A DNA stretch of 46,289 nucleotides from Dysgonomonas sp. Marseille-P4677. GTDB taxonomy: Bacteria; Bacteroidota; Bacteroidia; Bacteroidales; Dysgonomonadaceae. Position 1 is the first letter of the stretch. Each line of letters starts with the position of its first letter. The position numbers and the translations under genes were made by a program. The stretch is taken from contig NZ_JAEPKU010000019.1 of assembly GCF_016652235.1 (NCBI RefSeq), positions 1-46,289 on the forward strand. Direction: 5' to 3'. The notes beneath the pieces were generated by a model. It was given only the letters and a program-made list of their open reading frames with translations. It had not been told where the DNA came from and searched no databases. Below, piece after piece: positions 1 to 46,289 of the stretch.

Positions 1-103
1 TAGTTTCAATAGAGTCAGTTAGAGAGATATTGGCAGATGAGAAGCTAAACTCCTGATTTGATTCCCTGTTAAGTACAATTAATTCTTTATTTTGAGTATT
101 CAT
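1..103 (-). CDS. Partial CDS, probable biotin carboxyl carrier subunit of acyl-CoA carboxylase
   Basis: An open frame starts at the ATG complementary to 101-103 and runs off the left edge without a stop (34 codons seen, beginning MNTQNKELIVLNRES). It lies 12 bases downstream of the biotin carboxylase stop on the same strand and is read as the third gene of the carboxylase operon. In Bacteroidetes the carboxyltransferase and biotin carboxylase genes are commonly followed by a small biotin/lipoyl-attachment protein, so this is the natural guess. The biotinylation motif (AMKM) would lie outside the window, so the assignment rests on gene order only. Confidence 0.5.
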   Translation of the reverse strand, partial: MNTQNKELIVLNRESNQEFSFSSANISLTDSIET

Positions 104-115
104 GATTATTACAAA

Positions 116-1618
116 TTACATATTAGAGATTGTATTTCTTAACTTCCATAAATCCTGACCCGATTTTACATCTTCTTGTGGAGTATTTTTATCTATGAAA
201 TCGTTTACAACAAATAAAGCAGCCAGGAACTCTTCTTCTTTTTCTCGATACACCATGGTATCCATATCTTTCTCGATAAAAGATGTATCAAAAGTTCCAC
301 TTTTAAATACTTTGTTTTGAAGAACTGCTTTATCAAAAGGAATAGTTGTTTTCACACCCTTTATATGAAAATTATTCAAAGCTTTCAGAGTTTTATCAAT
401 AGCTGCATTTCGGTCTTTAGCATGTACAATAAGTTTCGCAATCATGGAGTCGAAATAAGGTGTAATTTCTGAACCAACTACAATTCCTGTGTCTATTCTC
501 ACGCCATCATCCTGAGGTAATCTCAAAGCTTTTATAACACCAAGGCATGGTGAAAAATCAGATTGTGCATCTTCAGCATTAATACGACACTCGATAGCCC
601 ATCCATTTAGTTTAACTTTGTCTTGTGTAATCGGAAGCTTCTCACCATTGGCTACTCGAATTTGGAGTTCTATTAAATCCAAACCTGTTATTATTTCCGT
701 TACAGGATGTTCTACCTGAACACGAGTATTCATTTCCATAAAAAAGAAATTCTTATTCTTATCTAATAGAAACTCTACAGTACCTAAACTTAGGTATCCG
801 GCTTCTTTTGCTAGAGCTACGGCTGCTTCGCATATTTTTTTGCGAAGAGTTTCATCCAAAGCTGATGAAGGAGCTTCTTCTAATAACTTTTGATGTTTTC
901 GTTGAATGGAGCATTCCCTTTCTCCTAAATGAATAACATTACCGTGGCTATCGGCTACGATTTGAACTTCTATATGTCGTGGATTTTCTAAATATTTTTC
1001 GATAAAAACAGCAGGGTTATTAAAAGCTGCGGATGCTTCTGATATTGCAGATAAGTACATTTGCTTCATTTCCGACTCCTTATACACGATACGCATACCT
1101 CGACCTCCACCTCCGGCACAAGCTTTTATGATAAGAGGAAAACCAATCAGCTTTGCAACCTCTTGAGCCTCATCGAAAGTTATAACACAGCCTTTACTTC
1201 CTCCTAACATTGGTACTTTCCCCTTAGCCGCAATTTCTTTTGCGATCACCTTATCTCCCATATTTTTTATAACACGGGGTGATGGGCCGATAAATATTAT
1301 CCCCTCTTCAATACAACGCACTGCAAATTGTGAGTTTTCGGAGAGGTAACCATAACCGGGATGTATTGCATCTATCTTGTTTCTTTTTGCCAGTAAGACT
1401 AGACTTTCTATATCCAGAAATTCCGGAATATTACTCTGCTCTCTATCAGGGAAATCCAAGATCTTATCCATTTTTGTTAAGTAATATGCATCAGGTTCTT
1501 TCACTGTTCTGATACCAATTGTTTCTATACCCATTTTCTTCGATGTACGAGCTATTCTTACAGCTATTTCACCTCTGTTTGCAATTAGAATGGACTTAAT
1601 TTTATCTTTTGTTTTCAT
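116..1618 (-). CDS. accC: Biotin carboxylase subunit of acyl-CoA carboxylase
   Basis: This enzyme carboxylates the biotin of the carrier subunit using ATP and bicarbonate. The 500 residues match the usual length of free-standing biotin carboxylases. The N-terminal motif LIANRGEIAVRI (about 11-22) opens the biotin carboxylase fold, the ATP-grasp glycine-rich loop KACAGGGGRGMRIV sits at 165-178, and the active-site stretch EMNTRVQVEHPVTE at 295-308 carries the conserved arginine and glutamates. The biotin carboxylase C-terminal domain follows (about 335-440), and a short tail of about 50 residues has no domain I recognise. Only 18 bases separate it from the carboxyltransferase gene upstream, and a probable carrier gene starts 12 bases downstream, so the three form one transcript under the cobalamin riboswitch at 3375-3556. 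Whether the substrate is acetyl-CoA or propionyl-CoA is set by the partner subunit. Confidence 0.93.
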   Translation of the reverse strand: MKTKDKIKSILIANRGEIAVRIARTSKKMGIETIGIRTVKEPDAYYLTKMDKILDFPDREQSNIPEFLDIESLVLLAKRNKIDAIHPGYGYLSENSQFAVRCIEEGIIFIGPSPRVIKNMGDKVIAKEIAAKGKVPMLGGSKGCVITFDEAQEVAKLIGFPLIIKACAGGGGRGMRIVYKESEMKQMYLSAISEASAAFNNPAVFIEKYLENPRHIEVQIVADSHGNVIHLGERECSIQRKHQKLLEEAPSSALDETLRKKICEAAVALAKEAGYLSLGTVEFLLDKNKNFFFMEMNTRVQVEHPVTEIITGLDLIELQIRVANGEKLPITQDKVKLNGWAIECRINAEDAQSDFSPCLGVIKALRLPQDDGVRIDTGIVVGSEITPYFDSMIAKLIVHAKDRNAAIDKTLKALNNFHIKGVKTTIPFDKAVLQNKVFKSGTFDTSFIEKDMDTMVYREKEEEFLAALFVVNDFIDKNTPQEDVKSGQDLWKLRNTISNM

Positions 1619-1636
1619 TATAACTTTACTTTTAAA

Positions 1637-3178
1637 TTAAAGAGGAAGATTCCCGTGTTTACGTTTAGGACGTAATTCTGTTTTACGTTCCAAAACTTTT
1701 AAGCAGTTGATTATTTTACTTCGGGTGAATGCGGGATCAATCACTTCATCAATATATCCTTTTTCATCTGCGATATAAGGGTTGGTTACTTCTTCCCGAT
1801 ATTTTAGAGTCAATTCTTTTTTCAAAGCAACAGGATCTTCCGATTCGGCTAATTCTTTTCTATATAAAATAGCAATAGCCCCATCTGGTCCCATTACGGC
1901 AATTTCAGCAGTAGGCCATGCAAAACTGAAATCGCCGCCAATACCTTTACTATTCATTACAATATATGCTCCTCCATATGCCTTGCGTAGAATAATAGTT
2001 ATTTTAGGAACAGATGCAAAAGTATAGGCATATAGAAGTTTTGCTCCATGGCGAATAATCCCGTCATGTTCTTGATCAGTTCCGGGTAAGAATCCGGGAA
2101 CATCTTCCAATGTTATAATCGGAATATTGAAAGCATCACAGATATTGATAAAACGAGCAGCTTTGACAGACGAATCGATGTCTAGTGTTCCCGCCATAAC
2201 TTTAGGCTGATTACCGACTATTCCTACTACCTGCCCATCCATTCGGGCAAATGCAGTAAAAATATTCATGGCATGATTCTCGGCAACTTCCAAATAATCA
2301 CCTTTATCAACTATTAGTTCTACAATATGCTTAACATCATAAGGCTTATCCGGATCTTCAGGAACAATATTTCTTAATCGTTCTTCGGTACGGTTAATTA
2401 CATCTTTCGATTTTATAAAAGGTGCATCTTCTATATTATTGGAGGGTAAATACGACAATAGTTTCTTAACTCCTAAAATTGTATTTTCATCATCATTATA
2501 AACAAAATCTGCTACTCCTGATTTTGTTCCATGCACAGATGCTCCTCCTAAATCCTCGGTGGTAACTGTTTCATTCAAGACTTCTTTTACCACATTCGGA
2601 CCTGTTACAAACATATAACTGGTGTCGGCTGTCATGAAAATGAAGTCAGTAAGTGCCGGGGAATAAACCGCACCTCCGGCAGCAGGCCCCATAATCACAG
2701 ATATCTGAGGTATAACTCCGGATGATAATACATTCCGCTTAAAAATTGCAGCATAACCATTCAGGCTGCTGATGCCTTCTTGTATACGGGCTCCTCCCGA
2801 ATCAATCAAGCCTATTATGGGTGACCCTGTTTTTAAAGCAAGATCCTGTATTTTTGCGATTTTAGAGGCATGCATAGAACCTAATGAACCTCCCAATACA
2901 TTAAAATCCTGAGAGTAAGCACATACTAATCGTCCGTTTACCCTTCCGAATCCGGTAACGACACCATCACCTAAGGCTTTGACTGTTTTTCCAAACGAAG
3001 CATTTGCCGGAGGTGTATAAGCATCCGTTTCTTCAAATGTCCCTTTATCAAAAAGTAATATGATACGTTCTCGGGCAGTCAGCTTTCCTCGCTTATGCTG
3101 TTTCTCAGAATATGCTTCGTCGTATTGCTTTGCTAATAATGCCTGACGATGCAAAAATTGTCTGTACGATTTTTTCAT
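1637..3178 (-). CDS. Acyl-CoA carboxylase carboxyltransferase, probably propionyl-CoA carboxylase beta / methylmalonyl-CoA decarboxylase alpha type
   Basis: This 513-residue protein belongs to the carboxyltransferase family that moves carboxyl groups between biotin and acyl-CoA. Visible hallmarks are GGARIQEG (about 128-135), the oxyanion-hole segment GPAAGGAVYSPAL (about 164-176), EDVPGFLPGTDQEHDGIIRHGAKLLYA in the C-terminal half (key DVPGF and the HG before AKLL) and KAYGGAYIVMNSKGIGGD. Length and motifs fit the propionyl-CoA carboxylase beta/MmdA group rather than AccD, which is about 300 residues. In propionate-producing Bacteroidetes this subunit is placed in the succinate pathway, acting on the methylmalonyl-CoA made by B12-dependent mutase. 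A cobalamin riboswitch lies about 195 bases upstream on the same strand, which fits that role. The neighbouring biotin carboxylase favours a carboxylase over a sodium-pumping decarboxylase, but the direction of the reaction cannot be read from sequence. Confidence 0.88.
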   Translation of the reverse strand: MKKSYRQFLHRQALLAKQYDEAYSEKQHKRGKLTARERIILLFDKGTFEETDAYTPPANASFGKTVKALGDGVVTGFGRVNGRLVCAYSQDFNVLGGSLGSMHASKIAKIQDLALKTGSPIIGLIDSGGARIQEGISSLNGYAAIFKRNVLSSGVIPQISVIMGPAAGGAVYSPALTDFIFMTADTSYMFVTGPNVVKEVLNETVTTEDLGGASVHGTKSGVADFVYNDDENTILGVKKLLSYLPSNNIEDAPFIKSKDVINRTEERLRNIVPEDPDKPYDVKHIVELIVDKGDYLEVAENHAMNIFTAFARMDGQVVGIVGNQPKVMAGTLDIDSSVKAARFINICDAFNIPIITLEDVPGFLPGTDQEHDGIIRHGAKLLYAYTFASVPKITIILRKAYGGAYIVMNSKGIGGDFSFAWPTAEIAVMGPDGAIAILYRKELAESEDPVALKKELTLKYREEVTNPYIADEKGYIDEVIDPAFTRSKIINCLKVLERKTELRPKRKHGNLPL

Positions 3179-3374
3179 TCTTTTATTATTGATTAAGTAA
3201 TTCTAATACTAATCAGAATCAGACATAACAAAGCCTGATCTCAAATGATCGATCGCTTACAAAAAATAAATTATATGAAGATTTTAAATAGGCACACTCC
3301 TACTAATACAACAGAAAGCCTGCTATTCATGTTCTTCAGCTTTATTTCCCGAAAGCTTTAAAACTAATTAATCT

Positions 3375-3564
3375 TGGCAGGTCTTCTGACTTGCTCCATC
3401 TTTGAACGTCCTTCCCATTCTTTGCTCGAACAGTGGATTTGAGTATTGTTCAAAGATGTTGGTGGAGCTTACAGCAGCGGGTCTGTTCAGGATTTGCACC
3501 TGATTCCCTTTTCACCACATGCTACGATCGTAGTATGCGGCACCAAAATCTGGATGCTAAGATA
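3375..3564 (-). ncRNA. Cobalamin riboswitch upstream of the acyl-CoA carboxylase operon (with probable -7 box)
   Basis: On the minus strand the B12-box core GGGAATCAGGTGCAAATC is followed by the CAGACCCGCTGCTG segment and, nearer the gene, by AAGTCAGAAGACCTGCC, the conserved 3' strand of the cobalamin aptamer. The aptamer core spans about 3375-3556. A -7-like box TATCTTAG (one mismatch to TAnnTTTG) lies at 3557-3564. The aptamer ends about 195 bases before the carboxyltransferase start. The sequence between (3179-3374) has no recognisable gene. Binding of cobalamin normally lowers expression; how this leader switches cannot be read by eye. Confidence 0.88.
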
Positions 3565-4037
3565 CCATTTTATTATAAAAAAAGAGATAATAAAACGAAT
3601 AATGTAAAAGAGTATTATTGTGAAGGAGAGTTTCACGAGCTAAGAGATGAATTAATCCCATCTTTTCTAATCTTTGAATTTCAACTCCAATTTATTCTCT
3701 ATCTGAAAGATGAGTAGTCTTTGTATAAAAAGTCTAGCTTTGTTGGTTTCCAGACCGCAAGTTTATATTCAACATTTGACTACATCATTTTTCATATTGT
3801 ATACGAGCAAAATAAGAAGGATCGTCTTTCTTTATTCAGAGTAATATCATTATATCTAATTATATTTCTGATTATTATTAAAATCAGAATGTTATGAAAA
3901 GTACGTAAAGTATTCTCTATTTTATTAGAGCAACACTCTGGTAGCGTCAAAGGTTTTATTTTACTGTATTACAATGTTTTACATAGTGGCTCTAAGGGCT
4001 TGAAATTATAACTTTATAACCAAAAATTTTCAAGATT
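3565..4037. other. Intergenic region without a recognisable gene
   Basis: This AT-rich stretch separates the riboswitch promoter from the integrase stub. Open frames crossing it are short and show no family likeness; the one reaching 3717 on the plus strand only reads through the antisense of the riboswitch. No tRNA, terminator with a clear T-tract or long repeat was seen. Confidence 0.6.
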
Positions 4038-4220
4038 ATGGGACAGAAAATGAGTAAAAAGAAAAACACGTTTTATTTATCGTGTTATCTGAAAAAATCG
4101 AATGCTTTAAAAACAGGAGAAGCCCCTATTTACCTTCGCATTACCGTAAATAAGAAAATAGCAGCAGTTAGCCTACAAATCAAATATAATATTAAAATTA
4201 ATAGATTAAATATTGGATAA
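4038..4220 (+). pseudogene. Truncated tyrosine recombinase (integrase) N-terminal stub
   Basis: The 60-codon frame contains FYLSCYLKKSNALKTGEA followed by PIYLRITVNKKIAAVSLQIK. This looks like the start of the arm-type DNA-binding domain that opens Bacteroidetes tyrosine recombinases, where a short basic lead is followed by a strand reading 'PIYLRIT.ng.r...sl.ik'. Full-length members have about 400 residues, with the core-binding and R-H-R-Y catalytic domains after this point. Here the frame ends at 4220 and nothing catalytic is seen in any frame downstream. It is read as the remnant of an integrated element, consistent with two further broken genes in the next kilobase. Confidence is moderate because the match is short. 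Confidence 0.6.
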
Positions 4221-4351
4221 TATTTACAGTATTTTCTATAAAATATTTCGTCTTTCTACTAAAGTCACGTATATTAGCATAAGTCATTGGTACAAAATAG
4301 AATGCATACAGAACTTGTTTTCGAATTTGTACCGTAGAAACAACTAAATAG

Positions 4352-4771
4352 CTGATTAAACATAGTTTATGCATTCTGTATCGAAAAGATTATAGTATCG
4401 AAGAAGTTGAAGATTGGGCTTCGTGTGGTAACGATCTTAAACATATAGCAGAATTGGTCAATAACTTGTATTTTATTGTTGCCGAGAACGAAAAATCACA
4501 AATTGTGGGATTTGCATCTATTCGCAAAGATGGATATTTGCATTCGATGTTTATTCATAAAGATCATCAAAAGCTAGGAATAGCTTCATTGCTCTATCAA
4601 GATATTGAAGATTTCGCTTACAGAAATAATATTCAATCAATAACTTCAGAAGTGAGTATAACAGCAAAAGGATTCTTTGAAAAACAAGGGTTTAAAGTGG
4701 ATGAAGAGCAAATGAGAAAGACAAACGAACTATGTTTAAAAAATTACAAGATGAGCAAAAAGCTTAGTTAA
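4352..4771 (+). pseudogene. GNAT-family N-acetyltransferase lacking its N-terminus
   Basis: The C-terminal two thirds of a GNAT fold are clear: a strand ending in VAEN and GFASI, then LHSMFIHKDHQKLGIASLLYQDIEDFA, the acetyl-CoA binding segment with a somewhat changed Q-x-x-G-x-A core (HQKLGIA), then TSEVSITAKGFFEKQGFKV, typical of small bacterial GNATs. Reading the same frame upstream gives DYSIEEVEDWA, which these proteins also share, so homology continues back to an in-frame TAG at 4349-4351. The first 20-25 residues normally present (a strand like 'IRKA...D') are missing and no ATG is available; the only start inside is a TTG at 4454. I read this as a 5'-truncated gene. An intact short protein starting at 4454 is the alternative. 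Confidence 0.6.
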
Positions 4772-4862
4772 AACTTATTATTTTTATTCTTATATTGAAT
4801 TGATTAAAGCAGTAAACTGGATATAACAATCTGAAAAACCTCATTAAGCCCATAAAAGAGAA

Positions 4863-5162
4863 CTACGTAGAATAGTATTCATTAAATTCCTAAATAGATA
4901 TTTCATTTTGAACTAATCCATTCATGGGTTCAGATAATCCGTAATTCCAAGTAACAATTTTGTCTATAGTCTTTTCAACATTGTCAGTATAAGTTGGCTC
5001 ATCCATAACAAATGGCTCCTCTTTTGAATAGAGATACTCGATTTGTTTTATATTCAAAAAAGGTAAAGAGGATTTTTCTTTCAGGAAAGATTCTAATTCA
5101 TAGAAATCCGATTGTATACGTACATCTATGTGATTGTTCCATGCTGTTTTATTTATTTCCAA
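4863..5162 (-). pseudogene. SAM-dependent methyltransferase remnant with large internal deletion and C-terminal stop
   Basis: The frame starts like a class I methyltransferase of Bacteroidetes (MEINKTAWNNHIDVRIQSDFYELESFLKEKSSL) but then jumps to what is normally close to the C-terminus: IEYLYSKEEPF, EPTYTDNVEKTIDKIV, WNYGLSEPMNGLVQNEISI. Intact relatives are about 270 residues, with the SAM-binding GxG-type motif between these parts, and none of it is present here. After the stop at 4890-4892 the same frame goes on with EFNEYYST, resembling the usual 'IEFLNEYDYSPY' ending, and then meets another stop. An internal deletion plus nonsense codons make this a decayed gene. Confidence 0.6.
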
Positions 5163-5234
5163 GAAATTTTCATGATATATTTTATTTTTTATAGAATATA
5201 TGCGAAAGATACGCTCTCTTTATAAACATCAGAT

Positions 5235-5606
5235 TCAATCCATATCCAAGCAAAATGGATGTCCTTCCGGATCAATCATTGTTCGTGAATTTTCGAAATA
5301 TTGGGAATCGGCAAGCTTTGCACCACATTCTATAGCGTATTTAACCGCCGCCTCAAGGTCTTCAACATGAAAATCCAGATGTAACATTTGTCCTTGTTTT
5401 CCAACACTCCAAGGCCACACGGGAGGCTCATACCCTTCAACCTCCTGAAAAGCTATAATAGTGCCTGATGGTGAAGTAATAGCCGCCCAACCATTCGCAT
5501 GCGGATGTGTCCATACCCATCCAAGTAGGTTGGTATAGAATGCCGCTAGCCTTCCGGCATTAGAGCAATCTATTACAACATTAAACTTTTCAATAGATAG
5601 TCTCAT
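5235..5606 (-). CDS. VOC-superfamily (glyoxalase/bleomycin-resistance-like) protein
   Basis: The 123 residues form one vicinal-oxygen-chelate unit built from two beta-alpha-beta-beta-beta modules. The first carries VVIDCSNAGRLAAFYTNLLGW and the second LHLDFHVEDLEAAVKYAIECGAKLA, ending in TMIDPEGHPFCLDMD, a signature of the Glyoxalase_6-like group. The histidine in LHLDFHV and the glutamate in DPEGHPF are plausible metal ligands. Substrate cannot be inferred; relatives include lyases, dioxygenases and antibiotic-binding proteins. It stands alone between the methyltransferase remnant and the TPR lipoprotein gene, on the same strand as both. Confidence 0.85.
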   Translation of the reverse strand: MRLSIEKFNVVIDCSNAGRLAAFYTNLLGWVWTHPHANGWAAITSPSGTIIAFQEVEGYEPPVWPWSVGKQGQMLHLDFHVEDLEAAVKYAIECGAKLADSQYFENSRTMIDPEGHPFCLDMD

Positions 5607-5883
5607 AGTTTACAGTCTTTAAATAATTTAAATAAAGGAAAATAGAATCTCCGAATATATATAAAAGTAGCTATCTTTCATAATCTGGAAACCATTTTTA
5701 GTACGAGACATCTCGTAATTTCCCAATCATAATTTACAGGATTTTATACTGTAAAATACGAAAATCGGCATATACATAACCATATTGAAGTAGATTTGCT
5801 AAAATCAATAGAATAACACGCATCAAAGAGCGGCTATTTAAAATGCCTATAGCGACTTTCGGGAAGAGGGCATCACCGAAACC

Positions 5884-7602
5884 TCAATGTATTATACTTG
5901 ATGAGGATACAAGTGGTACATCGGCATATTGCCATGCTTTGTCAAAATCAGCCTTTACTAATTTAGCTTCAGAGTCCCTTTTCTGTGACACTAACGAATT
6001 ATATAATCCGATCAATGCCCATCCATTCTTTTTCCATATTCGCAGATCCTCGCGAAATATATTTTCCGCCTCTTTCTCTTTTCCGGCTCCAAGGAACACA
6101 GCCCCTAAATGGTGTCTGACAGAGAAAAACCAATCGGGAGGTTCGTTATAATTCAGATTATCTTCTATTTGCACTGCTTCTTTGAGCAATGCAATAGCAG
6201 GATCGAATTGATTTTTTCTAGCAGCAATTTCTCCAGACAATACCTTCTCTGCAATTTGTACAAGATCTGCTGTAGTATTAATATCCCAAACCGTTATTTG
6301 CGCTAAAGAGGTGTCTTTTGCTAATATTTTCAGGGAGTTCAATTCTTTTTGAGCATTCGACAAATCATTTGCACCCAAATAGGCCATACCACGCGCATAA
6401 TGCCATATAGCATGGGGATATAACAGACCTTTTTGTGGTTGAGGCAAGGAAAAAATAGTATCCCACATTGCAAATTTTACGGCAATATAGAAGGGAATGG
6501 CATAATAATGCTGCAATGTGCCCCATCCCGGCTGATCCATAATGTCGGTAGCCGTATGTTCTTGTAGCTTTTTCGCAGCCTTCCATGCAAGTTTTGAGTT
6601 CCCCTCAAGACCAGCGGTTGCCGCCAAAAAATGGTAATTATGCGGATAATAGGTGAGCGGATAAACGCCTTGAGCATGACAGGCAGTGGTGTATAGACTA
6701 TCTACATCTATAGCCCGTAAATTGGAAAGTGTACCGAGATGATAGTCGCCGGTATTAATATAAATATGAGAAGGCATATGTACCAAGTGTCCTGCACCCG
6801 GAACCTGTGTTTCCAGTAGTTTTGCACTTGGTAGCGCTTTTTCCGGAGTGGAAGAAGATTCCAGTGCATGGATATAGAAGTGATGTGCACCCGGGTGTAT
6901 CGGATGGATTTGTATCAGATGTTCTAATACGTCAATCAGTTCCGGTGTCCAGTCTTTGGGCTTTTTTGTTTTTTTCTCATATAAATCCCAAGGGTGTAAA
7001 TCCATCAACGATTCAACATAAAGTGCTCCAATATCAGGATTAGTAGGATACTGTTCATAGACCTTTTTCATTGCTACAGCATATGCAATATCCAAATGAG
7101 ATCTATCGTCAGGAGCTTTTGCCTCATATCGGCTTGCCAGAGCTTTAATAAGGGAGATCTCCATCGGCGTACAGTTCCTAGAGAAAGACAGGGCTTTAAG
7201 GGTAGCTTCGTATGCGGATTGATAATTTTCGTTTTTCATCGCAGCATTATAATTAGGACCCAAAACGTAAGCATAACCCCAATATGCCATGGCACAGGTT
7301 GAGTCTAACCGGCTCGCTTCGTAAAAGGATCTTGCCGCTTCGGCATGATTAAATCCGTAAGACAACATCATTCCTTGATTAAAATAAGCCTGAGCTTCTT
7401 CATTATTAGTCGATATTTTGAAGTCGATACCTTCTAATCCCTTGAACAGCGGCGCTTTTTTACCTGAGGTGTACCATTCGTTATCGGTTACTTGCGTGCT
7501 ATGACAACCAGTCATCACAGAAGTTTTTTCTTTTATCTCTTTCTTGTTATTACACGAAAAGATAAGAAAAACCGAAAGCACGGAAAATATAAATCTGCTC
7601 AT
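5884..7602 (-). CDS. Tetratricopeptide-repeat lipoprotein
   Basis: The start is placed at the ATG complementary to 7600-7602 because it gives a lipoprotein signal (MSRFIFSVLSVFLIFSCNNKKE, cysteine at residue 17); the longer frame adds 17 residues with no support. The mature 556-residue protein holds scattered TPR-like helices, for example AQAYFNQGMMLSYGFNHAEAARSFYEASRLDSTCAMAYWGYAY and later KEKEAENIFREDLRIWKKNGWALIGLYNSL (shown here by position: about residues 72-115 and 515-545). Motifs such as HPGAHHFYIHALE and HMPSHIYINTGDY recur in an uncharacterised family of TPR proteins found near metal-handling or redox genes in many bacteria. It probably sits in the inner or outer membrane facing the periplasm. 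No operon partner is evident. Confidence 0.8.
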   Translation of the reverse strand: MSRFIFSVLSVFLIFSCNNKKEIKEKTSVMTGCHSTQVTDNEWYTSGKKAPLFKGLEGIDFKISTNNEEAQAYFNQGMMLSYGFNHAEAARSFYEASRLDSTCAMAYWGYAYVLGPNYNAAMKNENYQSAYEATLKALSFSRNCTPMEISLIKALASRYEAKAPDDRSHLDIAYAVAMKKVYEQYPTNPDIGALYVESLMDLHPWDLYEKKTKKPKDWTPELIDVLEHLIQIHPIHPGAHHFYIHALESSSTPEKALPSAKLLETQVPGAGHLVHMPSHIYINTGDYHLGTLSNLRAIDVDSLYTTACHAQGVYPLTYYPHNYHFLAATAGLEGNSKLAWKAAKKLQEHTATDIMDQPGWGTLQHYYAIPFYIAVKFAMWDTIFSLPQPQKGLLYPHAIWHYARGMAYLGANDLSNAQKELNSLKILAKDTSLAQITVWDINTTADLVQIAEKVLSGEIAARKNQFDPAIALLKEAVQIEDNLNYNEPPDWFFSVRHHLGAVFLGAGKEKEAENIFREDLRIWKKNGWALIGLYNSLVSQKRDSEAKLVKADFDKAWQYADVPLVSSSSIIH

Positions 7603-7919
7603 GTTAATTAGTTGAAAAATTAATATAAAAGGGGAAACAGCAATTATGGACACCAGATTGGTCTTAGCCTACAATCGGATAAAACACTATGATTATTAAT
7701 CAATTAAACAACGATATATTACAGAATGTTTGCGAAAATAGCGGATTTATCTTCAAATGAGGAAGGCAGATACTGCCAGTTTCAGCCATAGTAATATCCA
7801 CCTACTTTAGTGTAACTTAAAAATCCATCTTTTCGGTAGATAGCATGCCCTTTTAGCTTTGCCTATAAACAGTCTTTTTCTGAATAGGGTCTACTGACTT
7901 TATAGAACAACCCTTCGTC
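7603..7919. other. Intergenic region without a recognisable gene
   Basis: This stretch lies between the DUF2200 gene and the TPR lipoprotein gene, both on the minus strand. No frame of convincing length or family likeness, no structured RNA and no clear terminator was seen. Confidence 0.6.
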
Positions 7920-8270
7920 TTACTCCCTTAAAATCTTTTCCATCACTTTCCCTTTAGCTAATTCATCAATCAACTTGTCTAAGTAGCGGATCTTTTGCAT
8001 CAGTTCATCTTCGATATTTTCTACGCGATAACCGCATATTACACCTGTGATTTTGGAAGCATTCGGGTTAATTTGCGGTGCCTCGGCGAAAAAAGTCTCC
8101 AAATCACTATTTTTGTCAATTTGCTGTTGTAAGGATTGTTTATCATAGCCTGTCAACCAGAAGATAACTGTATCCACCTCTTCTTTAGTACGTCCCTTTT
8201 TCTCTGCTTTAGCTATATATAAGGGATATACATCTGAAAAGAGTATTTTAAATACTTTTGCTTTATCCAT
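7920..8270 (-). CDS. DUF2200 family protein
   Basis: The 116 residues fit the DUF2200 family along their whole length: [38 protein letters not shown] at the N-terminus, [49 protein letters not shown] at the C-terminus (cited by key parts only). The family is small, soluble and of unknown function; the fold is predicted from such sequences to be mostly helical. It is the last of four genes on the minus strand (9910 to 7920) separated by only 39-59 bases, which suggests joint transcription with DUF4256 and two PhnB-like VOC genes. Confidence 0.85.
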
Positions 8271-8315
8271 AAAGTTGTCGCTTGTTTACTTCAACGATTC
8301 TTTTGCATACCATAT

Positions 8316-8882
8316 TTACACCCTTAGCAAGCCACGGAATCCTCTGGCTGCATAATAAGATTCCGCGCCATTATGATACACAAACACCGTATCATAACGA
8401 CGATCACAAAAGAGGGCTCCCCCAAGTTTTCTGATACTGGCAGGTGTTTGCACCCAGCTTGATGTTTTGGTGTCGAAATCACCAAGTTGTTGTAACTCCC
8501 TGTATTGTGCTTCCGTGAGAAGTTCTATGTCCATAAAATTAGCCATATCCACTGCGTTATTCTCCGGTTTATTTTCTTTTCTCGATTCCAGTGCTTCACG
8601 GTCATAACAAAGGCTTCTACGACCTTTGGGGCTTTCTGCCGAACAGTCGCAAAAAATGTATTCCCCTGTTTGGGAGTCACAGCTGATTAGGTCCGGCTCA
8701 CCACCTGTTCGCTCCATCTCTCCAAGTGACCATAGTTTTCCGGCATCTGCTTCCAATCTGGCTTTTACATTCGCCCATTCAATGCCCGGATGGCGTTGTC
8801 TATTTTTCTCAAAACGGGTCTGTAATATCTCCAGTAATGTTTCGCGTTGTTCCGGCGATAGCACGTTTTTATTTACTTTCAT
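8316..8882 (-). CDS. DUF4256 family protein
   Basis: The 188-residue product begins LSPEQRETLLEILQTRFEKN and continues with HPGIEWANVKARLEA, LWSLGEMERTGGEPDL and FCDCSAESPKGRRSLCYDREALESRK, all typical of DUF4256, a family of unknown function common in Bacteroidetes and Firmicutes. The clustered cysteines in FCDCSAESPKGRRSLCYD could bind a metal, but this is speculation. It lies 45 bases upstream of the DUF2200 gene and 59 bases downstream of a VOC gene on the same strand. Base composition is higher in GC than in the surrounding genes, hinting at acquisition together with its VOC neighbours. Confidence 0.87.
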   Translation of the reverse strand: MKVNKNVLSPEQRETLLEILQTRFEKNRQRHPGIEWANVKARLEADAGKLWSLGEMERTGGEPDLISCDSQTGEYIFCDCSAESPKGRRSLCYDREALESRKENKPENNAVDMANFMDIELLTEAQYRELQQLGDFDTKTSSWVQTPASIRKLGGALFCDRRYDTVFVYHNGAESYYAARGFRGLLRV

Positions 8883-8941
8883 AAGAATGAGTTTAACAGG
8901 AATACTTTATCTTTCAGTTGCGGATGATTTTGCCGACAGTA

Positions 8942-9373
8942 TTATCTATTGTTGCTTGGAACCTGATAGTTTACCATCCAACAAATTCCAAACTTATCGG
9001 TCAGCATGCCATAAAGTTCCGCCCAAAAGGTTTTCTCCAGCGGCATTGTCATTTTGCCGCCTTCGGACAAGCGTCCAAACACTTGTCGTGCTTCATCCGC
9101 ACTTTCGGTATTGAGTGTCAGCCAAACGTTGTCCCCACGGGTGTTTTTCATGCCCGAAGGACAATCCGCGCCCATCAGGGAAACCTCTTTGCTTATGGGA
9201 AGAATAACGTGTACAACACGTTCCCTGTCTGCTTCTGCAACTTCACCTGTGCCTGGAGGAAGGTCTTTATAGTGGGTAAGGAATGCAATCTTTGCAGCGA
9301 AAACGATTTCATAAAAGGTAAATGCTTCCGCACACTCACCATCGAAAATTAAATAAGGTTCTGCATTTTTCAT
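8942..9373 (-). CDS. PhnB-like VOC family protein
   Basis: This 143-residue protein belongs to the PhnB/'3-demethylubiquinone-9 3-methyltransferase-like' branch of VOC proteins. Markers are YLIFDGECAEAFTFYEIVFAA near the start, the mid part HVILPISKEVSLMGADCP, and the end KTFWAELYGMLTDKFGICWMVNYQ, where F-W-x-x-x-Y-G-x-x-x-D-x-F-G-x-x-W is the family signature. PhnB-like proteins have no agreed function despite their name. It pairs with the next VOC gene upstream, 39 bases away. Confidence 0.88.
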   Translation of the reverse strand: MKNAEPYLIFDGECAEAFTFYEIVFAAKIAFLTHYKDLPPGTGEVAEADRERVVHVILPISKEVSLMGADCPSGMKNTRGDNVWLTLNTESADEARQVFGRLSEGGKMTMPLEKTFWAELYGMLTDKFGICWMVNYQVPSNNR

Positions 9374-9412
9374 AATCTTTTTTGTAAATGTTTATTTACT
9401 TATGTCATCTGT

Positions 9413-9910
9413 TTATTCTCCTTTATACGCTTTTTCTATGATAGCCATATCCAGTTTTTTCATTGGGAGGAACGCTTGTGTAACTCTTTTTACCTTTTCC
9501 ATATCTGGGTCAGCCATCATCTCGTTCAGAACAGTCGGAGCAACCTGCCACGATACGCCGAATTTGTCTTTCAGCCAGCCGCACACACCTTCCTCGCCGC
9601 CATCGGCTGTAAGATGATCCCAATAATAATCTATTTCTGCCTGCGTATCGCAGTTGATGATAAAAGATACCGCTTCGTTGAATTTAAATACCGGACCACC
9701 GTTCAGAGCGAGGAACTCCTGACCGTCGAGTGTAAACTCAATAGTCATCACACTGCCAGGTGGCATCTGATGATCTCCTTGCCCTGCCTCAGTATAGCGA
9801 ATGATCCTGCCGATTTTTGAGCTTTCAAATAGTGAAGTATAGAATTTTACCGCTTCTTCGGCCTGATGATCGAACCACAAGCATGGAATAATTTTTTGTA
9901 TTGTTGCCAT
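9413..9910 (-). CDS. PhnB-like VOC family protein (3-demethylubiquinone methyltransferase-like fold)
   Basis: The 165 residues open with IQKIIPCLWFDHQAEEAVKFYTSLF and carry the double-module VOC signature FTLDGQEFLALNGGPVFKFNEAVSFII and YYWDHLTADGGEEGVCGWLKDKFGVSWQVAPTV (positions about 55-82 and 95-127). This is the 'SnoaL-unrelated, PhnB-like' subgroup annotated in databases as 3-demethylubiquinone-9 3-methyltransferase, although the fold is not that of a methyltransferase and Bacteroidales do not make ubiquinone. It is the first gene of the four-gene minus-strand run ending at 7920. Part of this gene is about 60% GC, against about 27% in a nearby native gene, by hand count of 60-base samples. 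Confidence 0.88.
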   Translation of the reverse strand: MATIQKIIPCLWFDHQAEEAVKFYTSLFESSKIGRIIRYTEAGQGDHQMPPGSVMTIEFTLDGQEFLALNGGPVFKFNEAVSFIINCDTQAEIDYYWDHLTADGGEEGVCGWLKDKFGVSWQVAPTVLNEMMADPDMEKVKRVTQAFLPMKKLDMAIIEKAYKGE

Positions 9911-10404
9911 AATTTTTATTCTTTTACATCCATATTGTATTTAAACAAAGCGTACTCTCATAATGTTCTTTTTCACTAATTTATGTTTCTGAGCCAAGCG
10001 TGTACAAAACTATGGATGCTATCCTCTTCCTATTCTTCATAATCAACATTGACACCTCCTGCGGATAAACCTAACAGACTATTTTCTTTATTAATGGGCT
10101 ATAGCGGATAAGAAATAAATAGACGATTTTTGTTTAAATTAAAAAAATAACCTATGATATGGCTTTACAATTGGGGATGTTAGCAGATCGCTATAAATAT
10201 GAAAATGAGTATCTTGTAATAGTAGAGGAACTATCCAATGAGATTTTTTAACTTTTGATAAAACTGATTGGAAAGATTTATCTTATTGCATCTACGTAAT
10301 AAGAAATAGTTTAAACTTATATTACAAAAAATAGTAAGAATATAAAGTCGATACAATAAATTCCTATGATAAACGGAGAAAGAGGATGCTCACTTAAAGT
10401 ATTA
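9911..10404. other. Intergenic region, possibly holding a decayed gene fragment
   Basis: No confident gene is present in this 494-base stretch. A 30-codon frame at 10159-10251 on the plus strand (starts MALQLGMLADRYKYENEYLV) reads like ordinary coding sequence but is too short to place and has no partner frame; it may be a remnant. The composition falls back to AT-rich after the VOC genes, which suggests the GC-rich block ends near 9910. Confidence 0.5.
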
Positions 10405-10968
10405 TTAGCTGCCCTTAATATTCAAAATTTCAGATGCTTTTTCATCCTTCGATACTATTTCCTTAACAGCCTCCACGTCTAATGTCCGAATAGGGCTATT
10501 TTTAAATTGATATAAAGTGATCAGATCTCTATTCAGTTCGGGATATAAAGCATAAAAGCTATAGTCACCGGCCGTATAAGTTTTAAATATCCAATACTCT
10601 CCATATTTCACACCTTTGATTATTCGTGATTTTCGTTTTACAAAAATCTCCTTCGTATTATCCGGTGTGTAAATCTTTTTACCAGACTCATAAGTCAGTT
10701 TTCGAATAGGTAATTGTATATTAACCTTTATTTTTTCTTTTGCTTCTATTGTATCATTATTAAGGTCAATAATAAAGAACTTATATTTTAAGTGAGTTCT
10801 TCTCTTAAAATTGAAAGGTTTCATTCCTTGTGTGCGAAATCTATCCATTGCCTCCCTTTGAGTTTGGGCCTGCCTCACCATTCGCGAATGCATATCTAGT
10901 TGCGAATAAACAAAAGAAGTAGAAAATAGAACTAATATATTAATAATAAAGAATCTTTTGTAAAGCAT
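10405..10968 (-). CDS. Hypothetical exported protein
   Basis: I do not recognise this 187-residue protein. It has a clear N-terminal signal peptide (MLYKRFFIINILVLFSTSFVYSQ, cleavage probably after the serine near residue 22), so it should be exported to the periplasm. The mature part is basic and rich in beta-strand patterns; a segment around residues 85-110 (RKLTYESGKKIYTPDNTKEI) precedes IIKGVKYGEYWIFKTYTAGDYSFYALYPEL. No enzymatic motif is visible. It is transcribed away from the next gene and shares no operon. A small Bacteroidetes-specific secreted protein is the most that can be said. Confidence 0.65.
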   Translation of the reverse strand: MLYKRFFIINILVLFSTSFVYSQLDMHSRMVRQAQTQREAMDRFRTQGMKPFNFKRRTHLKYKFFIIDLNNDTIEAKEKIKVNIQLPIRKLTYESGKKIYTPDNTKEIFVKRKSRIIKGVKYGEYWIFKTYTAGDYSFYALYPELNRDLITLYQFKNSPIRTLDVEAVKEIVSKDEKASEILNIKGS

Positions 10969-11062
10969 AATTTGTAGTTTTATAATAAAGATACTAATAA
11001 TATTGACTTATATTACCTGTGTTTGTAAGATAAACAATTTTATAAATCCAAAGCTACCAAAA

Positions 11063-11090
11063 TACTATTGAACAAATAATAGTATATTTG
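11063..11090 (+). promoter_or_regulatory. Promoter with overlapping inverted repeat before the 11107 gene
   Basis: A -7 box TATATTTG lies at 11083-11090, 17 bases before the start codon. It overlaps the right arm of an 8-bp inverted repeat, ATACTATT at about 11062-11069 and AATAGTAT at about 11078-11085, which could bind a repressor. No good -33 element was found. Confidence 0.45.
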
Positions 11091-11106
11091 CATAAACATC
11101 ATCAAT

Positions 11107-11655
11107 ATGGATAAGATTTCGGAAGATAGGCTATTTCTGAATAATACAAAAGAAGAAATACAGCGCTGGAGTAAGCATTTACAATATTTTCATTATATGC
11201 GAGCCAGAGGAGGACATAACTGCGAAGGTGATTCATTTTGTGTTTATTTTAAGTATACAGACTTTGAGGATCTAACCACCAAATTAAGTAAACTTAATAT
11301 TACTCTAAACCAATTAACCGAGGATCAATTATCATTCGACCCCTTTGCGTCGTATTCTATCGAAGATTTAGATAAAATTAGAATCACTATACCTAATTTC
11401 AGTAGGTTTGAACAGCCCCAGTATGTGAAAATATGGGAATACAAAGCACATATATGGGTAATGCCTGATCGTTTCGAAATATCTATATCAGGAACGAAAG
11501 ACAATAAAATGTATAAAGTATCGGAGCAAGATTTCGAAATATGCCTCCTTTTAGAAAAAGAATTTAGTAATCTAGGTTGGAAATCTATTTTAGACGAGGA
11601 AATAAAAGAACAAGCTCATTGCATATCGAAAGAAAAATATCCTGAATTATTCTAA
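11107..11655 (+). CDS. Hypothetical cytoplasmic protein
   Basis: I do not recognise this 182-residue protein. It has no signal peptide or membrane segment. It is rich in aromatic and charged residues, with a segment HYMRARGGHNCEGDSFCVYF (about 32-51) and later KIWEYKAHIWVMPDRFEISISG (about 109-130, cited as two short parts). An immunity-type or SMI1-like small protein is conceivable from its composition, but nothing specific supports this. It is preceded by a good -7 box and stands alone, 337 bases before nrfH. Confidence 0.65.
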   Translation: MDKISEDRLFLNNTKEEIQRWSKHLQYFHYMRARGGHNCEGDSFCVYFKYTDFEDLTTKLSKLNITLNQLTEDQLSFDPFASYSIEDLDKIRITIPNFSRFEQPQYVKIWEYKAHIWVMPDRFEISISGTKDNKMYKVSEQDFEICLLLEKEFSNLGWKSILDEEIKEQAHCISKEKYPELF

Positions 11656-11878
11656 TTCAGATATAAACTAAATCTTTGATAGAATTGTTTATATAAAGAC
11701 ACTTAGATATGAGTGTATGTAATTTTACGGTAAAAATAGCAAAGGAAAAACACATTAAATCGCTATATCACAATAATAACCCATTAAGAAACCGATAGGA
11801 ATATAAAGAATCTACCATAACAGACAACCAGACGATTGTCTGATACTTGTTACTTCTAAAGTCATAAAATACAAGCAC

Positions 11879-11923
11879 TGTAATATTTATTACACCACGT
11901 TTGCTAAATATTTTTGAAATTTG
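11879..11923 (+). promoter_or_regulatory. nrfHA promoter with Crp/Fnr-type operator
   Basis: The 16-bp perfect palindrome TGTAATATTTATTACA (7+2+7) lies at 11879-11894. Its centre is 29.5 bases upstream of a -7-like box GAAATTTG (11916-11923, one mismatch to TAnnTTTG), the spacing of a class II activator site. A better-matching box TATTTTTG at 11909-11916 lies closer and is an alternative. The same palindrome pattern precedes hcp and the cupin gene at 32823. The start codon of nrfH follows 69 bases later. The rest of the 337-base gap before nrfH holds no gene. Confidence 0.65.
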
Positions 11924-11992
11924 TGTATTAACATCGAATAACACTTCAATACAGAGAATTCGATTAATCGTAAAAACGGCAACTAGAAAAAC

Positions 11993-12571
11993 ATGAAGAA
12001 GTTTCTAAGTCACATACCACAACAATTTGTACTTCCATTATTTATATTGGGAGGTGTTATTGTCGGACTTGGGGCCTACTCGGTATATATGTCGAGAGCA
12101 TATTCATATTTGTCCGACGAACCTTCGGCATGTATCAATTGTCATATAATGACACCATACTATCAATCATGGAATCATAGTTCACATGCTCAATGGGCAA
12201 CCTGCAACGATTGTCATGTACCTCACGACAATGTGATCAGCAAATACGCTTTTAAAGCAAAGGACGGCTTATATCATGCAGCCGTATTTACAATGAAAGC
12301 TGAACCTCAGGTTATCCGACCACGAGACGAAAGTTATGAAGTAATAATGAATAATTGTATTCGTTGCCATACACAGCTCAATACTGAATTTGTAAAAACG
12401 GGAATGATCGACTATTGTGAGGTTCAAGAGGGTAAAGGCAAAGCCTGCTGGGATTGCCATACAGAAATACCTCATACAAAAGTAAGCAATATATCAGCTT
12501 CGCCTAATGCTATAGTTCCCCTACCGGCATCTCCGGTTCCTGATTGGTTGAAAAATAAAATGAAAAAATAA
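11993..12571 (+). CDS. nrfH: Cytochrome c nitrite reductase small subunit NrfH
   Basis: NrfH is the membrane-anchored tetraheme quinol dehydrogenase that feeds electrons from menaquinol to NrfA. The 192-residue product has one N-terminal membrane anchor (about 12-32, FVLPLFILGGVIVGLGAYSV) and four CxxCH heme sites: CINCH, CNDCH, CIRCH and CWDCH. The NapC/NirT family signature is visible around the first heme (SDEPSACINCHIMTPYYQSW). It is followed after 18 bases by nrfA, the normal gene pair. A Crp/Fnr-type operator lies upstream, consistent with control by nitrite or nitric oxide. Confidence 0.97.
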   Translation: MKKFLSHIPQQFVLPLFILGGVIVGLGAYSVYMSRAYSYLSDEPSACINCHIMTPYYQSWNHSSHAQWATCNDCHVPHDNVISKYAFKAKDGLYHAAVFTMKAEPQVIRPRDESYEVIMNNCIRCHTQLNTEFVKTGMIDYCEVQEGKGKACWDCHTEIPHTKVSNISASPNAIVPLPASPVPDWLKNKMKK

Positions 12572-12589
12572 TATAAAAAATAAAGATCT

Positions 12590-14089
12590 ATGCTTAAGAA
12601 ATTGACAGAAGCGATAAAGAGGAAACCAATAATTGGATGGGGCATATTTGCCGCAGTCATGGTTGGAGTGTTTTTGTTAGGCCTGTTAGCAGCATCCATA
12701 ACCGAACGCCGTGCGGAGATAGCTACTTTATACAATAATAAGAAAATAGAAATCTCCGGGATTAATGCACATAACGAGCAATGGGGTGAGAACTATCCTC
12801 GTGAGTATAATACTTGGAAAAAGACTCAGGAAATGGATTTCCGCAGTAAGCATCTTGGTAACGCACCGGAAGATATACTTGAACAACGCCCCGAAATGGT
12901 CGTTCTATGGGCAGGATATGCTTTTGCTATGGACTATTCTGCTCCTCGCGGACATATGCATGCCATCGAAGATGTTACCGGAACATTACGTACCGGATCT
13001 CCCGAAAATGGAGAAGGTGAAATACAACCGGGAACATGCTGGACATGTAAAAGCCCTGATGTACCTCGCATGATGCACGAAGTGGGTATCGCCGAATTCT
13101 ACAAAGCTAAATGGAGTCAATGGGGAAGTGATATAGTGAATCCGATAGGATGTGCCGATTGCCACGATCCTAAAACGATGAATCTCACAATTACTCGTCC
13201 GGGACTGGTTGAAGCTTTCGAACGCCAAGGAAAAGATATCACCAAAGCCACACCTCAGGAAATGCGCTCGTTAGTATGTGCTCAATGCCATGTTGAATAC
13301 TCATTCCAGGGAGAAGGTAAATACCTTACCCTACCATGGGACAAAGGCATGACAGTAGAAGCTATGGAGAATTTCTATGACAGCATACAGTTTACCGATT
13401 ATACACATAAACTAAGTAAGGCTCCAATCCTAAAGGCACAACACCCTGACTATGAAATATTCATGATGGGACCTCATGCTCAACGAGGATTATCGTGCGC
13501 CGATTGCCACATGCCTTATATGGCCGAGGGTGGAATTAAGTATTCCAATCATCAAATAATGAGCCCTCTTAAAAATATATCAGGAACATGTCAGACTTGT
13601 CATCGTGATTCGGAAGAGAATCTTCGGAATTATGTCTATGAATATCAAGATAAAGCATTAGAGATTAGAGATCGCATCGAACAAGAGCTGTCTAAGGCTC
13701 ACGTCATGGCTAAAACAGCTTGGGATAATGGAGCTACTGATCCCGAAATGAAAGAGTCTTTACAGTTAATACGCCAAGCTCAATGGCGTTGGGACTTTGC
13801 TGTAGCATCTCACGGTGCATCATTCCATGCTCCTGTAGAAACACAACGAATATTGGCTCATAGTCTCGACAGAACAATGCAGGCCCAGTTAGAACTTCAG
13901 AAAGTATTATTCAAGCATGGGATTGCAGATGTAAAAATGCCTGATATTTCAACTAAAGAAAAAGCTCAGGAATATATAGGTCTAGATATGAAAACGGTAA
14001 AAGAAAAGAAAGATAATTGGAAAAAAACAGTGCTTCCTAAATGGATCGAAAAAGCAAAGAAAGAGGGAAAACTAACAGCAAATATTTAA
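12590..14089 (+). CDS. nrfA: Ammonia-forming cytochrome c nitrite reductase catalytic subunit NrfA
   Basis: NrfA reduces nitrite to ammonium with six electrons in the periplasm and also reduces nitric oxide and hydroxylamine. The 499-residue protein has a signal anchor (about 15-36) and five heme sites: the catalytic CWTCK at 150-154, whose lysine replaces the usual histidine ligand, and four CxxCH motifs (CADCH, CAQCH, CADCH, CQTCH). The stretch CAQCHVEYSF supplies the active-site tyrosine, and QHPDYEIF the active-site histidine; an arginine in the region between hemes 1 and 2 would complete the pocket. It is co-transcribed with nrfH. A hairpin in the next gap (14110-14143) may end or dampen the transcript before the ccs genes. 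Confidence 0.97.
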   Translation: MLKKLTEAIKRKPIIGWGIFAAVMVGVFLLGLLAASITERRAEIATLYNNKKIEISGINAHNEQWGENYPREYNTWKKTQEMDFRSKHLGNAPEDILEQRPEMVVLWAGYAFAMDYSAPRGHMHAIEDVTGTLRTGSPENGEGEIQPGTCWTCKSPDVPRMMHEVGIAEFYKAKWSQWGSDIVNPIGCADCHDPKTMNLTITRPGLVEAFERQGKDITKATPQEMRSLVCAQCHVEYSFQGEGKYLTLPWDKGMTVEAMENFYDSIQFTDYTHKLSKAPILKAQHPDYEIFMMGPHAQRGLSCADCHMPYMAEGGIKYSNHQIMSPLKNISGTCQTCHRDSEENLRNYVYEYQDKALEIRDRIEQELSKAHVMAKTAWDNGATDPEMKESLQLIRQAQWRWDFAVASHGASFHAPVETQRILAHSLDRTMQAQLELQKVLFKHGIADVKMPDISTKEKAQEYIGLDMKTVKEKKDNWKKTVLPKWIEKAKKEGKLTANI

Positions 14090-14109
14090 GATAACAATAA
14101 CTAATTAAA

Positions 14110-14150
14110 AAGAAAGTGTCAGGACATAATCCGACACTTTCTTCTTTTAA
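14110..14150 (+). terminator. Hairpin between nrfA and ccsB, possible terminator or attenuator
   Basis: An 11-bp perfect stem AAGAAAGTGTC (14110-14120) pairs with GACACTTTCTT (14133-14143) around a 12-base loop and is followed by a weak pyrimidine run (CTTTT). It lies 9 bases before the ccsB start. It could partly terminate the nrfHA message and so lower ccs expression. Confidence 0.6.
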
Positions 14151-14158
14151 GATATAAG

Positions 14159-15427
14159 ATGAGCGAAGACAAAAGAAGAATGTGGCAATTCCCCTGGCAA
14201 TATAAAGAGAGTATTGCCTTTGTAGGAGGTATAACTATTATAGGGATCATCTTACAATTAATAATCGGAAAGTTCGATTTCTATCTGCTTTCAGCGCCGG
14301 TCAATATAATTATCGGAACAGGAATTATTTTACTACTCCTTCTATTATCCCTTAAACGGAAAAGTGTATTCTACCAATGGCTATCAGGTATTCCTTTCTC
14401 AGTAACACTTATTGTAGCGTTGCTTATTATGAGTATGATTATGGGATTGATTCCACAGGTTGTCCGTCTCGATCCTCACGATAATAGTTTTTCTTCCATA
14501 TTCGGGATAAAACAAATCACGACCTTTTGGCCATTTATATTAGTTTACATTGCAACCCTTCTCTCGCTCGGAGCTTTAATCATCCGTAGACTAATTGCAT
14601 TCAAAAAACAGGATTATGCGTTTTATCTTAATCATATAGGGTTATGGATTTTATTATTTGCAGCAGGATTAGGTTCTGCCGATATAAAACGATTTGTAAT
14701 GCATGTGAATGAAGGTGAGGTGGAATGGCGTGTATATAGTGATAGTCAGGATATCATAGATTTACCTATTGCCATCCAATTGAATGATTTCTATATGGAA
14801 GAATATTCGCCTAAGCTCACTATCATAGACCGTAATACAGGAGAATCTCAACCGACTAAAAAAGCAGAATACTTTTCTATAGACAATAAACGACCTAAGG
14901 GGCAAATTGCAGACTGGGATATAACCCTAAAAGAATATATACATGAGGCTATACGTAATAGCGACAGTACATATCATGAAGTACATATGCCAGGTTCATC
15001 TCCTGCTGCATTGGTTACAGCCGTAAATAAGAATACAGGAGTAGAGTGTAAGGGATGGGTATGCGGAGGTAATGTAGCCCAGTTATATATGACTCTCAAT
15101 CTAGATTCTACGTATTGTATTGTAATGACCCAGCCCGAGCCAAAACGGTTTGTATCTTATATCGATGTATTTACAGAAGATGGAGCCGAGTATAGAGATG
15201 TCGAATTAGAAGTAAATAAACCTCTAAAAGTAGGCAACTGGATGATTTACCAATACGGATATGATAACATGGCAGGAAAAATGTCTACCTACAGCAGTAT
15301 GGAATTAGTATACGATCCTTGGATATATCCTGCTTATCTGGGGATAACATTATTGGCTTTAGGCTCCATATGCCTTTTATGGAGAGGAAACAAGAAAAAA
15401 GAATCTACAAATAGTAATATAGCATGA
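14159..15427 (+). CDS. ccsB: Cytochrome c biogenesis protein, ResB/CcsB-like
   Basis: System II cytochrome c maturation uses CcsB (ResB) and CcsA to export heme and attach it to CxxCH apocytochromes. This 422-residue protein has membrane segments at about 18-37, 43-63, 78-98, 122-142 and 152-170, then a large periplasmic domain (about 175-385), and a final segment near 390-410. That layout is the ResB one. It overlaps the next gene, ccsA, by four bases (ATGA), which implies translational coupling. The gene follows nrfHA, whose nine hemes require it; here the two halves are separate genes, not the fused CcsBA of some relatives. Confidence 0.87.
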   Translation: MSEDKRRMWQFPWQYKESIAFVGGITIIGIILQLIIGKFDFYLLSAPVNIIIGTGIILLLLLLSLKRKSVFYQWLSGIPFSVTLIVALLIMSMIMGLIPQVVRLDPHDNSFSSIFGIKQITTFWPFILVYIATLLSLGALIIRRLIAFKKQDYAFYLNHIGLWILLFAAGLGSADIKRFVMHVNEGEVEWRVYSDSQDIIDLPIAIQLNDFYMEEYSPKLTIIDRNTGESQPTKKAEYFSIDNKRPKGQIADWDITLKEYIHEAIRNSDSTYHEVHMPGSSPAALVTAVNKNTGVECKGWVCGGNVAQLYMTLNLDSTYCIVMTQPEPKRFVSYIDVFTEDGAEYRDVELEVNKPLKVGNWMIYQYGYDNMAGKMSTYSSMELVYDPWIYPAYLGITLLALGSICLLWRGNKKKESTNSNIA

Positions 15428-16209
15428 CTTGGAGCGAATTTCTTTACTTTGCAATACCCTCTATTATTTGTTGGTTAGGGGCTGCAACACTAATATATAA
15501 AAATAGAGCAAGACGGATATCAGAAACACTAATGATTCTCGGTATTCTTATTTTCGCAGCTTTCATCGTAGGTCTATGGATTGGGCAAGCACGTCCGCCT
15601 TTACGTACTATTGGTGAAACTCGTTTATGGTATTCATTCTTCTTAGCTCTTATTGGATATCTTACATTCCGTCATTGGAAATACAAGTGGCTATTATCAT
15701 TTAGCGCGGTTGTAGCCTGCGTTTTTGTTTGTATAAACATTTTTAAGCCGGAAATTCATTCAACAAATCTTATGCCTGCTTTGCAGAGCTACTGGTTTGT
15801 ACCACACGTTACTGTATATATTTTATCTTACTCTATGTTAGGTGCTGCAACTATTGCCGCCTGCATACAGTTAAACAAGATGAATAAGACCGGGGCTGAT
15901 GACCGATTGTATCAGTTCATGGATAATATTGTATATGTAGGTTTCGGATTTCTTATGCTGGGGTTACTTATGGGTGCAGTGTGGGCCAAAGAAGCATGGG
16001 GACATTATTGGTCTTGGGATCCGAAAGAAACATGGGCTTTTGTTACATGTGCCGCTTATCTTGTTTATATCCATATGCGTATGCAAAGGATAGCTCCACG
16101 TTTTACTGTCTGGGTCTTACCTATTGCATTCATCCTGCTTATGATAACATGGATCGGAGTAAATTATCTTCCGGCTGCTCAAAATAGTATTCACACTTAT
16201 TCGAACTGA
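15424..16209 (+). CDS. ccsA: Cytochrome c biogenesis protein CcsA (heme-handling)
   Basis: The 261-residue protein is highly hydrophobic, with about eight membrane helices. It bears the tryptophan-rich WWD-type heme-handling motif WGHYWSWDPKETWAF at 192-206, the signature of CcsA/CcmF/CcmC proteins. Histidines flanking this motif (for example in VPHVTVYIL, about residue 125) would ligate the heme during transfer. It is shorter than average CcsA proteins (300 or more), but all core helices appear present. Its start overlaps the ccsB stop. The next gene, a Crp/Fnr regulator, begins 81 bases later behind its own -7 box. Confidence 0.92.
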   Translation: MTWSEFLYFAIPSIICWLGAATLIYKNRARRISETLMILGILIFAAFIVGLWIGQARPPLRTIGETRLWYSFFLALIGYLTFRHWKYKWLLSFSAVVACVFVCINIFKPEIHSTNLMPALQSYWFVPHVTVYILSYSMLGAATIAACIQLNKMNKTGADDRLYQFMDNIVYVGFGFLMLGLLMGAVWAKEAWGHYWSWDPKETWAFVTCAAYLVYIHMRMQRIAPRFTVWVLPIAFILLMITWIGVNYLPAAQNSIHTYSN

Positions 16210-16259
16210 GACATTGAGTTAATATAGGCTCTATCCTTTTTTTTAATCAGTGTAAATTA

Positions 16260-16267
16260 TATCTTTG
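16260..16267 (+). promoter_or_regulatory. -7 box before the first Crp/Fnr gene
   Basis: TATCTTTG matches TAnnTTTG exactly and lies 23 bases before the start codon, so the regulator pair probably has its own promoter besides any read-through from ccsA. No copy of the shared Crp/Fnr palindrome was found at the matching distance upstream. Confidence 0.5.
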
Positions 16268-16290
16268 AAGTACTTTAATCAAAGTATTCA

Positions 16291-16980
16291 ATGGCAGAAC
16301 AACTAGAACTTACGGAACGGCAAATCAATCTCATCCATAAGATCCCATTATTTAGAGGGCTAACGGATGATATGAAGGCAAAGCTATTGGATAAACTTGA
16401 TTATTCTGTTTCACGCATTCTTAAAGGTGAAGTCATAATCAAGCAAGATACAATATGCTCTCACATGCTTATTCTACTGGAAGGTAAACTTGAGGTCAAT
16501 ATTATCGATATTACCGGAAATTATATAAAAGTAGAGAATATCGTAGCACCAAGGGCTTTTGCCACCCCTCACTTGTTTAACGACAACAATATATTTCCTG
16601 CAACATTCTCCGTTGTTGAAGATGGAATACTGTTAAAAGCGACCAAAGAATCTGTATTTAAACTGATCAGCTCAGTACCCGATTTACTAAAGAACTTTCT
16701 TAAAGTAACCGGAAATTGCAATGCCTGTACAGTATCACGCTTAAGAATTCTTTCATACAAGAGCATACGCAGCCGTTTTGTTTATTATCTGTTTGAACAC
16801 AAGATAGAAGATAGCGTTTCCGAAATGAATCACAATCAAACTCAATTAGCTGTATACATTGGTGTATCGAGACCTGCACTGGCTAATGAAATAGCTAAAA
16901 TGGAAAAGGAAGGATTAATAACAGTCGATGGGGCAATTGTAAAACTACTTTCTTTAACCAAACTATCTCAATACATCTAA
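16291..16980 (+). CDS. Crp/Fnr family transcriptional regulator
   Basis: The 229 residues hold an N-terminal cyclic-nucleotide-binding-like beta barrel (about 18-130; GEVIIKQDTICSHMLILLEGKLEVNI is characteristic) and a C-terminal Crp-type winged helix (about 150-225), with the recognition helix in YIGVSRPALANEIAKMEKEGLI. No N-terminal cysteine cluster of the Fnr kind is seen, so it is not an oxygen-sensing iron-sulfur Fnr. The neighbourhood (nrfHA, ccs, hcp) resembles that of HcpR, the Crp/Fnr regulator of hcp and nrf in Bacteroidetes such as Porphyromonas gingivalis, which senses nitrosative stress through heme. It is followed 55 bases later by a second, diverged copy. It could bind the palindrome upstream of nrfH, hcp and the cupin gene. 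Confidence 0.88.
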   Translation: MAEQLELTERQINLIHKIPLFRGLTDDMKAKLLDKLDYSVSRILKGEVIIKQDTICSHMLILLEGKLEVNIIDITGNYIKVENIVAPRAFATPHLFNDNNIFPATFSVVEDGILLKATKESVFKLISSVPDLLKNFLKVTGNCNACTVSRLRILSYKSIRSRFVYYLFEHKIEDSVSEMNHNQTQLAVYIGVSRPALANEIAKMEKEGLITVDGAIVKLLSLTKLSQYI

Positions 16981-17035
16981 TAGTTGATCCGATTTATTTT
17001 CTAACTTAGCTGCTAATATCTATTACAATACATCC

Positions 17036-17707
17036 ATGAACATAGATAACATAGCTAAATGTAACATCTTTACCGGCTTACAACCTGAAACGATTAAAGA
17101 CATCTTAGTCTCGGTACAAACAGAGGAACCTTTTTTCAAAAAGGGAGACCTATTAGCCCTACAGGGAGAGCCATGCAACAGGCTTATTATTATAACCAAA
17201 GGAAGCGTCAAAGCCGAAATGATCGACCCTTCGGGAAAGGTTGTAAAAGTAGAAGATATATCTGCACCTCAGGCTTTAGCCATACTCTTTTTGTTTGGTA
17301 AGAAGAATAAATTCCCGGTACAAGTAACTGCTTGTGAAGATGTCGAAACGCTGATCATTCATAAACAGTCTGTATTGAAGATGCTCACTCAGAATGAACA
17401 GCTACTGAAAAACTATCTTGATGTTTCTGCTAATTATGCCTCTGTACTGACAGAGAAACTGAATATAATGTCGTTCCGTACTATTCGACAGAAACTATCC
17501 ATGTATATCTTAAACTTATCGGAAGGAGAGAACAACCTAAAATTAGACAGAAGCCAGAACGCATTGGCTGAGTACTTTGGTGTTTCCAGACCTTCCTTAG
17601 CGCGAGAGTTGCGTAACATGCAAGATGATGGACTTATAAGTGTAGATAACAAGAATATACTAATTGTTGACAGAAATAAACTTATCCATCTAATCAAGTT
17701 CTTATAA
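17036..17707 (+). CDS. Crp/Fnr family transcriptional regulator (second of tandem pair)
   Basis: This 223-residue paralogue has the same two-domain layout: sensor barrel at about 8-125 (FFKKGDLLALQGEPCNRLIIITKGSVKAEMI) and a winged helix with YFGVSRPSLARELRNMQDDGLI at about 183-204. Its recognition helix shares VSRPxLAxE with the first copy, so the two could bind closely related sites. There is no Fnr-type cysteine set. It lies 55 bases after the first regulator and converges on hcp, whose stop is 70 bases away. HcpR-type function is likely for one or both; which one binds which promoter cannot be told from sequence. Confidence 0.88.
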   Translation: MNIDNIAKCNIFTGLQPETIKDILVSVQTEEPFFKKGDLLALQGEPCNRLIIITKGSVKAEMIDPSGKVVKVEDISAPQALAILFLFGKKNKFPVQVTACEDVETLIIHKQSVLKMLTQNEQLLKNYLDVSANYASVLTEKLNIMSFRTIRQKLSMYILNLSEGENNLKLDRSQNALAEYFGVSRPSLARELRNMQDDGLISVDNKNILIVDRNKLIHLIKFL

Positions 17708-17712
17708 GAGCA

Positions 17713-17757
17713 TGAGAGGAATCATCAGACATACCTAATAATCCCTCTCCTATAATT
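17713..17757. terminator. Possible bidirectional terminator between regulator and hcp
   Basis: GAGAGG at about 17715 pairs imperfectly with CCTCTC near 17750 across an AT-rich loop, and a T-rich run follows on the plus strand (ATAATTTTTC). It lies between two convergent genes. The pairing has a bulge, so this is tentative. Confidence 0.35.
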
Positions 17758-17776
17758 TTTCTATATTCTTATATGG

Positions 17777-19417
17777 TTAACTTGCCAGAAACATCTCTAT
17801 ATCTTTCTCAACTGTAGATATTCCACCAATACCAAAGTTTTCAACAAGTACTTTCGCTACATTCGGAGAAAGGAATCCGGGTAGCGTCGGCCCAAGATGT
17901 ATATTCTTTACACCCAAATGAAGCAGTGCTAATAATACTATTACAGCCTTTTGTTCGTACCATGCAATATTGAACGCAATCGGTAAATCATTTATGTCTT
18001 CCAGTCCGAATACCTCTTTCAATTTAAGAGCAATAACAGCTAATGAATAGCTATCGTTACATTGTCCTGCATCCAACACGCGAGGAATACCACCTATATC
18101 ACCTAATGGCAATTTATTGTATCTGTATTTAGCACAACCGGCTGTGAGTATAACTGTATCGTTAGGCAAAGCCTCTGCAAAATCAGTATAATAACTCCTA
18201 CTCTTCATACGACCATCACAACCAGCCATCACAAAGAATTTGCGTATAGCTCCCGATTTTACAGCATCGACAACTTTATCTACTAGGGCCATAACCTGAG
18301 CATGAGCGAAACCTCCCACTATTGTACCTTCTTCTATCTGGCGTGGAACTTGTGACTGCTTAGCCATCTCTATAATCTCAGAAAAGTCTTTTTGTGTTCC
18401 TTCTTTACGTTCCGCAATATGTTTTGCTCCATCAAGGCCAGCCGATCCTGTTGTAAATATCTTGTGCTTGTATGTTGCATTTGCAGCAGGCGGTACAATA
18501 CAGTTGGTAGTAAATAAGATAGGGCCATTGAATGCCTCAAAATCCTCTTTTTGCTGCCACCAAGCTCCACCATAGTTCCCTACCAGGTGCTTATACTTTT
18601 TCAATTCGGGATAATAGTGAGCAGGAAGCATTTCGCTATGCGTATATACATCTATACCTGTTCCTTCTGTTTGTTGAAGCAATTCCTCAATATCTCTCAG
18701 GTCGTGTCCGCTTATCAATATCCCTGGATTCTTACCGACTCCAATATTTACTTCCGATATCTCCGGATTACCAAAACGCCCTGTATTGGCAGAATCGAGT
18801 AAGGCCATGGCTTGCACACCAACTTTCCCTGTTTCGAGAGTCAATGCGATTAACTCATCCGCACCTATGTCCTCTCTTGTAATCTGAGCCAAAGCATATT
18901 GCATAAATTTGAATAATTCATCATCTGTACTATTCAGATTATAGGCATGCTCTACATAGGCTGCCATCCCTTTTATACCATAATGAATCAATTCTTTCAG
19001 AGAACGAATATCCTCATCTTTTGTTGATAAGACTCCTACTTCTTTAGCCTTTGTCATATATTCCGATTCTGCACCGTTCCATGTACAAGCATCAGGCAGA
19101 TTAGCAGATGAAACGTTTAGCTGTCCGGCTAATTCACTTTTCAAAGCCAAGCCTTGGGTAACTTTCTTCTTAATGGCTTCAAAATCGAAATTGGCATTTG
19201 TGATACTAGTAAATAAGGCATCTGTGATAAAAATATCAGCCTCTTTAGAAGCCTTATTTTCTTTTCTCAACAAGTCATTATATACAGCTATTCCCTTTGT
19301 AACGAAAAGCAGTAAATCCTGAATATCAGAAACCTCCGGTGTTTTCCCGCAAACTCCTTTAATTGTACATCCTGTTCCTTTAGATGTTTCCTGGCATTGA
19401 TAGCAAAACATATTCAT
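17777..19417 (-). CDS. hcp: Hybrid cluster protein (hydroxylamine reductase)
   Basis: Hcp reduces hydroxylamine in vitro and is regarded as a nitric oxide reductase in cells under nitrosative stress. The 546 residues match the family. The N-terminal cysteines C5, C8, C17 and C23 follow C-x2-C-x8-C-x5-C, the class I pattern found in anaerobes, expected to hold a [4Fe-4S] cluster. The hybrid 4Fe-2S-2O cluster ligands lie in the C-terminal half: [29 protein letters not shown] and [10 protein letters not shown] supply the cysteines, with histidine and glutamate ligands from [13 protein letters not shown] and the final part. The gene stands alone on the minus strand behind a Crp/Fnr-type operator. 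No separate hcr reductase gene is adjacent. Confidence 0.97.
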
Positions 19418-19441
19418 ATCTTTGTCTTTTTAGATTTGAAG

Positions 19442-19488
19442 CAAAGCTACGAAACATAGTATACCCGAATTTGTATCAAATGTTACAA
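19442..19488 (-). promoter_or_regulatory. hcp promoter with Crp/Fnr-type operator
   Basis: On the minus strand a consensus -7 box TAGCTTTG (19449 to 19442) lies 24 bases before the hcp start. Upstream is TTGTAACATTTGATACAA (19488 to 19471), a near-perfect 8+2+8 inverted repeat with one mismatch. The operator centre is 30.5 bases upstream of the box, placing it near -41 of the start site, the class II activator position. There is no convincing -33 element, which fits dependence on an activator. Confidence 0.75.
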
Positions 19489-19641
19489 TCAGAGATAAAG
19501 TTTTTCAACAAGACGGAAAATATCTCACGGGGGATAAATAAGAATTTTAACTAAAAAGTGACAAACTTGTACTGATTTTACCTCTATTACAGTATAGTAA
19601 TTCTTACCTAATCGTTGAGTATTATATATAGATAAATTAAT

Positions 19642-20946
19642 TTAATCTGCAAACATATCTAGAATGCAACCATTCTCGGCCCAATAAAGATGAGTATATC
19701 CGGCTATCGCATTTTTATATCTCATCAATTTTGCATCTACAGCAGCACCTTTAGCGTTATATTGCTGTACAATGCTGAATGCATCTTTATTCTCTACAGA
19801 TGAATAATGGAATTCATGTCCTTTCACCGGTATCCCTTTGTACTCAAACTGTCGATATCCCAATTTGAGTTTCATGTTTTCCATACTCGCATTTTGCTTA
19901 AATATATCTACCATAGGATATTGTGTCCCATCTTTATCGGCAATGGTAGTTGACAGATACATCATACCACCACATTCGGCGAATAGCTTCCCCCCTGACT
20001 CAACATACCTATTGATACTCTGCCGCATCGCTTCGTTAGCAGACAAGTCATTAAGAAACAGTTCCGGATAACCTCCGGGCAAATACACCAGATCGGCATC
20101 GGGCAATTCCGTATCTTTTAATGGGCTGAAAAAGGTAACGATTCCTATTTGCTTCAAGTACTCTATATTTTCATGGTATACAAAGTTAAAGGCCTCATCA
20201 GAAGCAACAGTAATTCTCATATTTTGAAAAACCTGATCTTTCACCTCTGGAATATCAAATACTACATCACGCCTTGTTATTGAAAGTAGTCTATCAATAT
20301 TAATATATTTTTCTACTAAAGAGGCAGTATTATCTGCAAATTCGTCGAAACGGTATTCTTTATCAAGGCTTAACCCTAGATGCCTTGAAGGAACTTCTAT
20401 TGCCGTATTCTTTGGCAGGTATCCCAGTGCTTCTATTCCGACTTCCTGACAAGCCTCTTTCAGAAAATTGTAATGACTCTCGGATGCTACAAAGTTGAAG
20501 ATAGCGCCAACTATATTTATGTTCTTATAAAAGTTCTTAAAACCATAAAGCATAGCTGCCGCCGAATATGCCATAGACTTAGCATTGATTACCAGAACGA
20601 CCGGAATATTCAATAATTCGGCAATACGGGCACTACTACCTTCCATTTTATCATAACCATCAAATAACCCCATCACCCCTTCAGTTATATTAACTTCTGA
20701 TGTTGAAGTATATTTTGTATATATAGACCTTACGTGACACTCTGATGATAAGAATAGATCCAGATTAATCGAATTACGTCCTGAAGCCTGATCATGATAT
20801 TTTGTATCGATATAATCCGGCCCGCATTTAAACGGTTGAGTTCGAAGACCTCTATTCCTTATAGCTCTCAACAATCCGAGAGTTACAGTAGTTTTGCCGG
20901 AGCCGGAAGAAGTCGCTGAAATAAGAAAATGAGAAGAATTTATCAT
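19642..20946 (-). CDS. cbiA: Cobyrinate a,c-diamide synthase
   Basis: CbiA amidates the a and c carboxylates of cobyrinate using glutamine and ATP. The start at 20946 is chosen because it gives MINSSHFLISATSSGSGKTT, where the P-loop (SATSSGSGKTT, about 8-18) sits at the usual position; a longer frame adds 13 residues before it. The N-terminal dethiobiotin-synthetase-like domain includes KCGPDYIDTKYH and EGVMGLFDG. The C-terminal class I glutaminase domain (about 240-434) has YLPGGYPELF and LFAECGGMMYLS with the nucleophilic cysteine. It is divergent from the cbiK operon and has no riboswitch of its own in sight; a -7 box TACTTTTG lies at 20974-20967. Confidence 0.95.
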   Translation of the reverse strand: MINSSHFLISATSSGSGKTTVTLGLLRAIRNRGLRTQPFKCGPDYIDTKYHDQASGRNSINLDLFLSSECHVRSIYTKYTSTSEVNITEGVMGLFDGYDKMEGSSARIAELLNIPVVLVINAKSMAYSAAAMLYGFKNFYKNINIVGAIFNFVASESHYNFLKEACQEVGIEALGYLPKNTAIEVPSRHLGLSLDKEYRFDEFADNTASLVEKYINIDRLLSITRRDVVFDIPEVKDQVFQNMRITVASDEAFNFVYHENIEYLKQIGIVTFFSPLKDTELPDADLVYLPGGYPELFLNDLSANEAMRQSINRYVESGGKLFAECGGMMYLSTTIADKDGTQYPMVDIFKQNASMENMKLKLGYRQFEYKGIPVKGHEFHYSSVENKDAFSIVQQYNAKGAAVDAKLMRYKNAIAGYTHLYWAENGCILDMFAD

Positions 20947-20966
20947 ATAACGATAAGTTTTATTTA

Positions 20967-20974
20967 CAAAAGTA
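20967..20974 (-). promoter_or_regulatory. -7 box of the cbiA promoter
   Basis: The minus-strand sequence TACTTTTG matches TAnnTTTG and lies 20 bases before the chosen cbiA start. This short leader leaves no room for a cobalamin riboswitch on that strand. Confidence 0.45.
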
Positions 20975-21050
20975 TAAAAAGCCACGAACCAATTCCAGAT
21001 TCATTTATTAAATAATTTGTAGAAATTCTTTCTCCTACTATTAAAAAAAT

Positions 21051-21242
21051 TACCTTTGTAACTGTTTAGGTGATGTAAACAGACATCCGTCTTTTACATG
21101 AAAAGGGAATCCGGTTAAAATCCGGAACAGTGCCCGCTACTGTGGACTCCTTTAATATATTCTGAACAATTACTTTAGCCACTATTCTTTTTGAGAGAAT
21201 GGGAAGGCGTTCGGAATGGAGCAAGTCAGGAAACCTGCCAAA
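21051..21242 (+). ncRNA. Cobalamin riboswitch (with -7 box) upstream of the cbiK operon
   Basis: A -7 box TACCTTTG (21051-21058) is followed by the aptamer from about 21062: the early GGTG segment, AAAAGGGAATCCGGTTAAA, GAACAGTGCCCGCTACTGT and, at the end, GGAGCAAGTCAGGAAACCTGCC (cited in parts). These are the conserved B12-box elements. It ends about 67 bases before the cbiK start. The sequence is clearly diverged from the other two cobalamin riboswitches of this window, which resemble each other more closely. Confidence 0.9.
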
Positions 21243-21308
21243 CTCACAAGTAAATATATATTCTCGGGGTCAGGAATATAATTAACTAACATTATTCTTA
21301 CATATTTA

Positions 21309-22235
21309 ATGAAAAAGGTGTTTTTTCCTTTATTGCTATCTATAATAGCAGTAACAACTTTTGCTCATGGTGGTAAAAACTTTGAGCCATCTGATATTTT
21401 CGCAACGATGCAACCCGGTGATAAACTAGCCATACTCATGGTACACTTTGGCACAACGCATGACGATACACGAAAGCTAACCATAGATATTATTAATGAA
21501 AAAGTAAAGAAAGAATTCCCCAACATTGAATTAAGAGAGGCATATACCTCCCGAATAATAATTAAACGGCTAAATGACAGAGGTGTATTAAAAAAGAATC
21601 CGCTAGATGCCTTGAAACAATTACACAACGATGGATATACACATATCTTGGTACAAGCCACTACAATTATAAATGGGGTGGAAATGGAATCATTGAATAA
21701 AGACGTGGAAGAAGTCAATTCCTTATTTAAGGATATACGCATAGGAGACCCTTTATTGTATTCCCCTCTCGACTATAAGAACGTAATAGACATCCTTACC
21801 GAAAATAATGATAAGAAAATAGCTTATGTATGGGTAGGACACGGAACGTATGACGCAACTACAGCGCAATATGCGATGCTCGATTATATGTTAAAATCTG
21901 AAGGACATTCAAACTTCTTTGTAGGGACAATAGAAGGTTACCCCGAATTCGACGATACACTGAAACAACTTAAAACATCGGGATTAAAAAAAGTAAAGCT
22001 CATCCCCTTCATGTTTGTAGCAGGAGAACATGCTAAAAATGATATTGCAGAAGATTGGAAGAACGATCTCGAAAAAGAAGGGTTCGAGGTAAAAATATCT
22101 CTGGAAGGACTAGGGGAAAACATACAGATACAAAACTTATACATTTCTCACCTTAGGTTTATAACAACACATCGTAAACTGGGTATTATGGAAAAGAAGG
22201 CTATGTATCAAATAACCGGCGAAAAAATAAAATAA
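21309..22235 (+). CDS. cbiK: Sirohydrochlorin cobaltochelatase CbiK, exported form
   Basis: CbiK inserts cobalt into sirohydrochlorin (or precorrin-2), the entry step of the anaerobic corrin pathway. The 308-residue protein has the class II chelatase fold: VHFGTTHDDTRKLT (about 37-50) at the start, WVGHGTYDATTAQYAMLDYML in the middle with an active-site histidine, and IPFMFVAGEHAKNDIAEDW with the second histidine. It opens with a signal peptide, MKKVFFPLLLSIIAVTTFAHGG, so the mature enzyme should be periplasmic. A periplasmic CbiK is known in Desulfovibrio vulgaris (CbiK-P). The stop overlaps the next start by one base (TAATG). Confidence 0.93.
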   Translation: MKKVFFPLLLSIIAVTTFAHGGKNFEPSDIFATMQPGDKLAILMVHFGTTHDDTRKLTIDIINEKVKKEFPNIELREAYTSRIIIKRLNDRGVLKKNPLDALKQLHNDGYTHILVQATTIINGVEMESLNKDVEEVNSLFKDIRIGDPLLYSPLDYKNVIDILTENNDKKIAYVWVGHGTYDATTAQYAMLDYMLKSEGHSNFFVGTIEGYPEFDDTLKQLKTSGLKKVKLIPFMFVAGEHAKNDIAEDWKNDLEKEGFEVKISLEGLGENIQIQNLYISHLRFITTHRKLGIMEKKAMYQITGEKIK

Positions 22236-23641
22236 TGGAAAAAGGGAAAATAATAGTTGCTGGCATCGGTCCAGGATCACAAGATGATATTACTCCGGCA
22301 GTAATCAACGCCATGAAAATATCGGACGTTATAGTAGGTTACAAATACTATTTCCGATTCGTACAAGATATAATCAACCCTGATACACTTTGTATAGATT
22401 CAGGAATGAAAAAAGAACGTGAGCGGGCTGAAGAAGCTTTTCGCTACGCTGAAGGTGGCAAAACGGTCTGCGTCATTAGCTCGGGCGATTCAGGCATATA
22501 TGGCATGGCTCCACTCATTTACGAAATGAGGGAGGAGACCCAGAGTACAATAGATGTCGAAGTCCTACCCGGTATAAGTGCCTTTCAAAAAGCAGCTGCA
22601 TTGATGGGTGCACCTATCGGTCACGACTTCTGTATTATTTCACTTTCCGACCTTATGACGCCATGGGATAAAATAGAGAAACGAATTATAGCTGCTGCCT
22701 CTGCCGATTTTGTAACCGCTGTATATAACCCTAAGAGTAAAGGACGTTACTGGCAATTATACCGCTTAATAGAACTTTTTCAGAAAGACCGTTCTCCAGA
22801 AACACCACTCGGTTATGTACGTCAAGCCGGAAGAGAAGAACAAGAAATAAAGATGACTACTCTTGCTGCATTCGATCCACAAGAAATAGATATGTTCACG
22901 ATTATTATTATCGGCAATTCACAGTCTTATATAGCGAATAATAATATTATCACACCACGTGGCTATTATAGAGAATCGATGAGTGAGGATATAGGTATCG
23001 GACAAGATATTATGATCCGTAGCTTCCAGACAATAGAAAGTGAGCTCAAGAATAAGGATATCCCATTAGGCAGGAAATGGGCTTTACTTCATGCCATACA
23101 TACTACAGCCGATTTTGAAATGGAGAATATTCTCCATACAGACGAGGATGCTGTAGAAACACTTCATAAGCTATTCACTAAGGGGAAAGCACGAACCATA
23201 GTAACTGATGTTACTATGGTCGCATCGGGTATCCGCAAAGGAGCTTTAGAGCGACTGGGCGTTGACGTAAAGTGTTATTTACATGACGAACGTGTTGCCT
23301 CGTTAGCTAAGAACAAAGGCATTACCCGAACGCAAGCCGGTATCCGTCTAGCTGTGGAGGAACATCCCGAAGCGTTATATGTTTTCGGAAATGCACCTAC
23401 AGCACTTATCGAATTATGCGAATTGATAAGGAAGGACAAAGCTCATCCGACAGGGATTATTGCAGCTCCGGTAGGTTTTGTTAATGTAAGAGAATCGAAA
23501 CATATGACCAAGCCTTTTAAAGATATACCGAAGTTGATCATTGAAGGACGGAAAGGAGGAAGTAATCTGGCTGCAACACTTGTAAATTCGATTCTTACAT
23601 TCGATGATGCAGAACAGTTGAAACCCGGTAGAGATGTATAA
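22235..23641 (+). CDS. Bifunctional precorrin-3B/cobalt-factor III C17-methyltransferase and precorrin-8X methylmutase (CbiH-CbiC fusion)
   Basis: Residues 1-245 form a tetrapyrrole methylase of the CobJ/CbiH type: IIVAGIGPGSQDDITPAV at the start, SSGDSGIYGMA (about 82-92) and LPGISAFQKAAALMGAPIGHDFC (about 111-133). Residues about 255-465 form the CobH/CbiC methylmutase, with the catalytic histidine in LLHAIHTTAD (H289 is likely) and TDVTMVASGIRK and GNAPTALIELCE further on. The first half contracts the ring and methylates C17; the second moves a methyl group from C11 to C12. The fusion removes the need for two genes. It sits second in the cbiK operon, translationally coupled to cbiK, and 15 bases before the next gene. 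Confidence 0.93.
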   Translation: MEKGKIIVAGIGPGSQDDITPAVINAMKISDVIVGYKYYFRFVQDIINPDTLCIDSGMKKERERAEEAFRYAEGGKTVCVISSGDSGIYGMAPLIYEMREETQSTIDVEVLPGISAFQKAAALMGAPIGHDFCIISLSDLMTPWDKIEKRIIAAASADFVTAVYNPKSKGRYWQLYRLIELFQKDRSPETPLGYVRQAGREEQEIKMTTLAAFDPQEIDMFTIIIIGNSQSYIANNNIITPRGYYRESMSEDIGIGQDIMIRSFQTIESELKNKDIPLGRKWALLHAIHTTADFEMENILHTDEDAVETLHKLFTKGKARTIVTDVTMVASGIRKGALERLGVDVKCYLHDERVASLAKNKGITRTQAGIRLAVEEHPEALYVFGNAPTALIELCELIRKDKAHPTGIIAAPVGFVNVRESKHMTKPFKDIPKLIIEGRKGGSNLAATLVNSILTFDDAEQLKPGRDV

Positions 23642-23656
23642 TATAGAAGACTGGAC

Positions 23657-24850
23657 ATGAAATTTTATATCATTGGAATAGACGACAATCGGGAACAATA
23701 TTTTAGTCCTGAGGTTCTAAATATAATAAATACTCATACAATATTTTCAGGGGGCACACGCCATTATGAAATAATTAAATCTTTTTTGCCTATACCCTAT
23801 AAATGGATAAATATTACTATTCCTTTAAAAGATGTGTTTCAACAATATGAAGAGTATCGAGAAATAGTCATTTTTGCATCAGGAGATCCCCTTTTCTTTG
23901 GTTTTGCCAATACTATACAGCATAAGAAGCCGGATGCAGAAATTATATTGTATCCATATTTCAATTCATTACAATTACTTGCTCATCGAATACTCATGCC
24001 ATACCAGGATATGCATATTGTTTCACTCACCGGGCGTCCATGGAATAAGTTTGATGAAGCCTTGATTATGGGCTACGATAAGATAGGTGTCTTGACAGAT
24101 AAAAAAGAGCACACGCCATCGGCTATAGCTTCGAGAATGCTCTATTATGGTTATGACAATTATATAATGTCTATAGGTGAACTCCTTGGAAATAAGGAGA
24201 TAGAAAACTATTCAACTTATAGTTTGCAAAGCGTAGTCGATAAAGAATTCGCATTTCCGAACAACCTCATACTACAGAAAACGAATCCTCGGGAGCGGCA
24301 GTTAGGTATACCTGATAATGAATTTCATCTATTGAACGGTCGGGCCAGAATGATAACAAAGATGCCTATTCGGCTATTATCATTGAGCTTACTCGATCTT
24401 CGAAATAAATCCGTATTCTGGGATATTGGTTTTTGCACAGGATCAGTTTCTATAGAAGCTAAGCTCCAATTCCCTCACCTCCAAATATTTGCTTTCGAAC
24501 AACGTAATGAAGGCGAGGAACTGATAGAATTAAATACCAGAAGATTTGGCACACCTGGTATAAATGCCGTTATAGGTGATTTTACAGAAATTGATATTTC
24601 TACTTTGCCAAACCCCGACGCTGTATTCATCGGTGGTCATGGAGGTAAAATGAATGAAATTATAAATATAATTGCGAATATTTTGAATGATGATGGCACA
24701 ATTGTCTTTAATTCTGTTTCGGATGAGAGCTATACTCTTTTTATAGAGGCATTGACAATTAACAACCTTACTCTATCAGACTCTATAGAAATTAGAATAG
24801 ACGATTTCAATACAATTAAAGTAATGAAGACCATAAAAAATAAACAATGA
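23657..24850 (+). CDS. cobL: Precorrin-6Y C5,15-methyltransferase (decarboxylating), CbiE-CbiT fusion (CobL type)
   Basis: The N-terminal half (about 1-195) is a CbiE-type methylase (MKFYIIGIDDNREQYFSPEV, FASGDPLFFGFA, SLTGRPWNKFDEALIMGYDKIGVLTD as positional landmarks). The C-terminal half (about 205-397) is a CbiT-type Rossmann methyltransferase with the SAM-binding strand VFWDIGFCTGSVSIEAKL, where FC replaces the more common AG. Together they add methyl groups at C5 and C15 and remove the C12 acetate carboxylate. The CobL fusion is well known in several phyla. The gene overlaps the following CbiG-CbiF gene by four bases (ATGA). Confidence 0.93.
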   Translation: MKFYIIGIDDNREQYFSPEVLNIINTHTIFSGGTRHYEIIKSFLPIPYKWINITIPLKDVFQQYEEYREIVIFASGDPLFFGFANTIQHKKPDAEIILYPYFNSLQLLAHRILMPYQDMHIVSLTGRPWNKFDEALIMGYDKIGVLTDKKEHTPSAIASRMLYYGYDNYIMSIGELLGNKEIENYSTYSLQSVVDKEFAFPNNLILQKTNPRERQLGIPDNEFHLLNGRARMITKMPIRLLSLSLLDLRNKSVFWDIGFCTGSVSIEAKLQFPHLQIFAFEQRNEGEELIELNTRRFGTPGINAVIGDFTEIDISTLPNPDAVFIGGHGGKMNEIINIIANILNDDGTIVFNSVSDESYTLFIEALTINNLTLSDSIEIRIDDFNTIKVMKTIKNKQ

Positions 24851-26664
24851 GAAAGAATGCGATAATACTCACATCGGAGAGCAGCCTCCCATTAGCTCAG
24901 ACTATAAAAAGAGAGTTAATAGATACTGATATATATACAAAGGAAAAATTGAACGAAACAATACAAATATCTTCTATCAGAAACTGTATTGCACAAATTT
25001 TCAACGAAACCGATGCGATCATATTTATAGGTGCTATGGGGATTTGCATCCGTAGCATCGCACCGTATATAAGGGATAAACATACAGATCCGGCTATTAT
25101 TAATATTGATAGTACGGGACGGTTTGTTATCTCCGTATTATCAGGGCATGTTGGTGGCGCAAATGATCTGACCAAAGAGATAGCCCGTATTATTGGAGGG
25201 GAAGCGATCATAACAACTCAAAGTGATAATACGAACTTATGGTCATTGGACACTATCGGTGAAAAATATGGATGGAAAACAAAATCGAATACGGAGAACT
25301 TCAATCATCCGTTAACCACTTTTGTCAACCGAAAACCCACTGCTCTATTACTTGACATTAGAGATGATGGAACTATATATCTCGAAAGGAGTAAGCCCGA
25401 ACATGTCGATATTTATTATAAATATAGTGACATAAATATGTCACTATATGAATTATTTATCGCAGTTACTCCATACTCTTATCCTCCAGGTATACAAACT
25501 ATTTATTACCACCCAAAGGTTCTACATTTAGGAATGGGATGTCGTAAAGATTGTAATCCCGATGGAATTGCTCAATACATTGAGAATGAAATTAAATTAA
25601 AGAATATTGCAATAGAATCGATAAAAGATATATCTACTATCGATATCAAGAAAGATGAAGCGTTATTAAAAAATCTACAATTCTATTTCGGACAATTGCC
25701 TGTACATATATATACAGCTAACGAACTTACAGATATTGATGTACCTAATCCGTCTGAGAAAGTGAAAGAAGTCACATCTGTGAATGGAGTTTCGGAATCA
25801 ACGGCTATCAGAAGTTCGGATTACGGAATCTTGATATTAGAGAAACAAAAGGGAGTTTTAAGTCAGGGCAATGATTTTACATTCGCCATTGCAATAGACA
25901 GGACCGCTATCAGGCAAGGGCATATAGAGATAGTAGGTGCAGGACCCGGCGATCCCGATCTGATATCAGTACGAGGACGCCAGTTTTTAGAAGCTGCCGA
26001 TCTCATTTTATATGCAGGGAGTCTGGTTCCTAAAGAACTTACCTATTGTGCCAAAGGAGGAGCTATTGTTCGCAGTTCGGCATCAATGGACTTGGAGGAA
26101 CAGTTTGCTATCATGAAAGAATTCTATGATAAAGGTAATCTGGTTGCGCGTCTTCACACCGGCGACCCGTGCATTTATGGTGCCATACAAGAACAAATGG
26201 CATATTTCGACGAACACAATATGGTTTATCACATCACGCCGGGAATATCATCTTTTCAAGCTGCAGCCGCAGCCTTAAAATCCCAATTTACAATACCTGA
26301 GAAAGTTCAGACTATTATACTTACTCGAGGTGAAGGGCGAACTCCAATGCCTGATAAAGAAAAGCTTAGTCTATTGGCTCGTTCTCAAAGCACTATGTGT
26401 ATTTTCCTTAGTGCGACGGTAGTAGACGATGTGCAAAAAGATTTGTTAGAACACTATCCGCCTACTACTCCGGTTGCAGCTTGTTATAAACTAACATGGA
26501 AAGATGAACGGATATACAGGGGGCAATTAAAAGATCTGGCTAAAATAGTTAGGGAAAACAACCTTACTCTGACTACAATGATTGTTGTCGGGGACTCAAT
26601 CGATAACAGAAGAGGTTTGTCTAAACTCTATTCTCATCAATTTAAACATCTATTCAGGAGATAG
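24847..26664 (+). CDS. CbiG-CbiF fusion: cobalt-precorrin-5A hydrolase plus cobalt-precorrin-4 C11-methyltransferase
   Basis: The first 350 residues are CbiG: an N-terminal domain with FIGAMGICIRSIAPYI and VLSGHVGGANDLTKEIA, and a C-terminal domain starting LGMGCRKDCNPDGIAQYI. From about 357 a CbiF/CobM methylase follows: IEIVGAGPGDPDLISVRG, LYAGSLVPKE, RLHTGDPCIYGAIQEQM and YHITPGISSFQAAAA. CbiF methylates C11 and CbiG opens the ring lactone with loss of acetaldehyde, so the fused activities are consecutive steps of the anaerobic route. The protein ends 5 bases from the convergent cbiJ-cbiD stop. CbiG presence confirms the oxygen-independent pathway. Confidence 0.94.
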   Translation: MRKNAIILTSESSLPLAQTIKRELIDTDIYTKEKLNETIQISSIRNCIAQIFNETDAIIFIGAMGICIRSIAPYIRDKHTDPAIINIDSTGRFVISVLSGHVGGANDLTKEIARIIGGEAIITTQSDNTNLWSLDTIGEKYGWKTKSNTENFNHPLTTFVNRKPTALLLDIRDDGTIYLERSKPEHVDIYYKYSDINMSLYELFIAVTPYSYPPGIQTIYYHPKVLHLGMGCRKDCNPDGIAQYIENEIKLKNIAIESIKDISTIDIKKDEALLKNLQFYFGQLPVHIYTANELTDIDVPNPSEKVKEVTSVNGVSESTAIRSSDYGILILEKQKGVLSQGNDFTFAIAIDRTAIRQGHIEIVGAGPGDPDLISVRGRQFLEAADLILYAGSLVPKELTYCAKGGAIVRSSASMDLEEQFAIMKEFYDKGNLVARLHTGDPCIYGAIQEQMAYFDEHNMVYHITPGISSFQAAAAALKSQFTIPEKVQTIILTRGEGRTPMPDKEKLSLLARSQSTMCIFLSATVVDDVQKDLLEHYPPTTPVAACYKLTWKDERIYRGQLKDLAKIVRENNLTLTTMIVVGDSIDNRRGLSKLYSHQFKHLFRR

Positions 26665-26669
26665 AAGAA

Positions 26670-28490
26670 TTAAATAATTCTACCCTCTTCATCTATCAAC
26701 AAAATATTCAATTCCCCTTTAGGCAATAGAGGGGAACATACTTTATGACATTTATCTTTCAATAAAGAAAAGAAAGAGTTTCCTTGTTCGGGAATAATAT
26801 TCCACAACTGACGAGCCATCGTTATATCTTGGATTGCATCCGCTACATCATCTGCGCATCCTGCTTCTTTTGCTATACCTGATAAGAATTCTTTATTCAT
26901 TACAACCCTCTTGCTATGAGTATCTAAAGAACCTTCTGCCAGTTTCACTGCTTTTCCGATCATTATACCCATTGTTACACATTTGAAACCAAGTTCAGAT
27001 GCTATCTTTATCGTCTCTCCTATAAAATTTCCGTAATGAATAAATGCCTGAGAGGGTAAATTAGGATATCTTCCTTTGATAAAACGTTCACTTTTTGCTC
27101 CTGAATTTATAACTACCATCTCACAACCCAGCGCTTTTGCAACTAGCATCTCACGACGTATGGATGAAACAAAAGCTTCTGATGAGAATGGTTTTACAAT
27201 GCCGGAAGTACCTATAATAGATATCCCTCCTACTATACCCAATTTGGGATTAAATGTTCTCAAAGCCAGTTCTTCTCCGTTAGGAACTGATATTGTTATA
27301 TCCACTCCTGTTTTCAGACTCTTATTTGGCAATTTATCCTGATGATGTCGAAATACTTTATATACTTCCCGTTTCATCATCATACGAGGTGTCTTATTTA
27401 TAGAAGGTTCACCTATCGCTGAATCCAATCCGGGTAAAGTAACTTTTCCCACACCTCTCCCTTGCAAAAAACGAACTCCTCTATGATTAGTGTTGAGACA
27501 AACTGTCGAAACTATTTCTTGCCCATTGGTCACATCAGGATCGTCTCCCGAATCTTTTATAACTGTACTACTTGCATCATTACCATTTATTGTTGTAGAA
27601 AAAACAGGGATCCTCACCCATTCTCCATTTGGCAATGTAATGCTAACCTCCGATTGTTCCTCATTTGTAAGTAATGCGATTAGAGCAGCCTTTGTAGCAG
27701 CAGTAGCACAGGTACCTGTTGTATATCCGGTTCTAAGCTCAAAGAAATCAGGAAATAATGTTTCTATTTGCTTTCTTAGCCCATTTTCTCCATAAACTGG
27801 AATAAATGAAGGTGATAGAGCCGGACGTTTGATCACTAGAACGGGAATATCTAATTTTAAGGCGGAATGTATCTTTTCGTTGAAACCTCCGGATTCGCCA
27901 CTTTCTTTGGTTATAATAGCCTCTGGTTTTAACTCCTCGAACAAGAGTGCCTCATCCTCACCTTGCTTATAATATATTATCTTTTCGTGTGGAAATTGTT
28001 CTTGTAGCGCTATTGAAAGTGAATCTTGTCTTTCTAATATTCGAAACCAACAATTGTGTTTTAGCCAATACGGCTTCAATTTCGAGATCGTATTCACTCC
28101 TGTAAGAGCCAGCAGGTTATCAATTTTATTTTTTTCTAAATAATCAATAGCATCTTTATAAGAATCGAACCACAGCAGATTTTCTGCATGCTCGGGATAG
28201 TTTCGTTCAAGTCTGATTACAGGGATGCTTAACTGATCGGATACAATTGCAATATTTTGATGTAATGCTTCAGCAAAAGGATGAGCAGCATCGATAATAA
28301 GTTTTACGTTTTGTTCGTTACAGAACTTTATCATATTCTCTTTATCCATACCTCCGGTTAAACGAATCGCATGTACACTCTCGACTTCCTGTAAGTTGCC
28401 TCTTGTAGAATAATAGTAAGGTTTAGCAGCTTCATCGCATACACGAATAACTCTCCGTCCTTCCGTTGTACCTCCAAATATCAGAATCAT
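26670..28490 (-). CDS. CbiJ-CbiD fusion: precorrin-6A reductase plus cobalt-precorrin-5B C1-methyltransferase
   Basis: Residues 1-245 are a CobK/CbiJ reductase: ILIFGGTTEGRRV at the start, DAAHPFAEALHQNI (about 67-80) and ALTGVNTISKLKPYW (about 128-142). From 253 a CbiD protein follows, with its signature RTGYTTGTCATAATKAAL, then IKDSGDDPDVTNGQEIV and GTSGIVKPFSSEAF. CbiD methylates C1 and CbiJ performs the following reduction, so the fused parts act one after the other. It is the last gene of the riboswitch-led minus-strand operon and overlaps the ATPase gene by four bases. Confidence 0.94.
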   Translation of the reverse strand: MILIFGGTTEGRRVIRVCDEAAKPYYYSTRGNLQEVESVHAIRLTGGMDKENMIKFCNEQNVKLIIDAAHPFAEALHQNIAIVSDQLSIPVIRLERNYPEHAENLLWFDSYKDAIDYLEKNKIDNLLALTGVNTISKLKPYWLKHNCWFRILERQDSLSIALQEQFPHEKIIYYKQGEDEALLFEELKPEAIITKESGESGGFNEKIHSALKLDIPVLVIKRPALSPSFIPVYGENGLRKQIETLFPDFFELRTGYTTGTCATAATKAALIALLTNEEQSEVSITLPNGEWVRIPVFSTTINGNDASSTVIKDSGDDPDVTNGQEIVSTVCLNTNHRGVRFLQGRGVGKVTLPGLDSAIGEPSINKTPRMMMKREVYKVFRHHQDKLPNKSLKTGVDITISVPNGEELALRTFNPKLGIVGGISIIGTSGIVKPFSSEAFVSSIRREMLVAKALGCEMVVINSGAKSERFIKGRYPNLPSQAFIHYGNFIGETIKIASELGFKCVTMGIMIGKAVKLAEGSLDTHSKRVVMNKEFLSGIAKEAGCADDVADAIQDITMARQLWNIIPEQGNSFFSLLKDKCHKVCSPLLPKGELNILLIDEEGRII

Positions 28491-29500
28491 TCTATTACTA
28501 TCTTTTCTAAAAGTTCTTCAATTGTATAAACCGATGCTATACACTTTCCCAACTTTAAAATCCTAATATCATCGCCGACTATTTCGATACAGAAATCGGA
28601 TTCGATATCACATGAAGCCATTATACCGTTTCTTTGTAGCGCTTTTCTTATCATTGCATACATTTGTCCGTGCCCCAGAATCTTTATCTGTTTTGTATAA
28701 TCATTCTCAACACGAAACAACCCCGTATGCTGATCCAATATAATGCCTTTACGGGCAAAAAACCGACTAAGGCTTCCATTCAATGATAGATCTTCAGGGG
28801 TACCAATACGTATTCCGATTCCTTTATCCATAAGCCATATTTTATCTGCTATTTGCAAAGCCAACTCAAGATCGTGAGTAGATAAGAATATTGTTTTATT
28901 CGTTTTTCGTGACAACTGATGCAGAAGCTGCATAATCTCCACTTTACTGGGAAAATCAAGAAACGCTGTCGGTTCATCCAGCAATACAATCGGTGTCTCT
29001 TGAGCCAACGCTTTTGCTATCATCACTTTCTGACGTTCTCCGTCACTCAGTGTATGAACCATTCGTTGCCTAAGATTTTCTATCTTAACCAATGATATCG
29101 ATTTATCCACTATTGCCCGATCCTCTTTGCTAAGTCTCCCCCAAAAACCTGTATAGGGGCTGCGTCCTAAACCAATAAGCTCATGGGTTGTCATATTTTT
29201 TATTTCGAATTTATCGGTTAATACGACACTAATCAATGTAGATAATTCTTTCTCTGCATATTCTTCGATCTCTCGATCTTGGATATAAATATCTCCGAAT
29301 AGCTTTGGTTGAAAAGCAGACAAAGTTCTCAATAAAGTAGACTTACCTATTCCATTCGCCCCTAATAAACATGTTAGCTCTCCGCTGAATATAGAACAAT
29401 TGACATTTTCAGCAACAACCCTTCTATTTCGCTTGGATGTATAACCTATTGCAAGGTCTCTTATATCTATTGTTTTCTCTCTTTGCATCATCTTAAGCAC
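28487..29500 (-). CDS. btuD: Cobalamin-type ABC transporter ATP-binding protein (BtuD/FecE-like)
   Basis: This is the ATPase of an iron-siderophore/B12-type importer. Walker A (GANGIGKST) lies at 47-55, the signature LSDGERQ at 151-157 and Walker B (IVLLDEP) at 171-177, all in normal order. The usual BtuD domain ends near residue 255; here about 80 more residues follow (HGQMYAMIRKALQRNG to LLEKIVIE), a C-terminal extension of unknown role. The first ATG overlaps the permease gene by eight bases; two further ATGs at residues 4 and 5 are possible starts. Cobalamin as substrate is inferred from the cbi genes on both sides and the riboswitch at the head of the operon. Confidence 0.9.
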   Translation of the reverse strand: MLKMMQREKTIDIRDLAIGYTSKRNRRVVAENVNCSIFSGELTCLLGANGIGKSTLLRTLSAFQPKLFGDIYIQDREIEEYAEKELSTLISVVLTDKFEIKNMTTHELIGLGRSPYTGFWGRLSKEDRAIVDKSISLVKIENLRQRMVHTLSDGERQKVMIAKALAQETPIVLLDEPTAFLDFPSKVEIMQLLHQLSRKTNKTIFLSTHDLELALQIADKIWLMDKGIGIRIGTPEDLSLNGSLSRFFARKGIILDQHTGLFRVENDYTKQIKILGHGQMYAMIRKALQRNGIMASCDIESDFCIEIVGDDIRILKLGKCIASVYTIEELLEKIVIE

Positions 29501-30527
29501 TTATTTCATTCTTGCGTTTTCCGAAAAGAACAGAGATAACGATAGGTGCCCCGATAAGCGCCGTAACCGAATTGATCGGCAATGCACCTTCGAATCCCGG
29601 CATGCGTGCAATCAGATTGCAAAATAAAGCAAGCGAAGCACCTGTTAATGCTACGGCGGGCATCAGTATCCGATGGTCTGACGACATAAAGACAGTACGA
29701 CACAAATGTGGAACAGCCAATCCCAGAAAAACGATAGGTCCACAATAAGCAGTCACTATAGCTGTAATAACACATGAGCAAGCTATAGTAGACAGGCGGG
29801 CACGCTTTATATTCAACCCCAAATTACGCGCATAGTTTTCACCAAGTAACATTAAATTCAATGTCTTTATAAGTAAGAAAGAAATAGGGATAAGTACTAA
29901 CATAATGCATACAAATGTATTAACCTGGTTACCTGACACCTTCGAAAAACTACCTAAACCCCAAATCACATATGCACGTACATCTTCATCGTTACTGAAA
30001 AATTTTAACACCCCTATTATGGCAGAGGCAACATAACCTATCATAACTCCGATAATCAATAGAATAACATTCCCTTTAATTCTTTGAGAGATTGTAATAA
30101 TAATCGCCATCACAGACATTGCTCCGGTAATAGCGGCAACCGATACGGCAACTTCACCGAAAAATCCGAGCTTGCTAAGTGCAGTACCCGCAATGCTACC
30201 CGACAAAAGAATAATAAACGCGACTCCCAAACTCGCACCAGAACTAATACCCAATTCGGACGGACCTGCCAAAGGGTTTCTAAAAACTGTTTGCATTTGC
30301 AGTCCGCTAATGGACAAACCTGCTCCTGCAAACAAGGCGGTAATTGTCTGAGGAAAACGTGACTTCCAAATAATATTTTGCCATATATCAGATTCATCAA
30401 CAGTATTAAATAAGATATTCCAAACAGACTGTATCGGTATAGAGATCGTTCCTAAAATGAGATTTAGGAAGAAGAATACCAGTATAGAAACAAAAATTAA
30501 ACAAAGAGATATTATTTGACGATTCAT
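29493..30527 (-). CDS. btuC: Cobalamin-type ABC transporter permease (BtuC/FecCD family)
   Basis: The 344 residues form a FecCD-type permease with about ten membrane helices. Landmarks are SRFPQTITALFAGAGLSISGLQMQTVFRNPLAGPSELGISSGASLG in the N-terminal third (the RxPR-like and G-L-x-x-Q-x-x-x-x-N-P-L-A-x-P motifs) and GPIVFLGLAVPHLCR in the C-terminal third, the coupling region for the ATPase. It is co-transcribed with the lipoprotein gene before it (one-base overlap) and the ATPase after it. The transporter carries B12 or a precursor across the inner membrane; a TonB-dependent BtuB is not in the window. Confidence 0.92.
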   Translation of the reverse strand: MNRQIISLCLIFVSILVFFFLNLILGTISIPIQSVWNILFNTVDESDIWQNIIWKSRFPQTITALFAGAGLSISGLQMQTVFRNPLAGPSELGISSGASLGVAFIILLSGSIAGTALSKLGFFGEVAVSVAAITGAMSVMAIIITISQRIKGNVILLIIGVMIGYVASAIIGVLKFFSNDEDVRAYVIWGLGSFSKVSGNQVNTFVCIMLVLIPISFLLIKTLNLMLLGENYARNLGLNIKRARLSTIACSCVITAIVTAYCGPIVFLGLAVPHLCRTVFMSSDHRILMPAVALTGASLALFCNLIARMPGFEGALPINSVTALIGAPIVISVLFGKRKNEISA

Positions 30528-31657
30528 TATTTTAGTAATTCGTAATAAACAGGGGTATGCTCCGGCAATAAAGAGGGATGGAATATTTTTATCAAGTCGG
30601 CTAACACTATTTCGGGCTCTACCGGGGTATTTTCATAAAAAGGTTTTTCTTTAAGATTACAATAGATTAACCTCTTATTTTTAAACGCCTTAAAGTCAGC
30701 ATAGCGTGCATCACTTTGTTTTAGTGCTTCGTAACCAAATGGGCCATTATGGCTATTGACCATTCGCCAATAATCGGCATTCGCGCCCTGAGAATAAACA
30801 GTCTCAAAATCGAGATAAAACCCTCCCGACTCGTTATCATTCTGCATAAAATAAGAAGCACCGGCATCTCTGAATAATTGAGCCAAATAGCTCTTTCCTC
30901 CTACTACATACCAGTTTCCTGAGTGAAGTTCTCCACTAAGGATTGTAGGCTTTTGTTCGGCAGATTCGGCCAAAGCTTTAAGATCATTGTATTTTTGCTC
31001 TATTTCTTTAAATTGGATGTTTGCTTTTTCTTCTATTCCCAAAAGCATTGCAGTAAACTTTATCCACTCGACTTGCCCCAATGGAGAACTTTCCTTATAA
31101 CCAAGAAAACTAACGAGTGGAATACCCAGATTTTTGATAGCGTCGTACCCTCCACGCTTAAAAGGAGAAACTAGTATAATATCAGGATCTAAAGCCATAA
31201 CCAGTTCACTATCGAACTCACCCTCTATCCCGATCTTTCTGGTTTTAGCGTTTCTCAATTGTTCGTTCATTTGTTTATTAAACAAAAAGCGGGTACTGGT
31301 AACGCCAACAACTTTATCAATAGCATCTAACTTAATAAAATTGGACAATTGCAACGTAGTCATACAAATAACTCCCCGCACAGGTATTTCTATTATCTCA
31401 TAGCCGGAAGGTATACCTGTTCTGTCTGTTCCCCTATTTAATAACGCGTAGCGATATTGTAAGTCACTTTCACCCGATGGATCTTTAATATCTACAAGGC
31501 GGTAATTCCCATGATCTGAAATTTTAAAGCCTTTGGCATATCTTATTGTTGCCGTATCTTGATTTATCACCGTAACCTCTTCCGATTTCCTATTTGACTT
31601 ACAAGATATAAGACCGACAACTATAAGTGTCGTGATAAAATATATTATTTTTTTCAT
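30527..31657 (-). CDS. btuF: Cobalamin-type ABC transporter substrate-binding lipoprotein (BtuF-like)
   Basis: The protein begins with a lipoprotein signal (MKKIIYFITTLIVVGLISCK, cysteine at residue 19). The rest is a class III periplasmic binding protein: IIEIPVRGVICMTTLQLSNFIKLDAIDKVVGVT opens the first lobe, ALDPDIILVSPF marks the hinge side, and YKESSPLGQVEWIKFTAMLLG the second lobe (given in parts). It delivers substrate to the BtuC-BtuD partners encoded next. The 376-residue length is greater than E. coli BtuF (266) and closer to FecB-like Bacteroidetes lipoproteins. The position directly after cbiL behind a cobalamin riboswitch argues for a corrinoid substrate. Confidence 0.88.
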   Translation of the reverse strand: MKKIIYFITTLIVVGLISCKSNRKSEEVTVINQDTATIRYAKGFKISDHGNYRLVDIKDPSGESDLQYRYALLNRGTDRTGIPSGYEIIEIPVRGVICMTTLQLSNFIKLDAIDKVVGVTSTRFLFNKQMNEQLRNAKTRKIGIEGEFDSELVMALDPDIILVSPFKRGGYDAIKNLGIPLVSFLGYKESSPLGQVEWIKFTAMLLGIEEKANIQFKEIEQKYNDLKALAESAEQKPTILSGELHSGNWYVVGGKSYLAQLFRDAGASYFMQNDNESGGFYLDFETVYSQGANADYWRMVNSHNGPFGYEALKQSDARYADFKAFKNKRLIYCNLKEKPFYENTPVEPEIVLADLIKIFHPSLLPEHTPVYYELLK

Positions 31658-31663
31658 ACAGAT

Positions 31664-32368
31664 TTATTTATGAATAATAATAAGAGAGAAGTATGGAAAT
31701 TTTTGGGAAAGGATTTCAGACTTGTCTTGCGTGTACAACTCTTTATTTACAATTCCTGCATTCTCAAAATAATGAATCGTAATATTTGGAATCTCTATTA
31801 CAGCCTGCTTTATTACACTTTCGCACTGGGAAGCTTTCATCACAACTAGAGTTTTACCCTTTTCTATCCTATTGAAAAGTTCTTCAAAAGATATAATACC
31901 CGGTATAACATTAAGCTCCTCTTCCTGTTTTACTATATGGATATTTGCTAAAGCTCCGCAAGCTATGAAAGCCGGAATACCAGCTATCTGTTGTGTCAAG
32001 ATATTCCTTGCTATCAAATCTTCTTCTATGTAGTAACTCGATGAATAAAAACCAGCATGTCCTTCTGCTGTCACAGCTATTTCATATCCTTTCCGGTATA
32101 AAAAAGCTATTTCATCAGACACCTTACGGTAGCTGTCGATTGCTAAAGAACGATTTTTACTCATAGGAATATCAAACAATTTAATCTTCGATTTGCCAAT
32201 GCCCAGTTCAAGTAATATATCTAAGGCCCGCGAAGAAATTCTCCCTCCCGAAAGCGATGTAGAAGGACAAAAAATAAAATCTGCCTTTTGTAAAGATTTT
32301 AATCCTTTTAAGGATATAAGTTCCGGATCTCCCGGACCAAGAGAAATAAATGTTACATAATCAGACAT
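31664..32368 (-). CDS. cbiL: Precorrin-2/cobalt-factor II C20-methyltransferase
   Basis: CbiL (CobI) adds the C20 methyl group right after cobalt insertion. The 234-residue protein has the tetrapyrrole methylase signs VTFISLGPGDPELISLKGLKSLQKADFIFCPS (about 6-37), the AVTAEGHAGFYSSSYYI segment and IAGIPAFIACGALANIHI. In most CbiL proteins the second segment reads 'GDP.lyst..Yi'; here GDP is replaced by EGHAGFYSS, a modest deviation. It is the first gene of the minus-strand B12 operon, 114 bases from the riboswitch and 6 bases before btuF. This transport-plus-synthesis arrangement puts uptake and the early C20 step under one switch. Confidence 0.92.
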   Translation of the reverse strand: MSDYVTFISLGPGDPELISLKGLKSLQKADFIFCPSTSLSGGRISSRALDILLELGIGKSKIKLFDIPMSKNRSLAIDSYRKVSDEIAFLYRKGYEIAVTAEGHAGFYSSSYYIEEDLIARNILTQQIAGIPAFIACGALANIHIVKQEEELNVIPGIISFEELFNRIEKGKTLVVMKASQCESVIKQAVIEIPNITIHYFENAGIVNKELYTQDKSEILSQKFPYFSLIIIHK

Positions 32369-32481
32369 CTCAAAAACTCATTTTTTAGAGTAACAGATGC
32401 TTTTAGAATAGGGTTAAAAGACAACATGGATGCAGTCAGTTAAGTTTTAAGCCTATACCTCGAGCTTTAACTAAATAATTC

Positions 32482-32669
32482 TGGCAGGTCTTCTGACTTA
32501 CTTCTTCTTTGAAATGCCTTCCCATTCTTTTGAAACAGTGGCCTGAGTATTATTCAAAGACTTTGGCGAAGCTTACAGCAGCGGGTCTGTTCAGGATTTA
32601 CACCTGATTCCCTTTTCATTATTTATCCGAGAATACGGAAGAATGACACCAAAACTGGCTACAAAGGTA
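32482..32669 (-). ncRNA. Cobalamin riboswitch (with -7 box) upstream of the cbiL-btuFCD-cbiJD operon
   Basis: On the minus strand a consensus -7 box TACCTTTG (32669 to 32662) precedes the aptamer, which has GGGAATCAGGTGTAAATC, CAGACCCGCTGCTG and AAGTCAGAAGACCTGCC in order (about 32656 to 32482). The core is almost identical to the riboswitch at 3375-3556 and clearly different from that at 21062-21242. It ends about 113 bases before the cbiL start. Confidence 0.9.
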
Positions 32670-32750
32670 TAATATTTTATTAATTATGCGAATCTGGATT
32701 TAGACGTTAAATATTTTATTTTCTTAATATCCTCTCAAAAAACTTCGAAG

Positions 32751-32795
32751 TGTAACATATGCTACAAATTATCTATCATCACACTCATAACTTTA
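32751..32795 (+). promoter_or_regulatory. Promoter of the cupin-DUF438-DUF2249 operon with Crp/Fnr-type operator
   Basis: TGTAACATATGCTACA (32751-32766, 7+2+7 with one mismatch) matches the operator pattern of nrfH and hcp. Its centre lies 29.5 bases upstream of a -7-like box TAACTTTA (32788-32795, last base differing from TAnnTTTG). The cupin start follows 27 bases later. This is the third member of the inferred regulon. Confidence 0.68.
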
Positions 32796-32822
32796 CATCG
32801 TAAATTTAAAATACAAGAATCG

Positions 32823-33149
32823 ATGAACGAGATATTTAAAAAAGGAAGTATACTAAACTTAGCTGCATCTGTAGATTACTCGGATGGTGGAATTATAAGT
32901 AAACAAGTATTGAAAAGTAATGCGGGTAATATTACTTTATTTTCTTTCGACAAAGGGCAGGGATTAAGTGACCATACCGCTCCGTTTGATGCAATGGTAC
33001 AGATACTTGATGGTGAGGCGGAAATTAAGATCGGGGGAACACCTGTTGTTGTGAAACAAGGCGAGAGTATTATAATGCCTGCAAATATAACACATGCATT
33101 GCTCGCTGTGGAGAAATTCAAGATGTTGTTAACTATGATCAGAGGTTGA
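32823..33149 (+). CDS. Small cupin-domain protein
   Basis: The 108 residues form one cupin barrel: ITLFSFDKGQGLSDHTAPFDAMVQILDGEAEIKIGG holds the first motif (G-x-x-x-x-x-H...E-like, here with DHTAPFD and GEAEI) and VVKQGESIIMPANITHALLAVEKFKMLL the second (P-x-x-x-x-H). The histidines in SDHT and ITHAL could bind one metal ion. Cupins of this size are common near nitric oxide and redox-response genes, but the reaction is unknown. It is the first gene of a three-gene operon, ending two bases before the DUF438 start, behind a Crp/Fnr-type operator. Confidence 0.85.
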   Translation: MNEIFKKGSILNLAASVDYSDGGIISKQVLKSNAGNITLFSFDKGQGLSDHTAPFDAMVQILDGEAEIKIGGTPVVVKQGESIIMPANITHALLAVEKFKMLLTMIRG

Positions 33150-33151
33150 TT

Positions 33152-34387
33152 ATGAGTGAACTAATAAACAATTCGCAAAAGAGGAAAGAGTTGCTTAAGC
33201 ACTTAATTCTCCAGCTTCATAACAATGAGGCTCCCGAGGTTGTAAAAAACCGATTGGTAGATTTATTACGCTCTGTTCCATATAACGAAGTGGTAGAAGT
33301 AGAGCAAGAACTCATAGCTGAAGGTTTGCCCGAAGAAGAAGTATTGCGTCTATGCGATATTCACACGATGGTATTGGATGGCAGTATAGATACGTCTGCG
33401 GCTAAGACAGTACCTCCCGGACATCCGGTAGATACACTTAAACGTGAAAACAGAGCTCTTGAGGAATACATTGATAAAGTAAAAGAGTTGTTTAATAAAG
33501 GGAATAAACTAAAAGAGGAAGATGTAAAAGAGTATTTGCTACAACTGAAAGGCGCTTTCAATGCTCTTTCGGATGTAGAAAAGCATTACAAAAGAAAAGA
33601 ATATCTATTATTCCCTTTCCTTGAGAAAGCCGGAATAACAGGTCCGCCTAAAGTAATGTGGGGTAAACATGACGAAACTCGTGCGTTCCTTAACGCTGCT
33701 CATGAAGCTTTATCCTCAAAAGAGCCAATTCTACCGGAAGAAGTCCTGACTCTCATATTAATGGTACTGTTGCCTACCGTAGAAGCTATAGAAGGTATGA
33801 TAATGAAAGAGGAAGAAATATTACTTCCTATGAGTCTTGATATTTTGACTAATGAAGACTGGTACCAGATTTATACCGAAACTCCACAATTTGGATTTAC
33901 TCTGTATGATCCACAAACGGAGTGGGTTCCAGAAGGAGCAACTGCTGGTGAACCAATTTATCAATCTGGTGAGGCCATACAACTTTCGTCGGGGAGTTTC
34001 AATATAAAAGAACTGGAAGCTTTATTCAAAACATTGCCTATCGATATAACCTTTGTAGATAAGAATGACAAAGTCAAATTCTTTTCACATGGAACAAAAA
34101 AAATATTTGACCGGAATCGTTCCATCATCGGACGTGATGTGCGCCTGTGCCATCCTCCGGGTAGCGTACATATTGTAGAACAAATAATCAGCGACTTTAA
34201 GAGTGGTAAAGAAAACAAAGCGACATTCTGGATATCTTCGTTTATGGGGCACTTTGTATATATAGAATACACGGCCCTTAGAGGAAATGATAATGAGTAT
34301 TTAGGTGTGATAGAAGTTACTCAGGACATAACTGAATTGAAAAAGGTTGAGGGAGACCAACGTCTATTATCTTATACAAATAAATAA
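33152..34387 (+). CDS. DUF438 / hemerythrin-like / PAS domain protein
   Basis: The ATG at 33152 is preferred over the TTG two codons earlier. The N-terminal part (about 1-85) is DUF438, followed by a hemerythrin-like four-helix domain (about 86-235) with candidate di-iron ligands H91 (PPGHPVDTL), H145 and E150 (VEKHYKRKEYLLFPFLE), H173 (WGKHDETR) and glutamates near 220-222 (MIMKEEEILLP). A PAS domain follows (about 285-405), ending in VTQDITELKK. It has no DNA-binding or kinase domain. Hemerythrin-like proteins such as YtfE/RIC repair iron-sulfur centres hit by nitric oxide, and PAS domains often sense redox ligands, so a nitrosative-stress role is plausible. It is the middle gene of the operon. 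Confidence 0.87.
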   Translation: MSELINNSQKRKELLKHLILQLHNNEAPEVVKNRLVDLLRSVPYNEVVEVEQELIAEGLPEEEVLRLCDIHTMVLDGSIDTSAAKTVPPGHPVDTLKRENRALEEYIDKVKELFNKGNKLKEEDVKEYLLQLKGAFNALSDVEKHYKRKEYLLFPFLEKAGITGPPKVMWGKHDETRAFLNAAHEALSSKEPILPEEVLTLILMVLLPTVEAIEGMIMKEEEILLPMSLDILTNEDWYQIYTETPQFGFTLYDPQTEWVPEGATAGEPIYQSGEAIQLSSGSFNIKELEALFKTLPIDITFVDKNDKVKFFSHGTKKIFDRNRSIIGRDVRLCHPPGSVHIVEQIISDFKSGKENKATFWISSFMGHFVYIEYTALRGNDNEYLGVIEVTQDITELKKVEGDQRLLSYTNK

Positions 34388-34394
34388 GAGCCAA

Positions 34395-34910
34395 ATGGAT
34401 ATTACTTTACAGACAAAAGTTGCAGACCTGCTTAAGAATTATCCTGAATTGGAAACTAAATTACTTGAATTATCACCTGCTTTTGCCAAATTAAAAAATC
34501 CGATACTCCGGCGTACTGTAGCTAAAATTACTTCTCTACAGCAAGCAGCTGGAGTAGCCGGCATACCACCTGCCCTGATGGTACAAGAGTTAAGAAAAGC
34601 TGTTGGATTATCAACTATAGATGTTCAAGATATAGAAGATAGTGGCAATGAAAAATCTGAACCTCCATATTGGTTTGATAAAGAGAAAATAAGAGCAATA
34701 TTCGATGCTTGTCCGGTTATTGAATCGGGACAAAGTCCTATGCAAGAAATATTAGATTTAGCGAAAGGATTGTCAAAAGATGAAATTTTACAGATTATCA
34801 CACCTTTTAAACCGGTTCCGATCATAGATAAATTAAAATCTAGGGGATTTACCGTATGGATACAAGATAATAATAACTATTTCACTCTCTTGAATAAAGA
34901 AAGGGAATAA
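34395..34910 (+). CDS. DUF1858-DUF2249 protein
   Basis: The start is set at ATG 34395, 7 bases after the DUF438 stop, since a longer frame needs a TTG start inside that gene. The first part (about 1-70) fits DUF1858: TKVADLLKNYPELETKLLELSP, then NPILRRTVAKITSLQQAAGVAGIPP and LMVQELRKAVG. The second part (about 105-170) fits DUF2249: QEILDLAKGLSKDEILQIITPFKPVPIIDKLKSRGFTVWIQ. DUF2249 domains have a SirA/TusA-like fold and recur in gene sets tied to nitric oxide and denitrification. Both domains are of unknown biochemical function. It ends the operon; a hairpin lies about 73 bases after the stop. Confidence 0.85.
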   Translation: MDITLQTKVADLLKNYPELETKLLELSPAFAKLKNPILRRTVAKITSLQQAAGVAGIPPALMVQELRKAVGLSTIDVQDIEDSGNEKSEPPYWFDKEKIRAIFDACPVIESGQSPMQEILDLAKGLSKDEILQIITPFKPVPIIDKLKSRGFTVWIQDNNNYFTLLNKERE

Positions 34911-34982
34911 GCAACAGCTATATTTTCTTATTCCTCCAAGGCTTGAATACGGATATAATAACCAGGAAAACGTATGACAGAC

Positions 34983-35017
34983 AAAAGGACACAATCTTAT
35001 ATTGATTGAGTCCTTTT
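34983..35017. terminator. Bidirectional terminator hairpin
   Basis: AAAAGGACACAATC (34983-34996) pairs with GATTGAGTCCTTTT (35004-35017) with a single A-A mismatch around a 7-base loop. The A-rich left side and T-rich right side suit termination in both directions between the DUF2249 gene and the convergent PurF-like gene. Confidence 0.8.
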
Positions 35018-35036
35018 CTATATAAAACTTATTTTA

Positions 35037-36443
35037 TTAATCTTCTATATCTTGTCCATTATAACAATGAGTACAAACACATTCCTTTGGTAAACCTATC
35101 GATGATACCAAATCTTCAACAGTATTAAATCTTAATGTTGTTATATTGAGTTTTTCACGGATACTGTTTACCATATTTGTATATTGTTCCGAATCCGTGG
35201 TAGCATATTTATCCAGATCCTTAGAGTCATCTCCTTCCAGTTCTTTAATAGTCCGTCTGGTGATTAATTCCATTGCTGATTTCGATGCTGTGAAACCCAA
35301 GTATGGACAAGTATGTATAATAGGAGGACTTCCGATCCGCATATGAACTTCTTTCGCACCATATCCATAAAGTATATTCACATTATCATTTAGTTGCGTA
35401 CCACGTACAATAGAATCATCGCAAAAAATAACACGTTTGTCTTTAAGAAGATTACGATTAGGGATTAATTTCATTTTTGCAACCAGATCACGTATATTCT
35501 GATTTGCCGGAGTAAAGCTACGAGGCCATGTAGGTGTGTATTTTATAATAGCCCTACGATATGGAATTCCTTTACCTTCTGCATAACCGAGCCCCATTCC
35601 TATTCCGGAATCAGGAATGCCGGCTACGTAATCGGCTATCGTATCGTCTTTCTTTGCCATTGTTAAACCGCTTGCATAACGTGCTGCATCCACATTTACG
35701 CCTTCATAGTCCGAAACAGGATACCCATAATAAACCCAGAGAAATGAACAAACCTGCATTTTTTTATTCGGTTTTCGCAACTGAGTCATTCGATCTGCTT
35801 CAAGCAACAGGACTTCTCCTGGCCCTACATTATATTCAACTTCGAAATCTAGATTAGGAAAACTGCAAGGTTCGCTCGACACAGCATAAGCTCCATATTT
35901 TTTTCCTACTAATACAGGAGTACGTCCCCACTTATCGCGTGCTACGATAATACCTTTTTCTGTAAGAATTAGCATAGAACATGATCCCTTGATCTTTTGA
36001 TAAACCAGCTCAATCCCTTCTAAAAAAGTATCTGCCTGAGATATCAGAAGGGCAATAAGCTCTGTCTGATTGGTTTGCCCTGAATTCAGCTCAGAGAAAT
36101 GACAGCCCTTTGCGAGCAATTCATTTTCTAGTTCCTCCAGATTATTTACCTTGGCCACCGTGACTACAGCATATTTTCCCAAATGCGAACTGATAAATAT
36201 CGGTTGAGGATCAGTATCACTAATAATACCTATCCCTGAATTTCCTTTAAACTTGTCGAGATCGGCTTCAAAGCGTAAGCGAAAATAAGAATTTTCGAGA
36301 TTGTGAATTGAGCGCATAAACTTGCCCTCGTGTAATGTTGCCATTCCTCCCCTGCGCGTACCTAAATGAGAATTGTAATCGGTGCCGTAAAATAAATCCG
36401 TAGCGCAAGGTGATTTTGAGATAGTACCAAAAAAACCACCCAT
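35037..36443 (-). CDS. PurF-like amidophosphoribosyltransferase homologue lacking the catalytic N-terminal cysteine
   Basis: The start at 36443 gives MGGFFGTISKSPCATDLFYG, aligned with the start of PurF; a longer frame adds 15 unsupported residues. The order is an Ntn glutaminase-type domain (about 1-240) and a phosphoribosyltransferase domain (about 250-420) with the PRPP loop RVIFCDDSIVRGTQL and AGIPDSGIGMGLGYA. In true PurF the N-terminus reads MCGIxG, whose cysteine is the glutamine nucleophile; here it is glycine (MGGFFG), so glutaminase activity should be absent. The C-terminus has a cysteine cluster, ECVCTHCYNG, recalling iron-sulfur ligands of Bacillus PurF. The product may use ammonia directly or serve another role. 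It stands alone on the minus strand. Confidence 0.88.
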   Translation of the reverse strand: MGGFFGTISKSPCATDLFYGTDYNSHLGTRRGGMATLHEGKFMRSIHNLENSYFRLRFEADLDKFKGNSGIGIISDTDPQPIFISSHLGKYAVVTVAKVNNLEELENELLAKGCHFSELNSGQTNQTELIALLISQADTFLEGIELVYQKIKGSCSMLILTEKGIIVARDKWGRTPVLVGKKYGAYAVSSEPCSFPNLDFEVEYNVGPGEVLLLEADRMTQLRKPNKKMQVCSFLWVYYGYPVSDYEGVNVDAARYASGLTMAKKDDTIADYVAGIPDSGIGMGLGYAEGKGIPYRRAIIKYTPTWPRSFTPANQNIRDLVAKMKLIPNRNLLKDKRVIFCDDSIVRGTQLNDNVNILYGYGAKEVHMRIGSPPIIHTCPYLGFTASKSAMELITRRTIKELEGDDSKDLDKYATTDSEQYTNMVNSIREKLNITTLRFNTVEDLVSSIGLPKECVCTHCYNGQDIED

Positions 36444-36801
36444 TTCTATTATGTTTTCAGTTATAGTTTTTAAGATGTAAAAGTACATGATTTATTTACA
36501 TCTCACAATTTTGTTCATGTAAGAAAACTACAAATCAACTCGTATAGATATGAAAGAAAAATGATATATTTGTTGTACGATATATACAAGTAGTATATTC
36601 ATGTTTTTTATTACTGTGGAATTCTTTTTTTGACCTAAATCTACATAACACTATTAAGTGAATTTGTCTGAATATAAAGAGCCTTAGATGAGATACCTCT
36701 GCCCGAATAGAGTGGCCTCAACCTATGAGTTAGTATTTTGAACAAATCCTAATATGTATAAAATTTAGTTGACTCAACGTTCAAATATTTAAAATTTTAC
36801 C
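36444..36801. other. Intergenic region between divergent PurF-like and GH109-type genes
   Basis: No gene is seen in these 358 bases. A plus-strand -7 box TATATTTG lies at 36565-36572, 230 bases before the lipoprotein gene. Closer to that gene is an inverted repeat, TTTGAAC (36737-36743) and GTTCAAA (36779-36785), enclosing a smaller GTTGACTCAAC palindrome. Regulator unknown. Confidence 0.45.
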
Positions 36802-38187
36802 ATGAAGAAAATTATCTCACTATTTATTATCTCTCTCACTTTAGCAGGATGTGTAAAGCAGCAGACAAAGCCTTCTTCGGTTATTGCAACACCGACACCT
36901 GCTCGTGCACAAGGACAAACAGATGTTTTAGCATTGCAGAACGATCCCATACCTACTGTTCGTATAGCATTTATAGGCCTGGGAATGCGTGGTCCCGGAG
37001 CTGTGGAACGTATGACACATATACCGGGTGTTGAAATTGTCGCTTTATGCGATGTGGAAGAAAAAAACACGAATAAAGTAAATGCCATGCTCGAAAAGCG
37101 CGGATTGGCGAAAGCTCAAGAGTTTTATGGAGATACTTCTGTCTGGCGAAAGGTTACGGCTTTACCGAATGTGGACCTTATTTATATAGCTACAGACTGG
37201 AAGAGCCATGCAATGATAGGCATTCAAGCAATGAAAGATGGCAAACATGTTGCTATAGAAGTACCTGCGGCAGTAACAATGGATGAGATTTGGGACTTGA
37301 TCAATACATCAGAACAGACACGCAAACATTGTATGCAGCTAGAAAATTGCGTTTATGACTTTTTCGAATTGACTACATTAAATATGGTACAACAAGGACT
37401 TCTGGGTGATGTTATCCATGGCGAAGGAGCATATATTCATGGATTACAACCATACTGGGGAGAGTATTGGAACAATTGGCGCATGGACTTTAACGAAAAC
37501 CATCGTGGCGATGTATACCCTACTCACGGACTAGGCCCTGTGTGCCAGGCAATGAATATACATCGTGGCGATAAATTAAACTATCTTGTGGCAATGGATA
37601 CCAAAGCTATCGGCAACCCTCAATATATTAAAGAGAAAACAGGTAGAGACGCCAAAGATTTCAGAAACGGAGACCATACTTCTACAATGATACGTACCGA
37701 AAATGGAAAATCAATTTTAATAGAGCATAATGTCACTTCTCCACGCCCATATAGCAGAATGTATCAATTGACAGGAACAAAAGGTTTTGCCAACAAGTAT
37801 CCAGTACAGGGGTATGCCTTGGATGGAGGAGAGATAGACTCTACCATTGCAGCTAATCATGAAAACCTGACAGCACATAGTTTTGTGCCTGAAGATGTGA
37901 AATCGGCATTAATGCAGAAATACAAACATCCTATCGTTAAGGATATAGAAGAAAAAGCAAAACAAGTAGGAGGCCATGGAGGCATGGACTTTGTTATGGA
38001 TTATCGTTTGATCTATTGCCTTCAAAAAGGTCTGCCTTTGGATATGGATGTATATGATTTGGCTGAGTGGTGCTGTCTGATACCTTTGACAGAGATATCA
38101 CTTGACAATAATTCTGCCCCTGTTGAAATACCTGATTTTACACGTGGCGGATGGAAAAAACTGAATGGTTTAAAATTTGCCGAATAA
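36802..38187 (+). CDS. Gfo/Idh/MocA family lipoprotein, GH109-type
   Basis: The protein starts with a lipoprotein signal (MKKIISLFIISLTLAGCVK, cysteine at residue 17). A Rossmann domain follows: VRIAFIGLGMRGPGAVERMTHIPGVEIVALCDV (about 52-85, dinucleotide glycine motif GLGMRG), then KHVAIEVPAAVT (the EVP variant of the family EKP) and the C-terminal sheet domain with YPTHGLGPVCQAMN, a motif shared with GH109 alpha-N-acetylgalactosaminidases, which use NAD during hydrolysis. The 461-residue length fits. It would be anchored in the outer or inner membrane facing the periplasm and probably acts on host or microbial glycans; substrate is not certain. No PUL genes (SusC/SusD) are next to it. Confidence 0.88.
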   Translation: MKKIISLFIISLTLAGCVKQQTKPSSVIATPTPARAQGQTDVLALQNDPIPTVRIAFIGLGMRGPGAVERMTHIPGVEIVALCDVEEKNTNKVNAMLEKRGLAKAQEFYGDTSVWRKVTALPNVDLIYIATDWKSHAMIGIQAMKDGKHVAIEVPAAVTMDEIWDLINTSEQTRKHCMQLENCVYDFFELTTLNMVQQGLLGDVIHGEGAYIHGLQPYWGEYWNNWRMDFNENHRGDVYPTHGLGPVCQAMNIHRGDKLNYLVAMDTKAIGNPQYIKEKTGRDAKDFRNGDHTSTMIRTENGKSILIEHNVTSPRPYSRMYQLTGTKGFANKYPVQGYALDGGEIDSTIAANHENLTAHSFVPEDVKSALMQKYKHPIVKDIEEKAKQVGGHGGMDFVMDYRLIYCLQKGLPLDMDVYDLAEWCCLIPLTEISLDNNSAPVEIPDFTRGGWKKLNGLKFAE

Positions 38188-38216
38188 GGCTCATTTACCT
38201 ATAATATTCTTAAAAT

Positions 38217-38257
38217 AATTGCCATAACTAATAATATTATTATCAGTTATGGCAATT
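38217..38257. terminator. Bidirectional terminator hairpin
   Basis: A 13-bp perfect inverted repeat, AATTGCCATAACT (38217-38229) and AGTTATGGCAATT (38245-38257), with a 15-base AT-rich loop lies between two convergent genes. T/A-rich flanks on both sides allow termination in both directions. Confidence 0.82.
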
Positions 38258-38278
38258 TATATTTTATATATAGCACTA

Positions 38279-38980
38279 TTATTTCGAAACAAGGATATCC
38301 ACATCATATCCCATAAAAAGCCCACTTTCGAGAACTCCTGTTATTGACTTGAGTTGCCCCTCTAATTTGTTATCTATAGCATCAAACCACGCATCGATAA
38401 TAAAATTTCCATTCTCTGTTATGACAGGTCCATCTTTTCCTTTTGCCAGCCTTAATTGAACATCTGTTGCTCCAAGATTTTTTATTTCTTGCTCTGCATA
38501 GAGTAAGGAGGATGGAAAAATCTCTATAGGTATAGGAAATTTCGATCCCAGTCGCTCCACAAACTTCGACTCATCGACAATAATGAACACCTTTGTACTA
38601 TTACGAATCAATAATTTTTCCTTAAACATCGCGCCACCTCTGCCTTTTATTAAATTTCGGGCAGGATCTACTTCATCTGCACCGTCAAAGGTCCAATCGG
38701 GCTTTTTGTCCAATAAGGTAGTTTGAGGAATTCCCAATTGGATGCAAGCCATAGATATTTCGTGAGACGATGGAATTGCTTGAATCTGTAGATGCTCTTT
38801 CTTTAATCTTGCGGCGATTGCGATAAGCGCAAGATATACGGTCGAACCCGATCCTACACCGATAACTTCACCGTCTTTAAGTTTAGCCGATATCTCCTTT
38901 GCAACAAGCTCTTTTCCTTCTCTGTTAATTATATTATCTGACCAGCTTAAATTATCAATTATATTGTTTCCCCATTCCAT
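38279..38980 (-). CDS. rpiA: Ribose-5-phosphate isomerase A
   Basis: RpiA interconverts ribose 5-phosphate and ribulose 5-phosphate. Family motifs are GVGSGSTVYLAL (about 41-52, phosphate loop), TFDGADEVDPARNLIKGRGGAMFKEKLL with the catalytic D-x-A-D-E and K-G-R-G-G (about 92-120), and the substrate-side IDAWFDAID near the C-terminus. The 233 residues include a slightly long N-terminus (MEWGNNIIDNLSWSDNIINREG) compared with E. coli RpiA (219). It lies 10 bases downstream of murF on the same strand and is probably co-transcribed with it, a pairing with no obvious metabolic link. Confidence 0.95.
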   Translation of the reverse strand: MEWGNNIIDNLSWSDNIINREGKELVAKEISAKLKDGEVIGVGSGSTVYLALIAIAARLKKEHLQIQAIPSSHEISMACIQLGIPQTTLLDKKPDWTFDGADEVDPARNLIKGRGGAMFKEKLLIRNSTKVFIIVDESKFVERLGSKFPIPIEIFPSSLLYAEQEIKNLGATDVQLRLAKGKDGPVITENGNFIIDAWFDAIDNKLEGQLKSITGVLESGLFMGYDVDILVSK

Positions 38981-38990
38981 ATTAGTATTC

Positions 38991-40277
38991 TTACAACATT
39001 TCTATACATTTTTCGAGTTGTATACTTCGAGAACCTTTGAGTAGGACATAACTGTTTTCTATCGGATTTTTATCCAAAAATTCTTTCAAATCATTCATAT
39101 CTTTAATCCGTGGATAGTCTGTTTTAACCCTACTAAAATTGTCTCCGATAAATATTGCCTTATTAAATTTGTGATGAGAAACGTAGTCTGCTATTTTTTG
39201 ATGTTCCATATCCGTATCAGGTCCCAGCTCTTTCATATCACCCAAAATTAGAGTTTTATGGCTTACGTCCATACGATCAAAATTTTCTAATGCAGCAAGC
39301 ATACTTGTCGGATTTGCATTATATGCATCTATAATTAGCATATTCTTTTCAGTTTCCTTCAATTGTGAGCGGTTGTTAGTCGGTTCATATTCTTCTATAG
39401 CCTTGCATATTAAAGAAGATTTCACACCAAGATATTTGCTCACTGTAATTGCAGCCAAAACATTAGGCAAGTTATATTCACCTATCAATCTCGTTTTCAC
39501 CTTATTACGCTTACTGCCAAATTTCCACTCAAACTCAAGATAAGGACTGATAGACAACACTTTTCCAGAAATAAAGAGATCATCCTCCAACCCATAATGG
39601 ATAGATGTTATTCCTTCTGCCATCTCACGAAGCAATGCATTATCATAATCGATGAATATCTTACCATCACGTGTTCCACGTATATATTCGTACAGCTCAC
39701 CTTTAGCCTTAATAACATTCTCAAAAGACCCGAAACCTTCTATATGCGCATGTCCTATATTGGTAATCAGCCCATAATTTGGTTGTGCTATTTCAGCTAG
39801 AAGTTTTATTTCTCCTACATGGCTAGCACCCATTTCTACAACGGCTATCTCATGTTCTTTTTTTATCCGAAGTATCGTTAATGGTACACCGATATGGTTA
39901 TTCAGGTTGCCTTGGGTTGAAAGCACATTATATTCTTGAGATAGAATAGATGTCACCAACTCTTTCGTGGTTGTTTTCCCGTTCGTTCCGGTTATACCTA
40001 TAATTGGCGTTTTGAATTGTTTCCTATGGTGTTTTGCCAATTCCTGCAATGTTTCCAGGCAATTATTGACCAATATTATATTAGGGCGGGTTGCGTATTT
40101 TTCTTCATCTACTATGGCATAGCTACAACCTAAATCTATTGCTTTCTCAGCGTATTCATTTCCATTAAAGTTTGCTCCTTTCAATGCAAAAAAGATAGAT
40201 CCTTTCGGGCTATTGCGTGTATCGGTAGAAACTTCTGGATATTGTTTGTAAATCTTATATAATTCAGTTATCTCCAT
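38991..40277 (-). CDS. murF: UDP-N-acetylmuramoyl-tripeptide--D-alanyl-D-alanine ligase
   Basis: MurF adds D-Ala-D-Ala to the UDP-MurNAc tripeptide, the last cytoplasmic step of peptidoglycan precursor synthesis. The 428-residue product has the N-terminal substrate domain (STDTRNSPKGSIFFALKG, about 19-36), the ATP-binding GITGTNGKTTTKELV (about 95-109), and NNHIGVPLTILRI and EMGASHVGEIKLLAEIAQPNYGLITNIGHAHIEGFGS in the central domain. The C-terminal domain includes DAYNANPTSMLAALENF. Of two nearby ATGs, the downstream one (complement of 40275-40277) matches the start of Bacteroidetes MurF proteins better; the other is two codons earlier. Confidence 0.95.
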   Translation of the reverse strand: MEITELYKIYKQYPEVSTDTRNSPKGSIFFALKGANFNGNEYAEKAIDLGCSYAIVDEEKYATRPNIILVNNCLETLQELAKHHRKQFKTPIIGITGTNGKTTTKELVTSILSQEYNVLSTQGNLNNHIGVPLTILRIKKEHEIAVVEMGASHVGEIKLLAEIAQPNYGLITNIGHAHIEGFGSFENVIKAKGELYEYIRGTRDGKIFIDYDNALLREMAEGITSIHYGLEDDLFISGKVLSISPYLEFEWKFGSKRNKVKTRLIGEYNLPNVLAAITVSKYLGVKSSLICKAIEEYEPTNNRSQLKETEKNMLIIDAYNANPTSMLAALENFDRMDVSHKTLILGDMKELGPDTDMEHQKIADYVSHHKFNKAIFIGDNFSRVKTDYPRIKDMNDLKEFLDKNPIENSYVLLKGSRSIQLEKCIEML

Positions 40278-40448
40278 GATCATTTAGTATCAAAATATTA
40301 GTTTATAAATCAAAACACTATTTGTTACATAATTGTTTTTACTGTATAGTCTATAAGATTATAACTAAGGTGATACGAATGTAAGGCTAATAATTTACAC
40401 TTCATATACCCCTTAACTTTTTTTACTTTAATATTTTTTACCTTAAAA

Positions 40449-40468
40449 TATACCATAAATATGGTATA
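40449..40468. promoter_or_regulatory. 20-bp perfect palindrome upstream of cysK, probable operator
   Basis: TATACCATAAATATGGTATA is a perfect 9+2+9 palindrome. It lies 44 bases before the cysK -7 box and 89 bases before the start codon. It differs from the Crp/Fnr-type sites elsewhere in the window. The short direct repeats ATACC around it (40452 and about 40473) could be extra contacts. Confidence 0.6.
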
Positions 40469-40511
40469 AAAATACCTTGTTTTAGCGATTTTACATATAT
40501 GAAATAGGGCG

Positions 40512-40519
40512 TATATTTG
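40512..40519 (+). promoter_or_regulatory. -7 box of the cysK promoter
   Basis: TATATTTG matches TAnnTTTG and lies 38 bases before the cysK start. No TTG at the normal -33 distance was found, so activation through the palindrome at 40449-40468 is possible. Confidence 0.6.
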
Positions 40520-40556
40520 TGATAGTTAATAACAAAAAATTTTAAAATATAATCTT

Positions 40557-41504
40557 ATGGGAAAAATAGCAAAAAAACTAACTGATCTGATTGGTAATAC
40601 TCCTCTTCTAGAGCTTTCGAACTATAATAAAAAACATGGACTAAAGGCTAACTTAATCGCTAAACTAGAGTATTTCAATCCGGCGTCAAGCGTAAAAGAT
40701 AGAATAGCCAATGCTATGATAGAAGATGCTGAAGCATCGGGAATACTAAATTCTGACAGTGAATTGGTAGAACCAACCAGTGGAAATACCGGTATTGGAC
40801 TTGCATTTGTTGCTGCCGCCAAGGGTTATAAACTAACTCTTACTATGCCGGAAACGATGAGCATAGAACGTCGCAACCTTCTCAAAGCCTTAGGCGCCAA
40901 TATTGTTTTAACACCCGGGCCTGAAGGTATGAAAGGAGCTATTGCAAAAGCTGAAGAGTTACAGAAGGAAAACCCGAAAGTTGTAATTCTTCAACAATTT
41001 ACAAATTCGGCTAATCCTGCTGTACACAGACGCACTACAGCTGAAGAGATTTGGCGCGATACAGATGGTAAGGTAGACGTATTTGTTGCAGGAGTTGGTA
41101 CAGGAGGTACGGTAAGCGGAGTCGGAGAGGTATTAAAAAAATATAATCCGAATGTAAAAATAGTAGCCGTAGAACCGGCCGATTCACCCGTTATATCGGG
41201 AGGAAAACCCGGACCGCACAAGATACAGGGTATTGGTGCAGGTTTTATACCTAAAACATATAATTCATCTTTTGTAGACCAGGTTATACAGGTAAGCAAC
41301 GATGATGCTATCCGTACCAGTCGCGAACTTGCCCGAGAAGAAGGGCTATTAGTCGGTATTTCGTCAGGAGCTGCGGCTTATGTCGCTGCACAGCTGGCAA
41401 ATAAGGTTGAGTATCAGGGCAAAAACATTGTAGTCCTACTACCTGATTCGGGCGAACGCTACTTATCTACAGTATTGTATGCTTTTGAAGAATACCCGCT
41501 TTAA
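40557..41504 (+). CDS. cysK: Cysteine synthase A (O-acetylserine sulfhydrylase)
   Basis: CysK makes cysteine from O-acetylserine and sulfide with pyridoxal phosphate. The 315 residues match the family length. The PLP lysine lies in [16 protein letters not shown] (about 38-53, lysine at 46); substrate loop [22 protein letters not shown] follows, then the PLP phosphate cradle [15 protein letters not shown] (about 179-193) and the C-terminal [14 protein letters not shown]. It is a single-gene transcript, with a palindromic operator and -7 box upstream and a strong terminator 30 bases after its stop. Confidence 0.97.
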
Positions 41505-41533
41505 TTTTTTATAGGTTATATTGTTTGGTTATC

Positions 41534-41574
41534 ATAAGAGTAATCAGCTACGGCTGGTTACTCTTATTTTTTAT
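41534..41574 (+). terminator. Rho-independent terminator of cysK
   Basis: ATAAGAGTAATCAGC (41534-41548) and GCTGGTTACTCTTAT (41553-41567) form a 15-bp stem with one G-U pair and a TACG tetraloop, followed by TTTTTTAT. This is a textbook intrinsic terminator. The remaining sequence to the HTCS gene (41575-41867) holds only the promoter noted next. Confidence 0.9.
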
Positions 41575-41766
41575 CTACAATTCATTGCCAAGATATTACA
41601 TCTTTATCTATAGTTGAGAAATAGAATTCATATCCTTCACCGGACATGAAACATCGAATATCCTGATAATAGTGTACAACTTTGTCACCTTTTAGTTAAA
41701 TTATAATTCGGAATGAGTATATTTGAAGATTATCAAATAGAAAGATTGTTAATCTGTTTTTCTGAA

Positions 41767-41795
41767 TTGATACTTGCTCACTTTTATTACTTTTG
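41767..41795 (+). promoter_or_regulatory. Probable promoter of the HTCS gene
   Basis: A -7 box TACTTTTG (41788-41795) has a TTG (41767-41769) 18 bases upstream, close to the usual -33 spacing in Bacteroidetes. It lies about 73 bases before the chosen start codon. Confidence 0.55.
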
Positions 41796-41867
41796 TAGAA
41801 GTAAATTAATTGTTCGACCTGTTCCCTTATTTAACTATTATAATCGATTTATTTGAGCCAGCCTTCT

Positions 41868-44800
41868 ATGACCCAATTACATTATGCCCTAAATAAAGAA
41901 AGTATACATCTTCTTGTAAAATCATTCTTGCTTTTACTGATCTGCTTTTCTATAGTGGAGACGACTCAAGCCTCATATAGTCTATATAGGGGCAACAACC
42001 TCGATTTGTCTAATAACGCGGTATTGTCTATGCATCAGGATATGGATGGATACATGTGGATAGGAACATATGACGGTTTGAATCTATATAACGGGAAGAG
42101 TACTTTCGTATATCGCTCCGAATTAAACAATGAATTTTCCCTTTGCAGCAACATAGTTCACAATATATCGCAGGCTGATAGAGATCATCTTTGGATATCT
42201 ACCTTCTTGGGCCTAAATAAGTTTTCTTTAAAGAGCAGAAAAGTAGTGGAGTCTTATCCGGAACTGCCCGAAGCAAGGTTGTTAGCTGCCGATGAAAGTG
42301 GAAACACGATGGTTATCTGTAAAAGAAATTATATTTCGTATTACATGCCTAAGATTAAGAACTTTATTGATATTCATTTACCAGGAGCAGATATGAATAA
42401 TGTGAAAGCATTCTTCACTGACGGCAAAAAAAACTTCTTTATAATTACGGCAGACGGAAGTATGAAAATAGTCAATGTCATTGAAGGAACAAAAGTATCT
42501 GATATCAGTCTGGGAAGTAAAGATCTTAACCTCCGCCACGGAAATATAATGAATGCCTTTTATGAAGATGGTGTTATATATTATATTACAGCCGACAGGG
42601 AATTGTATTTATATGACATTGCTAATTCCAAAAAGACTTATTTGTTAAACTTATCTGCTCTCATAGAGAAATACGGTGCCATATCTAAAGTAACATCTTT
42701 TAAAGATAACTTATTCATCGCATTTAGAGAAAGTGGACTGATGAGGCTTGATATGCAAAACAACGACAAGTCAGAACCTATAAATCTAGGAGTCAGAACT
42801 TTTTGTTTATTAAAAGATAAAAAACAAGATATACTGTGGATAGGAACAGATGGTCGTGGTGTACAGATGTATTATAAAAGGCATGATCTTTTTGGCAATA
42901 TAATGTTTGATGATTTACTGCCGGGCACTCAGAAGCCTATACGCTCTATTTATACCGATGAATTTAGTAATTTATGGGTAGGTACAAAAGGTGATGGTAT
43001 AATGCAAATTAAAAACTACAATCTGCTCAATAATAAAAAAATATCCCAATCCCAGTTTACTTCTTACACTACAAAAAACGGCCTATCCAGTAATCTCGTA
43101 TTCTGTTTCTTAAGAAGTAAATATCGCAATATTATTTGGATAGGAACCGAAGGTCCTGGCCTTTCTTACTATTCCTATAAAGACAATAAAGTCAAAACTC
43201 TATCAGGAAAAGCAGGTACTCAAATAGGACGTGTACACTCTATTTGTGAAATTAATGCCTCTACCTTGTGGATCGCTACAGCCGGTGATGGATTACTAGA
43301 GGTCATATTAGAAGACAACAAGTCCGAGTTTTCAATAAAATCAGTTGGGCAGTATATCTTAAAAAAAGGAGATAATGTTTGCAATGAATTTCATTCCATG
43401 TCTTATGATGGCAATTCGATTCTCTATGTAGGCAGTAGAGGTGGGTATGGTATAGCCAAATTTAATATTAAGGACAAACAATATGAATTTGTACAAATGG
43501 AAAATGCTGAAAATTCAGCTATTGGCGATGTTCTTTCCGTTTATAAAAGTAAAGATTCAACATATTACATCGGAGCTAGTTCAGGCTTGACCCGAATGAG
43601 ATTTTCAGATGATGGAAGTATTACTATGAAACAATTCGACCGGAGGAATGGGATGATCAATGATATGATACATGGAATATTAGAAGATTTGGACGGATGT
43701 ATATGGCTGAGTACTAACAAAGGATTGATAAAATATAATCCTCATAACGATTTTTTTCATAATTATTCATCTTCTGATCTGAAGGTTACTGAGTTTTCTG
43801 ATGATGCTTATCAAAAATGCCTGTATACCGGCAGACTTTTCTTTGGCGGCATAAATGGCCTGACATGGGTAGAGCCCAAGGAGAGTAATTTACAGATCGA
43901 TTATAAACCGGATTTATATTTTTTCGACTTAAATATATCGGGTGAAAGTCATACATTAAACGATTATTTAAACTCTAAAAACGGTTATCTGGAGTTACCG
44001 ACCAGTACCTCCATGTTTACCATTTCTTTTGTCGCTTTAGATTATATCAATGGAGAGAATTACGAATACTCGTATATATTAGACAATTACAACACTGAAT
44101 GGACTGATCTCCAGAAGATAAATAAAATAACTTTTACAAATCTTCCTTATGGAGACTATACCCTGAGAGTAAAGTATAAAAGTGATGTATTCGACTCTGA
44201 AGCAAAATACTATAGCCTACATATCAGAAGAATGCCTCCATGGTATCTTACAAGTTGGGCATATATGGGCTATGTCTCTTTATTTGTACTAGCCTGCATT
44301 CTCACAATAAATATAATTCGCAAAAGAATACTCAACAAACAAAAACAAATAGCCCGAAAAATAAAAGAAGAACAAAAAGACAAATTACTAGAAGCAAAAT
44401 TGAATTTCTTTACTAATGTTACACACGAGTTTTGTACTCCGCTTACAGTTATCAATGGAGTTAGTGATCATGTTGAGAGATTTGCCACAGCTGATAATAA
44501 CCTAAGAAAGTATACCAGCGTTTTGCGTGACAATGTGAATAGTCTGAATAATCTTATCCAAGAGATTCTTGATTTCAGGAAAATGGAAGAAACTAAGTTC
44601 GACCTTGGTAATATTGAAGAAGTTTCTGTATCTGACCTTGTAAATAAGCATTTAGGATGGTTTACACCCATCGCTGAACAGAAAAGGATTAAAGTTGATG
44701 TTTCTATCTCGGATGATTTGGTATGGAATGTTGATCTGGCCGGTTTTAATAGAGTTCTGGTTAATCTAATTTCTAACGCATTTAAATACACAGTGGAAGA

Positions 44801-45935
44801 CGGTTTAGTTAAAGTTTCATCATACATAAAAGACAATACATTAGAACTGAAAGTATATAATACAGGGAAAGGCATAGACGAATCCATGATACCATTCATA
44901 TTTGAACGCTACCATGTCCTTGACAATATGACTCCCGGAACATCTTTGATTTCATCTAGTCATGGTATAGGGCTATCTATTTGCCGTGATATAATAGAAG
45001 CTTTACAAGGAGAAATCAAGGTAAGTAGTGTGGTTGGAGAGTTTGCTGAATTCGTTGTGACGCTACCATATATTCCAGTGACAACAAATAATATTGTTTC
45101 CAGCGAAGATATTACTAATTCGTCTTCAAACACCTCCTCTATATTAGAGAACCTCAGCGCTAAGAAACAACCTGAAAGACCAACTATTCTAGTAGTAGAT
45201 GATAACAAAGATATAGTTTGGCTAATTTCTGATATGTTGTCTAAAGATTTTGACATAAAGGGGGCCTACAATGTTGAAGAAGCTCAGAAAATGATCGAAT
45301 CTCAGAGTCCCACTCTTATCATAACAGATATTATGATGCCTGATATTGACGGAATGGAATTTATAAATAGGCTAAAAGCTGATAAATTCACGAAACACAT
45401 TCCTCTAATTATAATATCAGCTAAAATAAGTGAGAAAGAACAGGCTGCCGGTTTTAACATTGGGGCAGATGCTTATCTGACTAAACCCTTCTCTGCAATA
45501 GTACTCAGTTCAGTTGTAAACAGACTGCTTGCCGTAAAAACAGAACTTAAAGATTATTATTATTCTCCTGAAAGTGCTTATGAATATTCTGATGGACAAT
45601 TGATCCATCAAGAAGACAAAGACTTTATGGACTCTGTGACTTTAATAATCACTGACAATATAGAATCGGAGAACCTCCGTCCCGAATTCATTGCTGATAA
45701 GTTAGGTATGAACACGCGTAATCTTTATCGGAAATTCAAAAAAATAACAAGCCTTTCTCCTAATGATTATATTAAAGACTATCGATTTATATATGCCGCA
45801 AAACTTCTTATAGCTACTAATCTCACTATTCAGGAAATAATATATAAAGTAGGCATCACCAATAAGTCATATTTCTACAGAGAATTCTTTAAAAAATACA
45901 ATATGACCCCTAAGGAATATCGGCAAAAAAAATAA
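41868..45935 (+). CDS. Hybrid two-component system sensor/regulator (HTCS)
   Basis: One 1355-residue protein combines sensor kinase and DNA-binding response regulator. The ATG at 41868 is chosen over a TTG five codons upstream. The order is a signal anchor (about 14-37); a periplasmic two-component propeller (about 45-715) with repeats such as WIGTYDGLN, WIGTDGRGV, WVGTKGDGI, WIGTEGPGL, WIATAGDGL and WLSTNKGLI; a Y_Y_Y domain (about 720-790); a membrane helix (about 797-820); HisKA with H853 in NVTHEFCTPLTVI; HATPase (about 950-1065, HGIGLSICRDIIEA); receiver (1104-1220, D1154 in ITDIMMPDIDG); and AraC-type HTH (about 1258-1355). HTCS proteins usually sense glycan breakdown products and control a nearby polysaccharide utilisation locus, which would lie outside this window. 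The H-box has FCTPL instead of the common FRTPL. Confidence 0.95.
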   Translation: MTQLHYALNKESIHLLVKSFLLLLICFSIVETTQASYSLYRGNNLDLSNNAVLSMHQDMDGYMWIGTYDGLNLYNGKSTFVYRSELNNEFSLCSNIVHNISQADRDHLWISTFLGLNKFSLKSRKVVESYPELPEARLLAADESGNTMVICKRNYISYYMPKIKNFIDIHLPGADMNNVKAFFTDGKKNFFIITADGSMKIVNVIEGTKVSDISLGSKDLNLRHGNIMNAFYEDGVIYYITADRELYLYDIANSKKTYLLNLSALIEKYGAISKVTSFKDNLFIAFRESGLMRLDMQNNDKSEPINLGVRTFCLLKDKKQDILWIGTDGRGVQMYYKRHDLFGNIMFDDLLPGTQKPIRSIYTDEFSNLWVGTKGDGIMQIKNYNLLNNKKISQSQFTSYTTKNGLSSNLVFCFLRSKYRNIIWIGTEGPGLSYYSYKDNKVKTLSGKAGTQIGRVHSICEINASTLWIATAGDGLLEVILEDNKSEFSIKSVGQYILKKGDNVCNEFHSMSYDGNSILYVGSRGGYGIAKFNIKDKQYEFVQMENAENSAIGDVLSVYKSKDSTYYIGASSGLTRMRFSDDGSITMKQFDRRNGMINDMIHGILEDLDGCIWLSTNKGLIKYNPHNDFFHNYSSSDLKVTEFSDDAYQKCLYTGRLFFGGINGLTWVEPKESNLQIDYKPDLYFFDLNISGESHTLNDYLNSKNGYLELPTSTSMFTISFVALDYINGENYEYSYILDNYNTEWTDLQKINKITFTNLPYGDYTLRVKYKSDVFDSEAKYYSLHIRRMPPWYLTSWAYMGYVSLFVLACILTINIIRKRILNKQKQIARKIKEEQKDKLLEAKLNFFTNVTHEFCTPLTVINGVSDHVERFATADNNLRKYTSVLRDNVNSLNNLIQEILDFRKMEETKFDLGNIEEVSVSDLVNKHLGWFTPIAEQKRIKVDVSISDDLVWNVDLAGFNRVLVNLISNAFKYTVEDGLVKVSSYIKDNTLELKVYNTGKGIDESMIPFIFERYHVLDNMTPGTSLISSSHGIGLSICRDIIEALQGEIKVSSVVGEFAEFVVTLPYIPVTTNNIVSSEDITNSSSNTSSILENLSAKKQPERPTILVVDDNKDIVWLISDMLSKDFDIKGAYNVEEAQKMIESQSPTLIITDIMMPDIDGMEFINRLKADKFTKHIPLIIISAKISEKEQAAGFNIGADAYLTKPFSAIVLSSVVNRLLAVKTELKDYYYSPESAYEYSDGQLIHQEDKDFMDSVTLIITDNIESENLRPEFIADKLGMNTRNLYRKFKKITSLSPNDYIKDYRFIYAAKLLIATNLTIQEIIYKVGITNKSYFYREFFKKYNMTPKEYRQKK

Positions 45936-45954
45936 GATTCTAGGTATATTCCCT

Positions 45955-46001
45955 AAAAAAAGTATCTTAATCAGCTTTTAATTGATTAAGATACTTTTTT
46001 T
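45955..46001 (+). terminator. Strong rho-independent terminator after the HTCS gene
   Basis: A 19-bp perfect stem (45955-45973 with 45983-46001, core AGTATCTTAATCA) and a 9-base loop end in a T-run. The A-run on the left side makes it able to work in both directions. It lies 20 bases after the HTCS stop. Confidence 0.92.

Positions 46002-46289
<288 letters not shown>

Follow-up and report, generated by a model that had tools for sequence, protein, structure and literature searches.

Two operator classes and two paralogous Crp/Fnr regulators predicted at the nrf, hcp, and cupin-DUF438-DUF2249 promoters of a Dysgonomonas genome

Genes and predicted operators of the locus

The window, i.e., the whole 46,289-nucleotide stretch of Dysgonomonas sp. 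Marseille-P4677 DNA that was analyzed, contains genes for nitrite reduction, cytochrome c maturation, and the hybrid cluster protein, two adjacent Crp/Fnr regulator genes, and a separate cupin-DUF438-DUF2249 operon. Its relevant features are as follows.

11879..11894, plus strand: nrf operator TGTAATATTTATTACA, T at position 6 in both half-sites
11916..11923, plus strand: -7-like box of the nrf promoter GAAATTTG, 21 nt past the operator, a conserved spacing
11993..12571, plus strand: nrfH, cytochrome c nitrite reductase small subunit (TIGR03153, above cutoff)
12590..14089, plus strand: nrfA, ammonia-forming cytochrome c nitrite reductase (NF008339, above cutoff)
14159..15427, plus strand: ResB-like cytochrome c maturation gene (PF05140)
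15424..16209, plus strand: CcsA-like cytochrome c assembly gene (PF01578)
16291..16980, plus strand: P0001, nrf-linked Crp/Fnr regulator (helix SRPALAN, with Asn in place of CRP Arg185 and Ile in place of HcpR Met68)
17012..17027, plus strand: degenerate palindrome in the gap between the P0001 and hcpR genes, a possible autoregulatory site
17036..17707, plus strand: P0002, HcpR (helix SRPSLAR, with Arg as in CRP Arg185 and Met68 retained)
17777..19417, minus strand: hcp, hybrid cluster protein (NF003658, above cutoff)
19442..19449, minus strand: -7-like box of the hcp promoter TAGCTTTG, 22 nt past the operator
19472..19487, minus strand: hcp operator TGTAACATTTGATACA, C at position 6 in both half-sites
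32751..32766, plus strand: cupin-operon operator TGTAACATATGCTACA, C at position 6 in both half-sites
32788..32795, plus strand: -7-like box of the cupin promoter TAACTTTA, 21 nt past the operator
32823..33149, plus strand: small cupin protein (PF07883)
33152..34387, plus strand: P0003, DUF438-hemerythrin-PAS protein (PF04282, PF01814, PF13596)
34395..34910, plus strand: P0004, DUF1858-DUF2249 protein (PF08984 above cutoff, PF10006 below cutoff)

Judging from the sequence, the ATG codons at 33152 (P0003) and 34395 (P0004) are likelier starts than the listed TTG codons at 33146 and 34347. The genes nrfHA, resB, ccsA, P0001, and hcpR possibly form one operon, with the P0001 gene last but one.

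The three 16-base sites, described in a first-pass annotation at these coordinates and strands, all match TGTAAYATWTRHTACA exactly. The 12 invariant columns out of 16 that it counted can be read off the three operator sequences, and the box positions bear out its distances of 29.5, 30.5, and 29.5 bases from operator center to box (nrfH, hcp, and cupin, respectively). An exact TATTTTTG, overlooked there, lies at 11909-11916, 7 bp nearer the nrf operator. Despite this nearer box in the window, orthologous nrfH promoters favor the 21-nt spacing, which was found in 53 of 60, with 20 nt in 6 and 22 nt in 1 (only 20 to 22 nt being tried).

P0002 combines a cNMP-binding fold with a Crp-type helix-turn-helix domain, the Crp/Fnr architecture (PF00027, PF13545), and its gene adjoins hcp convergently across a 69-bp gap. 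CRP numbering of the helix residues was assigned by eye against what we take to be the recognition helix of CRP itself. By this numbering, the P0002 helix (GVSRPSLAREL) has Pro at the CRP-181 position; the helices of P0001 and P0002 have SRP in common and differ in Asn versus Arg at the CRP-185 position. Among solved chains, 9day (P. gingivalis HcpR) scored highest by sequence against both proteins. At the Met68 heme ligand of that protein, the alignment places Met in P0002 and Ile, not Met, in P0001, and P0001 was therefore not filed as HcpR. The name NrfR was also withheld from P0001, since NrfR of Desulfovibrio belongs to a two-component system and P0001 has Crp/Fnr domains rather than those of a two-component response regulator. 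Elsewhere the genome contains a third, more distant Crp/Fnr-like match, at C201 (E 4.2e-4).

Occurrence in the genome and conservation in relatives

The exact 16-base pattern occurs at three places in the 4.73-Mb genome, all in the window from whose sites it was derived. At up to two mismatches it gave 277 matches, compared with 204 in the reversed control, and this hardly specific pattern was dropped as a regulon finder on its own. Adding the box made the genome search specific: the composite of site and box, likewise relaxed to hold the three window sites, gave 7 matches (3 of them the window sites) versus 1 in the reversed control. Among the others, one with TGTAAC precedes a distant yecH-like DUF2492 gene and one with TGTAAT precedes a distant Porin_O_P gene. 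Porin_O_P orthologues stand before nrfH in 11 fetched genomes, and yecH in genome G002 also has a high-scoring site, half C and half T. The match at C214, inside a DUF3408 gene, was set aside, and that at C215, before an AraC-type gene and with a weak palindrome, was doubted.

Across 101 genomes of the family, the composite was found before 60 of 67 nrfH, 54 of 56 hcp, and 28 of 48 DUF438 genes, far above the 3.0, 1.4, and 0.8 expected from resampled sequence; no scoring site of their own was found at 7 of the 67 nrfH and 20 of the 48 DUF438 promoters. The hcp count covers 56 of the 57 hcp-bearing genomes (in G117, left out, hcp is at a contig end), and G018 has a further hcp copy, adjacent to a regulator with Arg185 and with only a poor, mixed candidate site, that was kept out of it. 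Only 5 of 157 high-scoring composites in 1.09 Mb neither precede a target nor mirror a target palindrome on the other strand. DUF438 lies directly behind hcp in 24 of 48 genomes, and in 45 of 48 it has either this place or its own site with C at position 6 (C6), which upholds the earlier assignment of the third (cupin) operon together with hcp. Moreover, both sites carry C6 in all 23 genomes having a DUF438 site of its own and an hcp site. The class-II-like position first proposed and the NO/nitrite theme are both supported, and the window sites, whose counterparts are conserved across the family at 21- or 22-nt spacing, look like real Crp/Fnr operators.

Order-wide, a scoring site was present within 1400 bp in 6 of 32 nrfH loci and within 70 bp in 3, one of them a variant, and a regulator match was found in none of these 32 loci, with flanks of at most about 1500 bp on each side. 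Named DUF438 loci, many of which come from the family already searched and so form no independent set, carried a site ahead of the cupin or DUF438 gene in 32 of 80, with 62 C and 2 T half-sites; sites were absent from the loci of 4 Prolixibacteraceae, 4 Marinilabiliaceae, 1 Rikenellaceae, and 2 of 3 Bacteroidaceae.

Position 6 of the operator and residue 185 of the regulator

The "Y" of the pattern joins two operator classes. C occupies position 6 in all hcp (108/108) and DUF438 (56/56) half-sites and in 43 of 44 in the cupin set, and T occupies it in 103 of 120 nrfH half-sites; where a genome has both sites, nrf is TT and hcp CC in 29 of 38. Mixed nrf sites occur in G011, G100, and G123, and the cupin site of G094 is half C, half T.

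The residue equivalent to CRP Arg185 was compared with base 6 for 110 regulators, giving Arg with C in 59, Asn, Lys, or Ser with T in 48, and mixed cases in 3, while the Arg185 regulator that adjoins the further hcp copy of G018, set aside by hand, would have counted against the association. From 118 regulator reads, 2 had been dropped as shorter than 170 residues and 6 more left out, 2 because no helix could be read and 4 by hand (2 from G018, 1 from G024, and 1 from G034). In addition, roles were assigned manually to 18 regulators, in 15 cases contrary to the script's neighbor rule, on the basis of likeness to P0001 or P0002 or of a single regulator found in the genome. Among the 8 genomes with Arg in the nrf-side regulator, 7 (G009, G010, G012, G014, G017, G021, and G121) carry C at the nrf site, which is half C in G011. 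Residue 185 changes only three times on the regulator tree, and just two independent pairs on well-supported branches could be scored; both agree, so that phylogenetically corrected significance (sign test) is not reached.

Both regulators of G012 go with one operator class, and insulation is thus not universal. Only one such regulator was found (at E up to 1e-22) in G014, G017, G021, and G121, and the sites found there are C6; a single shared regulon does fit these genomes. In G009, G010, and G011, where the nrf regulator has Arg185, the HcpR partner has Gln181/Glu184 and the hcp half-sites read TGTCAC or TGTCTC. Gln181/Glu184 also occurs in G003 and G019, where the nrf regulator has Asn185, and G022, together with nrf sites of a different genus that carry C4, blurs its association with position 4.

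Proposed regulation and alternatives

These patterns make it likely that two paralogous activators serve the promoters described here. HcpR would read TGTAAC half-sites and switch on hcp, the cupin-DUF438-DUF2249 operon, and the distant yecH-like gene, and P0001 would read TGTAAT half-sites and switch on nrfHA and the distant porin. Arg versus Asn at the CRP Arg185 position would read C versus T at position 6, a difference that would keep the hcp and nrf branches apart; activation would take place from near -41, with NO or nitrite as the presumed signal. The single NO/nitrite regulon of the first-pass annotation survives in part, as the cupin operon would join hcp, but nrfH would stand apart in this genome. 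One regulon for all three sites is not supported here, since the nrfH operator differs at position 6, this base tracks the helix residue, and the adjacent regulators differ at that residue.

We consider it unlikely that both regulators read overlapping operators and compete or heterodimerize, with position 6 tuning affinity rather than separating the branches. The SRP common to both window helices, the single operator class of G012, and the mixed nrf, cupin, and yecH sites (the last in G002) would fit such overlap, but the uniform C6 of 164/164 hcp and DUF438 half-sites and the prevalence of T6 before nrfH argue against it. Slightly less probable still is the original model, in which HcpR alone controls all three promoters irrespective of C or T at position 6 and the other Crp/Fnr gene serves some different purpose. 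It would account for the 12 positions common to the three sites, for the one operator class serving hcp and nrf in the four single-regulator genomes, and for the modest effect of an hcpR deletion on nrfA in B. thetaiotaomicron (PMC13370916, accessible part), but position 6 differs between nrf and hcp in most genomes having both, and base 6 follows the residue of the nrf-assigned regulator. The match at C201 could point to another Crp/Fnr protein encoded elsewhere as owner of the sites; this is very improbable, given that GTAACnnnnGTTAC was predicted for Pro181 proteins adjoining hcp (PMC1274295, in its available text) and that the bases of the operators track the helices of the regulators linked to hcp and nrf. 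An accidental likeness in AT-rich DNA between genes, where loose matches are common, is scarcely credible against the conservation at fixed spacing and the few high-scoring composites unrelated to targets.

Extending the two-activator reading, we tentatively suggest that sister Crp/Fnr switches for nitrite reduction and NO defense could be split by residue 185 and base 6, with a second route via position 4 in G009, G010, and G011, and that the nrf switch of this lineage, having no Met68 heme ligand, may respond to a signal other than heme-bound NO. A loose 16-bp pattern thereby becomes a testable code that may sort promoters between two paralogous regulators in Bacteroidales, and the poorly characterized cupin-DUF438/hemerythrin/PAS-DUF2249 operon would be placed in the HcpR branch.

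Comparison with known systems

Predictions already in print cover the HcpR2 motif GTAACnnnnGTTAC and, in B. thetaiotaomicron, a distinct Crp-like regulator of nrf; the residue-185/base-6 link and the added targets were not found in the literature searched. Rodionov et al. (2005, PMC1274295) predicted this motif, in the text available, for a Crp/Fnr protein with Pro181 adjoining hcp, and the window is similar in the Pro181 of P0002, its hcp neighbor, and its GTAACnnnnGTTAC-type site, where TGTAACATTTGATACA meets the motif with one mismatch in the right half. Residues 180 and 181 correlate with operator bases in that study, whose section 8 names residue 185 only as a contact residue and does not report its association with base 6. 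According to the same available text, hcp is the only predicted HcpR2 target in most Bacteroides species, whereas the cupin-DUF438-DUF2249 operon and yecH would be added here.

In the accessible portion of PMC12750200, HcpR of P. gingivalis has the Met68 heme ligand, which is common to P0002 and replaced by Ile in P0001. By alignment, the P. gingivalis protein has Gln at the CRP-181 position, where P0002 has Pro. HcpR of C. difficile likewise controls hcp under nitrosative stress, but a putative site was reported there only before frdX-hcp, and DUF438, cupin, hemerythrin, and nrfA are absent from the main text as far as it was available (PMC12915319). Thermus DrpA and DrpB, which have DUF1858 and DUF2249 domains, are linked to nitrate respiration, and require DnrT for expression, differ in partners and organization, with no DUF438-hemerythrin-PAS protein noted in the available part of that report (PMC6282519). 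A dedicated nrfHA regulator beside HcpR is also found in Desulfovibrio, where NrfS-NrfR is a two-component system, not Crp/Fnr (PMC5701242 and PMC12285233, accessible sections).

A further likeness is to B. thetaiotaomicron, in which two separate Crp-like regulators are predicted, HcpR (BT0688) for hcp and BT1413 for the nrf operon BT1414-1418; no operator code was found in the available text (PMC10434189, PMC13370916). Loss of hcpR there abolished hcp and only modestly lowered nrfA (PMC13370916, accessible part), and by analogy the hcpR and nrf branches may engage in cross-talk. For the additional factors of the 2026 B. thetaiotaomicron study, regulators resembling P0001 would supply a concrete candidate class.

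Genomic context and specificity of the operator sites

The 16-bp patterns that the first-pass annotation had placed before nrfHA, hcp and the cupin-DUF438-DUF2249 operon were each found exactly as described, and they were the only exact matches in the 4,729,948-base genome to a pattern that had been derived from the three sites themselves. At up to two mismatches, the whole genome yielded 277 matches versus 204 for the reversed control; thus, the 16-bp pattern is weak by itself. When a -7-like box at a set distance was required as well, in a composite pattern relaxed until it held the three window sites, the genome gave seven matches versus one in the reversed control. The box resembles the Bacteroidetes -7 box, and the sites would lie near -41. 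The regulator genes and the cobalamin riboswitches (Rfam RF00174) of the window were as follows:

3359-3562, minus strand: cobalamin riboswitch
16291-16980, plus strand: P0001, nrf-linked Crp/Fnr regulator
17036-17707, plus strand: P0002, HcpR
21051-21256, plus strand: cobalamin riboswitch
32466-32668, minus strand: cobalamin riboswitch, just upstream of the cupin operator and on the opposite strand to it

The first two sites were surrounded by nrfH, nrfA, a ResB-like gene, a CcsA-like gene, the genes of P0001 and P0002 (identical at 72 of 228 aligned positions) and a convergent hcp. Since the plus-strand run of six genes that starts with nrfH and ends with P0002 has no gap above 81 bp, both regulators may be transcribed together with nrfHA. 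A degenerate TGTAAT-like palindrome separates the two regulator genes (17012-17027) and is a putative autoregulatory site. The third site lay upstream of the cupin gene, which was followed by the genes for a DUF438-hemerythrin-PAS protein and a DUF1858-DUF2249 protein; the best named relative of the DUF438 protein was from Dysgonomonas (87% identity), and the third was from Bacteroides reticulotermitis (83%).

Conservation of the sites

For nrfH, hcp, DUF438 and P0002, 101 family genomes were searched and 130 regions were fetched, a scoring site being a palindrome of at least 10/12 that, together with its box, reached at least 15/18, C and T at position 6 (the sixth base of the half-site, TGTAAC or TGTAAT) counting equally. 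Such sites occurred within 300 bp in 48/67 nrfH, 47/56 hcp and 22/39 cupin promoters, against 0.4, 0.8 and 0.4 in dinucleotide-resampled sequence, and at operon distance for 60/67 nrfH (1500 bp), 54/56 hcp (1100 bp) and 28/48 DUF438 genes (800 bp), against 3.0, 1.4 and 0.8. Within these distances, no scoring site was found for nrfH in G029, G030, G064-G067 and G070 or for hcp in G007 and G030. DUF438 followed hcp directly on the same strand in 24 of 48 cases, seven of them with a site of their own as well, and three genes (G022, G098 and G106) had neither arrangement. Composite matches scoring at least 16 in the 1.09 Mb of fetched sequence comprised 129 upstream of a target and 28 elsewhere; by manual count, 23 of the latter were target-promoter palindromes seen from the other strand and five were unrelated. 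Judged by this conservation, the three sites are real operators, with binding, activation and the signals as predictions.

Among wider relatives, a site preceded cupin or DUF438 at 32 of 80 named DUF438 loci, and hcp was present at 10 of the 48 without one; at the order level, 6 of 32 nrfH loci had a scoring site.

Named DUF438 loci with a site, by family
Dysgonomonadaceae: 12/19
Porphyromonadaceae: 6/10
Tannerellaceae: 5/5
Bacteroidaceae: 1/3
Paludibacteraceae: 1/2
No family label: 7/32
Prolixibacteraceae: 0/4
Marinilabiliaceae: 0/4
Rikenellaceae: 0/1

Two operator classes and their regulators

In the family genomes, position 6 was C in all 108 hcp half-sites, all 56 DUF438 half-sites and 43 of 44 cupin half-sites (a set overlapping that of DUF438; the sole T was in G094), whereas the 120 nrfH half-sites comprised 103 with T and 17 with C. 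The 38 genomes with both nrf and hcp sites paired TT with CC in 29 cases, CC with CC in seven and mixed with CC in two. The window itself has C in all four hcp and cupin half-sites and T in both nrf half-sites, a difference concealed by the ambiguous "Y" of the earlier pattern. The single NO/nitrite-responsive regulon proposed for all three promoters therefore holds in part: the cupin-DUF438-DUF2249 operon belongs with hcp in its predicted regulation, and the nrf operator forms a separate class. The operators fall into two classes, most probably served by two regulators.

Recognition helices, numbered on the CRP helix, were compared in 116 aligned regulators of 118 read, 18 roles being hand-assigned, 15 of these against the neighbour rule. 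Among the 110 kept for counting, Arg at CRP-185 (as in P0002) accompanied C at position 6 in 59 and a mixed site in one, and Asn (as in P0001), Lys or Ser accompanied T in 48 and a mixed site in two. Eight nrf-side regulators carried Arg185; their nrf site was C in G009, G010, G012, G014, G017, G021 and G121 and half C in G011, and in G014, G017, G021 and G121 this regulator was the only one found. Residue and base each changed three times on the regulator tree, and independent pairs on well-supported branches gave two agreements and no disagreement, too few for significance. For all eight HcpR proteins with Gln181 and Glu184, half or more of the associated half-sites carried C at position 4; this link is weakened because 30 regulators of other types, 28 with Pro181 and Val184, showed it likewise. 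G012 (loci L205, L103 and L138) is a counterexample to insulation: its two regulators both carry Arg185 and Pro181, with the TGTAAC class at nrf and hcp alike. Separately, G018 (L287) has two hcp copies amid three Crp/Fnr genes, the second hcp with only a poor, mixed site, and G003 (L200) has two nrfH copies on the same strand about 1.5 kb apart.

On the sensor side, Met68 is the proposed heme ligand of Porphyromonas gingivalis HcpR (PMC12750200). In the alignment, P0002 has Met here, as do 48 of the 49 regulators to which hcp alone was assigned. P0001 and its 12 fellow clade members have Ile instead, so the sensing by P0001 may differ from that by HcpR. What speaks against a simple split is Ile in the ERPSLSR proteins of G014, G017, G018 and G121, assigned to hcp or both, and in one further nrf regulator (G071), and Met in 40 nrf regulators.

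Further candidate targets

The two good composite matches elsewhere in the genome were TGTAACAATTGTTACA, upstream of a yecH-like DUF2492 gene, and TGTAATAACTATTACA, upstream of a Porin_O_P gene. In 11 of the fetched genomes (G003, G005, G007, G009-G012, G016, G019, G024 and G068), porin orthologues (68-79%) lay directly upstream of nrfH and downstream of the site of that operon. G002 has yecH and the cupin operon in divergent orientation, with a separate site for each; the yecH site is half T and half C. A YecH gene is listed in the iron-response table of PMC10434189.

Comparison with known systems

Neither the residue-185/base-6 link nor the cupin operon as an HcpR target was found in the open-licence literature, covered mostly at search-result level, which is no proof of absence. 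DUF2249 proteins have been linked to denitrification or nitrate respiration (PMC11218638 and PMC6282519). In a Bacteroides thetaiotaomicron preprint, a SnoA hairpin is described as aligning with the HcpR site (PMC13370916); a transcribed palindromic operator would itself resemble a covarying hairpin, which bears on the hcp promoter (19472-19487). The HcpR2 motif GTAACnnnnGTTAC and Pro181 were already published, with HcpR2 targets predicted to be confined to hcp in most Bacteroides (PMC1274295), and in Clostridioides difficile a putative HcpR site was reported only before frdX-hcp (PMC12915319). In B. thetaiotaomicron, the nrf operon was predicted to be under the Crp-like BT1413 and hcp under HcpR BT0688 (PMC10434189), and hcp requires hcpR, on which nrfA depends only modestly (PMC13370916).
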